In this document: positions 1 to 64,000 of the stretch, piece by piece | Layout of the letters: each line of letters begins with the position of its first letter | Position numbering within the stretch: the stretch's first letter is position 1 | Source of the DNA: Ptychodera flava | Lineage: Eukaryota; Hemichordata; Enteropneusta; Ptychoderidae | Assembly: GCF_041260155.1 (NCBI RefSeq) | Contig: NC_091931.1 | Span: 33,183,541-33,247,540, forward strand | Length of the DNA: 64,000 bases | Direction of reading: 5' to 3' | Translations under genes and position numbers: made by a program | Notes under the pieces: generated by a model | Told to the model about the DNA's origin: nothing | The model's input: the letters and a program-made list of their open reading frames with translations, nothing else | The model's database searches: none

Positions 1-3000
1 ACATTTTTTTCAACCGGTAACTGTATTTACATTGCAGGAGTGCCCAGGTGATTGCAGACATGGAGAGACTTCATTTATTGATATGCCCTCGTCCTGACTC
101 TGGGTTTCATTTGATTAAGAAACATGACCCTAGCTCACCCATAAGAATGACACCTGTTTGAAATCTTGAGCATGAAACCATGTACTGTTATGCTACCATT
201 AGTAGGCACAGGGGTCATTTCATGCATGGCATGTCTGTAACTGTTGCTGCCAGCTGTAATGTAGTTTGGAGTGTCAAGAACCGTGTATTTTCTTTCCAAT
301 AGAATAGAAACTGACTGTAGTTACAATTTCGTTGTGTCGTCTGTAGGGGTCCCAACTCCACGACAGTAGAATGTTTGCTTGATTCACGAAAAAAGGTTCT
401 TTTCATTGAAATTCATGTCAAATACTTCCAATCTGATATCAAGTCATGCCAGTTTGAATGCCCAATGGTCTTGCACTTGACCTTCCAACTACTCTTTTCT
501 ACAAAGTACAACACACCATGCACCAGATGGAGTTACATGTAAACCACTGAAGCTGTGTCTGGACACAATCCTGAGGTGTAAAAATTGGAGGTTTGCCCAG
601 TCCATGCCCTGACCTTATCCGTACCTGTATTCACCAAATTGCAAAAAGTACACCGGCCCTCTCTTTAAGTCCTTTCTTGTGTCGTTTATCCAATTTTGTA
701 TTCAGTGCATAGTGTATGCACGCAATGGGAAGAGGACATACCTAATAAAGGGACCGTTGTATGCCCCTGTTTTGGAACCCTGGTAATCCCCCTACTGCTT
801 TCTATCACCATTGACTTTTTGTGTGTTGCTCACAATGAAAAAAGAGCTGCACTGAGTGATGTGGATGAGAAAAGCCTATTTATTTTGACATTTCCATCGG
901 TTTATGTCAGAATCTCTGACGTATCATCTCTCATACTCTTACTTTAACTTGAAGTAGACTCCAGAAGTTTTCATTCTTGTGGTTCACAGTTACATGTACA
1001 GGTGAGAAATGATCTCTGTTGTCAATAGGTAGGTGTGTCCTGTGAAGAGTGTGCTGCACTGCCTACTGCCAGCGACAAAGAGAGCAGTAAACTCTACTGG
1101 AGACCATTCTAGCTGCATTGTTTTGTCAGTCATATGGTAACATGCCCCACTTCATGTATTCAGATCCCTATCATGTAGAATTATTGATCTCAACCAAATC
1201 ATATAATTGAAGAACTATTATGTACATGTAGTTGTTTTCCTGTATATATGATTATGAAAAATTAACAATCATCGCATATTTGTAGTTGTCCATCCCCTCC
1301 ATTTTAGACGTTCTAGTACTTTCAAGTTTATTATGCGTCTGGCTTTTAATACTTGTCTGTCCAAGAATTCGAGTCCAGACAATGAGTATTCATGGAGTTG
1401 TAACTAAAAAGTATTGCAAATTTATGTTCTGAGCAAATGATCAAAGTGTTAACGTGCTATGCATGTGTGTATGCCTGACAGGTAAGAAGCATTGAATGCC
1501 TGTACAGGTAATAAAGCGGTTCACTCCCATTTCCCAGTAAACAGGTCCACAATCACCATGAGTTTAGGCCAAACCATGGTGGTCAACGGGTTAAACCTGC
1601 TATTGCAACTAAAGCAATGTTGCCATCCTAATGCGTATCCATGAATTTTACTGTTGGTTTGTCTCGCATTGTATGCCCTATTCAACTTCAAGTATTACAT
1701 GGTTCCATGTACCGGGCGTGCCCAAATTTAATAACTGTAGCATTTCAATGGACACAGTCAGTTTGCAGTTTACCAATGTGGAAGGAAAGGCAAATTAAAA
1801 CTTACTCTAGATTAGACACAAGTCAAAAGAAAAAATTAACATGTGGATTCACACGACAGATGCAATTATCAGGATATTAAAAGAACTGCAATGAAAAGGG
1901 TTAATTGTTATTGGCCCGTGCAACAATAATGTTTTTGCTTTTTTGCCCTAATTTCCATTTATTGGTGCCGACCGTACATGTACCGGTATTATAAGAGCAA
2001 TTGGCTTTAATATATCTATTATGTGAATAACAAGGTTAAGTCCTGTTAATATGTTTCTAATTGAAATTGAATTAAGATCAAAAGGGCATCTGATTTGTTG
2101 AGCTGTGATTACTGACATGCCAGCTCTAGCAGATTCCTAACATTACAGATGTGGATAGATACATGGCATGTTTGAATGTGTGTGTAAGGAATTTGTTTAT
2201 GGATGGGTCATATGTACAAATAAACAGAAATTCTTTAGTGTAAACAAGTCTACTGCATTGAGCAGAGCCCCGAGGTGATGGAGGAGTGATTGCTATTTTG
2301 GCTTCACAAGCTGGAACAAAAATGTCAATAGGATAATTTCCCAAAAGGTGTGTTCACTAAACATGAAATAATGCTGAAACTGGAGTTTGAAAATATAGGC
2401 TTTACTGATATTAAAAAAAGACCAGCTCAGAAACCAATTTTCCATATAGTACAGCCATCTTTATGTAAAATAGGGCCAGTAATTGTTCTCTCCCCTGTAG
2501 TAACCTTACTTATTATTACATCCACAAGCATGATCACTTTTCATCATACAGCACTTTCAAAAATCTAATAAACAAAATGGAAAAGCTTTATAGAAAGCAG
2601 AAGACTTCTCGGTTGGTGATGAAGTTGTAGTGTGACTGTCAGTTCTTCCGTTGCCTGCAAAATATGTAATGAATAATCCTATAATTAATGACTGTATATA
2701 AGACAAAAACTAGGCAGTCCAAGTTAAAATGTATATTCTAAGCGTTATTGTGAAGTTCCTCCTGGAATTGCTACAGGAACTTACAAAAAAGTGTCTGTAA
2801 TGAGCTCTGCTGTAACTTTGTATACATCAGTTTAAAGGAAACGGTCTTTATCAACAGAATATAACGGAACACTCACTCTCCTCATTTGATTTTAATAGCG
2901 GTAATGATGTTTCATATTAATGATAACATTGTGATGAACTACTCTACTGCATCATGAGACTTGTGTTGTTTGTTTCCACTGTTTCCATGTGGGTCGTAAG

Positions 3001-3039
3001 TCATTGCCTAGGGTGATGACCCCTTCCTGCAGTTGTCTT
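1..3039. other. Upstream intergenic (or distal 5') DNA
   Basis: AT-rich with only short, composition-poor open frames on both strands. Apart from repeat B at 1516-1592 and one TACCGGTA palindrome at 1981, I see nothing. It could hide noncoding first exons or enhancers. Confidence 0.4.
1516..1592. repeat. Dispersed short repeat family B, copy 1
   Basis: About 77 bp similar to 7751-7830: GGTTCAC-CCC-TTCCCA, ACAGGTCCACA, and GGCCAAACCATGGT in the same order. No coding content. Confidence 0.55.
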
Positions 3040-3428
3040 TAGCAGCTTGTAAGCGGGCATGAAATTCCTACCTAGACCTCACAGTTTCATTGGGCAAGGA
3101 TACAGTCATGGTATCCGCCCACACTGCGACTGCTGTCATACCGCCGTGGTGTCAGGTTGCAAACTATATCCTCACGTTTTGCTTTTCTGCAAAGACTGAT
3201 CGATGGCCTCTTGTATTTGATTGTGTGTACCCATGCATCCCTGCTCTGCTGCGTCCAGAGCCAATCATTAGGTGGCATTGGTCATCGCTGACTTCCCTGT
3301 TCAGTCTTTGCATCGCGTGTAGCAACCGTTGCATTCAGTCGTTGCGAGCTCTTGGACCGATGAGTTGTCAGACTAGTGGACGCTTCTGCTACAGCTGTCA
3401 GGACAGTTTGTCAACAAGTCGTGTCAGA
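3040..3428 (+). promoter_or_regulatory. CpG-richer putative promoter / 5' UTR of the MTUS-like gene
   Basis: From about 3040 to 3510 the sequence is clearly richer in G+C and CpG (about 20 CpGs in 3090-3510) than the AT-rich DNA on both sides. It ends in a plausible first coding exon. No TATA box stands out. The reading frame of the first exon is open back to about 3090 and contains further ATGs (3108, 3360), but their translation is Cys- and aromatic-rich and looks like noncoding DNA, so I treat it as 5' UTR. The transcription start cannot be placed from sequence alone. Confidence 0.4.
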
Positions 3429-3509
3429 ATGGGCAGTAACAGCATGGGTTTTGGCTTTGACGCAGAACTCTTGACTGTCCAGCGGCGGGAGTCAGCTAAA
3501 GCTAATCAG
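3429..3509 (+). CDS. Candidate first coding exon of the MTUS-like gene
   Basis: The ATG at 3429 sits in a strong Kozak setting (A at -3, G at +4) and opens [15 protein letters not shown] and a further 12 residues. The exon ends at CAG|GTTAGG with the donor at 3510, in phase 0, which is the phase needed by the exon starting at 17220. The CpG-rich setting supports a first exon. In-frame ATGs at 3108 and 3360 are alternatives but have poorer context or an implausible translation. The link across the 13.7-kb intron is inferred from phase only; another small exon or a different first exon could exist. Confidence 0.5.
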
Positions 3510-6500
3510 GTTAGGCAATATACAGAAGTACTTTGTAATCTACCCACCCAAGCAAAATACCAGCACTTCACATGCAAGGGTCCATTTTTCAAGTTTATAT
3601 CAGATGCTTTTGGTTATTGATATGCAAAGCAAAGTTTGCCATCATTTGAATATTGAGGACTAGTTCCTCTGCAAATGATGATCATGCAGAATTCCCTTGC
3701 AGAACACAATGCCCTGTGCATATGTTGCAGATAATGTATGTCATATACGGTACTTGTAGTCCCGGCTTGTAGTACCGTATTGTTATTCTTTCTCACTGTA
3801 AGCCTAATGTGGGTCAAATTTTAATCATTATTGGTGAAACATAAGCATTATCTCATTAATTACGTACTAGATAATTCCAACAAGCAGTCTAGATTGGTTT
3901 TCTTGGACATGGATGGTTATTGTAATATGCAGTTTTCACGTGACCTATACTTACCGGTAGTATTGTTGCATTTTGGGGAGGGGGTTATCAGTTTTCATTC
4001 ATAGAAGTTTTACCGTGCAAAAAAGAACAAATAATGTAATTAGCTAAACAGGACTCAGACATTCAACTTTCAAATTTGCAAGTTCATTTGCATTTCAGAA
4101 GTATACAGGAAAGTAAACTAGCAAGCTCCTTTTACATGTAATTGGTTATATTTAGAACAGGATGTTTGTCAAAACAGAGTGAAGACTGCACGCTGTGTGG
4201 CATTAAAATCACATATGTTTGATCCGAATCTCCATACACTTCCCATGGATTGTTAGGTTTTAATTACTTAATTAATCCCAAATTTTAGCAAGTCATTGGT
4301 TAAGAATCTTCTTCACAATGATAATCAGCGATACTTAATTTCCAGTCGTCAAGCATATTGCTTCTTTTTCATGCTGACAATGCACAGAATCAGAATCACC
4401 AGTTTACTTTTGCTATCATATATTAGAGTTTGAACTTCACATTTCTAGGCGAAATTAGGAGCTTTTTTCACATTTGTGTACCTCAGTATTCCTGAATTTG
4501 TAGAGAACCTAGAGTTGACAAATGGCATCTTTCTTTGACCTATAGTCCAAATATGGACCAAATAAGAAATGTGATCAAAATGGTGCATTTGGGAAACCGT
4601 TTTACTTTATAGTAGTAAATATATAAACAGTACTAATATACAATTGCACACACAGATAAAAAGTAAAACCTTTAAATGTGACTATATTTTTTAAGAATTA
4701 CATGTTCTTGATTCAAAAATTGAAATCACAAAAAGCATTTAGTTTATGAATTCTACAGTATATCCAAATGGCCATTAGACAGGTGTAGTAATTAAAAGTA
4801 CTGTTTTAATCTGAGTTTCTTATTTTTGTCAACAAACCATCTGCATGAATCAAATGGTTTTGTCATTCAACATTTTACAAAGTTATACTTTTTGAAGTAT
4901 CCGTTTCAGAGCAGTATTCAAAATAGCTGCCATCCCTGTGTTAACTCCATGGGGAAAATATACTTTTCAATTTTCGAAAAACTAAGATGGCGAAAAGTTT
5001 TCTTACTCCAAGAGCTTTAAAATGAATCCCCCATGAATGGTACTTCAGACAAGAAATGCAAAAAGACTGAGAGTCCAAATATCCTTCTCTGAGGCACATT
5101 CTGCCTTTAATGCAATTTTCACTCAGGGAATGTCGCTGTGGGAAGTCCAGGTATGGATTTAAGGAAAATCCCATCGCAGATGGAAAGCATCAGGATGGTT
5201 TTATGACTTGTTGATGCCTAAGCTCTGAAGGATGGTGGTCCATACAATCAGATGATAAGCCTTTTCTTGAGAGGATGGGAGGTCTTGCAACTGATGACCA
5301 AAGATGGCCGTGTTTTTGTAACAGCGCAGTATCTCTGATGACCAGGTCACTGTTCCTAGATTTATATCCAGGCCTAATGTTTGATACACTTTCCAAGGTG
5401 ACTGGACAAGTGGTGTCATAAATCAGTGAAAAATTCAGTCCTTTTATACCCATGGCCGCCTGGCCTGCCCTACACTGTAGCTTTCAAGGTAACAGTTGAC
5501 AGCTGATCTTATAAATCATCAAAATTAAGTACAGGTTTAGCTGCCTGGAATACTCAATCTTAGAATTATTTCTCAAGTTATGTGTATTATTCAATGATAA
5601 TTGAATGTTTGCCATATTGTTTCACTTCTCTGACAAGTGGCATGTAACCAATTCTACATTGGAAGTGGTCATGCCCTTCCTTGATTACCCACAATGCAGT
5701 GGTCTGATGACTTCTGTATCTGAAGCTGAGGTTTCTGTCCTTTCCAGACCAGTCAAACCTTTCTGTCAGCCCATATATTTTGCATTGTTCTTATGTATAT
5801 GGAATTCTATCCCATAATTTGATAGAAGCTGAGGTTTACCTTTCCTTCTGTCGTTAATACCATTTACACATTTTGCCTCATGATGATATCGATATATCCT
5901 GCCTTATTTTTTCTTATACAGATCCTTCACCCCCACTCAGCTTTTTGCCAGTTTTGGGCAATATCAGTCAACAGATTATAAATTAGTGCATTAACTTTCC
6001 ATTGTGATTTCTGCAGCAACAGTAACAAAGGCGATTGAATTGTGACAAATGACTTGAGTGTATGGCAAAAAACAAGACAGACTTGCCGCCCTCATCATTC
6101 AAAGAAAGTGATAATGATAAATGCATAGGCCTGTTCATTCATGGTTTGCCTCATCCATAATGGTCATGACCAGTCTGTGTCAAGAATACCATAATCCTTA
6201 TCAAGTATGGTCGTGCCATTATTTCTGGTTGTTGCTTATTGAACAAAGAGAATGCAAAGGAATACAAATATTAGTCATAGTTCATGATGCAGGTCATGCA
6301 GCTTTGATCCATATTTAACAGGTCAAAAGCTTTATTCTAACATCTGGATAACACCAGTACAAGCCAGATCCACAGTATGATCATAGGGGCTAGAGCCACT
6401 TCCCGCTAAGTCAGCACATGTTTAGGTTTTATTCTGACTACTGCACATTTTACCAGTATCTAGTTTATGCCTAGTCCATCGCAGTACTTATCTGGTGATG

Positions 6501-9500
6501 TCATTGTATATACGTACCTTGGACAGTCAGTCTTTCTCGGGAAGTTGCAAGCAAGCAAACATGGGCATGCACTTACAGAAACCCGACAATTGTAGGATTG
6601 ATGAATGCATGGCCCGGCTGTAGTATTTAGTGATTAAACTAACTCTTCTTGATCCACATCTGCAAAGTACAGGAATAATATAGTGCACTTGCAACTTGAC
6701 CCGATATTTCATACAGTTAACTGCTTGATTCAGTTGGCATTGTGTGTGTGGAAGTAACAGAAGTTACTTTCTTCTGGTAAATATGCAAGCAATCCGACAA
6801 TATTGGTAATTTTTGTTCTCATATGATCAAATAAACAGTGAAGGACCAGGACTCATAATTCTGTAATACCGGTATTTATTAACAAGAACCATGTGATATT
6901 TTAACGGAAATTTATTTAGGCCATTAACATAGCTGCTCTGAAGTAAGTACGCACTGTTATAAAGTATCAATCAGAGATTTTGAGTAGGCTAATTGACGGG
7001 TTAGACTACATGTTGTGGTTACAGCTATAGACTTTCACAACTAAAATTTGGTTGGAAGTTAGTGTTTTTTTATGAAAAGTTTGATCTCTGAAGTATTAAA
7101 CATTATTTTATTTGGCCAGGATTTTCATTTTCCAATTTCACCAGCAATTTACACATCAGTGACAGAAAATTTGGAAATCACCATTCCTTCAACTTCATTT
7201 AGTGTGGTCAATTTTTCATTGAACTACAAAAGACAATACAAGTGTATAATGTTTTACTCACAAATGTGAGGTGTTACTTTCAGGATAAATAACTGCATTC
7301 AAATTGCCTTATCAATAAAACTCACTGTGACACTTCTAATTTATAGAGAGGCAATTTCCATGCTGTTTTACAGTAGTAGGAATTTTATGATGACTTGATC
7401 GTTGCTATGTAGAATTTTAGGAATATATACAATGAGATAGAATGTAGTATTTATACTGTTAAAGACTCAGTGTATCATTTGCAACCAATCCCACAAAATA
7501 CCAATTCTCATTTTCTCAGCCAGCCATCATTGTTAGATCTTTGACTGTTTGGACAGTGAGATCTGGCTATTTAACAAACAAATAAACAAATGAATGAAAA
7601 TGAGAAGAAAGACTGTAGGTCAGGTCAGCCTTGCAACTTTTGTATATTCTGTAACAAGTCTGCAAGATAGACTACTGGTAAATAAACACATTACACTATA
7701 AGATGGATTGATTTAAAATATCACACTATAGCTAGGATACACTGATTTAACCTGTTCACCCCCGATTCCCAATAGACAGGTCCACACTAGCCCTGGATAA
7801 CAATAGGCTTGGGCCAAACCATGGTAGACAAGGTGGTAGACTATAATACTATACGCCATTACTGATTAGCCATTTGCCTGATAGGATAAGTGGGAAAGTT
7901 GGGTGATAAAACAAGAAGATTGGCAATGCCCAGATCAAAATTGATTCATCACAGCTGTGTTCTTGGTGCTAAATCCCAAGAATGTCTGGCCCGATTTGAC
8001 AGCGGGTCTATGTGAGAACTTCATAAAAATGATTAATTAGGTGTTTTTGAGCTTCAATGTGCAATCTGACCCTAGTTGATTTGGCCGTGCATACAGAGTT
8101 TCATCAAACTGATGGTACAATCTGGCTACTCAAGGCAGAGAGGCACTATTCAATTACAGCTGTAATCACCAGAAATTCAGAAAGGTGATATTCCTGAGAG
8201 TCACCAAAGGCTTGGTTAATGGAATCACAGACAAGTCTGTGGTGGAATGAGGTGTTGACAGGGCTGAGAGAAAATTTCTGTAGTTGTAGGAATCAATGCT
8301 GGCTACACCAATCTATCAGATATGTTGGAAAATTGAAAAGGAATTGCAGCTTGGATGTATATAGCAACATCGATGTAATACCTTGGTAATTTCATCTCAG
8401 AATCAATTTGTCCTTTATGTCCAAATGATTAAATCTTCTGCCTCTGGGCTCTGCAACATTGTTGGCATGGAACATAATATCATTATCTTCATCAGCACTC
8501 GTATTTTTGCTTGCCTCATCAGGAGAAAATTTTTCTGAGCAATTGAAGTGTGTAATTTCTAAATTGGTCCGCTACCTTCATTGCCTCCCATTTGTGAGTG
8601 GAGCAAAAAAGCTTCTTTGATAGAAGTCAAGAACCTACTAATCCTATGTTGCAAATACTGCAAGCTTATAAAACTACCCTTAAAAAACACACTGGCCAGG
8701 TTCTGTCCTCACTATTTTATATGTGCACTATATTTCTTCTGTTGTTATCCAACAACACACACATGTTGGGCGCAAGCTGGCCTTGTCCCACTAAGAATCA
8801 TCCACATTCTTCAAAACCTGTAGATTAGCCGAATAGCGGGCATTGCTATAAGCACAGCCTGCAGGCACACATCGGCCTAAACTTTCAAGGGTGAATTTCA
8901 CATCAATCATCTAATACGTGTCACTCTGAACTATTTTTTCAAAAATGTTCATGTTTTTTGTTGATGCCGCATTAATAAATTTCATCGTGCATGAAGTTCG
9001 GCGTGATTAGAGGAAAGCGGCCTGCCGTACTGAATAATGCAGATCAGTGGTTGCCCTAGTATTCCTGGCATTCACAATTTATTTCTACAGAGTGCTGACC
9101 ATGGGAACTTTGCCAATATTGCAATACTATGCCAATTAAGCTATCTGTCCACAAGTTGTGAATATTGATTGTTTATCTGGAAGTATTTTGATCTGGAAAT
9201 CATAGAGTAATACATTATACTTTATCTGTATTTCAGAAAAAAACTGCACAAATATTTGAGACTAATAGATGAAATTCAGGTCACATGATGGTCCACCTTT
9301 AGGGGAGATATCAATACATGTAATACAAAATCTCTTTATACCATCACCAGAATTGTTGGGCAATTGATATTAAAGTATGATGTACAGGTTGGTGAGCTTG
9401 AGTTAGTCAGAAAAGAACCAGGAAGTTAGTCAGTCAGTAAGAAACTCCAGCCATCTTTGAGTCACACAGTCTATACATAAGCAGTTTGCATCACTGAAGA

Positions 9501-12500
9501 CCAATCAAAATTTGTGTCAGCCATAAGCAGGCAACGTACCTTATGAGATTCAGGATGTGAAATGGCCAGTCACTCAACATGCAATATCATTTGAGAAACT
9601 GTTAATAACCCAATTATGAATGTAACTTGCTATCCATCCGGTGGCTGAGCAGATCATTTACTGAATAGTTTATCAACTAGTCACTGATATTTGTCTAGAT
9701 TAGCCCACAATTGTCACTTATCTCTTGTCTAATTATTCCAATAAAAATTGCAACTAAATCAGTCACTCAAAGTTCAAACCTCACCTTAGTATGAACTGTT
9801 TGATTTGGTTTGCAACTTACACATCTGATTCTTTATTTGTCCTGTTTGGGCATACCGGTATGTTGTGGTTTGGCAAGGCAATCACTCTTCAAGTACACGT
9901 TCACACCACTATCAATGTGAGAAGACTTTTCTGAAATTTTCCATTTAGATATTATAACTAGTCCATAGATTTGAGGCAAGTCTAATGTACATCATGATCG
10001 TATCCCTCCAATTCTTAATCAGTTTGGATATGTGGATTGCCAACTAATATTTTTTGTAAATCAGAGAAATTCTTGCCATCACCGTGAACCACACTGTCCA
10101 AAGCTCAACAGCCCAGTGATCCAGAGTGAAGTTGATGGAGTTGAACAAGCCCAATAAACATTCCATTCATTCCTTACACGATCTTGTCATCATATAATTC
10201 AGCCATAATTGAAGCCATTTAACCCAACCACAAGCAAATTATTGAGAATCGCCAAATAAGTGCCTCTGTACCACAGATGAATTTATGTGATGAAGGATCA
10301 ATTGGTATCTGATAGAGCATCTCAGTTTTTGGACCTGATCAAACTCATTGTCATTATTCCATTCTACGGTCACACTTGGTGCTCACTTATCAATATCAAC
10401 ACTGCCATGTGTAACATTCTTCAAAATATTAGGCCTGGCGTTTTGTCAGTGCAGTTTCTTCCCATGACCTTAAAAAAATAGTACAATAGCGTACATGCAA
10501 CCTTTCCTGTAGTAGTGTTAATGTTCAGAGTGACTCCAAAATAAAGTTTCAGATATCACAAGTGGCCATCTCAATGTACAACATTTTGTCCGTTGAGAAC
10601 AGAAAGTCTGCAGATATTGGCTGCTATCGATTGAGTTGTATATATAACATCAGTGCCTGGGTCATACAGGCATTATATGTGTGTCTGTGTCATCATCTTG
10701 TGCTTTTTCAATATCCGTTTGGCAATTCTCCAAGAAAGTAAGCTGCAAAAAAATAGCTTTGAGCTTTGCGTCAACCACAATTGTATCAATTTTCGCAGAT
10801 GGTAACATCATCAAGTCCACCAGATTCCTCTTTTAAGTGCAATAATTGCTGATGTGAAGATTGTGCAAGATTAAATCCCGTGAGGTTAAACGTGATACAC
10901 AAACCATATGAAGTCAAATTTCATGAAGTAAATGCCCTCATACAGCCTGCATTTTACAACTGCTGCACTTATGTTTTCATGGATTGTTGTCACTTGCAAG
11001 ACTGGAATTGGTTTGGATTGGAATATTTGCAATAATTTATTTCATTCCTCTGCAAGTAATCCTGTCTGAAACCCCTTTTTCTTGTATTGACTTAAAATTT
11101 GTACATGGAACTATGTGAGCTCTGAAATAAATTACAGTGATGTTGCTCAAAATGTGCTGAATATGCACATTGCGAATTATGTCTGTGAATTTATAAATGA
11201 AGTGTTGTCGATAACCTAGAGAACGGTTCTGAGACTCAGAGAATCAATTTCACCAGGTATTAATGGAACAAAACATTTTTCACACTTTCCACTACTACCA
11301 ATATCGTAGAACCCAATTTCCTTATCAATTATCTATGTTCAATATTGTTGTTTGCATATCATAGGGTTTACAGCTTCTGAATCTTGACTGAAGGCTCATC
11401 AGTTCAAGAGAGTTTTTGTATTTGGACATTTTGTAAAGTGCCCACAATGCAATGATAGATAAGTTTGACACTAGTAATTACCCTCGTATATTCAAGATGC
11501 TTCACTGTCAAAACAAATTTTAAACATTTGTACTCAACTTTCCACCAGGGAATAAGTGATCTGTGAAAAACTGATAATTATTTACTTCATGGTTTGTACA
11601 ATCACAGTATGTATCAGTGCAAGCAATATTCCCACCATTATCATTGCAGACTGCTTTGAAACAAGATCATCAGCTGCTAGTAGTATAATAATTTTATCCA
11701 TCTCCTTTGTCAAGATAATCCTCTTATGAGTGGCAGGACAAGTGTTTAAAGTCCCTGTATTTGCCATGATAACAGTAAATTGATGTAATATGTATACCTA
11801 ACAGTTTAATTATATGAACATTATGTGCACATAAATTTTATCTTAAGTGTTAATTATGAGTTATGTATGATGAACCAAACCACAGACGATAAAGATAAAT
11901 GTTCGGTTAATAGTCATTTCCCAAATCTGTTGCTCACTAAATTCGATATACTGGTATAAATGTCCTGAGGTTTACTGTCAGACTTTGGTCTTGCAGTGTG
12001 GGAATACTGTTTATTAGGAAAAGATGTCGTCACATTCCATTTTCCCCCAAGAGTTGATCTCCTTTCCATCTGGACCCAGTAATAATCTGGGTTAATCTTT
12101 CCAGGTCAGTTATCATGTGTGGCAGCAGAGTTTAGAGTTACTTTCTCTCTGTCTCAAGAGAGATAGAAACTACCAAACCTGGTAAATGTATGTGGTCTTT
12201 ATGTAACGATTACAGCACTGTGGTGGTATTGATTTAAAGATATTGATCAGTAGTTTTTATAGCCCTTAATCTACTTTAAATGCATGGCTGTTAACATATT
12301 GACCCATGGCATATTGACCCATGGCATATTGAAGAGCATATTGTTTTTATAATCACTGAAATGTCTGTGTGGCATTATCATCACATACTACATGTTGTTC
12401 TATAAAGGTGTAAAATTTTCAAGTAGTTCAGAGATTTAGTGCAAGACAGTGCACATAGGGGATCAGACTTGTAGAAACAGTTGCAGGACACCAGTGTACC

Positions 12501-15500
12501 GGTAATTGGTACTTTTCTGTATCATAATGCTGTACATATATGTTTTGTCGTAAACGACATCTTGGGTCACAAACCAATTTTGGAATACGCATTCAAAGAA
12601 AAAAGTATACAGGGCCAGCACTCAGTGCATTAGTAAGTGTTGATATGATTGATTAGTGCCTTGTTAACCAACAGATCAGTGTGTGTCAGTTTTATATTAA
12701 TCTAACACCTGAAACAGATGTTAGACAATAATTTCATCCAATACCTTAACACACACACAGCCCATCTTTTCTCTTTAGATAAATCTTATTGAAAATCACT
12801 TGTTTCTTAAAAACTAGCAAAAATAATTATGAACCTATGAACAATTTACTGGTATTTCTTATTCACATTTTGAGCTTTTAAACATTGATAGAGTTCAAAA
12901 ATGGACACAACATACATGCAAGAAGGGGAATGGAATATATGTATCATTGACCACAAGAGGCAGGGGTAGTTTTAAATGTAACTTCTTTTTAGTGAAGAAT
13001 TCCAATGCATTGAATCCCAGTGTCTCTAAAATGTTATAGTTCTGTGAATTTTAAGCTTTTGAAGAAGGAATTAATATAATAATTGCTGCATCCTATAACT
13101 TAGTCTGTGAAATATATACATGCAGTATGATGTACGCACTATCCACAGTGCAGTGTATGAAAATGTGTTATCTATGATCGTTGTCAAAATGACAATATAA
13201 GATATCTCCTAGAGATTTGGTTTATAACAAAGTCACATTGGTTAGTGTTGCTTTCTGACAAGGAATAGAAGTAATATATGTACATATTTTAGTGTTTGTT
13301 TTTTAAGGAATATATGTACACAGAGGAACAGAATATCCCTTTTCCTGCCAAGTCCATATTTCACCACCAGGTCAAGATGGTTAAAATTAATGAAACACAA
13401 CGTATTCCATATGAATAACATAATTCTGTACATTTGAAGGCTGTCGAAAACATAATACTGTAAAGTTTATTTTTTTTGGACAAAAGATGCTATAACATAC
13501 CAAGCCAAGTGGGTGAAAATACGTCATGTTTTGGCTCAATACTGCTTTTTACTGACTTGGCTGATGGGGAAGTGATACAGTTATTACTGTCTGGCAGGAA
13601 AGGGATATACACAATAGAATAGAAGAAATATATATATACATTTAAGTGTTTTTAATATTGTCCTGTAGTTTAGTGTGGTTGGCTTTTGTCTGTTTTGTAA
13701 ATTTTTTTTGGTCTTATGGACGGTTTTTAACCAGTCTGAAATAAAGTGAATAATAATAATAAAATGAATAATATGACTAGTACAAATCATGCGTAACATT
13801 TAGTTGTTTTATTTGCATAGTCTTCAAATAAAAAATAAAAATTTATCAGAATTTGATTATCTGACGGCAATACAGCTATTGTCAGTATAGAAATAGAACA
13901 GAAAAACAGATGTCAAAGCTAAAATGTCCCCAAAAGCAAAACCTTTTGTCATTTGACAAATTTTGTAAAAATGATTCCCACATCCAAATTATAATAAATT
14001 AGTGGAAATAGGACATCTAGAGTCTCTGAGACTATGATTCAGAACACGAATTCAACATTTTCCAGTTGCTGACTGACCTCTTTCTCATATATCCTTATTG
14101 ACAAGAGAATAATTGAAGAATATGATTTATTTGGCTTTCACATTCAACATTTCCCCTGGTTTATTGCCTTTTGATGATTGCTGAGAATGAGAATGAATTG
14201 AGAGATATTCACTTTATGTGTCAGACACTCTGTCTATTGTATCATTCTTTATCATTGTGAATTTAAATTGTTCACTGGCAAGTCTTTATTTCTCAGACCT
14301 CTCTTTTATGTTCCAAATTAAACACATTCAAGTTGATTTTACAAATTTTCTTCATTGGAAATTGTTATAATTCTCATGGATAAAATTTCATGATCAGTGC
14401 ATACTTTTAAAAAAACATGAGCCATTGAAATTGCATGCCATTTGAATATTTTGTTCTCTAGTGATGTTCTGTTTTTCCAATGATGTAATATTGACAGCAA
14501 TCAACATTTTAATCATTGATGACTTAAGTTATATAAAACTGTATTTTTGACAAAATATTTTTGGGCAATACGAAGTTATTCTATTGAGTAGCATCTTAAA
14601 AAAATACTTCAATTGCACATGGATATGAAATGATAATATTTCATGAGTAATTAGCATGTCAAGTTGATTTCAGATGTGTACCTTGTGAGTTCAAAATGAT
14701 AAGTAAATTACAGAAATGATGTAATTCCGTGTTTTTTTCATACCTGGGTACTTCATCTTTGTAAAGGAGAACCCTGGGAGATTTTCATAATATCTTAGCG
14801 TCAGATCCAGGGCACCTTGAGATATTTCTTGAAAAAATAATTCTATAACTTGAGGGAAAATACTGACCTGGACAACAGTTATTACTATACAGCCATCATA
14901 GTGAGCGCGATGTACAGGGTAGTGCAAAATAACATAGTAATCTCCTTGGCAGACATTGCCTCATTTAATAGTGCATCAATGTTGACATGACAATTTACTG
15001 CGAAGGATGATGGGATGTATATGTACTTGTGCTAGGTAATAAGCAGAACATGTGATTTTAATTGCAAATATTGCAGGTGACATGCGTTTATAGTTATACC
15101 ATGGAGAAGCTGCGTGTAGACTCCCTATGCTTCGGCTAATCTTTTCAATTGATAGAGCTATACAGCAGACATGCTAGTCAAGATTTGATTTCTATATGCA
15201 AGTCATGTGCAGTGGCTGAATGTGAAATTGTGTCCTGCATATGCTCATGTATGTATAGCAGCTCACATCGCGTCTTGATACCTATATTGGTTGGGTGTTG
15301 CCCTCACTTATAGCTTTGCTACATATTCAAATCTCGCAAAACTGACGTTCATCAAAATTTTTCAAGGTCAGTGAAATTTTTGATGATTTTTTTAGCATCA
15401 CCATTTTGGGAGACGTCACACTTTCCAGTTTAGTTTCCTGTGATATCAGTGTTCTTCTCAAATGTCTTAACACTTTTCTGTGTGATTTTCTCACCGAGTA

Positions 15501-18500
15501 AAAACGTGTCTTAAATAGGTATGAGTAACTTGTGACTCATCAGGTCGTCTCATTTCAGAGCCAAGAAGATTGTCTCCAAGCAGACATTGCAACAATATTG
15601 TTTTAAGAGGGTGCCTTGGAAAATCGATGAACATATCCATGGTTTTTAAAACATGAAACAGTCTTGAGTTAAATTGATATGAATGTAAATGGTACTAGTC
15701 TTAGAAGTGTAAGGAGTAACTGATGTAAGGACAATATTCAGCCACCTTGCAGTTTCTAGTGAAATACACTCTTGTATACACTAACTGATGTAAGGACAAT
15801 ATTCAGCCACCTTGCAGTTTCTAGTGAAATACACTCAGATATTAAATGCACTAAATGTCACAGTTTCTTTACCAAAAAATTATTTTCTGTATTGCAAAAT
15901 AATTGTATGAGCATGGAACTTATTATTCTATCATAAGTTTTTTTGCAGTATCATATCATGTACATCATATCAGTATGTAAATCGGTGACATCTGTAGCCT
16001 ACGGTATTTGACTTGCATATGACATGTCTAGTATAATACACTTGTTCAGTCTATAGATATACTGCAAATTTGTAACTGACACTTTAACTTTCCACTTACT
16101 CAGTTTAATATACAAAGTATATCTACGCATTTCCAATTTGAAAATGAAACAAATCTTCAGTTTGATACATATAATAGTGTTTTACATATAATATTTTTGA
16201 TCTGTGCATCTTTTCACGTACATGCTTATTCCATTGCTTGAATTTAAAGTTGAATTTATAAAGATTACCCCAATCCTCTTCATATGTATCCCCTGTTTAC
16301 TTACAGTGCTTCTACGGCAAATCAGATATTTCAACCGGGAAATTAAATGTCCGGACAGGTTACTCTGACATAATGGATATCTTGAGTCTTCTATTGATTG
16401 CATGGCATTTTTACTTCAGTGACTCTCACAGATAGAATCTTTCATAACGGCACCGGTACAATGTATGTTCAGTGATGAAATACAAAGAACATGTCAATGA
16501 TAACTGAAATGAATTTAAATGTTGGGCACAGGATTATATCAACAAAAGTTGCAGTGCGTCATGTCCAAAAATACTTGGTACAGTAGATAGATTAACTCTA
16601 ATAATGTAGCATTTAACAGAAGATCATACTATTCAAACTGATTCTACCGGTATCAACTTCTCATCAATACTTGTCACCATGCATTGTTTTACCTCTTAAT
16701 AGCCGTTTTCTTGTAAAATTAAACAATGTTTCGCCTTTATTATCTCTCACGCTTCAAGATCAATGATGGAACATGCATGTATTCCAAAAAGGACTGTCAG
16801 AAGATTAATGCTCAAAAATTTATATATATAGGCATAAAGTTTTGCATGAAGGGGTGGTTTTGTCTAAAACAGTTCATATTCTGTGTCCACCAAACTTTTT
16901 TATAATTTTGTTTTGATTGTTTTAAAGAGAGTATGATGGATTTGATGGAAGAGTTGGAGTAGTGACGCCTTTATTCTAAATTTAATGTTAATTGCTATCT
17001 TTTTAATATGACAGTGTTTTTTAATATGATACTCAAATTCTTTTGATTTTTTCATATTGACACAGACACTGGTACACATCCTAGGGTTGGATGGAGTTTT
17101 ACGAGTTTAAATACAACATGGAAGTTTGTAAAGCTACATTTATAAAGTAAACACACTAGTATATTAGCTAAAATACAATGAAAATTAATATTTGTTTCCC
17201 TTTTTCTCTCTGATTTCAGGCCACTTCTCAACCAGAAAGTCGACTTCCTTCCCGTAAGTCTAGGAGATCTCTTCTGCCAGCACCAAAGACATTTGTGAAC
17301 CCCAATCTACGGACACTATCATCACCAGAACCTGTGCAGACTTCTTTGGCACCATCATCCAGCAGCAGTGCCAGTGACAGCGCCCTCTATGTCCTTCAAA
17401 TTGGTGACAGAGTCTCTGTATCAGGATACAAGACTGGCACATTGAAATTTAAAGGACAAACCACTTTTGCTCAGGGAGAGTGGTATGGTGTGGCCCTTGA
17501 TGAACCAGCAGGCAAGCACAACGGTTGCATAGATGGTGTGCAGTATTTCCAGTGTCAGGGAAAGCATGGAATATTCGTACCTGTCCATAAAATCCAGCCA
17601 CTGAACTCACAAACAGTCTCATATGCCAGCACACCCCCTGCCTTCACTGGCGAAAGTTCTTCCAACTCAAATACCTCAGCAGATTCGGCATCTTCCTATC
17701 CAAAGCAACAGAAAAGGGGAAAACTCTGAGTAGAATTCTACCACCCAGAGTATCAAGTGGGAAAACAACTACAGCCATTCCCTCCAAATTGAGCAGACCA
17801 AAGAATTTGCCTTCCTTGGGGAAATCTGGAAGCAACTCAATTACCACAAAAGTTAACAAAGACGGAAAGAAAATCGAAGCTTACTCATTAACCTCACCTC
17901 AAACATCAACTCAGGCAAACTCACCCAGCCCTGAATCTTTCAACATTTCTGGCAGTAAGCTTTTTCAACCCAGGAAGATAAGTCCTGTCAAAGATCAAAT
18001 TGTTTCACCGTGCTGGTCAGCAAACAACCCTGCACCTGTAAATACAGCTACAGTGACCAAGAAAACAACACGATTGCCCAAAATACAGGGCAGAAAGTCC
18101 ATTCTGCCAAAAGTAAATACAGATCCAAATTCCACATTCACTTTCGAGGATAGCAAATTCGAAAACAAGTTCACGCTACCTCCAACCAGTCCCAGCTGTC
18201 AACACTCACTGTCAGAGGATGCAGATGACATTGGCTCTCTAGAATTAGATGATCATGAAGTTCAAAGTACAACTCATGATGACAGTGCTGCTGAAGTGAA
18301 TGGAGTCCCCCTGGAAATTTGCATCACAAATATCTTCAACGGTGCTGATGAAAATTTGAACGAGACTTTTGAAATTACTGTGAAAAAGAAATTGGTGGAG
18401 GAGGCACATAGTGTGCAGGCTCTTGATGGAACTTTCACGTTGGCCACAGAAGAGACTCCTGTTGCATTGAACAGAACCTTTGATGCGCAGAACACAACTT

Positions 18501-21500
18501 TTAATACGATGACGCATTGACCGACAAAACCGAAGCACTGATACCAGTGGGGCCTTCTTCACCAATACAACCGGTTGTGGAGATCCCAAAATTACCAGAA
18601 GACAACAACACCCCTGATTTGCAGCTAACTAATTCTGACCCCTTCTCTTTCAAAGAAATTCAAACTGAAAGCACACCAGATCATCTCAGTAAGGTGTCCT
18701 CTCAGAAATGGGATCGCTGTGACATATCAGTCGCAGGGGAATCAAAAATCAGCAACATATCACAAAAACTAGCCAACGTCAACCTACCAACTGAGTCCTC
18801 TCCCCTGTGTACCAGTCGACTGACAGACACCCAGCTGCAAGAGTCTTTCAATGACGAGTGCCTTCTGCCTGAGGAACTAGCTGTTATTGAGCAAGTCAGA
18901 GCAGCAGAGAAAAGAATTCTTAGTGAAGCCCTCTGTCAGGAAGATTTTCAACTCAAAGAAGGTATCAAAAATACAGAATTTGAATCCAGTTCAGAAAACC
19001 GTCTACCAGTAGATTTAGAAGAACAAGTTTTTGACACTGGACAGGTATCATTAATTGACTTTGAAGTAGGTGAACTGCCATCTCCTACTGTAGGTTTCTT
19101 ACACCCAAATATAGACACTTCAACTCCTGCCCAAAACCCTCGTTTCACCTCTGTTCTGGCCGCAGAGATGTCAGCAGCCAACGCTGATGGACCTGACAAT
19201 GTACAAGAAGAAAAGATAACAAACGAGTACCCAAACAGTGATGCAATTCTGACAGAGGAAAAATCAGAGATGGAAGAATCAGAGTCCGGGAAAAAGTCTG
19301 CATTATGCCTACTTGGAAACAGCATGGAAATACCAGTTGACATCATTGAGAGCCATGGGGGAGGCAGCGAGCCAAATGAAAACCAAATGAAGAGGGCGCC
19401 AAGTAAAAGTGACCTACAGAGTGATTTGATTAGTGAGGCAGAGGCTTGTGAACAGGATACTACTGAATCTGAACACCCTGCAGAAGTTACTGATTTTGGA
19501 GATACTGAAATCGATCACCAGCAGGCTTTGTCTGGCAGGGATGCATCCATCGAGGACACCACTCTGCATTTGGCAGGAGCAACAAAGCTGCAACACACCG
19601 ACAGCCTGGAGGTCAGTGTGACAGAATCTGTTGAATTGAATGGAGACGTTGAATATTTTGCTCCTGCAGAGAAAGTTTCAAGTGTGAATGGAGATGTCTC
19701 CACGATTGCACCAGATGATAAATTACCCTCAGTCAAAAACCAGGACAAGAAATCTCCTGCTGATCAGCCAAGCGCTGCTGAATCAGATACAAAAATCACT
19801 GAAAATGGAGAAAAGGAAGAATGCCATCCGTCTGGCAAAGAAGGATATATTGGACATGACCCACATGATATCAAGACAAATCAAAAATCTCAGGAAATGG
19901 TGATGCCCAACCAGATAAAACAAAGGAATCTGTCAGTATGCCAACAAAAACTGATTCACCAAAAAAGAAATCTGATGTCACTGCTGCAAAGTCATCAAAA
20001 GTAGTGATCCCTCCATTGAAGCTGGGAACAGGTGACAAAAAGACAAATGGTACAGACAGGAATATAGTCTCACCTCAAAGGAGTTTTTCCAGCTCCTCTT
20101 CCATATCAAGAAGCAGGGAGAGGCTGACTTCTCCCACTGGAAGAAGAGGGTCTCTCGACTCGAGTCGTGGCACATCACCGGCAAGGAGCAGTAGCGAGAG
20201 CCTACCAAAGAAGACTTACACGCCGTCCAGTTGGCGGACTGACAAACCTTCATCACCTCCAGAGTCCAAAGACAGGGGAGTTCTATCCCCTAGAAGAAGA
20301 GCAGATTTGCAGATCTTGCCACCGAAGCTGAATTTTGCAGCAGTGAAAAGCAAGATAGACACTGGCAGGAAGCTAGGTGCCAAGAGAGATGACAAGGATG
20401 GGGATGACAGCTTTCTCAAGCCTGAACCTCTCAGTCAGTCTTTTCCACCTGCCAAGAGTGCTGATTCCGCAGAGAGATCAAGTACTTTCTCCAATAAGCT
20501 GTCAAAATTTGAGATTTCAAGTGCAACCTCTAAAGGTAAGAATTGACTATCATAAGTCAGGAACTTCAGTCTATTTTAAAAACAAATTTTATTTCATTCA
20601 ATACGAATGAAACAGATACAGTACCTGCATTGTAAGTATAGGTTACCACAAATGTGTCTGTTGTCTCTTCTCCAGTCAAGCAAAATTCCTGATGTCTTTA
20701 CACACATCCACATCTGGTGGTTTGATATGTTTGAAGAACATATACTTAAAGACTCAGGAACTTTGAAAGTTGTATGTACCGTATGCTAGGGTCAGGGAAT
20801 GCAGGTAAATGGTTAAAGAACCCTATTAAAATGTTACTGTTCCCTGCCCGGTACATGTACAATACCTTTTGTGCACCAGAGGGAAGCCACGGTAACATGA
20901 CTTGGGAACCATGGTAACATTTACCGGTTTACCGTCCCTAACAAAACTGGTCTCATCTACACAAGAATGTTAGGGAAGCCTAACACCTTACAACAATCCA
21001 TTGCTTGGATTAATGGTTAACTATTGACACAATAACATCCATCTACATTTGCCTTGATGTGACAAAATGTACATCCAGTGAAAAAAGTTATTTGAATCAA
21101 GAAATCTATATTTATTGCACAGTCTGGGCTACTATGTTGATGACCATTGACAAACACCTGTTACATACCGGTATGTGTGTCATTGACCAGTGCTTGTTGT
21201 TTGATGTTTTAACACATGTACATGTAGTATACTTTATGTCTACATTGCTCATACTCAAGGAATATTTGACAGTAAATGACAGTGAAAATTTGGGTGTCAC
21301 TGATCCTGGTCTTGCTTTCTTAATGCTTCATTTTAAAGCCCCAATAGCTGCGAATTTTATGCATTATTTCCATAATTTTATTTTCAACCTAAAGTTAGTT
21401 TATGTAAATGTGCTAATTAAAGGACATGTGTAGAAGTATCGCCGCTTGCTGATTTGGACCATGGCTACACGTTTTGACAGGCTGAATAATAAACAGGTGC

Positions 21501-24500
21501 CGCACCCATAAAATGGCGCCCCCATGGAAAAGTACGAAAACACAGTATTTCCTGCACATACACATCGTGCTTATAAAAGAAACAAGCATGATGACATTTA
21601 CTTGAATGCACCACACACCTTGGCCAACATTTTATTGTTATAACCTTTATTTTCTCTGTCATATGGTCAGTTTTTAAAAATGGCGGGAAATCGAAAATGG
21701 TGTTAAAACGTTTGAATTTACATGCAACGTTCGACACTTATGACAGTGTTATACACTGTTTTAGTCTTAATGGGTCTCATTCAAAGAAAACTCTTGGAAA
21801 ACTGAGGATATTTTGAGATCGGTTTATCACGCATTCGCAGCTATTGGGGCTTAAGATTGTAATCAGATTTGATAGCCAGGTATTCATACTTTGTGAAACT
21901 TTTCATTTGACTCTGATATTTATTGACCTGTGAAAATGTGTAATAGTGTAAAAAGGAAACAAGCTGTTGTCCAGTTTGATGAGCAGTCATTCTAAATAAT
22001 GAAGACACCTTAGTTTGTAGATTTGATACCTGTCAAAATTTAATATTTATAGAGATTTTGCTTTACTCTCTACTAGTACAAGTAAAGCAAAACTCAGGAT
22101 GAGAAATTGCCTGCATTTCACTGTCAGCTGAACTGTTTTTTAAATGTACCCCATTCTTTATGTGTCATGAATCCAACTGTAGCTGTCTTGTCTTTTACTG
22201 TTGTTGTATACACATAGGTCAACCTGTGCCCAGTGCAAAACTCAAGGCCTTCATTGAGGGTAGTTCATTCTGGAATGAAATCCGAGGTACAGAGCCTCTT
22301 AATCTTCAAAATCCCATCACTGATCATCATAACACCAAAAAAAAGATAAATTCATAGCTGAATCTCCCTTGCTAATTCAGCTGCCTTGTTGACTGACACA
22401 ACTCAAAATACTAACTTGCTTGAAAACAGTCCACATCATCAAGACCTAGAATAGTTCCTACTCCTCTGCCGTGAATCTGGTGTAACCTATTTTAAACTTT
22501 GTCTGCAAGCCATTTCAAAATTTCTAACGCCTAGAATCTGACTCACACACCTTTTCTATTCTATCAAGATTTACAACTTAATGGCTCTGTGATTAAAATC
22601 TGGGGAAGTCAAAAGTGGAAAACCTCTCATGACTAAACACAAAAGTAGTTTTATCATTAGTGTAGTAAAACCACAAAGTGTATTGTAGTAGACCTAAAAC
22701 CAAAAAGCCTGTTTGAACTTGGCTCAAGTTTTTACGCAAGACAGCTTTAAACCAGAACAATTGAGCAGCTCTGTTATGGCTTGTGAAGGTCTCATCACTT
22801 TGTCTTCATCACTTCTTTTTCACAACCTGTCCACTTCATTTTATGCAGCACACAACACACAATGTCACAAACATTCTCTTTGCTCGTCTTTACCGCACAA
22901 TACACAATATTGCAAACATCAACTGTGTTGCTTTGTTAGATTTGTGATGTTCTTGTTCTGTGTGTGATAATTCATCTAAGTTTTGTTCACTGTGTGTCTT
23001 CAGTGTTGTACATCTTTTGTAATGCAAGGTAGGTAGATTTGTGAAAGCTTGACAAGTTTTGCTGTTTCATGAAAGTTGCATATGCAACCTCCAGCAGAGA
23101 GCAGCAAATCTATATTACTGCCATAAATATCATATTTGCATGCAGACCTCTGTCAGTGTTATTGCCACCTTCCTGTAAACTTAAAATACTCTGAAGATGT
23201 GTGCTGTGCTTAAACAGCTGTCAGTACTCTGTGCTGACCTTGACTCCTATGGCCTTATGGAGTGAACTACATTGCATGCTGATTACACCTTTTTGATCTG
23301 TTTGTTTAAAAGTTGCCGTGTTGTGCTCGCATTTTGTCTTTTTACTTGATCAATACAGAGTGTTACCCCTTGACATAACATCTCTGCCCCCTGAATGAAT
23401 CCCTGTGGCGTTTAATTCATTGATATTAGACTTAACACATTCACCCCTGTACCTTGTTTTGTTTCAATTGTTTATCAAAAGTCGGGTCAACACACCGGGA
23501 AAGATGGGCTGGATGTGAATGGGGTCAACTTATGTGTTACAATGAGAACTTCGCTTGCTGTGGTTTTGTTTGATTGGTTAATCAGACATCATCATTGGCA
23601 TCTTCAGACTCACTCCCATTCATTACGTGCATCCTTCTTAAATTAAACCACACCACATCTCCATTATCTCATATACGTCAGGTTCAAAGCCAATCAACAG
23701 GACAACGCAGGCCCTGCGGAGCAACGCCGCCACCACCAAGACAGGAGAGAGACGAGGTAGTTCCTCCAGCATTGCATCTGACATATCACAGAAATCAGAC
23801 ATATCACGTGGGTCCAGGAGATCATCCACATCCTCACCCAGGGGTGCAATAGGTGGTGGTGCTAACAATCCCATTCCTCTTAGACTTCAAAGTAAGGAAT
23901 GCATCTCACTTGCATGGCCTTCTTGGTCTCTTATTCCTTTCATTTCGGTGTTCCTTATTGACTGTGGTTGTTGTTTGTGTTTGATAAATAACTATACTGG
24001 AGTGAAGTGTTGTGATACCCTGACTTTACCAGTAGATTGATTTCATGAGTTCATGCATGGTTCAGTGATGATGCATGCAGCATGTAGGTAATGCATAGTC
24101 TTTGATTTAACGTCTACTCAGTGAGCGAGTGAATGTCTTTGTGTAAGAGAACAAACACAGTGAGAGGGGGGAGTGGTAAGGAGGGTGTTAGGCATATGTT
24201 AATGTAAAAAAACCCAAGGAATTATGTACAATGTAAATTGTAATGCTACAGATTTACCCACCTTTTCTACTTACCCGTCCAAGATGTTACAGTAACAACA
24301 ATTTTACTTCAGACAAACCCATATTAGATCTATGGTGCCACAAATCATGGAGTGTATAGATGGGAAGTAGATAGATGTTAGGTAGATGATGTAGTTTCAA
24401 GAATGTGTTATGAAAATAGCCAGAAGCTACTGATTCAGAAATACATGTATGCAGAAAAAAGGCAGGTGTCTTCACCATCACATTGGCCTCAACTACATGT

Positions 24501-27500
24501 ACAACTCTACTAACATGTACATCTGATTGCAAAAAAATTGCTTTTTGTTTTCTTATTCATTGCTGCGTGTACATTTGTATGTGCATTGATCAAATTAAAA
24601 ACAGACTAATTACTAATTTTTCATTTTCTATTACGTTGACTGGTTAGCCAAAAAACCCAAAGGACGTTCACTAATACCCTACCGAAGTAGTAAGTAACAT
24701 TCTGTGCGTTTGGAATCATTCTTAATACACAGATGTCACTGTGATACACAGATTGAGTGGATGTCACTGTAACACACAGCCTGACTGGCACTCACGTTAC
24801 TGACAATGATATTAACTCGGTGCACACAAACTCTCCACACTCAAAAGCCTTTAAGGGTTATCCTTCAAGGAGTCTAGCAATAATGATTGGCAACCATTGT
24901 GTACTGTTTAAACTCATATGAATTGTTTTGTTGATGTATTATTGTTCAGTTACTTTAAGAATTGAAGCACAGAATCAGTGAAAGCCCTGTAATTGTCTAC
25001 CCTTTGATATTGTTCATGAGTACGTAAAGATATTCTCCATCACTTTATTTTATGTGTGTAAATGAAGAATGTTGCACACTTCAACAGTAGATAACCAGCA
25101 TTAAGATGTACCCTATTTCATGTGTTGTCTTCTCTTTTTTTATTTCGATGTCAAACCTTCAACCCATCCTACATGAGTTTCAAAACTAGATTATCAATTT
25201 GTGTCACAATTGATGGTAATGTCATAGGCACATTAGTGTGTGTTAATTTGTTGTACTTTATTGTTTTAATTTATTTATATTTTAATTTATATATGGTCAC
25301 CATTTTAATTTATAAATCATCTTTCTGTCATGAAGAATCTAAGAAGATGGTAATGTCAGTATTGTGATGAGAAAATGCACATGTGAAGTTTGAGAAATGA
25401 GAATTTTGATTGATATATTTAAGTATTAAAACCATCTGTTGACTGAGTCGATTGTTAGGAATTTGAAAGTGCGTGTTGGCTTAATATATGCAAACCGTTA
25501 CAAACAAACTGTCTCATGCCATAAGAATTTTTATGTTACAGTTAGACCTGATTCATGTGAAAGGGAAGCATATACTATTATTGTTTTTGAACTGTTTTTG
25601 CCCCTATTTGTGTGGTCAGTTTTAATCCGTATGAAAGCAAGTGGGTATATAGCACTGAAGAACAGTGAAGAAAGGGTTGTTTGGTTGGTTGGTTGAATCC
25701 AAATGTGCCAGTCTGCACTGCTTCAAGTGTGCTCAATGTAGGTAAATACCAGACTGAAAGATCTGTCACTCGAGCCAGGTGCTCTCTACACTCCCCCTCT
25801 TACATAGACAGCGCCCTCAAGAGACGGATCTTTCAGTCAAGGTAAATAGATGCAACTGTAATCAGAAATAGCACATGCTGCACAAGCAGCCGCACTGCTT
25901 TAAAAATGCTAATCCAAGCAGAAACAAAACACTAGTGACATTACCAGGTTCTTAGCTCAGCACAATTCTTTTCTTTCATATTGTAATCCCCATCCACATT
26001 TTACTTTCTCTTTCCATCCATCTTGTTAACTGACTTTTTTGTAGGTACTTCAACAAGTAAACTACGGCCTCCTCAAGCCACGACAGACTCTCGATCTAAG
26101 AGCGCAAGTGCTGGGAAAGGAAAACCAACTTCAGCCGCTGCCTCTACCGCCATCACCACCACCACTACTACTACCACTACTACTACTAGTACAACATCCA
26201 CTAGTAAAGTGCCTATAAGACCTAGTAGTAAAAGTCTCTCTCGAATTAAATCAGCACAAAGTGCCTCTAGTTCCTCTCAAAATGCTGCAGCTTCTAGTGC
26301 TGCTGCTACTGCTAATCTAACCACTTCTGCCTCTAGTAAGGCTTTGTCAGCTGGTAAGATATATCTCTATTAGCCTAGAATTACTGCCCTGTAACATGGT
26401 CAAATGTACTGCTAAATGTCTAGTCGGCTGTTCTGCTTGTCATATCGAAGCTGTCGTGCATTCTGTGTGTTTTGTGTCTGCCAAATAAAATCCCTACGTG
26501 ACTTCAAGTGTTAAGTGTTCTCATATGTTACACAGCATTAAAGTTTTTGGAGTCAAGACAGGATACTAGAGGTTAATTACAGTTACAAAAATGAATTTGA
26601 CTTTTCCTCCAGTACAAAGAACCTTAAACCTTTTATCGCCATCGCATAATGATATCAAAAGATGCCCCAAATTTGTGGTAAACTTTACTTCTGACATAGT
26701 GCAAAGCTGCCCCCTACTGCTATTTGAAAAACAATTTAAAATTAACTGAGGAAAGCTATTTCATTTATCCTGCAAGACCCAAAACAAACCCAGTTCAGTC
26801 CCAGAGTTTGCTTTCAGGGAGGTACATTAATGTGACACGATTGTCGCCGTAATGGTGTCCTACATGTTAAATGTAAAATTAGCCATAAATGAAAGTATTT
26901 CTGCATGTGAGACACTAGTCTATTCTGAATTTTATATATCGCAGTGGAAGTCTGATCATATCACTTATCCACTGTGGAAAAAATTTAGTTTTACCATTGA
27001 GGGCGCTCTCCATCCCCTGTCCTGCCATGGCTTCGCTGTGGAACTGAAATGGCACTGGACAAATCTACCAGCAGTGGAAGAGCATCTTATCATATGATCT
27101 AATCCATGCAAGAACTTTATAAACAAACAAAAGACTACATTTGCATTTCTGCAAATAAATTAAAACGTTTTGATTTTTTCCTTCTCAGTGGCAAGTGTCT
27201 GTGGCATTGCAGTTTTGCATGTACTATATGTCTGGCATGTCTGTGTGTTTTGCCTGTATTTGTCATGCAGCCGTGTATTTGTTCATTTAAGAATGATATT
27301 ACTTGCATTGTAATGTGTGCATGTCTTGTGTCTGCTTCATTATCTTTGTACGCATCAGTATTTTTTCAGATAAGGAGAGAAAAAAGTTGCATATTTTTAA
27401 TAAAAAGTTGCCTCACTCTGAACAAACAAAGTGACTTAGTATTGTGTTCTTTTTATCATTTTATATATCATATGCTGGAATTTCTGTGAATGTTCAACTG

Positions 27501-30500
27501 TTTTATAAGTTGATTTGAATATCTTGTTGAAATATGATTATGCAAGTGGATTATATTCAGAGAAGATAAAAATGCTATTATGTCATATCAGTGTGGTGAA
27601 TTCAAGTTTGACTTCACAATATGATGATGGCATGTGGTACATACTTTGGCCATTTCACAGTGAGAAGAGGATCTGAGCATGGGACGCAGTCTACTGCTGG
27701 TGCAAGACAGAGGCCATCATCAGGACGGGTACTTCCAGCAACTCCATCTACGACTAGAAAACCAGCCGGTGAGTGAAAAAACAAAAACAATTTTGAAGGA
27801 TTCTGAGGTGGTAGTTGGTGGTGCTGTTATGTATACAGGTGCATATGTCCATATGTGTAGCGTGCCATAATGTAGTCTAGAATCTGCATCAGTCATGTTG
27901 TGGCTCTGCACATCCCAAAGAGCCAATGGATTTGCAGAGCCACGAAATGATGGCTAGATGCTAGACTTGCCATTGTCTGTATTTTGTGTTAACAGAGTTC
28001 TGTTCAGGAGTGTGTATGAATAGATTTGAATATTCCGTGACTTTGACAGGGGAAGATTCTTTCATTGAAGTGTACTTTCACATTTGTGTCCTTTTTATGA
28101 TCATCTGCCTTTATTTCTCTATGATAACAATGTTTCATGTACATGTGTTGTATATGTACATGTCACGATAGAACTGTCTGCACCTATGGTTGTTTGATAT
28201 GCTGAACTGAGTTTCTGAGTTCATTTTGACTTTACAGTTTCTAAGGCTAGAATCTCAGTGATGAGTTTTCAGGTATAATGAAACAAATTCAGTTTTAGTG
28301 ACCCTGAAATGCACAGCTAGCTTCCAGACTAGTTTTGCCTATGATATGATATGATATATGATATGATATGATATGATATCATGTGATGTGATTGATGTGA
28401 TGTGATATGATGTGATATGATATGGTATGATATGATATGATGTGCTATGATGATGATATGATATGATATTGATATGGTATGATATGGTATGGTATGGTAT
28501 GGTATGGTATGATATGATATGATATGATATAGTGTGGTATGATTAGCATGATGTGACTAAATTGATGTGGTGTCATATGACGTCATGTGCTGAGTTTGTA
28601 GATTTGAGCAGAGTATGCACTATATTGTGGCCAAAATTTTGCTGATTATCGCTATGATTGTTCACAGAATAGTGACTGGTAAAGCCATCAAAATAACATC
28701 TCCTATAGAACTCTGTTAGTATGTGAGAGATTTTAGAGACAGGCTAGTTGATGGGTAGTTTGGGATTATCAGTCAGACAGTGTTTTCTGTAACCTAATCA
28801 TGATGAATATCATAGGAGCTGATGTTTGTCTTCGTGCCTTTCCTTATTGATAGGGCTCTGCCCCTGATGGGAGAAAAATTCCATGTATGCATACAGGGTA
28901 CATTCTGTTGGTCTGTTGTGTATTCTCTTTGTATGCTGTTGAAAGGTAGTCTGACACATACAAATGATCTACTGTGTCTAGTTGTGTTGTTTCTACCTTA
29001 CGATACCCATTCTACAAACCTCTCTTTTCAACACAAATTCATAACACCTGTCAGTCTACCATGCACTAACTGAATTGAACTTTTGCCAGACTAAACTTTA
29101 TAATCGTGATTCATGACAAGGTTCATCTTCAGTGACATGAATCAGATAATTGAAAGACATATACATTTTTTAAGTGATAGATACTTTTGAAACCATTGAA
29201 TAATGTAAAAGTTGATAATAAACTAATGCAATTGGATAGACAAAGCTTCCTAGCATCCTAGTTTAATCTTAAATCATCACTGTACACTGGGCCAGTTTAG
29301 TTTTCTTTCACAATGATGGGACATGTAAATGGGGAAGTGAGGGTTAAAAGTTCAGTCCATTGATACCCAACATTTGTTGTTATGTTCTATTTTTGATGGT
29401 GAAATAACACAGATGAAAGGACTGTTTTCTAGTCTCGTTGCCATTTTGTGACCCACTAAACTGTAATGGAATGCTCTTATTTCTCATGGGGAAGTTGAAA
29501 AATACCATTACATGCACTGAGGTAAGAGAGTTGACCATTAGATCTTGGATGAGGTGGCAGTCAAAAATTGAAAAAAAAACGAAGCTGGCTAAAACATTTT
29601 CTGCAAAAGACACTACATACATCACTCTCTATGAGAAAAAAAAGTGTGGAATTCTTGGGAAAAAATCTGTCCATGCCATGTAAACCTCAAAAAAATTGTC
29701 AAAGTCTTGGAATGTCAAAAAAAAGATGCATGTCAAGATGCTGACCATTCCCCTTCCAAAGATCTGCTGATCCGTCCCTTACTTGTTTCTATTTGCGTTG
29801 GGCAGCTTCAGGGGGTCAGTTGTAATGGCAGACAACCTCAGTATAGCTTGCTGGTGTGCAATGAAGCATGCCAGACGCCTTCTGTCAGACACATGGCATG
29901 CTGGAATACAATATTTTTGTCTCGTGCAGGGTCAAAGTTTAGTGGCGCTTCTTGGGACAGTCAGTCCAATGATTACCATTTCATTGATTTCTTGATGTAA
30001 TTTATGGAAGGGTCAGACATTTCAGAGTGTACCTAAGTTTTTTGTGTTTGGTTCGTAATTGTACATACTCATGAAAAGTGGATGATTTGAGTGTGCAATG
30101 TTCGATAGAATATGTGGAGGAAGGCAGGATGAATGAGGTAAATTTTTATCAGCAGTACATGTAATATGGAGATAGGAATCTGTGCTCAAGCTCACAGAGT
30201 CACTTACGTTTAAAATTTAGCATTTTGATTGTAAATTTTTGCAGTTGTTGATTGACCTGCAGCTATGCAATTTTATGTGTCATCTTTTATTAATGTGAAT
30301 GTATGCTTTAACACGCCCATATACACAGAACATGAATATCGTTCCAATATTAGCAATACAGTTATGGAGTTAGAAACAATAATTGAACTGTCAGTGGTGA
30401 AAACCAAGGTACCTTACAGCATATTTACACAAGACAGTCTGTCATCTCCAGGGGCTTTGGCTGTCCATCCGAGGCCATACAAACTGTATCACAGTGTGAA

Positions 30501-33500
30501 GCATCTGTCAATGGCACACTCCTTACTGAAAGCAAAGAACCTCAGCATCAGCCTTAAAAGTGTACCCTCAAGTTATGATGCCCAAGAGGCCGGACATGTT
30601 TGTTTCTTATACATTAGACTCCATTCCTATTCACCGCTAGGTTAATAGTTTAATCTACCGAATTGTGTTTTCATGGAAAACAATGCAATGGAAAAACAAG
30701 CGTTAGAATCTCCTTTTCGGAGTCTGGAGCAATACTATTTTCTCATCTGGGGTGATTTAGGTCCAAAATTACAGGGAGAGATTCTGAATGATATATGGTA
30801 GTCAGCTGATAAAACAATACAGAACCATTTGTGTTGGTTGAGACAAAACAGTTACAAACTTGACACCCTTTGTGAGAACCTTGGGCATATTGTGATATCG
30901 TTGTAATGCCCATGGTCTGTATATTGCTGGCATTAACACAAGAAAGAATGCAACCTGTACACAGGCAACTTGAGATGGAGGGATTCACTAGCAGACTTGT
31001 CAATGATGTTACCTTCATGAAGTGTTATTGATGGTCATTTTCAGAAAAAATAAACGCATTTTGTTGTCACATTGCAGTCAACACCAAAAGTCACATATCT
31101 TATTGTGGCAAATTGTCTCCAGCTTTCTTACAGAATCCAATATTCACCTGAAGCACTCAATTACATGTGAAATAGTAATTTTTGTTAATGATAGGGAATG
31201 TTTTTCAAGGTGAAATTAATGTCCTTCTTCTCCATCAGTTAAAGTAAAATCATAATCAGGAGGCCCTATGATTCTGTCACAAAAACTGACCAATGTATGG
31301 TGTAACCAGATCTGATGTCTTCAGTGGACAAAGTTAAGGGTACAGCTATGTGATACAAAGTTAATGGTACAGCTACAGTATGTGATATTGTAAGGAATTC
31401 AAGCAGCTTTTCCCTATCGGTCATGCTAAAGTAGATTTTGATGGTGGTCCAGTGCAGTGAAGGAAAGAAATCAGATGTTCAATTGGACCATGTGAAAGTC
31501 TTTCAGAGGGTATTGCATCATGTATGATGTTGCTTCAGGCATAGTTCCATGGTAATCTCTTCACAGGCTAGACTTCTGTACAGCAAGTTTCAGACTTTGA
31601 ACTACCACAGGAAATGTAGCTCACACTTATTGAAATTGAAGTACACTGTAAGACATCAACCTAGACAGTATTGAAGTGCAGATCACAGTCTCTTGGAGAG
31701 CTATTCAGCTCTAGGACTAATCGCCCCATAGACGAGTGTACAGAAGCAAGAAACACCTCAAGTCTGGAAACAGAATGGCTATAAAAACCACGCCATGTCA
31801 CATTCCGTGTCCGATTTCACTGTGAAAATTAGCAAGTTCATCTATCATGCAACCGTCGATCGTTCCCTATCATTCTAAAATTTCATACCTGATACTTTAT
31901 CTGATTCAAAAACGCTCGTTTCATGGACTGTGACTTTTGGCGAGGTGTCCGCGAATTCGGACGAAAACTCACAACGAAACGAGCGTTTGTGAAGCAAATC
32001 AAGTACCAGGTATGAATTTTGAGAATGATAGGGAACGGTCGACGGTTACATGATAGATGAACTTGCTACTTTTCACGGTAAAATCGAACGTCGAAGATGA
32101 CATGGCGGCACAATCCCTATACGAAATGGACATTTCATTTCCTGATTTGGGTTGTTTCTCGCTTCTGTACACTCGTCTATGGGGCGAATAGTCCCAGAGC
32201 TGAATAGCCCACCAAGAGACTGTGTGCAGATTCACAAATACAGTCAGGTTGAGTTGCTAGCTCATAGAACACTGTCAGGTAAAAAAGTTTATGAGCATGC
32301 ACAAGAAATATGCTTGAGGAAAACAAATTTAAGAGGAAAAAATATTTAGTGTTTGCTTCTATTGTATGGTATATCTTCAATATACCCTTGTAGTGACATA
32401 TTCATAAAATCATTTAGAAAATTAACTATTTCTTGAATGAATTTTAATAATTATACTTACCGCTTCTGTTGTGATGCAAAGGAGATCTGTAGAAAGAAGA
32501 GATATTTTAACATGATATCAGTCATAACAATTTCACTGAATAAAATCTGTCTGTAACTTGTTCAAGATTCTGTGGAGAATTTTCAAGCAATAATCCAGTG
32601 CTGTACGTCTTGCCATTGTATCTCTGATATTTGCTCACATTCTGATCTGTATTCTGATAAGACTGAAAAGGAGACAAAATGACATACCACGAGTAATTAT
32701 CAATTAATTGATAAAACAAGAACAGAAAGATACCATCAGTAGGGTTCATGTTCACATATCTGAGTAATGGCTTTTAGCTCTGAGAAATGTTTACTTTGAT
32801 GACAGATAATCCCATCAGCTTGCAAAAAAGTAACAAAAAATGTGGTGTCAGTTTTGATTGAGGAACGCCGTCCACAATACTTTTCCCAGCCTTTGTTCAT
32901 TGTAATATTGCATTTTTTTGTACAATAGATTGCCATTTCTGTAACCATTATTATTTTGAAAGGTGATATATTACTTATCAGCACATGTTTACATGCTAAC
33001 ATGACCAATGCTAGGATAAAATAGTTTGGATTTTCATTTTACCACTGTCGAGAAATCTCACAGGGGAACCATATCACCAGATTTTGGTTACTTATCCATT
33101 TGACCCTTTTCTTACCATTTCCCCTGTCTTTATCAGGTTGAGTTGATTTAAATTAGTAAAACATAACAACCTGGGCCCTTACATTTTATGTCAGATTGTT
33201 TCTGATTTCCACTGACTTGTATCATTCAGATTGACCACTTTGCGTCGGTGTAGCACGTGCACCAGTGCTCGGCCCAGGCCGACATAAAATAAGCAATGTG
33301 GACATGCTGCATCGGCCTAGGGCCAACGTAGTTAGGTCCCGGCAAGAAGGGGGTTCAGCGCTGACGCAAAATTTACGTTTGTAATATATCAATTACTGTT
33401 CTGAAATTAAAATCTTTGAAAACAAACAATAAACAACACTACTGTCACAACAAATTGTAAAGAAAGAAAACTGAAGCCAGTTGGTTGCCATCAACTTAAA

Positions 33501-36500
33501 ACATGTGGTTTTAAATATGCCCATAGCACAATATCGTGTCTTCAGGACAATGTAACATTTTAAGAGCCACAGTCGACTCAGTCTATTTTATGATCAGTTC
33601 TTGGTATTATTTTTAGCATCTATCAGTGAGTCCCATGAAAGCAAGACAAGCTGTTACTGTAAATGAGTCGTGATTCACCATATGTTTGTTGTCATCAGTT
33701 CTGCCATGTGCTTCTTGAGGATGCATGGTTTTAAAACAGTGCCTCTTCTCCGTTGGTCAAAACACTATCATAATGTTTTGCTGACCATCAAGGGAACGTC
33801 TGGTCACATACCATGGCTCTGCATAGAGTCGTCCAGTGGAGCCAAGACTTACAGGAGGGGAAAGCTTGCTGCTGATTGATAGAAACCCTTCATGGATTGA
33901 TCTTGCATGATTGGTGTTGTCGGTGGTTCCAAACAACTTTTATTGTTAGTGAAGAATGTATGAAGCTCACTCTTATTTCTAAGGTGTGTGGTATGATCGC
34001 TTTTAGCAACGCAGAAAATTTGAAAGTGACGGCAAATTGATTATTTGTGCAGTACAGATCTGTAAGACCTCACAGGATGTGAATGATAGCTTTTGTAGGG
34101 TGTAATTGTTACTAAACTGGTTGATATTTCAAAATTCTCACAGATATATCAAACTTTGATGCAGTTTGTGCCTACAAAATTGGCTGGAAGCCATTTAAAA
34201 TGGTTCTCTGGTGAGATCAAGTTTGCGATACAGTGTAAACCCAAGCTAGAATTACAAGTTAGTTTATGAAAAAGATATGAGGAAAAGTACTCGCGTACTT
34301 CCAGGAGGTCTTGACTTTGGACTTCATTTCTTTTAAGAGTCAAATCCATGTCTGGGATTATCAGGGATTCTGTCATTAAACCTTATGTCCTTCTGTGATA
34401 GCTTTATAATCATACTAAAAATGTCCATAACGGGCGATCTTGACTTTACTTTATACGAGATCTTTTCAACTTATGACAACCATTCTTTTGCTAATATCAA
34501 ACTACATGTATCATAGAAAATTCAACACTATCATGTTATAATGCAGCAACTAGCTCTTGTGTCAAACTTACTTGAAAGTTTGAAACAATGAAGGGCTAGA
34601 TACTTGGTAAGTTATGTCAAAGTTGCAGGGTTTTCTCTCGACTGCGCAATTGCGCAAATTAAGCATTTCGAGCCATTTTCTGCCCTTTAAGTTACTGACA
34701 GTGCGAAATTGCATAAAAACACAGCAAGCAAATACGTCCATATGATGGTGACCCAACCGCATAGTGTAGTGACCTGTGAATTTGCTGTTGTTTCTGCCCC
34801 TAAAATGTCAAGTCTGCCCCCAATTTTGATGACTGGGGCAGAAATTTCCCCTTTCAGTGAACATGCAGAGAAAACACTGAAGTTGAGGCCATACATCCCT
34901 GAAAAATACAGTCCTTTTGAACTTGAGTCTGGATTTACTGACCAAATCAAATCCATCATGATTTTGTTGTAAATGGCTTCTGAAGGATATTTATGTTTAT
35001 AAAAACTCAAATAGATTGTGATTCAAATTCTTACCCTCTTGGAGTGCAGTCAGCAGTGCTTTGCTTTTACCAGGTATTTCCTGTAATGGCCTGACACAAT
35101 CAGGCACTTTCGCACAGCTGTTCATGGGACAGATGTACAGTTAGAAAGATTGGAAAGCAGAGTCATCATTGAAACAATATCTGGTCCATTAGATAAGAAT
35201 GTATCCCAGCAAAATAAAATTCAAAATTTATTTACAATAATTGTTACCAGACATTATTCCTATTGACTTCAAAACTGTTTGCATCTGAGGTTTAGATCAA
35301 CAAAACAGTATCGTGCAATCAGCAAGAAATTTCATAAACAAGTCACATTTCTTGTAACAAAGTAAATATGACAGATTCTTGATCTCGACACCAAGTGATA
35401 TGAAGGATTGTTTTCCTGTGGTGATGCAGTATATACCCTGAGGTTGAATAACCCAATACACTATGGAATATATATGCTATGTTTTGATATGCCATGCTGA
35501 GATGTCAAATCTAGAAATCAAATAAAGAAATGATATCCTGACTGAAATTGATTCCACCATTGTCTACAGAGAAAATGAATATTTCTAATTAGTCAATTTA
35601 TTGCAATCATACATTAAACAGACATGTTATTGACCTTAACTTGTCATTGACCCTAGCCAGTTTCATACTGTAGCATAGCTGTTAAATTACTGTGTGCATG
35701 ACTAATATTAATGGTTGATTGTTGTAGAGAAATATTAACCTTGAGAGATCTGACACAGTAGACATTCCACAAGAAGTCAGCAACCATCAGTTTTGATCAA
35801 AACATTCAAGAAAGGTCAAGTAAAAACTGCCAAATCGGAAGCCAACACACTTTATTTTTCTTATTTTTGTAAGTGAAAATTTTAAATTATCTTTGCAATG
35901 TGCAAGATCAATAAACATTAGAAATATTAAAATGTAGGTTTGCTTATAAATATATCTTTAGTTTTATACGTAAAGGCCAATCTGGAAAAATGCCAGTTAC
36001 AACTTTCTCAGGATATGAAAATCACCGACACATCACAAGCAGCTGCTGGAAATGTTATTAAAAATTGTGAGAACAAAAAAAGCAGCTGTCAAGTTCCGAT
36101 GCTAGTCTTGTTTACAATACATATTGATTTGATTATCATGGTTGCTTTTGTCTTAGCCTTACCTCCCTATCATGTAAATGGTACGTCCTTATTAGACATG
36201 AGCCAAGCTCTAATAGTAGATATATGAGAAGGAAACATCATATCAGTTTTGCATGCAAGCAATTTTATCTCGTCATCCACATTTCTAAGATGTGAGAACA
36301 GAAAATAATCTTGAAGATTGGAGGAAATAAATTTTCTGCCCAGTCAGTTTTCACTCTGAAAGTTGGTAGTATAACTCTAAGTGAGGAATGGAATGATCAA
36401 GATGTGCTGTCCCCACCTCTTGTTGAATAGTTCATTCCAAAAACAACAGCAAACTTAGAGACCACTGACAGCTCACACATGTAAGTGATACAGACGCTGT

Positions 36501-39500
36501 TTAAAGGGACTTTAAACTCTCAACACACACCAGACAAAGCCAGGACAAAGGGATTGAATGTACATGGGCATACCAAGCCTTCACTACCCAGGCTCTGATT
36601 TCTGGCTGAATTTCTTTTATCAAGCATTGAATGTTCAGAAACATGCTGACTCTGGTAATCACAGGTAAAGACTGGACTTTTTAATTTATTCACTGATATT
36701 TTCTACTGTAAATTTTTTCTTAGGGTACATTAATCTTAGTGAGTCTGTGTATGTTTAATATGGATTCAACCTACAAAGAAATTTGCTACATAAGTTAAGC
36801 TTGGATGAGTTTGGAATACAAATTCTGTTTGTGTAGTCAAGAACTCTGTGAACTTTGAGTCATATTTTTATTCAAGACATTCAACACCAGCTATTGTATT
36901 GGTTATGTTGGTATTGCTTTTTTTGTTTTGTTTTTTCACATTGCGAATGTGGTACAACATGTATTTTGCCATCACATAAGTCCTACAAAACTATCAGTAT
37001 GCCGTTATTTATAAACCATGAATCTGGATATTAACCACTCAATTTATTTGGTATCCTTGTAAAAGGTTCATGAAGTTGGAAGCATTTTACATAATATTTT
37101 GTGTTCTTTATCTTTGCGTCTAATCTATGTCAGATTACAATACTGTCACTTCACTCCGTACACAATTGTGATAAATTTAGAATTACATCAAAAAAGTTTC
37201 AATAGAGTTCAAGCAGCTTTGATACCATTTTACTATCTGAATACTGCAGATATGGTAGCACCTATCATATCTACCTAATGACACATTAGTGTCATTCACA
37301 AGATGTTTCATCATCAGATGATGAATAAGAAATAGCTGTTGTATGAGCCACAGTGCTCACATGTGGTGAATATCATGATATGGGATTTTATGCTCTCTGT
37401 TTTGGAATAAACACAGATTATAATTTCAGGATTACCGATAACCTTTTTCAAGATGTATAACTTCTGTGACATCAACTGACTAGAAAAGAGGAGGGTAAAT
37501 CTTCACGCAATTAAAATTCTTAGTATCATCTTTTGCTCCAAAGGGGGCTTGGAATTGGGAACAATCGTGTCCTTGTGCTAATCCCACATGGTGCCTAGAC
37601 TGTCTGCCAGACCAGGTATAAAATCATTCTCGCAACCAGAGCATATTTCCGCTCCGCTGACTACGCAAAAATCTCTTGACGGGTAGCGCTGAGCTGTTGC
37701 CGTAAAGAGGCCCGTGGTTTACGACGATGAGGTATAAAATCATTCAAAACTTGTAAAGTTTAATATCAGCGATTTCAAATATCGTTATCTGCCCTTTTAA
37801 TGTCAAAGACTTGATGCATTAGTTACTGAACAAAACCTTTATAACTTGCAACATTTTTCACTACCCAATTAATGCTGGATGATTCCTGTAGTGTAGGTCA
37901 GCATTTAATCATCTCTTGTACTGTGCCATGTGGTGTTTAAAAAAGGGACGCGTGACCCCAGGGATCAAACGGAAGCAGCTGACACAACTCTGAATTGAAT
38001 TAGCAGGGCTGGCGTGGAGGGGGGTGCCAAACCAAATGTGCAGCCAAAAGTTCTTGCCTTGAACAAAGGAATGATTAGATGGGAAACGACATGTAATCAG
38101 ACAGGTTCCTAATACTGTAAATTCAAGATCAGAAAATTCACAGATCAATGAAAGAAGTAGAAAAATTCTGTTTCCTCAGGTGCACATCTTTGGTAAAATG
38201 TTAAATCTATGCTGTGGAAGAGGTTTATATTCTCTAATATTTACATAGACGATCGTAAGTCTTCATAAAGAAAGAGATATGAAACCTGACATTATTGATT
38301 AAATTCTTGAAGGTACCTCTTCCTCAGCTGATTATCTCTCATGTCTTGGAAAATTTCCTAAAAATTTCTAATATCAAAATTTACTGTATCATACCAGACT
38401 TTTTGTTTTGTTTTGTTTTGTTCAGTTTTGTTTTGTTCTTTTGGGGGGAAGAGCCAAGAAACAGTTTAGAGATTCTAAATAGCCTCCCCCCCCCCAGGAA
38501 GGAAAGGTGAGCGGAAAAGACAACCACAACAGAAATATCAACAAACTTGTGTACAGAATTACTCAAAACACTGAAAACAAACTCAGTTCAACACAGTATG
38601 GAGGTAATTTATGAAGCCAAGATTAGAATGAAGAGTTTCAAGCTAATTGAGTTTTAATCTGTCACTGCAATCATGCAGGCACAGCTGAGAGTTGGTTCCT
38701 AGGAGATTTGAGCTCTGTTCTGTTTACTTTCCCACAAACTCTGAGGTTATCCATCTGACCCAGGCGTTATGTTTTCAAAGAGTTACTGTCAGGCCATAGC
38801 TTCTGGATTAGTGCAACAAAGATGTCTATATCTCTGGTGGTAGGAGAGATATCTTATCGGTGACTCACTGCCTGGACTGTTGCTTGAAAACTAAATTTGT
38901 ATTTAACTCACAGGCTGATGTTGTCCCAAGTGGTAACGTGTGTGGGTGTGTGGGTAGAAGTAAAATTCTTGTTATGCAACGTATGTGAATGTAAGACTAT
39001 CTCGTCCCAAGATTATTATAAATTGGGATTTCTTTAAAGTATAAATATGAACTAATGCAATGTCAATATTGGCTATGCTGATATGATTTCAGTACACTTT
39101 TGCCGTATTTATAATAAAAATGAGCAGACGATCTTATGTGATATTATTTGATACAATACCTTTGTCTGTTCGTCTGTGAATATCCTAAAACTGGTTCAGT
39201 TATGTTTCATCATTAGAGTCACTCAGCATGCAAAACACCCCATCTCATCACGAATACTGCCTTCTCTGAATCAGTCAACATGTCACAAAAGTTCATTGAC
39301 ACAGGTCTACGTGTCTGACATCTTCAATGTGGACTGTGGTGACTCCTCAGAAATGCACTGATAGCACAGATCCCATAACATCAGCGGGACATATTTTGAA
39401 GTTTTGAAATCATTTTCATCGGTGAGACGGCATGTTCAGCTGTACTTTCCGTGTTTTCCCCTTCTGAAAGTTCTTTCCAAGGATGTCCACGTAATGGAGA

Positions 39501-42500
39501 ATCAGTCATGCAATGAGTTAAATGTTACTTTACATTAAGGCTCAGAGTTTAACTTATTGAAAGGTCAGATATATAAATATTGACCACCAAAGGAAGAATT
39601 CTTACTGTTAGGCTATCTCTTCATGCTGCCAAACCTAACTCACACCCAGCCATACCTGGTGTATGCCCCCTTCATAAATGGCTTGTAAGTACCCGTTATT
39701 CCATGATGTAATTTTGTTAGCTTTTTCTGTTTTTCGGTCATTTCAAGTTTTTAAACTCCAAAAAAGAACTTATCAAAGACTTAATTTGGATAGAGTGAAC
39801 TAGACAACTCTCACATGTTTTTTCTCTCCAGCGTTCCTACTCTCATTTGACATCCAATATTACCACAGTTAACCATACTTTCTTATATGAGAACAATTTC
39901 AATGTTGATGTTTCTCCCTGCACTTTAATGGAACCGTTTTGATAGTTTGTTTTTTCATGGTGACAGTGAATCCACTTTGTTTGTTGACACTCTCAAAATG
40001 TTTTACCCTAATCAGCAGAGGTGAAGACATTGCTGGATGGAGGTTTAGTATGTTACAGTGTCTAGCTCCTGTGTTTGACCCATTTAAAACTTGATCATTT
40101 ACCTGTGATGCTATGAAAGAGGCAAAAATCTTAACACTTTGGAAAAAAACATAGCTTCAAGTAATACTGATATATTCAACATAGGTTTGACATTAGAAAT
40201 GTCATTTCACCATTCATCGCATTTGAAAATCCTGTTTTTAATAAAAAATGGTTTGTGTTGTCAGTCCCTACATCATGTAGCATAATATATTGAAAACATG
40301 GCTAAACACATGTATTTAAAATTAAATTATGCAAATCTATGCATATGTAATCATATTCATGCAGACATGCTCTCTTTTGTGTTTTGAAAACATGGTCATT
40401 GTTCGCTGAATATGAATATTGCTTATTGTTAATACAAATAGCTGTTCCGAAAAAGTGTGCATAGCTTATTCTCTGGGTGAAACTGTCCCCTGAAAATTGC
40501 CCATCTCTCTGTTTACAATACTCTGCAGGCAGGTTTACTAAATTTCCCCCAACAATAGCTTCTACCGGGGCATCGATCCAGAGCAGACTGCCAACAACAG
40601 ATGTACATAATGGTCTTTCATATTTAACTTTGTTAGAATTGATTATTGTGTTGCAGAAAGTGCGCGTGAAAAACAGTTAAATCAGTCTCAGTTCCACAAA
40701 TAATGATCATCATAAATAAAATGAAATTTTATAACATTTCTGGTGTCAAGATTGGAATTATTAACAGGTAATTTAGTTTTGTTGCACATGTGAAGGCCTA
40801 TAGCCAATTACATTAGCTGCTTAATACACTAGAGAAAGTACACTGACATGACTATCACAGAAGGCACCATTGCATTGATGCAAGAGCACTTTTAGGTACA
40901 TCATGATTATTAAGTAGCTGAGATCAGACGATCGGATTGAGCATGTCCAGAAATTACCTGTGTGTGTAGGATAATTGTCCATTACGGATATGGATCACAT
41001 TTTCCTGTACTCTCCGCATCATAGCAACATGGCTACCTGGACGTAGGCTTTAAGTCTGAAACCACCATCCTTGTGTTCCGGCTGTTCCATTTCAGTTTCA
41101 TTTCAGTTTGTGTTTGTCAGTTTCCTGTGAGCTGTCACCGTGGAATATTTATCACACATTGATTATTCAGCCTTCCTGTTGGCATTTTTCCTGTCGCTGG
41201 ATATGGTAATCCGTTGTATATACTGTTCAGAGAGGCCATGCATCCATTTGGCCTGCCCATCCATGGAGCCTGAAACAAACCCAGTGGAACAGTGTCATTA
41301 AAGGACAATGCAGTGGCGTAAAAAGGGAATCTCTCTTACTGAGATCCATGTTAAGATTCGCCTGGCAACCAAAGGAGCCTTGAGGAAAATCCTCACCAAG
41401 ACAGAGTGCCGCATATCTACCGGTATGAGAAGTATTTCATTCTTAAACTATGGGTATCAACTCAACAGTAATTGAGCGTTGCCATGTGCCATTCCTGGCA
41501 GTCTAGAAATTTTAATGGAAATGAAGTTTCACGCTGGGCCGACATTTATATGCCAAGAAAATAAAGGGGGTAATTTGAAATATTTGACATATTCTTACAT
41601 AATTTATGGATGATAAATCCTGCCAGGTAGTGTCTCAGAGTTCAACAATCTGGATTTCAAGTTGTGGAGTCTCTATGGAAATGATGAGAAAGTCTGTGAT
41701 AAAAAACAAGCACCTACAAAATCTTTACCTTGACCTACTTTCCCTCTCAGTATTCAAGATGTTAAACTAACAAGTGATGCTGAAATATTACTAGAAGTTT
41801 TAACATGGGCAATTAGTTTCCTCTAATCACAAATTGATTGTTTTATTTGGGTTACTTGTTGTTATTGGTATAAATTTTTAACTTTTCATTTTCTAAATCT
41901 GCCAAACAGGTGATGTGTTAGCGTGCGTTTATGCATAGATGTGGAGACAATTGTCTGGCAAATTTTCATAAATGTCACGTTGAAGTACAGTGTAATTCAT
42001 CATTTCTGCGTGTTACTACTGCCCATTGGCTCCATTGCCATTGTGAAATAATGACATTATTTGCAATATTAAAGGTTTATATCTTACATTAATTTAGCTT
42101 GAATATTTCCAAAATCAGTGTCCTATCTTTTTGTTGATGACTTAACCCTCTCAATGACACCTTGCTATTTTGACAACCACAATACAATTTCTACACAGAT
42201 TTTTGAACACTCTGATTCATTGTTTGGGTAATTAGAGAGAGATTGCAGACAGAAGCTGTGACATAGGTGAACAGATGGGGAGAAATAGAGAGAAGAAAGC
42301 AGATTTATTTTCAGCCTCTAAAGCAATTGAAAAGTATCCATGTAAAGGTTAGCTGGGGCATGCTGAGTCTCACTGTGTGTTTCTGGCAAAATCCTGTTCA
42401 CAAGTTTGCTTTTCTTATTACTTCCATTAAATGTCCATCAGTGTTTCTACACTGCTTTTGTTGTGTACATCACAGTCTTAGTGAATCAGGACTCTTTCAG

Positions 42501-45500
42501 CCTCATTCACACATGAGCAAGAGGGATGGTCATGCAGGTTAGAAAGGTGGATGTGATTGTCTTGAGTTGTTTAAAGTCAAAGCTGTTTGCAATCACCGTG
42601 AAAGTACATACTTTGTGGCATCACACTGCAATACCACCAGCACTGGAGACTAATCGCTAGCATATTTCAACAATGTTGTCCTTCACTGCCGGTTTTACAT
42701 TGTAATTATCCACGTAAACACTGGGTCCCTTGAAAAAACTGATGTATCTTAATTTTCAGAATCGATGGTTCAATTGATTGGAATTTAGAACACAAATCTG
42801 GTGTTCTAGTAAAAAAAACTGATATGTTATCAGACAGTTTGAAACCTGTCAGGGAAAAAAAAACTGGAATAATAATTCAGTGTGAAAGTGATGCAAACAG
42901 GATGTAAGGACTAGAGAATAAATTTACATGACATTAAACAAAACCCTTCAGATTTACTTAATAGAAAAACAACATCTGACAGATCTCTCTAGTAGAAGCA
43001 GAATAATGAATGAGATGACCTGCTAATGAAGGGACACTGACATGCAGGCTAGAAGAGTTTTGTGACAACAAACCTTCAGTAAAATGCTTTAGATTTCAAT
43101 GTAAAGTTACCCATCGTGGTGCGTCATAGAAGACAAGTAGTCCCTGTCATATTATACATGCCATGGAAAGGAACGCCGTGTTTTGCAAAATGTTCAATGA
43201 ACAAAACAGAACCTGATAGTCCTGCAGATGCAATTGCAGTACAGTAGTATGAATTTAATTGCGTCATATCACATGTTGTACAAGTTGCTTTCATTTGACG
43301 ACAAAAGCTCGGTTTACTTTTCTGAAAAGGACAATGCCCCCGTGGCACGCTGTGAATCATTGCACAGTGGTATCTAACACTTTCAGCCCATCGTTTGCTC
43401 CATATTCATCATAACTATTCATCTACTGTTACTGTTTAAGTCAATTTGCAGTAGATCACGCCAAAGCTGTTCGTATGTTTATACTCAAAGGTAGAAGTCC
43501 ACATAAAAATGATACCTATTAGATTTCATCATGCATTGCAGTGCATCAACTGTGAGATCATTAGATTCACATTCTTTCTCCGGATTTCAAACATTGTAGA
43601 GTGTGATCTTACAGTGATGTGCATCCTGGCTTATTCATGCATGTCATGTATTCTATCAATAACAGATCTTTTTCCATGATCTTATTCCAGGCAAAACAAT
43701 CTTATTTATGCAGGGTTATCCTAGATGTACACTGATGTAGTTTGATTTCCGTATAATCATGTGTTAAAATAATGCAGGCTAAGGTTGCAGAAAGTGCCTC
43801 AGAGACAACAATTTGGATTCTCAAACTTTGACGTCTAAGGTCCACCACTTGTTTGGGCTCATTTTGAAGCTCATGGAGGAACTAAACTTTTCATCAGCTC
43901 ATTTTTGTGAAAATCAAAAATTGAATTTTTTGTCCTAGAGTTAACACAGGGGTGGCAGTCAAGTTTTGAATTTCAATAGTCAGTAAATATCACATAATTC
44001 ACTCATTAGTACAGAATTTTGCATAGTGGCCCCTCAGTGATTTTTTCTTGTTGATTTCAAAAGGGGGTAATTTAAAGTTTCCTTACGGAAAGTTTGAGCA
44101 AACTTTCATTCTTTCAATTTCAAGGTATGAACACTTTAAATGCTGTGAATCTATCAAATTTTAATCAAAAAGCAGTCAGACTGAAAGAATATTCATGAAG
44201 ATAATACAGGAAAAGGAAAATTCAGCAGAGAAAGTTTAACTGTAATGTCGCTAGTCAAAATGAAGATTTAGGCCTTCTGTTTGCTACTGTTTTGGTTAAG
44301 TGTCATAGGTTTGAATGATAACATCATGCTGTCTTTATGATCATAAATGTATATGTTATTGTGAAATCTTCATAACAATTACTTCATTTAATTTATCGTT
44401 TTCTTCTAATCCATAATAATATGCCAGTCCAGCAGACTGGGCTAGACTTGTTTCAAGTGATGTGGGTAATATTTGGAATGAGGAAGCCCTACAATTCCAT
44501 AATGACTGCAATGGACATCATTCTGACCATCCAGTGTCAAAGGTCATAAATTGTACATCTGTAGCTCACAGTTACTACCATTCTTAAAGGAGATGTATCA
44601 CTGAATACAACAGTGTATGAAATGTTAATACCGTACGGTAGTCATACACAATTCCCATATCCCCAATAGCATTTTGAATGAACTATGCATAATGTCAACC
44701 TTGGAGATTTTTCCCTCCAAAGTGCTAACACTGAGACTGGTCCCGTTATCAGGCATCTACACAAAGGAATTCAGCTTCCCTCCCAAATGATTAGTCCCAT
44801 AAATCAAGTTTATCAAATTTCAAATTTGGTAACTACTTTGCTATTCGTCTCGTCACTGTCTTGGAATTTGAGAACTTCCTACCGGAAATGCAAAAGATGG
44901 TTCTTATTTCTACACGAACTCTGAGTGAGAATGAACATCTGTGTTAAAACGTACATGTTTCACAATGTTCAAATCAGCGGATTGTAAATTTTCATTCCTT
45001 CATGTGAAGTACCAGCAAATTTAAAACACTGTGTGACATGTACTTCAAGGCTCTACAGAATATATAGTTCATTGAGTTTGACATTACATAGCCTTGCACC
45101 TAGCCACAATTTCAGTCTCCAAAAACATGTACGTTTACGGAGTCTTAAACAGCAGCTAGGTACTAGGCTAGACAGGTCTAGTACACCATCCAGTGCATGC
45201 AAAGATGGTTTGCTGAATTCAGTCATAAATTATCCCCTTGGGTCATGCTGAAGATGTGACATAGGCATACCTGATTTTCAGATGTAAATCTCCTAAAGAT
45301 GTACCAGGATCAAGTGTATTATTTGTATCATGGTTGGCAATATAAACACTGGAGATTTTTGTGTGCTGTGAAGTCAAACATTGATGATATTAAGATATTT
45401 TTAGTCCACACATTCAGTCACACTTTGCTGTACTGCTTAAAATTAATATGTGAAACATACACGTACAAATAAACTTATAAAAAATTCCATTCAAAGCAAG

Positions 45501-48500
45501 TAATGTCCTGTATATTTAAAAAGTGTATCAATGGAACAGTATGATTTATATCTTGGACATAATTATCTTTCTGTTTGTTTTTTGCCAAGAAAGTAACATC
45601 GTGTAAATTTTAGCCAAACTTTAGGAAAAAGGTTTCAATGAAACACAAATTATGACAGAAATGTGCCTGGGTCAACAGATTTTGACTTCCAGTCAACCTT
45701 TGACAAAAACCAGTAGTGTAGCTGAGATACAGATGTCTATAAGGTTGTGTTTAGCCCACTAATACTTAGTTACTGGTATTGTAGTTTTGTGTTTCCTGGG
45801 AGGTTCCATAATTTAGCATTAGTGACAGCAACAAGAAATGAGTTTGACTTTCACATCAACAGCAAAGCAAATTGACATAACAGAGGATGAGGAAATAAAA
45901 TATATTTTACATCCAAATATGATAATGAAACTTTTGCCATAAAAAAACATGGGTACTGAAAACCACCACTCAACATGTTTGCTCAATGCTATATTCGTTT
46001 GATGTTCTTGATCAGACAGGAAATAAATGTAGCCTAAAATGTTAAATTTGACATGTGCATTGAACGGAAACTAAAATTCTAGAATTGAGTGACTCTTATT
46101 GTAGTAGATAATATGGATTTCTCAACCAGCCATAGAAAGAAGTTTCTGGTAAACACTGATAACAAAAAAGAAAAAGGAAAAAGGAATGATGAATTTTAAA
46201 AACATTCTATAAATGTTACAGCTAAAAATAATTTTTGTCAAATTAATTGGATGCTGTATTGAAGAACTGATGTTAAACTGTTGACAGCATTGTAAATTAG
46301 TGCATGTGCATGTGACTTCAGTCGTGACCTTAGTATTTACATTCAAATGATGTTTTTGCTGCCAGCTCTACATTATATAAGACCAATTCAGGGATCACAC
46401 AGTCTATTATTACAGTGCAAGTACAGGCTCCTTATAACCATAAATGCAAACTAGCTTTTGCATGCACAGTTGGTCAATTCTGCATGAACAGATGGTGTCC
46501 CGATAGATCAGAGGTGTGGTGGATGATACATTGCACTTTCCAATCTATTAATTTGCCTTGTTTGACATCAAGGCAGGGTTTTTTAGCGTTGCTGTTCCGG
46601 AAACATCAAACATGTTGAACAAACTCAAAGGCATCTGTAAGTCTGTAAACTATTCATTCTCTGTGATGTGTTTGTTTTGCTTACCTGTTTTCAGGTGCTT
46701 TTGTTCATAACATAATGCAAAACTTGTCACTGTTCCAAATGCAATATGGAACAAAGGGCGAAACATATTTTACAATGACATATAAAAGAATTGTCTCCCC
46801 GGAAAGAATTTCATTTTCATCCTGGGCAAGTATGGGCAACATAGCAGGTGTCATCTCTGAATCTAAAAGGCATGGTGTAAGGCAAAGACGAAAGATACCT
46901 AAACAGTCAAGGAAAGGTATTCTGTGTCCTGTATTTTTCACATCATAGTCTTGTAAGAAAGTCTTTTGGAGAGGAAACACTCAACAGACTTAGAGTAATG
47001 GAAGTCAACTTTTACACCTTTGAATGATGAAAACATTTACCCTTGTCGATTGTTCGTGTATGTCCATGTGTCGTTCACAGAAAGTTTTCTTTTTAGCTTT
47101 TTTCTCAGTTTGAGATCATGTGATTCAAAGATGTAAAAGGTTAATTCATAGGAAGTTGCTCAGTAATGAAAAAACCCTAAAATTTGATGAACTGTTTGTA
47201 GAGTCATCACCGCAGCATTGGAATATAATTCTCTCAGTCTCTGCATGCAGGACAATCTTAGATTGGAATTTATTCACATTCAAGGTTTCAGTTGAAAAGA
47301 TATTGGTTTCCATTTGACCACGATAGCAAAAAAAAATTGAAGTTGGACCATGATAGCAAAAGAGTTGAGGCTGAGATTAGCTTTCCGGCTGAAAATATCA
47401 CAGGTCAAAAGAAGAAAGTAGGAGAATGATATATAATTCCAGAAGACATTTGAATTGGTAATGTGGATGGAACACACTCTTGTTCTCAAGGATTTTGTTT
47501 AGATTTTCTGTGATCGATATGGTAACAACTTGAGTTAAGTAGGCAAGATTGTGTAACCATGGACAGTGTGTATGGACTGTGTTCATCTAATGTGTGCTTT
47601 CCTGGTGTGCAACATGCTGTACAGGTCATGTAGATATTTTTAGACTCCATGAAATATAGGTATGCTGACAGACATCTGTGCTGATGTCAGAATCTGACAG
47701 ATCTAAGTGCATTCATTATCGCTGTTTGTTTCGTTGCAGTCTGAGACAAACCTAGAATCCAACAGCATGTTTTCAGATTCTGAGAATGGTAAACAAATCT
47801 AAAAATAGGCAGCTAGACTAAATGAACCTATAGTACAGAAGAGAAAAAATCCAATCATGTTATTTTTGGTTAGGCATTAGATATACAAAAAATGATATCG
47901 CATTTTTGTGCCAGATTTGTAAAAATCAATCATGATAAATGCAAACATACAATCTTCTAAAATATTCATATTTCAATTATTTTGATTGCTGTTCAGATCA
48001 AAACAGAGAGAGAAGAGGGTCAGCACGAAGCAAGGTGACGCCATCCAGTACCAGTCAACCTGATCTGGTGTCGACTTCCATTGCCAGTGAGAATGTATCC
48101 AAGGAAATCAAGAGATTAGAGGCATTATGTGAGGCAAGAACCAAAGAACTAACACTGATGAAGATACAATTCAAACAAGGCTTGACGGGCTTTGATGCCA
48201 TGGCAACATTGGTTCGCTATATGACTGAAGAGGTGAGTTTGCAGGATTTGCCTTGAATCTGCCCTTACTAACTGTAGCTTACCATATTACATTGTAGTAG
48301 ATTAGTGAGCAAGACTTCTTCAATCGTTGAAATATCCAATTTGCAGAAAGCCTTGGTGTCATATTGCTTAAGCTTTCTTGTTTACTCAGAAATTTACTAA
48401 TTTATCATACAATAGTCAGTATCATAACGTACACACGTATACAGAATTCGTTGAACCACTTACATGTGTTTATCCATTATTTTCTCCTCATTTTTGTCCA

Positions 48501-51500
48501 GCTGGATGCATTTTCTGGGCCAGTGTTGTCACAAAAACTTCAGGTGCTGCAGAAAGAGATAGAGAATGCACGACAGTTGATAGGTAAGCTAACTCATTGA
48601 CGTTACAGGTAACCATAGCGTGGATCAGGTATTTGTATTTACATTCTGCCTTGTGTGGCATAAAGCAATGCCAGAATGAAATAGAGGTTTCATACAAAAT
48701 GCATGTGTTTCCTTCAGTTTTGTTTTACTAATAATGCTTTCAAGTGTTGACATAATTTGATAACATGGTGAGACTAGACTTTGTCAAACTTCAATAAGCC
48801 AATTTACATTTTGAGCAGTTCATATAATTGACAGAGAAATCACATTCCAATACAAAAAAGTCAATGCTATCAAACTTAATATGACCAGACTGCTTTGCAA
48901 CCCACATAGTCCTAAGGTAACATATATGTAATAGAGTGTACAGAAACATTGTCTGACACATCTGAGAAATAGGATAATGTGATTGACATCTTAGCCACTT
49001 TGTATCTGTGAAAATACAGAACTGTGATGATCATAAGTTATGTAATATTCTGCATAAAATACTCAAGCTGTCAGTAAGTTTTCAAGGTGATTTAGTACCA
49101 GTACAACTTACAGGTAATAGTTTAAAAACCAAAGCATTTACATAGTGTAGCTAATTCACTTTGATAAACTAAACTAATCAAAGATACATTGTTTAATATT
49201 ATGAAAGTTTGAAATTTGGAAAAAATATTCAAAACTTGAAATTTGAAATAAATGACAATTTGAAAAACATTAAAAACTTACATACCTCCCGTTTGTATTT
49301 GCAGGCGTAGACAAGCATATTAAAGGTATACTGTCACCTGTTCCAATTTTGCCACAGTTACCATGGAAAGAGAAAATCTAACCAATCACAGATTTTAAGC
49401 GGGTGGCGGCTTTTTAAAAATAGCGCCCTCACGTGGGCAATTTGAATACCAAGGAACGCCCCTTTGACCATATATAGGCATATTTAGATTACAGGTGACT
49501 GTATACCTTTAATGTGCGTATTTGTTGGTTTACAGCAAAACAGGAAAAGGAATTGTCAGACCTGCACACAGAGAAGACAACACTTTCAGAGAAGTATGAA
49601 GATGAAGTGGACAAGTTGAAGACAGAGACAGATGAACTGAAGGAGCAACACAAGAAAGAGATAGAAGCTCTGACGACAAAGTTGAACGACGAACATATGA
49701 CAAACCTTGAAACTCTTGAAGATAACTTGAAGAAAAATCATGATGAAGAAAAAGAAAGCTTGTTAGAAAAGCATTCACAAGAATTAGTAAAAGGTACAAA
49801 TAAACTCATCAATCTACTCCTATTCTCTTTCCAGTTCCCATCCACCGTGCAGTTTCCAACGTGTCTCAGTGGCATTGTCATCAACCACAAAAGGTCACAA
49901 AGTCAGACAATGTACACAGTGGTTTGCATTGAGCTTATAAAGGTACCTGGGGATAGTTAGTTACAGCTTACTGTCTGAAAACAATGTGTCTTCATAATAA
50001 CATTAAGCAAGATTCATCAAAAGTGACCCTTGAGAAATCTTTAATCTCCTACCCCAGAGGGTTTATTTTTCCATAGCTCTCCAATTACTTTACCTTTTTT
50101 ACTTCAATCCATTAACATTATTGAATTTCAAAGGAAACTAATTTGATTGTTGTTATTTCTTTACAGCGAGGTCAGATTATGCATCCAACCTTCAAAGAAT
50201 CAAAGCGCAACACAGGGAAGAGGTAGGCAGCATGCCTTTTTTCAGCCTATGTCTGCCTTTCTCAGTCTTGAGACCTTTGATCTATCATCATTACCCACAC
50301 ATTATAATAATCAGAGGTCTGCCACCTTTAAAATGCTGTCAGAGATATCTTCAAATTGTTTCTGATGAATACACATTCTCTAAAGGTTGCAATATTCTAT
50401 ACTTTTATCGTTTAGTTGTGTGTGTGCATGTGTGTGTGCATGTGTGCACGGACCACCTGTTCACAACATCACCAATTTCTCTTTAAAATTCAAATTTTTG
50501 AATATCAACATTATCAATCTTAATGTATATAAGAAAAACAGCTTCATTTGTCTCATTGCTGCAGTATATAGTTGCTATTTATCTCATTAAAGATATTTTG
50601 AATATTTTCACTTTATGTAAATGACTGAATTGTTTGTATTAATGGACAGATAAAAGACAAGGATCAGGTTACTAAATAGTGTCAATCATTGAAAAATAAT
50701 ATTGAGAATCAAAGCAATTTTCCCCATGCCTCAACCCAGTGTACAAAGTGATGAGTGACATTGCAACAAAATGATAATTTTCTCATTTCAGTTATCTGAA
50801 CTGACAAGAATACAGAAGCTAACGCTTGAAGAAACCGTTGATGAATACAAAGAAAAGCTGTCCAAGCAGTCTTCAGAACACCAACAGCTTGTGGACGGCA
50901 TGACCCAAGAATACACCTCGAAAATGAAAAAACTTACAACTGACTTTGAGACCAAGAACCGTACGCTTCAGGTAAGCTGCCTTGAAGACATGCCAGGCAC
51001 CATGTAAACTGTGTTCTTGGGCAAATCATCTATAGAACACATTCTGTTTGATAATGAATCGTCAATCATTGGATTTGCTAACTTACTCATTTCAATACAC
51101 TTTTAGTATCATATGGAAGGTATTCTAAGAACTTGTACATTTAGTATATGTGGTATTCTAAGAACTTGTGCATTTAGCATGTGCTAAAAGAATGCTCAGT
51201 TCAGTAGGGTTTTTCCCTTATCTGTTATTATGAACAGATCTGACCAAGAGTCAGAAATATTATGTGTATGTGTACTTCTGACATTCATAGTTACATTTCC
51301 TCGTACATATGGCGTATTCCGGATGTTGCTAAGATGTATCAAGGTATTAGTGTTACCGCACTTGATAATTTTCAAATCATTTTTAATCATGAGAAATGTT
51401 GAGTCCGGTAATTTACGTCTAACCTTCTACCAGCTTGGATGTACAGCATTTCTTCTTTGTCTCTCAGTCACATCATTTGGTGTTACTCTGCTCACAAACA

Positions 51501-54500
51501 CTTATTGTTTCCTTCAGGATGAAGTAGAAACATTGACTTTCCAGTGTCAGAACTACAAAGACAGAGTGAAAACATTGGAAGAAAACTTGCACAGAGATGT
51601 TGATGTTAAGCTACAGGTAAGTTGCAATCTATAAAATCTGGAACAAATTCCTTTCTTCGGCACACTTCCATATCAGGGCAATCTACTCTCTTGCATTCAG
51701 CGGCAAATGTATTCCCAACCCATCTAGCAAATCTGGTCATGACATTAAAAATATGTTTTAGCTTTGCTCTTTCACTCCTGTGTTGCGTATACCCTATACA
51801 GTTTTGTATATGTCCAAGCAGAACAAAGGAAAATAAAAAGAGTCCCTATCAAAGTTTACTAGTTCTTACACAAGTTATAGGGACTTATTGATTGGGTCAT
51901 GTGGATGCGTGCATCCTTACGTCCACAGAGATATCTCAGACATGCCCAGGTCTATTCCTTAAAACTTGGCAAAAGGATAATACGCTATGGCGTACATATG
52001 CACGTTGACTGTTTTTTTGACACTATCCGATATGGCAACCGGGCAGCCATTTTGTTTCCATTTTTAGCTCACATTTGGTTTTACCAATGTGAGTTTATCG
52101 TATAGGCTGAAGTCGATGGCGTCTGTATGTATGTGTGTATGTATGTATGTATGTATGTATGTATGTATGTATGTACGTACAGTATGTCCGTCAACATCAA
52201 AAACACGCAAACCGCTGCACGTTTCAGCTTGGTATTTGGTGTGTGGATGCATCCTGGGCTATAGATGGGATTTTGTTCAAATGAAGTCTGCATTGCCAAA
52301 ATTATGCAAATGAGCTTACAAAATGTGAAAATGGTTAAGAATTAATAACTCAAGAACCGCTTTTTTGATTGCTTTGAAAATTTGTGTGCAAGTACCTTAG
52401 GTGAACTTATACAGTTTTATGAATATTGTGCAGATATCCTTAATTTTGTATTTTTGCTGAATTTTTTTGTGATTTTTCTCATTTTCAGTAAAAATTCTTC
52501 TTCTCTGAAACCGCCAGCCCAATCGCTCTCAAATTTGGGTTGTCTCTTTGCAAGGGTGTTACTCTTCTAATTTGTTGAAATTATGACAAAATTGGGAAGA
52601 TTACTATTTTGTGCAATTTTGTCATTTTTGGTCAAAAAATCTTAGACAGTGTTTCCTTTTTAAAACCACTGGACAGACAGCTTTCATATCTGGTACACAG
52701 ACATACAGAGATGAGAATAGTTAGATATGTGGAAATTGTCCTGAAATATAAAAAATTGTATTTTTAAGACAATATTGTCATTTTTTGGTCAAGAAAACTT
52801 TATCTCAAAATTACTTGTTTGATAGCTTTGTAATTTGGTATAAAGTCCCTTGTTTGATAGCTTTGTAATTTGGTATAAAGTCCCGAAAGATGTTATTAGA
52901 TAAATTTTCTGCTCAAAGTGTTGGGAAACCCCAAAATTTGTATATTTTAGGTACTTTTCTCAGTTTGTGACCTTAAATGACCTACACCAACCCAGGATAT
53001 GTTGTGAGACAATTTTGAAGGCTGTGAACATAATTTTGTCATATTTGGTACCAATTTGTAGGAAAATTTGATCCAGAAAACAAAGCTGAGGTGATTTTTT
53101 TCATTTTGGACCAATTTTTGCAACTTTTCTATGTAAGACATACAAGAACTGATGAGAAATTTGGATCCAGGATAATTCCAGATGTTGTAATCACCGCCCA
53201 CAGTGAAGTGAAAGGCATTTCACTATCTGTAACTAACTTAAGTGCTGTTTACATTAGAATGATAACACTCATGGCATTAATTAAAAATCTCCAAGGTTGT
53301 AAATGTACTTCCTGTCATTTGGTCTTATGTAATACCAAGGGGTTGAACATTTGATATTCAGGAGGGGGTAGGGTCTAGAAGATCGATGATGCAGCATTAC
53401 TGTTTTACCAGATCCCTTGTGCATTTTTGCCCACTCCCACCTTTTCTTTTTTTATCAAGCCTTCTCTGTTTTTTGTTGTTATTTAGGATCTGCTTCTCCC
53501 ATTGCTATAGAAGTTGATATGCATGTTCCTAAAGATGACCTCCAGTACCTAAGTTGGAGACCTTATTGCTTTTGTCATTCTTGTTTTCTGGTTTAAATAT
53601 TTCTTGAATGGACCAATTCAAACCGAATGTGAGCACATAGTGTCCTTGACGGTATTTTTTCATGATTAGGATAACCCCATCCCCTTCCATATGTAGAGAT
53701 CCAACTTTGCCTTAAAAAGCAACACAGTTTTACCATCTTTATAGGAAGAAGTTTTGGCATGACAATTAAACTTGTGATCAAAATGCTTCAGTAGAGCTGT
53801 ATCCATGTCACCAACTTACTTCGTGATATGGTACTTGCCGAATGGCAATTTCACAATTGACTCTCCAAAAGATTTCAGTACTCAGTCAACCATATGTTAG
53901 TGATATTGCATTTTTTACTCCACAGTTGGCCCTAGCACCTTACAAAGATTTACAAGCGGAAGTTGAAAGTCTGAAATGTGTGTTGGAACTCAAACGAGTA
54001 GAAATGCAAGAACTCCGCTCCCAAAAGAATGAACTGTCAAAACAGGTAGGTACTTTCAGTTCATGTCTGGCAACAGTTTGCAAAGTTATTTTTAGTATCC
54101 TTCTTGTCATTACTGATGCTGAATCAATCAATCAATCAATAAATCTTTATTAACCATGACTGAGCAATTGACATTGCAGCAGTGACAAACACAGTACATC
54201 AATCAAAAAACATGACAAACTAAAAAGGTTAAAATACCAAACAGCACATCCAATAAGTAAAAATCACAGAGAGATAAAAGAAGTATATTTAAAAACTAGT
54301 TCAATCTATTCAGTTGACCAATAGCTCTGTTGATAAAAAGTGTTTGGTTCTATTGGTTTTAAAAGCCTGTACTCTGAAACGGCAGCCGGATGGTAGTAAG
54401 TCAAACTCGTTTTGTAGAGGGTGCTGAAACTTGGAATGTATGATGGAATTCCCCTTACGTAAAACATGTTTCTCGTACAAGTCAGTGGGGCCCACTTGTT

Positions 54501-56276
54501 GTTCTCCGATAATATTGCTGCAGACTTTAACTATCTTACTAATTCTGTTTCTGTTCTTAACATTTAAATTGCCATACCAGCAACCATTGAAAAAGTGCAA
54601 ATACTCTCAATAAAAGATTTATAAAATAACGTCATCAGAGACTTATTTACATTAGATTGGTTCAACTTCCTCAGAAAAACACACGTTGTTGACCTTTACT
54701 ACAAATAGCATCGACATTGTCATCCCAGCATAACTTATCATCTACTGTGGAGCCAAGATAATTGTACTTGCTGACTATCAAAGATTTACAAGCGGAAGTT
54801 GAAATGTTGATGCTGAATAACATAGAAGTATTAAATTTTTTAAAAGAAATTTTGAGAAGTTGAAGGTATTTTATTTGGCCTTTATTCTCAACTACAGCAG
54901 TAAGAATCCAGGATTACCAATGCCACACTTTTTGTGTAAAGTTTGAGAGTTCTCAAATGAAACACTGTCATTATTTTACACTGTTGTGGTTTTCTTTTCT
55001 GATCAGCTTGAGAAAATTCCAGAGATGGAAGAGACCATTAAGAAACTTGAAGCAAAGAATGAATCACTGAATGCTTCTTTAGAGAAGAAAGTAAGCTATG
55101 AGAGGTAAGCATATGTCACTTTTATTATCTTGCTGTTGTGCAACGTCTTCTCTTCTTTGTTGAGTTCCTCATCCTTAAATGGTAGTATACGCCTCGAAAG
55201 TGAAAGATTTAAACTTTTTCTCAAACTTACCTAATGAAACTTTCAATCAGTCTCTTACTAAATCAAGAACAAAATTTTGGGGGTCACCAAAAAAAATAAC
55301 TAAACATTTACTGATATTTGAAATGAAAACGGCTGCCATCCATGTGTTTGTCTACAGGGAAAATAAAATTTTTGATTTCAAAAAAGTAGACAGGGGAAAC
55401 TTTTCTTTCTCCAAGAGCTTTAAAATGAGCCCCACAAATGGTAGATCAGAAAAGAATTGTAAAAATTTGAGAGTCCTAACTAACATCAGTTCATTCTACC
55501 ATAATGTGAAATGTGCTTTAGGCCACACTTTTTCAGACACTCAACATTTTTCATTACTTTTCTGGTCTGCTGCTTGGCTAGACTCATTTTGGACATGGTG
55601 TAGTAGATAAAATTTTAAAGTTTTGTTTTTGTTTTAGTTCTTCACTGTACAATTATCACAGTTTACAGAGGCCATTTTTAATTTCAGATACTTCAGGGTA
55701 GTATTGTAACTATTTGGTAATTGGCGGTCTAACCCAAAAGAGAATGGTTTAATGTTTTCTAGAGTTTGAGCACAGCTTTAAACTTCATTGTGAGGTGTGT
55801 ATTTACTTGAAGGTAAAATCAAGCTGGACAGGTTATGTGCCATGTCAGTAGAGAATCACCATTGTCTTTCAAGGGAGTGCATATGTATTTGAATACTAGA
55901 AATCACACTGTATTAGATAATGACTGGACTGGTGTTAGAGACTTTCCAACTACTTCATTCGTGATTTTATTTGTATTCTGTCATCAGGCAACTCTCATCA
56001 GAGCATCTTGTATTGAGGGAGCACTTTGAGAAGGAAACTCAGGTCAACAAACGTCTGTCACGGGAGAATGAAGAGTTGGTCTGGAAGTTGCAGAATTCAG
56101 ACAGTGGTTCCCCGTTGACTGGCTTAACACCTAGCAGTACCAGATCAACCCTGTCCCCCTCACCAACTCACAGTCATCCCCACGGCCATCTCCATAGAGA
56201 CAGCCACACACTGTCAAGGTCAAGTTCAACAGACAGCCACGAGAGTGGCGTCTTTCCCCTCTCACCCTCACAGTAG
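3429..56276 (+). CDS. MTUS1/MTUS2-like: Spliced gene: CAP-Gly domain plus MTUS1/2-type coiled coil (microtubule-associated tumour suppressor family)
   Basis: Overall model; exons are listed separately. Proposed coding exons: 3429-3509, 17220-20535, (22218-22259 doubtful), 23682-23891, 24648-24689, 26045-26353, 27661-27768, (46695-46874/46916 doubtful), 47997-48232, 48502-48583, 49536-49793, 50167-50222, 50792-50971, 51518-51616, 53926-54045, 55007-55104, 55988-56276. All junction phases agree from 17220 to the stop. The product would be about 1,800 residues: a basic N-terminus, a CAP-Gly domain (about residues 86-155), a long acidic Ser/Thr-rich region, a basic Ser/Pro linker, then about 460 residues of coiled coil. 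Family: the C-terminal motifs [24 protein letters not shown] and the Leu-rich ESLK..LE.K element match my memory of human MTUS1 ([24 protein letters not shown]). Known MTUS proteins bind and stabilise microtubules, and MTUS2/TIP150 binds EB1. The CAP-Gly addition is unexpected. It is not a CLIP-170: there is no C-terminal zinc knuckle or EEY/F tail. Confidence 0.85.
3745..3780. other. Perfect 10-bp inverted repeat (hairpin)
   Basis: ATACGGTACT at 3745-3754 is exactly mirrored by AGTACCGTAT at 3771-3780 around a 16-nt GC-rich loop. It sits about 240 bp inside intron 1. Function unknown; may be a remnant of a small element. Confidence 0.6.
4900..5080 (+). repeat. Dispersed repeat family A, copy in intron 1
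   Basis: Shares GCTGCCATCC (4926), a purine-rich GGGGAAAATA block and CTCCAAGAGCTTTAAAATGA (5006) with the copy at 55310-55480, ending in GAGAGTCC. Same orientation as that copy. The short frames over it are repeat sequence, not gene. Confidence 0.6.
7751..7830. repeat. Dispersed short repeat family B, copy 2
   Basis: Same order of blocks as at 1516-1592 (TTCACCCCC, AATAGACAGGTCCACA, GGGCCAAACCATGGT). Family unknown. Confidence 0.55.
15717..15836. repeat. Perfect 55-bp tandem duplication, period 65
   Basis: 15717-15771 and 15782-15836 are identical over 55 bp (TAACTGATGTAAGGACAATA onward), separated by 10 bp. Perfect identity in an intron implies a very recent duplication or an assembly artefact. 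Confidence 0.9.
17220..20535 (+). CDS. Giant exon: CAP-Gly domain and acidic Ser/Thr-rich region
   Basis: Acceptor tttcag|GCC at 17219 (phase 0), donor AAAG|GTAAG at 20536 (phase 1). The CAP-Gly domain lies at about 17399-17608 and reads [20 protein letters not shown], then [24 protein letters not shown] and KHGIFVP. All core glycines and aromatics are present, but the usual GKNDG is GKHNG. After it come EB-binding-like sites TAIP (17771-17782) and KSILPK, repeated N-x-T-F motifs (18350-18505), long acidic stretches, and a basic Ser/Pro tail containing [13 protein letters not shown], which resembles human MTUS1 RPNFKNVKAKV. The coding potential runs through three frames: frame of 17220 to about 17722, next to about 18505, next to about 19890, last to 20535. 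Each step equals one missing base. Overlapping open frames and continuous composition argue for one exon with base losses in the assembly rather than a pseudogene. No GT-AG micro-introns fit. Confidence 0.85.
21336..21852. mobile_element. Non-autonomous DNA transposon with perfect 20-bp TIRs
   Basis: AAGCCCCAATAGCTGCGAAT at 21336-21355 is exactly mirrored at 21833-21852. The interior (about 480 bp) has no transposase-like frame, so it is a MITE or deletion derivative. TTAA occurs at both edges (21333-21336 and 21851-21854), but the two ends are offset by one A, so a TTAA target duplication of the piggyBac type is possible but not clean. The perfect TIRs suggest fairly recent insertion. Confidence 0.8.
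22218..22259 (+). CDS. Doubtful 42-nt phase 1-1 exon of the MTUS-like gene
   Basis: A pyrimidine-rich tract ends in cacatag|GT at 22217, and GAGG|GTAGTT follows at 22260. The 42 nt are in phase 1-1 and would insert [14 protein letters not shown]. It has the same length and phase as the convincing 24648 exon. The donor is mediocre and the peptide shows no family motif, so it may be chance. Confidence 0.3.
23682..23891 (+). CDS. Ser/Arg-rich linker exon of the MTUS-like gene
   Basis: Acceptor tacgtcag at 23681, donor CAAA|GTAAGG at 23892, 210 nt, phase 1-1, no stop in 70 codons. It encodes a basic, serine-rich stretch including [17 protein letters not shown] and [12 protein letters not shown]. 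The RxGSxxSIAS pattern resembles TGSTPSIASTHSELS that I remember from human MTUS1 just before its coiled coil, which supports both the exon and the family call. It is likely a disordered, phosphorylatable, microtubule-binding region. Confidence 0.85.
24648..24689 (+). CDS. 42-nt microexon encoding an SxIP EB-binding motif
   Basis: A T-rich tract ends in ggttag at 24647; the donor is AGTA|GTAAGT at 24690. The 42 nt are phase 1-1 and encode [13 protein letters not shown], with the first codon (Thr) and last codon (Ser) split across junctions. R-S-L-I-P-Y-R in a basic setting is a canonical SxIP motif, known to bind the EB-homology domain of EB1-family end-binding proteins. Because both ends are phase 1, inclusion or skipping leaves the frame intact: a natural switch for plus-end tracking. 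Confidence 0.75.
25749..25839. mobile_element. 91-bp MITE with 9-bp target-site duplication
   Basis: The 16-bp inverted ends GACTGAAAGATCTGTC (25752) and its mirror ending at 25838 differ at one base. The element is flanked by the direct repeat AGGTAAATA at 25740-25748 and 25840-25848. A 9-bp duplication is typical of Mutator-like elements. It is non-coding and sits in the intron before the 26045 exon. Confidence 0.7.
26045..26353 (+). CDS. Ser/Thr-rich linker exon with poly-Thr tract
   Basis: Acceptor ttttttgtag at 26044, donor GCTG|GTAAGA at 26354, 309 nt, phase 1-1. It encodes 103 residues of low-complexity Ser/Thr/Ala/Lys sequence: [20 protein letters not shown], a run of 11 threonines from an ACY triplet microsatellite (about 26155-26187), then [20 protein letters not shown]. 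The stretch is basic and disordered, like the microtubule-binding basic region upstream of the MTUS coiled coil. The triplet tract may vary in length between individuals. Confidence 0.85.
27661..27768 (+). CDS. Arg/Ser/Pro-rich linker exon of the MTUS-like gene
   Basis: Acceptor catttcacag at 27660, donor GCCG|GTGAGT at 27769, 108 nt, phase 1-1. It encodes a basic stretch including [20 protein letters not shown] and [11 protein letters not shown]. It spans a frame-preserving cassette between the poly-Thr exon and the coiled-coil exons. Its last base joins the 47997 exon to form an Asp codon. Confidence 0.8.
28341..28545. repeat. ATGAT pentanucleotide microsatellite, degenerate
   Basis: About 200 bp of ATGAT units drifting into TGTGA and ATGGT variants, ending in a pure GGTAT/GATAT run. 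It lies in the long intron. Array length is likely polymorphic. Confidence 0.9.
31684..32224. mobile_element. 541-bp foldback (snap-back) element with direct-repeat flanks
   Basis: The two halves are near-complete inverted copies. CACAGTCTCTTGG at 31684 is mirrored at the right end (to 32224). Internal blocks match too, for example ATCGCCCCATAGACGAGTGT near 31720 against its mirror near 32180, and AACGCTCGTTTC against GAAACGAGCGTT near the centre (about 31910 and 31975). Flanks share TGCAGAT (31677-31683 and 32225-32231), or 8 bp GTGCAGAT if the right end is set one base earlier. No transposase frame. An 8-bp duplication would suit hAT. The arms have diverged by several percent, so it is not very young. 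Confidence 0.85.
33235..33372. repeat. GC-rich patch with short inverted ends, possible MITE
   Basis: About 140 bp markedly richer in GC than its surroundings, starting TTTGCGTCGGTG and ending in a partial mirror (CGCTGACGCAAA). No target duplication is evident. Nature unknown. Confidence 0.3.
37630..37729. mobile_element. 100-bp GC-rich insert between 16-bp direct repeats
   Basis: AGGTATAAAATCATTC occurs at 37614-37629 and again at 37730-37745. The 100 bp between are about half G+C in an AT-rich intron. The arrangement looks like a target-site duplication around a short retroposed sequence. The reverse strand has AGCTCAGC and GGTTGCGAG stretches vaguely like tRNA-promoter boxes, but no poly(A) or full tRNA fold was seen, so a SINE identity is only a suggestion. 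Confidence 0.5.
38400..38495. repeat. GTTTT microsatellite and adjoining homopolymer C run
   Basis: TTTTG units at about 38400-38438 followed by a G run and, at about 38483-38494, a run of C. Simple sequence in the long intron; the translated frames across it on both strands are artefacts. Confidence 0.85.
43820..44000 (-). repeat. Dispersed repeat family A, reverse copy
   Basis: Read on the minus strand it aligns with the copies at 4900-5080 and 55310-55480: shared GCCA(C/T)CC.TGTGTT, then GAAAAT..A.TTTT, then CTCCA.GAGCTT.AAAATGA. Divergence is substantial (old copies). Family not identified; no TIRs defined. Confidence 0.55.
46695..46916 (+). CDS. Doubtful basic exon of the MTUS-like gene
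   Basis: A good acceptor (cctgttttcag) at 46694 opens a stop-free frame in phase 1. Two phase-1 donors fit: CATG|GTGTAA at 46875 and AAAG|GTATTC at 46917, giving 180 or 222 nt. The translation ends in a basic stretch ([20 protein letters not shown]). It could be another skippable linker exon, but no MTUS motif is seen and both donors are weak. Confidence 0.35.
47740..47788 (+). CDS. Candidate alternative first exon of a short coiled-coil isoform
   Basis: A strong acceptor-like tract (tttgtttcgttgcag) ends at 47739 and a donor GAATG|GTAAAC lies at 47789. Read in the only open phase (0 in, 1 out) it gives [16 protein letters not shown], but every upstream cassette exon ends in phase 1, so it cannot follow them. 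It could follow an unseen phase-0 exon, or supply its own start (ATG 47767) to an isoform MFSDSEN-D joined to the 47997 exon. Vertebrate MTUS1 is known to have short isoforms from internal promoters. Confidence 0.35.
47997..48232 (+). CDS. Start of the MTUS coiled-coil region
   Basis: Acceptor ttgctgttcag at 47996, donor GAAGAG|GTGAGT at 48233, 236 nt, phase 1 to 0. It encodes a basic Ser-rich head ([20 protein letters not shown]) and then [40 protein letters not shown]. The G..F.A...V......E spacing resembles the MTUS1 segment KQLLACGNTKFEALTVVIQH that begins the conserved coiled coil. Confidence 0.9.
48502..48583 (+). CDS. Coiled-coil exon ([12 protein letters not shown])
   Basis: Acceptor ttttgtccag at 48501, donor GATAG|GTAAGC at 48584, 82 nt, phase 0 to 1. 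Encodes [20 protein letters not shown] and ENARQLI with heptad-compatible leucines. Open in only one frame across both junctions. Confidence 0.85.
49324..49508. mobile_element. piggyBac-type MITE with TTAA target duplication
   Basis: TTAA|AGGTATACTGTCACCTGT on the left (TTAA at 49320-49323) is mirrored by ACAGGTGACTGTATACCT|TTAA on the right (TTAA at 49509-49512), with one mismatch in 18 bp. The element is 185 bp and has no coding capacity. It ends just 24 bp before the coding exon at 49536, so the exon's polypyrimidine tract lies between the MITE and the exon. Confidence 0.85.
49536..49793 (+). CDS. Highly charged coiled-coil exon
   Basis: Acceptor tggtttacag at 49535, donor AAAG|GTACAA at 49794, 258 nt, phase 1-1. 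It encodes 86 residues of Glu/Lys/Leu heptads ([34 protein letters not shown] and so on), matching the long charged coiled coil of MTUS1 in composition and position. Read-through past the donor loses this character at once. Confidence 0.9.
50167..50222 (+). CDS. Short coiled-coil exon
   Basis: Acceptor tttctttacag at 50166, donor GAAGAG|GTAGGC at 50223, 56 nt, phase 1 to 0. Encodes [19 protein letters not shown]. Phases bridge the 49536 and 50792 exons exactly. Confidence 0.85.
50792..50971 (+). CDS. Coiled-coil exon
   Basis: Acceptor tctcatttcag at 50791, donor CTTCAG|GTAAGC at 50972, 180 nt, phase 0-0. Encodes 60 residues beginning [20 protein letters not shown], all heptad-like with no proline or helix breaker except one Gly. 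Confidence 0.9.
51518..51616 (+). CDS. Coiled-coil exon
   Basis: Acceptor tgtttccttcag at 51517, donor CTACAG|GTAAGT at 51617, 99 nt, phase 0-0. Encodes [20 protein letters not shown] followed by [13 protein letters not shown]. Coiled-coil character. Confidence 0.9.
52124..52180. repeat. (GTAT)n microsatellite
   Basis: About 57 bp of GTAT units with one GTGT interruption, inside the dispersed element at about 52025-52330. Confidence 0.9.
52814..52883. repeat. Perfect 35-bp tandem duplication
   Basis: CTTGTTTGATAGCTTTGTAA and the next 15 bp occur twice back to back (52814-52848, 52849-52883) with no mismatch. Recent slippage or duplication. Confidence 0.9.
53926..54045 (+). CDS. Conserved MTUS coiled-coil exon ([15 protein letters not shown])
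   Basis: Acceptor ttttactccacag at 53925, donor AAACAG|GTAGGT at 54046, 120 nt, phase 0-0. It encodes [20 protein letters not shown] and [16 protein letters not shown]. Human MTUS1, as I recall it, has [20 protein letters not shown] at the matching place: same L-x-x-E-x-E-S-L-K-x-V-L-E-x-K pattern. A 26-bp piece of this exon (53943-53968) reappears at 54779-54804, next to a LINE insertion. Confidence 0.95.
54125..54807 (-). mobile_element. 5'-truncated non-LTR retrotransposon (LINE, CR1/L2/Rex1-like) in minus orientation
   Basis: On the minus strand, the end of a LINE reverse-transcriptase ORF can be read: [20 protein letters not shown] (54780 to about 54720), then in another frame [20 protein letters not shown] and [20 protein letters not shown] (54600-54310). 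These match the post-RT motifs (YLG, NRI.KIV, LLPSG.R.R) common in CR1/L2/Rex1-type LINEs. The 3' end has an AATAAA and a (TTGA)n tail at 54125-54140. An 11-bp target duplication TGATGCTGAAT flanks it (54114-54124 and 54808-54818). It is frame-broken and dead. Its 5' junction carries a copy of nearby exon sequence. Confidence 0.85.
55007..55104 (+). CDS. Coiled-coil exon ([20 protein letters not shown])
   Basis: Acceptor ttttctgatcag at 55006, donor GAGAG|GTAAGC at 55105, 98 nt, phase 0 to 2. Corresponds to the MTUS1 segment just before RQLSTEQ (K.MEKLV....L..KL..). Its last two bases complete an Arg codon with the final exon. Confidence 0.9.
55310..55480 (+). repeat. Dispersed repeat family A, copy in intron after the 55007 exon
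   Basis: GCTGCCATCC at 55332, CTCCAAGAGCTTTAAAATGA at 55409 and GAGAGTCC at 55470 occur in the same order and spacing as in the 4900-5080 copy. It explains the 143-codon open frame at 55179-55610, which has no splice or protein support. Confidence 0.6.
55988..56276 (+). CDS. Terminal coding exon with MTUS C-terminal signature
   Basis: Acceptor attctgtcatcag at 55987, phase 2. It encodes [40 protein letters not shown], then a Ser/Thr/His-rich tail ([20 protein letters not shown], later [10 protein letters not shown]) and stops at TAG 56274-56276. Human MTUS1 ends, from memory, [50 protein letters not shown]. This is the strongest family match in the window. No zinc knuckle or EEY/F end, which separates it from CLIP-170. 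Confidence 0.95.
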
Positions 56277-56456
56277 ATGAGAAATCCAACCGTGTGATTG
56301 GCATTATTGTCTGATTGTAGTGAACACCTTCTAAAAAAGACAAAAAAAATATCTGAAAACAATTTTGTGCTATTACTATTGAGTGAAAAATTGTCAGTGA
56401 GAATTGTAATGAAGTATTTGAATGACACATGGAAGTTCTAGAGTCCTTGAGTATAA

Positions 56457-56602
56457 TAGAGGGTTGAGGGTGATAAAGATGGGTGCAGCAGAAGATATTG
56501 CCCACAGCAGCCTAGCCACCCTGGCTCAGTAGAGGGTTGAGGGTATTCAAGATGGGTTCAGCAGAAGAAATTGCCCACAGTATCTTGGCCACCCTGACTC
56601 AT
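56457..56602 (+). repeat. 73-bp tandem duplication in the 3' UTR
   Basis: TAGAGGGTTGAGGGT starts one copy at 56457 and another at 56530. Both continue AAGATGGGT.CAGCAGAAGA and TTGCCCACAG to GCCACCCTG.CTCA. The copies differ at a handful of bases. Just downstream of the stop codon, so expected in the mRNA. Confidence 0.85.
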
Positions 56603-59403
56603 CTCATTTCTCTCCTGCAAGGTCATCATTCAAGCTTTCAAGAGTTATAGCATAATGCATCTGGCATGAATGGACTTGCAAATACGAGTTAATCCACAGC
56701 AAGGTCTTGGTTTCTGTAATACTTGGGCATCTCTTGAACACTTTGTTCCGTCGTTTGTACATTATATCCTTTCTACAGTGTTGCATGTCTGTCACTTGCA
56801 CTGGCCATCCAGGCATTAACTAGTAAATACTTCACATAAGATGCATTGGTCATTATCCAGCTTAAAGCTCTGTCACAGTTCTCACAGTTCCAAGATTTCA
56901 CATTCAGGCAATGGTATTTTCACACTGGCTTGTGTATCCTTCTCCTCTACCAAAATGCCACTTCACTGTGGGTTTGATACTGACTGCATTCAAATTTGTC
57001 ACACAGAGAAGCTGTAAATTCCAATTGTCAACAATATTCGTTCAGAGTACATTATATACAAGTACCCTATGTGAACTTCATTGTCAGTGTGCTCTGGTGA
57101 AAAGTTTTTGTAATGACATGGCGATCTGTCATGTAGCCCCTGCAGAATTAGTGACATTCTTGAGTGAGAGGCGCACTATTTGTGAAAACTTGGAACTCAA
57201 CACACATCTATTCATCTATATACATTCCACTGATCAAATTTAATCCCCGCCTTGTCCACTCACATTGTTTATCATACAACAATTGCCAATGTCCATGGTC
57301 ACAAAGTCACACCAACAGTGTAAGTTCTGTTATCAATTAAAGTCACCCGTGTTGTATCGCCATTTGAATTTTCAAAGCAGAATTTAAATAGTAATATATA
57401 TATCAACAAATGAATGAAATTTTCAAAGAAATATATAATTACTGTCAAAGATTACATGTGTGCATATCAAAAGAAAAAAAAACAGTCTGTTACGATTTGT
57501 TCTGTTGTCTTCAAAAGTGTTGTTTGATATGGCTAGTGTTCCAAATCAGTGATCATATTCATTGTAATTCACATGGGTCTTAGCTTTAAAAATGTACAGA
57601 GAATATCCAAACAATAATTTCAAGTTCTTAACTGTTCAACTTGGTAAAGTAAGTGCTGTTTTTATTGTCCCTGTCTCTGTTATGGTGAGTTCTGATTGTT
57701 TGTCAACTTCAGGTAGAATGTGTTGGCAGTACTATGTGAGAGAGAGCTCTCGTGACTAGTAAGGGGCCCAATTTGCAAAATTGATACTGCATTCTGTAGA
57801 GGGCGCTCTTCCTTTCTAGGGTGACTTCCATTACAGTCACGGTATGCCATAGAGGGTTCTCTGCAATGAGAAATGCCGTCTTATATATTTGAAGGTCTGT
57901 AAAGTATAACGGCCTTTGACATAGATGGCTTTAAAGCCTCTTTAGGTAGCTTAGAATTTAACTTTCTTCATGTTTCTGCATTCTACTGAAAAAGCAAAAG
58001 TTTGTAAGTTTAAAATGAAATAGCTTTATGAAGAAAGATTTTTGAGTGTTTTTTTTCGTGATATAGGAAAGGGAATCATCAGTCACAAGTACGTCAGTAT
58101 TGTTTCCAACTTCTAATAGTTGAAACAAATGCCACCAAGATTGATTTCTCTATTGATTCACTCACGGAAGTAGTTCAGTGATCTCAGAGTTTCATACGCT
58201 TCAAAATATTTTTTCTAGCCTTAGTCAAAGTTCCAGATGAATTCTTTTGCTCATTTCTCTTGATGGTCAATTTCAAATGATGAAATGACACACACGAAAC
58301 AGTGTCACTACTGTAATGTGAATATCCCAGTATAAAGTTTCTAATTCAAGATGTGTGCTATTCTAAAATTGGTTCAGTTAGTAATCAAATCATTGATATT
58401 TCCCTACACATAGATATACTCTCTTTAAACTCAAGTTCTGTCGTCTCCTCAGTGTCAAGCAAAGACACAAGGTGACACGCTATGTTTTGAACAAAGTAGT
58501 CCTGTTGGTGGCCAGCTTTCTCTTCCTCGGTCACTTTTACAATCATTCTTTGATTAAATTCAAAAATTTAGTTGAAATTGGTTCTTATTTTAAGAAGAAC
58601 AATATATGTACATTTTACTTTCTTTGGAGAATTTTGTTCATCACCAGTATAACTCAAAAAACAAAATCAGCAACTTCATAGTTGTTCCATAGAATTTTTC
58701 AATATAGGTATTGTGACAGATGGTACTCGGAAAACACAACTCAAAAAATTTTATCATTTCATAAAGTAGTCAGCAACAAATGTTACCCAAGTACTTATTG
58801 AAAGCCAAGTTATATTTTTGTCGAAAATTGACGTATTTCATTACTGTACAAAGAGAATTGGTGTTTATTGCCATGTAAATCTTATGTATTATACAAATTT
58901 CATTTATGCCTGCCGCTAATACTAACTATGCGCTATATTATCTTAATTACATTTATATCTGAGCTGTAATTTACAATTTTTTGTAGAATATGTTCAGTTT
59001 TGAAATTAACAATATTTTTCCAAATGTTATTAATTTATAAAATGTGTGACAGAGGCTCTCACTATTTTTGTTTATCTAGTGTAGAAGTACTATTTTGTTT
59101 TAATCTGAAGAAAACTATGAGTTATTTTGTTTTTGACTACCAGTCTTCAAATACTGTATATCTCTTCTTTTTTCAATTGATAGAGAATGTGGTGTCAAAT
59201 TTGACTGGAATTGAGAATTTCTGAATTGAGAGTGGTTTGACTTGCCTGAATGTTTGTAGTATTCCCAGAGAGATGTGACTGTTTGAAAGATTCGTTAGTT
59301 ACAAGGAATCGCCCACATGTTACTCTTTACTAGTAACACTTGATGATGGATCAAATTTGTTTTCATGATAGGCTGGAGTGAAAGATAGGTCAAATGTGAG
59401 AGT

Positions 59404-59553
59404 GACTCGCAGCGTGTTTGCAAGGTTATATCTGATTGGTCGATTGTCACTATTCACAGCAACTTAGGGAGTTTATTTGTATTGTTTTAATTATATTGGT
59501 AAGATTCAGCCAACCAATAGGGTAACAGCTTCGAAATCGCTGCAAGTCGCCCC
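59404..59553. mobile_element. 150-bp MITE-like insert with diverged TIRs and 13-bp direct flanks
   Basis: CAAATGTGAGAGT occurs at 59391-59403 and 59554-59566. Between them the ends are imperfect mirrors (GACTCGCAGCG against CGCTGCAAGTC, then ATTGGTCG against CAACCAAT). Non-coding. Flanking repeat length is unusual for a DNA element; part of it may belong to the element. Confidence 0.55.
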
Positions 59554-62493
59554 CAAATGTGAGAGTCCCTGTAAATTCAGTTCAAAGGTCATCAAAACAG
59601 GGTCAAGGTGAACAGTAATGTTTGGTTTCAGTGCAAGCCAGTTGCAATTTTCTTTCAATCAATACAATATTGGCTCCTTTTCCACTGAGAAATAATTTTT
59701 ATAGTGATACCTGTGTGAATAGGCCTGACTGAAAACATCTTTGGTCTGCATAAAACTTGAAGTTGTTGTAGAAAACTTCATAATTGTGCAATTTTTTTTG
59801 TTTTTGTCCCTCACTAGATGGTAGTCCTCGTGTAAAATTGTGACGGTATTGAAAATAAATGTATCCCTCATTATAAGATTTAACTTTTAATTTGATCATG
59901 TTGGTGCAAATTTGTTTTGTAAAACCTTTACATGTAATATTTCACAATGTTTCTAAGGAATGAGTGATGATAGATGTGTGCATGCTTTGTCCAGATTTTG
60001 TGTGATTCTGTAATTTATCTGTAATTCTCGCGTTCATCATCCGTCATTCCAACTTATTTTGTTACCAAACACCAGGAGTGTTTGGACTTCTCACATTCTA
60101 CCATATCCAACAGACAATCGCATATGCATTGATTTCAACATTCTGTCTTCCAGTTCTGTTTGTTTTCATCAAAATCAACAGATCAAAGCGTAACCAAAGA
60201 ATTTTTACGTTCAAATTTAGATTCAATCAAAATTTTCAGAGTCAGATTGCAGTAGCAGTCTCTACCTCTTGATATTTTAGTTTGTATTGAAAATCCAGAC
60301 AGAGTAAAACACTTACTTTCACATTCATATCCTTAAACACAGTTCTTGTCTGTATTTCCAGTTACTATAGGTTCTTTTCTGTCAGCTTGATCACAAATTT
60401 GTGCCAGGTTGTGTCGTTTGTGTCAGTCTAACACAATGTAAGTTGAGTGGAGATACCCTCCCCGTTCTTTGAAAATCCCTGTGTAATGAATGACGCATAA
60501 CTGTAAGTTTCTCTGGTGCCCCTCTGTCAGTATTTTCTAACATACACTTACAGTGAGCAATATGTTGCCACTGATTTGTGTGTGACTCTGTGTGCTTTTT
60601 GGAAAGAATGTTGACTGATATTACAGAAAAAACAAATTACCTGTAGCAAATCATTAACAATCTACATTGATTGGCATTATAATCATACAAAGAAAGTACA
60701 GTGCCCGATAAGATCTATCAAAGATAATTCTGAAAAAAATCATCAAAGATATTTTCTTGCAAATGTTATTTAACACCTTTAATTTTATGAACCAGTAGGA
60801 TAAAAGTGAATGTTTCAAAATAATTAACACCTAAATTATGAAATACAGTTTCTGTGAAGCCCAGAATCCCTTGAAAATAAAAGAAACAAAACTGTAAAAA
60901 AGAGATTTAGTATGACTGGAAACCAGAATTATTTCCAGAAGAAAGTGCAGTGCAACCTGATAAAATTTTTTGAGTAAATCTAAAAATGATAATATATGTG
61001 GTGTTTTTGAATGAGAGTGACTTGTTATGAATTCACTGAAGGATTTCTGTGTGAACACCTCTAAATATTAACTGTAATTTATTCCACTTGTTGCTTTAGA
61101 GCCTATATGGAAATAAATCCTTATGAATTTATTGGAAATGTTTTTGTGTAATTATTTTTCAAACACTTATCAATGAAATGCATGTATTGTTGGTGACATA
61201 GATACAGTAGATATGCACACATCGACATAAAGCATTTTGTGTGTGTGGTAGTGCGCCCACAGTACTGAGACCAAGAAGTTTGTTTCTCATCCTCACGAGC
61301 ATCAATTCAGACCCGCCATGTCAACCTTTTTTTCTGCTCATGGGCAAATAAAATGAATAAAAACCCCGCAAAAATAAGTGATGATAGTGCATAACACAGT
61401 GCTGTATAAGACAGAACTGTAAACAAAATAACTGACACTGACATTTCATTCAGAACTGTACATATATGTCAATGTTTAATATATATATTAAGTTGTCGAA
61501 ACTGCATTGTTGCCCTAAAAGTCAAACCACAGAACTGTTGCTATACAAAAATACTAAAGCAACACTGCTGTGCATTTATCTCTGTGTGCATTCCTATATG
61601 TTGTTTTCATGTTTTTTTGAGTGTTCTTGTTGGTTGAAGAATAAAAAAAAATTGAGAAGAAAAAACCTGTCACTGCATCATTTATGCAATGTCTAGGATG
61701 AGAAAAAACTCTTGGCCTAAACACATTATATTTAGGATATGTGAAGCTGCATCGATTTCATCAACATTTGCTATTTCAGATATGTCCTTCACCTACATCC
61801 AGTTCTCAAAGTAAATGTTCACTTGTTTCCTTCATTTCCAAATATGACAGCAACACCATATACACGTCTTAATTGTTACTGTTACAGCATTTTGTTCTGC
61901 ACAAGGTTTGCTTTTTGTCAATCTCTAAACTCTTGAAATCCAATCTACCATAGACTTGCCCAGGAGTATGGCTTTAAGAAGGGCTTAAGCTTAGTTACTG
62001 GCTGGCTTTGCATTCATTTTGCATTTTACGTTCACCTCATCATCTATACGACAGTTGTCAAAGTATATTGCTTCAATTTCATGATCACCTTGCCATCAAT
62101 GAGACAGACCTGGATATTCTTTTGTTTTGATATTTTGTGTAAGCCTACAGATTTTAGGTAAGTCAGAATACCTGAAGGAAAACCACAGGCTACGTCATTG
62201 TAGTTTAGTGTGGTTGTTTTACTTTTTCTACCTATATCCAAAAGTGAAAGAGTTTGTGTGTTAACTTCAATGTAGCATGCCGTAGACATGTTGGTTAAAA
62301 GTGTGAATGCTAACAGTACAGCGCCCTCTAGCATGCATAACGAACATCCACTCTCCAAACACCATCATCTTTAATAGCATCTCTTCAACAGCCTGAGGGA
62401 GCTACCTAAAGCTCTCTGAAGCATACGATAAGCATACAAGAACAATAAATACAAAGAGAGAGAGACATTTGACAGTTTAAAAACAAAACCAGC

Positions 62494-62499
62494 TTTATT
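62494..62499 (-). terminator. Candidate poly(A) signal of a convergent minus-strand gene
   Basis: AATAAA on the minus strand, followed (towards lower coordinates) by a T/GT-rich stretch resembling a downstream element. It lies about 345 bp beyond the stop codon of the candidate terminal exon. Confidence 0.45.
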
Positions 62500-62838
62500 G
62501 TTTGAAATGCCCAGACACACTTATAACCCCAAAATCTCATATGAAAATCAAACTACAGCAACATGAAGTTTGTTATTCTGATACAAAAAACAAATTCACA
62601 TTCTGACAGTGATGCTCGGCCTTTTCAAAGAACTGATCTTGTGGATTGAAATGTCTTACTTTGCTTAAACTATATGATTGAATATGTCTGATGTAATATA
62701 GTGTTTCGGTTCACAGAAATTTTTTTGAATAATCACAATATCTTTAAATGTTGCAAACTTTATTCAATTTTCTACTTTTGTGTGGACAGTAAACAATCAT
62801 TTCATTATGTTTGGCTTTATCTTAATTTTTCTATTTTC

Positions 62839-62867
62839 TTATGGACTAAAGTCAAGTTCAAAGATTG
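62839..62867 (-). CDS. Candidate terminal coding exon, unidentified minus-strand gene
   Basis: On the minus strand, aatttgttcacag ends at 62868 and the next bases, in phase 1, read PIFELDFSP then TAA (62841-62839). The phase fits the donor of the 62974-63406 exon. Short, so weak alone; the poly(A) signal downstream adds some support. Confidence 0.35.
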
Positions 62868-62973
62868 CTGTGAACAAATTTACCAGGACACAGGGTGCTA
62901 TAAATATCTCCATATCTGGGGAACTAGGTGATCATGATGATTTAAGTGATGTGGTTCAGAGTAGTTAACTTAC

Positions 62974-63406
62974 GTGTAAACTCTTCACTTCTTTTGGAAC
63001 ATAAAAACAGCCTCTTCTCTGTGTCAGGTAGAGGTGAGACTGCAAAATGATCAACATCTCCCTTCCTTTTGTCTCGCTTTTTTGTTCGGTTCAAAGGAAA
63101 GCCGATCAAACTGATGAATTTATGAGATATAGAGAATTCTTCAGCATATCCACTCTGATACAAGTACACACACAGCTCCAAACGAAATTTTGAAATTCTA
63201 CAGCCCCTCCCTTCCCTTTGGGATGATTTGGAATGATCTAACTTAAATAATCTTGGCAAATCCAAATGTGAAAATGGGGGGTATAACCTCCTTATTGAAC
63301 TAGAATACTGTGTGCCACACTTATCAAAGGGCATCCTGGGGCACTTTGCGCTTAGACACATGGATAAATAACGACAGGACCCTGCTTGAGTTGAACTCCA
63401 GAAATT
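62974..63406 (-). CDS. Candidate internal exon of an unidentified minus-strand gene
   Basis: On the minus strand a strong acceptor (tgtttttttgttttag) opens a frame of 433 nt without a stop, ending at CAC|GTAAGT (donor at 62973), phase 1 out. The translation includes CRYLSMCLSAKCPRMPFDKC, LYPPFSHLDLPRLFKLDHSK, FRLELCVYLYQSGYAEEFSI and FPLNRTKKRDKRKGDVDHFA. That many codons free of stops in AT-rich DNA, with matching splice sites, suggests real coding sequence. I do not recognise the family. Upstream exons would lie beyond 64000. Confidence 0.5.
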
Positions 63407-64000
63407 CTAAAACAAAAAAACAACAACGTTTCAACCTTAAAAAGTCAGCAAAGTATGGGCACTTACATCTGCTGGTCATACGAGACCTCAAAAAGTGCAT
63501 TCTTTTACTCAAACACCCTACAGCTAGAACCAATACTTCACTTCGGTGCACTAAACCTACACATGGTGGTGGAAACAGAGTCAAAACATTGGCAAAAACT
63601 TATTCAATAATAAATATCTTGAATTTACAGGCATTAAGAAATAAAAAGCTTTGAAAAATGTAAAGTTACATAATATATATACAAGGTTCTGAAATTCTCT
63701 GAAGTATAACAATGATGATTTGGAGCATTACAACACTGGCAAAAAGCAACGACTTTTTTGACCAGTGCTTTCAAAGGTCAAGGGTTACTCCTGCCATATT
63801 AGGAAATCATTAATATTCATGATGCATATATCTCATTGAACAGGTACACTAATTATATGTACAGTACTTTAAAACTCAAAATTGCAAGAGTACTATTCCC
63901 TCAAACAGATAAAATCTCAGAAAGTGTAAGTCTGAAGGTCAATGTCAATCAGTGAATTTCTTCAGAATGAGACTTGATCTGACATTATGATTGAAAAATG

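What the first reader, a model, noticed from the sequence alone, without database searches (positions are those of the whole stretch)
17220..56276. CAP-Gly domain joined to an MTUS-type coiled coil in one gene
A complete CAP-Gly domain (about 17399-17608) lies in phase with downstream exons whose last segments match vertebrate MTUS1/2. From memory, vertebrate MTUS1 and MTUS2 have no CAP-Gly domain, and CLIP proteins that do have one end in a different tail. The sequence also keeps smaller MTUS1-like motifs between the two ends (Nx[12 protein letters not shown], RRGSxxSIAS), so the halves look like one old gene rather than two run together. It suggests MTUS was originally a CAP-Gly protein and vertebrates lost the domain, or that this lineage gained it.
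Basis: partly seen in the sequence, partly recalled or inferred. Interest (0 to 1): 0.85.

Follow-up and report, generated by a model that had tools for sequence, protein, structure and literature searches.

The report
CAP-Gly domain on MTUS microtubule gene
One animal gene in this window appears to join a CLIP-type microtubule-tip-binding domain to the coiled-coil end of the MTUS microtubule proteins, a pairing that human MTUS proteins are not known to have.

Summary
A complete CAP-Gly domain is encoded at 17400-17594 + (Pfam E 5.9e-25), closest among solved chains to CLIP-170/restin. The last nine exons align colinearly with human MTUS2 as recalled (score 509; best of 500 shuffles 135), far better than with a recalled CLIP-170 coil (502 vs 209). 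A coding scan found little else, but it misses short exons. Weaknesses: the large exon has three one-base frame breaks between the CAP-Gly and the rest, which I read as sequence errors; the 21.6-kb intron has no transcript support; the MTUS references are recalled. The claimed MTUS1-like motifs between the ends were not confirmed. Loss in vertebrates versus gain here cannot be decided: no animal genomes or proteomes were available. One review, seen in passages, puts human TIP150 (MTUS2) in the SxIP class, apart from CAP-Gly proteins.

The parts
17220..20535 (+). Large exon, phase-0 acceptor and phase-1 donor; holds the CAP-Gly domain and a long Ser/Pro/acidic region. Three one-base frame breaks (about 17697, 18507, 19871)
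17400..17594 (+). CAP-Gly domain, CLIP type, loop GKHNG in place of GKNDG
   Evidence: Pfam PF01302 E 5.9e-25; solved-chain matches led by restin/CLIP-170
17591..17726 (+). interval holding the first frame break (frame 0 to 2)
18505..18517 (+). interval holding the second frame break (frame 2 to 1)
19869..20001 (+). interval holding the third frame break (frame 1 to 0)
23682..23891 (+). exon 2 of the model, Ser/Arg-rich ([10 protein letters not shown]), phase 1-1
26045..26353 (+). exon 3, Ser/Thr/Ala-rich low complexity, phase 1-1
47997..48232 (+). exon 4, start of the MTUS-like region ([12 protein letters not shown]), phase 1-0
48502..48583 (+). exon 5, coiled-coil region, phase 0-1
49536..49793 (+). 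exon 6, coiled-coil region, phase 1-1
50167..50222 (+). exon 7, coiled-coil region, phase 1-0
50792..50971 (+). exon 8, coiled-coil region, phase 0-0
51518..51616 (+). exon 9 ([13 protein letters not shown] across its start), phase 0-0
53926..54045 (+). exon 10 (ALAPYKDL), phase 0-0
   Evidence: top-scoring of the 25 candidates printed
55988..56276 (+). exon 12, MTUS-type C terminus ([16 protein letters not shown]), phase 2 to stop

Best explanation
This is one animal gene, about 39 kb within the window, related by descent to vertebrate MTUS1/MTUS2 (and to fly toucan, which one paper pairs with MTUS2). It encodes a CLIP-type CAP-Gly domain near the N terminus, a long Ser/Pro/acidic middle that looks disordered, and the MTUS coiled coil and tail. 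Proposed mechanism (inferred): the coiled coil dimerises, pairing two CAP-Gly domains. These bind the EEY/F ends of EB proteins and of tyrosinated alpha-tubulin at growing microtubule ends, while basic Ser/Pro stretches and [ST]-x-[IL]-P motifs around the domain add EB or lattice contact. The protein would thus join the two EB-recruitment modes that vertebrates divide between CLIPs (CAP-Gly) and MTUS2/TIP150 (SxIP). Shown: the CAP-Gly, the exon chain, and the match of the tail to recalled MTUS sequences. Inferred: the transcript, the reading of the frame breaks as errors, the disorder, the dimer, the binding and the localisation.
For: CAP-Gly; best solved-chain matches are restin/CLIP-170 and CLIP-115 (40 of 68 residues identical to the restin chain 2e3h by my count of the printed alignment). 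Exon chain: 11 of 11 junctions compatible; two of these, around exon 11, were fixed by the search, and I placed the other sites by eye next to the open frames, so nine carry weight. Coding signal changes frame at the three breaks with no non-coding gap, as one exon with sequence errors would. MTUS tail: score 509 against recalled MTUS2 (best of 500 heptad-position shuffles 135) and 344 against recalled MTUS1 (best of 500: 139, 147); 502 against 209 for a recalled CLIP-170 coil, with coil-to-coil background 172. Both strands: no coding segment at or above the threshold between 26.4 and 47.9 kb, and 5 long ORFs tested there have no Pfam match above cut-off. EB-recruitment modes: PMC11471393 (TIP150 as SxIP protein) and PMC3513837 (CAP-Gly in CLIPs and p150), passages.
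Against: Three frame breaks lie between the CAP-Gly and exon 2, the first within 130 bases of the domain. The 21.6-kb intron 26354-47996 rests on splice sites and phase alone. An ATG at 47939 is in frame with exon 4, so a separate or alternative start is possible. Read-through of exon 3 meets a stop at 26371 and an AATAAA at 26484, though the window's plus strand holds 54 of them. The MTUS references were recalled, not fetched, and a search for their peptide strings in papers found none. The coding scan was trained on this gene and missed 5 of its 12 exons. No 5' coding exon with a start codon was established. No middle-region homology was found. Coil periodicity was marked in only 6 of 15 windows. 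The single-sequence fold of the CAP-Gly was of low confidence (mean pLDDT 44.6).
Confidence: 0.72

Rival explanations
1. Two neighbouring genes on one strand: a CAP-Gly protein ending near 26.4 kb and a separate MTUS gene starting near 47.9 kb or within the gap.
For: A 21.6-kb gap; an in-frame ATG at 47939 upstream of exon 4; read-through of exon 3 meets a stop at 26371, with AATAAA at 26484. Vertebrate MTUS1 is recalled to have internal promoters for short isoforms.
Against: Exon 3 ends in a phase-1 donor (gtaaga) and exon 4 begins at a phase-1 acceptor. The best-scoring coding segment at exon 4 begins at 47993, leaving 47939-47992 out. No terminal or first exon was seen between, though short ones would escape the scan. 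AATAAA is frequent here: 21 in 20536-47996.
Confidence: 0.15
2. The locus is a decaying copy (pseudogene or unpurged haplotype) whose frame breaks are real.
For: Three one-base frame breaks in 3.3 kb; the second lies in 18505-18517, an interval without a homopolymer of three or more.
Against: The other eleven exons translate without an internal stop and their splice sites are intact. The four coding pieces of the large exon, taken away from the breaks, have no stop in frame. All three breaks have the same sense, as long-read deletion errors tend to (general knowledge).
Confidence: 0.1
3. Small introns, not errors, account for the frame changes.
For: Introns of length 3n+2 would restore each frame, and some candidate acceptors have good pyrimidine tracts (13 of 16).
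Against: The Viterbi path leaves no non-coding gap. The 12 best candidate introns printed (4 per break, 35-400 bases) have donors matching only 3-5 of 9 consensus positions and would remove sequence that scores as coding.
Confidence: 0.03

Closest known systems
Vertebrate MTUS1 (ATIP) / MTUS2 (TIP150); CCDC69
   Same: C-terminal coiled coil and tail align colinearly with MTUS1 and MTUS2 (references recalled). CCDC69 was not compared
   Different: In the passages seen, TIP150 is an SxIP protein and ATIP3 binds EB1 by a non-canonical motif; no CAP-Gly is ascribed to either (PMC11471393; PMC4791250)
CLIP family (CLIP-170/restin, CLIP-115, CLIP3, CLIP4)
   Same: CAP-Gly of the same type in a Ser/Pro/basic N-terminal setting, followed by a coiled coil
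   Different: One CAP-Gly seen; the coil and tail are MTUS-like, not CLIP-like, and the one zinc-knuckle pattern tried is absent (CLIP sequence recalled). An unseen upstream exon could hold a second domain
Drosophila toucan (toc)
   Same: Listed as counterpart of MTUS2 in a table and named a mitotic spindle gene (PMC8384169, passages)

Membership tests
CAP-Gly domain (PF01302) | Match above the gathering score over the whole profile | tested here: met
   87.4 bits, cut-off 26.5, positions 1-65 of 65
CAP-Gly domain (PF01302) | GKNDG-type loop that binds EEY/F ends | tested here: inconclusive
   GKHNG here; chain 1whj (RIKEN cDNA 1700024K14) shows GKNNG. Binding not testable. Role of GKNDG: PMC13406575, passages
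MTUS family | Conserved C-terminal coiled coil and tail | tested here: met
   509 against best of 500 shuffles 135; 502 against 209 for a CLIP coil. Reference sequences recalled from memory, not fetched
MTUS family | Homology in the middle region | tested here: inconclusive
   0 of 8 segments clearly above shuffles against a recalled MTUS2 middle region. That such homology defines the family is not established, the reference is recalled, and MTUS1 was not tested
MTUS family | SxIP-like EB-binding motif | tested here: inconclusive
   SRLP and SLLP before the CAP-Gly, none in 18507-20534; TAIP after the CAP-Gly seen in the frame printed. No strict S-x-I-P was found there; exons 2-12 were not scanned; short motifs arise by chance
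CLIP family | CLIP coiled coil and zinc-knuckle tail | tested here: not met
   209 against 502 for MTUS2; no match to the knuckle pattern tried (CLIP sequence and pattern recalled)
CLIP family | Two tandem CAP-Gly domains (CLIP-170/115) | tested here: inconclusive
   One found in the exons examined; upstream exons not established

The most novel reading that the evidence does not exclude
MTUS proteins began as single-CAP-Gly members of the CLIP lineage that used both CAP-Gly and SxIP-like contacts with EB proteins. The vertebrate MTUS1/MTUS2 genes lost the CAP-Gly domain, so the present split between CLIP-type and SxIP-type plus-end trackers is partly derived.
Probability: 0.4. Interest if true: 0.65.

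Novelty: new variant of a known kind. Interest (0 to 1): 0.5.

Why it matters
If the gene is transcribed as one unit, it links two protein families that are treated as separate routes to the growing microtubule end. It would place the cancer-related MTUS genes near the CLIPs by descent and give a natural test of what the MTUS coil does when it carries a tip-binding domain of its own. The architecture may already sit unremarked in predicted animal proteomes, which I could not search.

Tried and rejected
Genome-wide search of the window's own assembly: none is held; the source animal was not identified. Scans for relatives with the tail and with the CAP-Gly exon in genome contigs and viral contigs: no confirmed relative in any of the 4. 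Rfam and tRNA scans of the window: nothing. Pfam on the spliced downstream protein: 3 families, all below their cut-offs. Solved chains with the last 168 residues: best E 0.6, chance. Single-sequence fold of the CAP-Gly: mean pLDDT 44.6, not used. Search of papers for MTUS1/MTUS2 peptide strings: 0 papers, so the recalled sequences stay unverified. The only partial check is that a paper places the SAIP motif of ATIP3 at Ile/Pro 1251-1252, which fits my recalled tail if the protein has 1270 residues (length recalled; '1270' does not occur in that paper). Candidate first exons with ATG and phase-0 donor upstream: 12 candidates, none convincing. One line (segment E_CAPb) was translated in the wrong frame and was not used. 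Ten long ORFs outside the model's exons (of 148 ORFs listed) against Pfam: 2 weak matches, DUF6594 E 0.0072 and CBM_14 E 0.091, both below cut-off; the other 8 none.

Full report
What is in the sequence. The stop-free frame 17214-17726 + encodes a complete CAP-Gly domain, matched stretch 17400-17594 (PF01302, 87.4 bits, E 5.9e-25). The best solved-chain matches are restin (CLIP-170), CLIP-115, a RIKEN cDNA protein (1whj) and CLIPR-59, with CEP350 and CLIP4 close behind; dynactin, KIF13B and the tubulin chaperones score lower. By my count of the alignment printed, 40 of 68 residues are identical to the restin chain 2e3h, which I recall as the second CAP-Gly of CLIP-170. The GKNDG loop that reads EEY/F ends (PMC13406575, passages) is GKHNG here.

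The exon model. The domain lies near the start of an exon from 17220 (phase-0 acceptor) to 20535 (phase-1 donor). Downstream on the same strand follow exons 23682-23891, 26045-26353, 47997-48232, 48502-48583, 49536-49793, 50167-50222, 50792-50971, 51518-51616, 53926-54045, 55007-55104 and 55988-56276, the last with a stop codon. All 11 junctions are phase-compatible, with AG and GT at every internal boundary. I placed the sites by eye next to the open frames. Exon 55007-55104 was found by asking for a phase-0 to phase-2 exon in the gap; it was the top of the 25 candidates printed, and its two junctions are therefore not independent evidence, which leaves nine.

The frame breaks. The large exon does not run in a single frame. 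A Viterbi path over the three coding frames and a non-coding state passes from frame 0 to 2 at 17697, 2 to 1 at 18507 and 1 to 0 at 19871, with no non-coding gap, under both penalties tried. The intervals allowed by stops are 17591-17726, 18505-18517 and 19869-20001. All are one base short (or two long), and together they cancel. The 12 candidate small introns printed have poor donors, 3-5 of 9 consensus positions, though some acceptors have good pyrimidine tracts. I read the breaks as sequence errors, but this is inference: the second interval has no homopolymer of three or more, and the link from the CAP-Gly to everything downstream crosses all three. The coding model was trained partly on this exon, away from the breaks.

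Is the tail MTUS? No Pfam family matched the spliced downstream protein above its cut-off, and no solved chain matched the last 168 residues better than E 0.6. I therefore compared the window with human MTUS1 and MTUS2 C-terminal regions recalled from memory. Exons 4-12 align with recalled MTUS2 over 351 residues, 125 identical, score 509; 500 shuffles that keep each residue's heptad position reached at most 135. Recalled MTUS1 gives 344 (111 of 324 identical), best of 500 shuffles 139, or 147 in a second set. On a slightly shorter segment a recalled CLIP-170 coil gives 209 against 502 for MTUS2; the recalled CLIP coil and MTUS2 give 172 with each other, the background for two coils. For the last 150 residues of that segment it is 89 against 341 (no shuffles there). 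Thus the tail is MTUS-like, not a generic coil and not a CLIP coil. In 6 of 15 windows of 56 residues the 3.5-residue hydrophobic periodicity was reached by fewer than 20 of 500 shuffles; in the other 9 it was not marked.

Is it one gene? A coding scan of both strands returned 12 segments at or above 14: 10 are pieces of this model in its frame, 1 is off-frame within exon 3, and 1 is a short minus-strand segment at 3285-3389; five simulated one-strand 64-kb sequences gave none. The scan was trained on this gene and missed five of its own short exons (5, 7, 9, 10, 11), so it cannot exclude a small exon in the 21.6-kb intron. Of ten long ORFs outside the model's exons, five of them in that intron, none had a Pfam match above cut-off. 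Against one gene: an ATG at 47939 is in frame with exon 4, and read-through of exon 3 meets a stop at 26371 and then AATAAA at 26484, although the window's plus strand holds 54 such hexamers, 21 of them in 20536-47996. An internal start would resemble the short ATIP isoforms of vertebrates (recalled) and would not exclude the long form.

The middle. Of 8 segments compared with a recalled MTUS2 middle region, the segment before the CAP-Gly was best, reached by 16 of 300 shuffles; the other seven were reached by 91 to 295 of 300. I could not test the MTUS1 half.

How it most likely works. CAP-Gly proteins bind the EEY motif of EB1, and SxIP proteins, TIP150 among them, bind the EB homology domain (PMC11471393, passages); a second review gives the same two modes and names CLIPs and p150 for CAP-Gly (PMC3513837, passages). 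MTUS2 encodes TIP150 (PMC12311101, passage). ATIP3 binds EB1 through a non-canonical motif although it carries an SxIP motif in its tail (PMC4791250, passages). The window protein has a CAP-Gly, [ST]-x-[IL]-P motifs before it (SRLP, SLLP) and after it (TAIP; frame printed), none of them a strict S-x-I-P, and a coil that should dimerise. A dimeric plus-end tracker with two kinds of EB contact is the natural reading; none of the binding was tested.

What is known. Seven searches of the paper library paired CAP-Gly with MTUS-family or CLIP names or domain architecture, one sought toucan/MTUS papers, one MTUS orthologs and one MTUS peptide strings. Three of these listed only part of the papers found: 20 of 49, 15 of 1,528 and 15 of 37. 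I opened 7 papers, by passages only. Neither the listings nor those passages describe a CAP-Gly-bearing MTUS protein; the library holds open-licence papers only. Fly toucan is given as the counterpart of MTUS2 in a table of PMC8384169; CCDC69 is placed in the MTUS family by PMC12311101. The combination may well be present in predicted animal proteomes, which were not available.

Verdict. A new variant of known kinds: the domain combination is probably real, it is not in the papers seen, and its evolutionary direction is open.

Noticed in passing
47939-47996: An ATG in frame with exon 4 directly upstream of its acceptor: a possible internal start for a short, coil-only isoform like ATIP1 (isoform recalled).
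   Followed up: partly
26353-26490: Read-through of exon 3 gives a stop at 26371 and AATAAA at 26484: a possible short CAP-Gly isoform without the coil.
   Followed up: partly
3429-3509: An ATG-started stretch with a phase-0 donor, among the best-scoring of 12 candidates for an upstream first coding exon; not convincing.
   Followed up: partly
3285-3389: Short minus-strand segment with a weak coding score (15.5), overlapping a 185-aa plus-strand ORF without Pfam match.
   Followed up: partly
17235-17300: [17 protein letters not shown] before the CAP-Gly resembles recalled MTUS2 stretches ([16 protein letters not shown]); the segment's score was reached by 16 of 300 shuffles, so only a hint.
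   Followed up: partly
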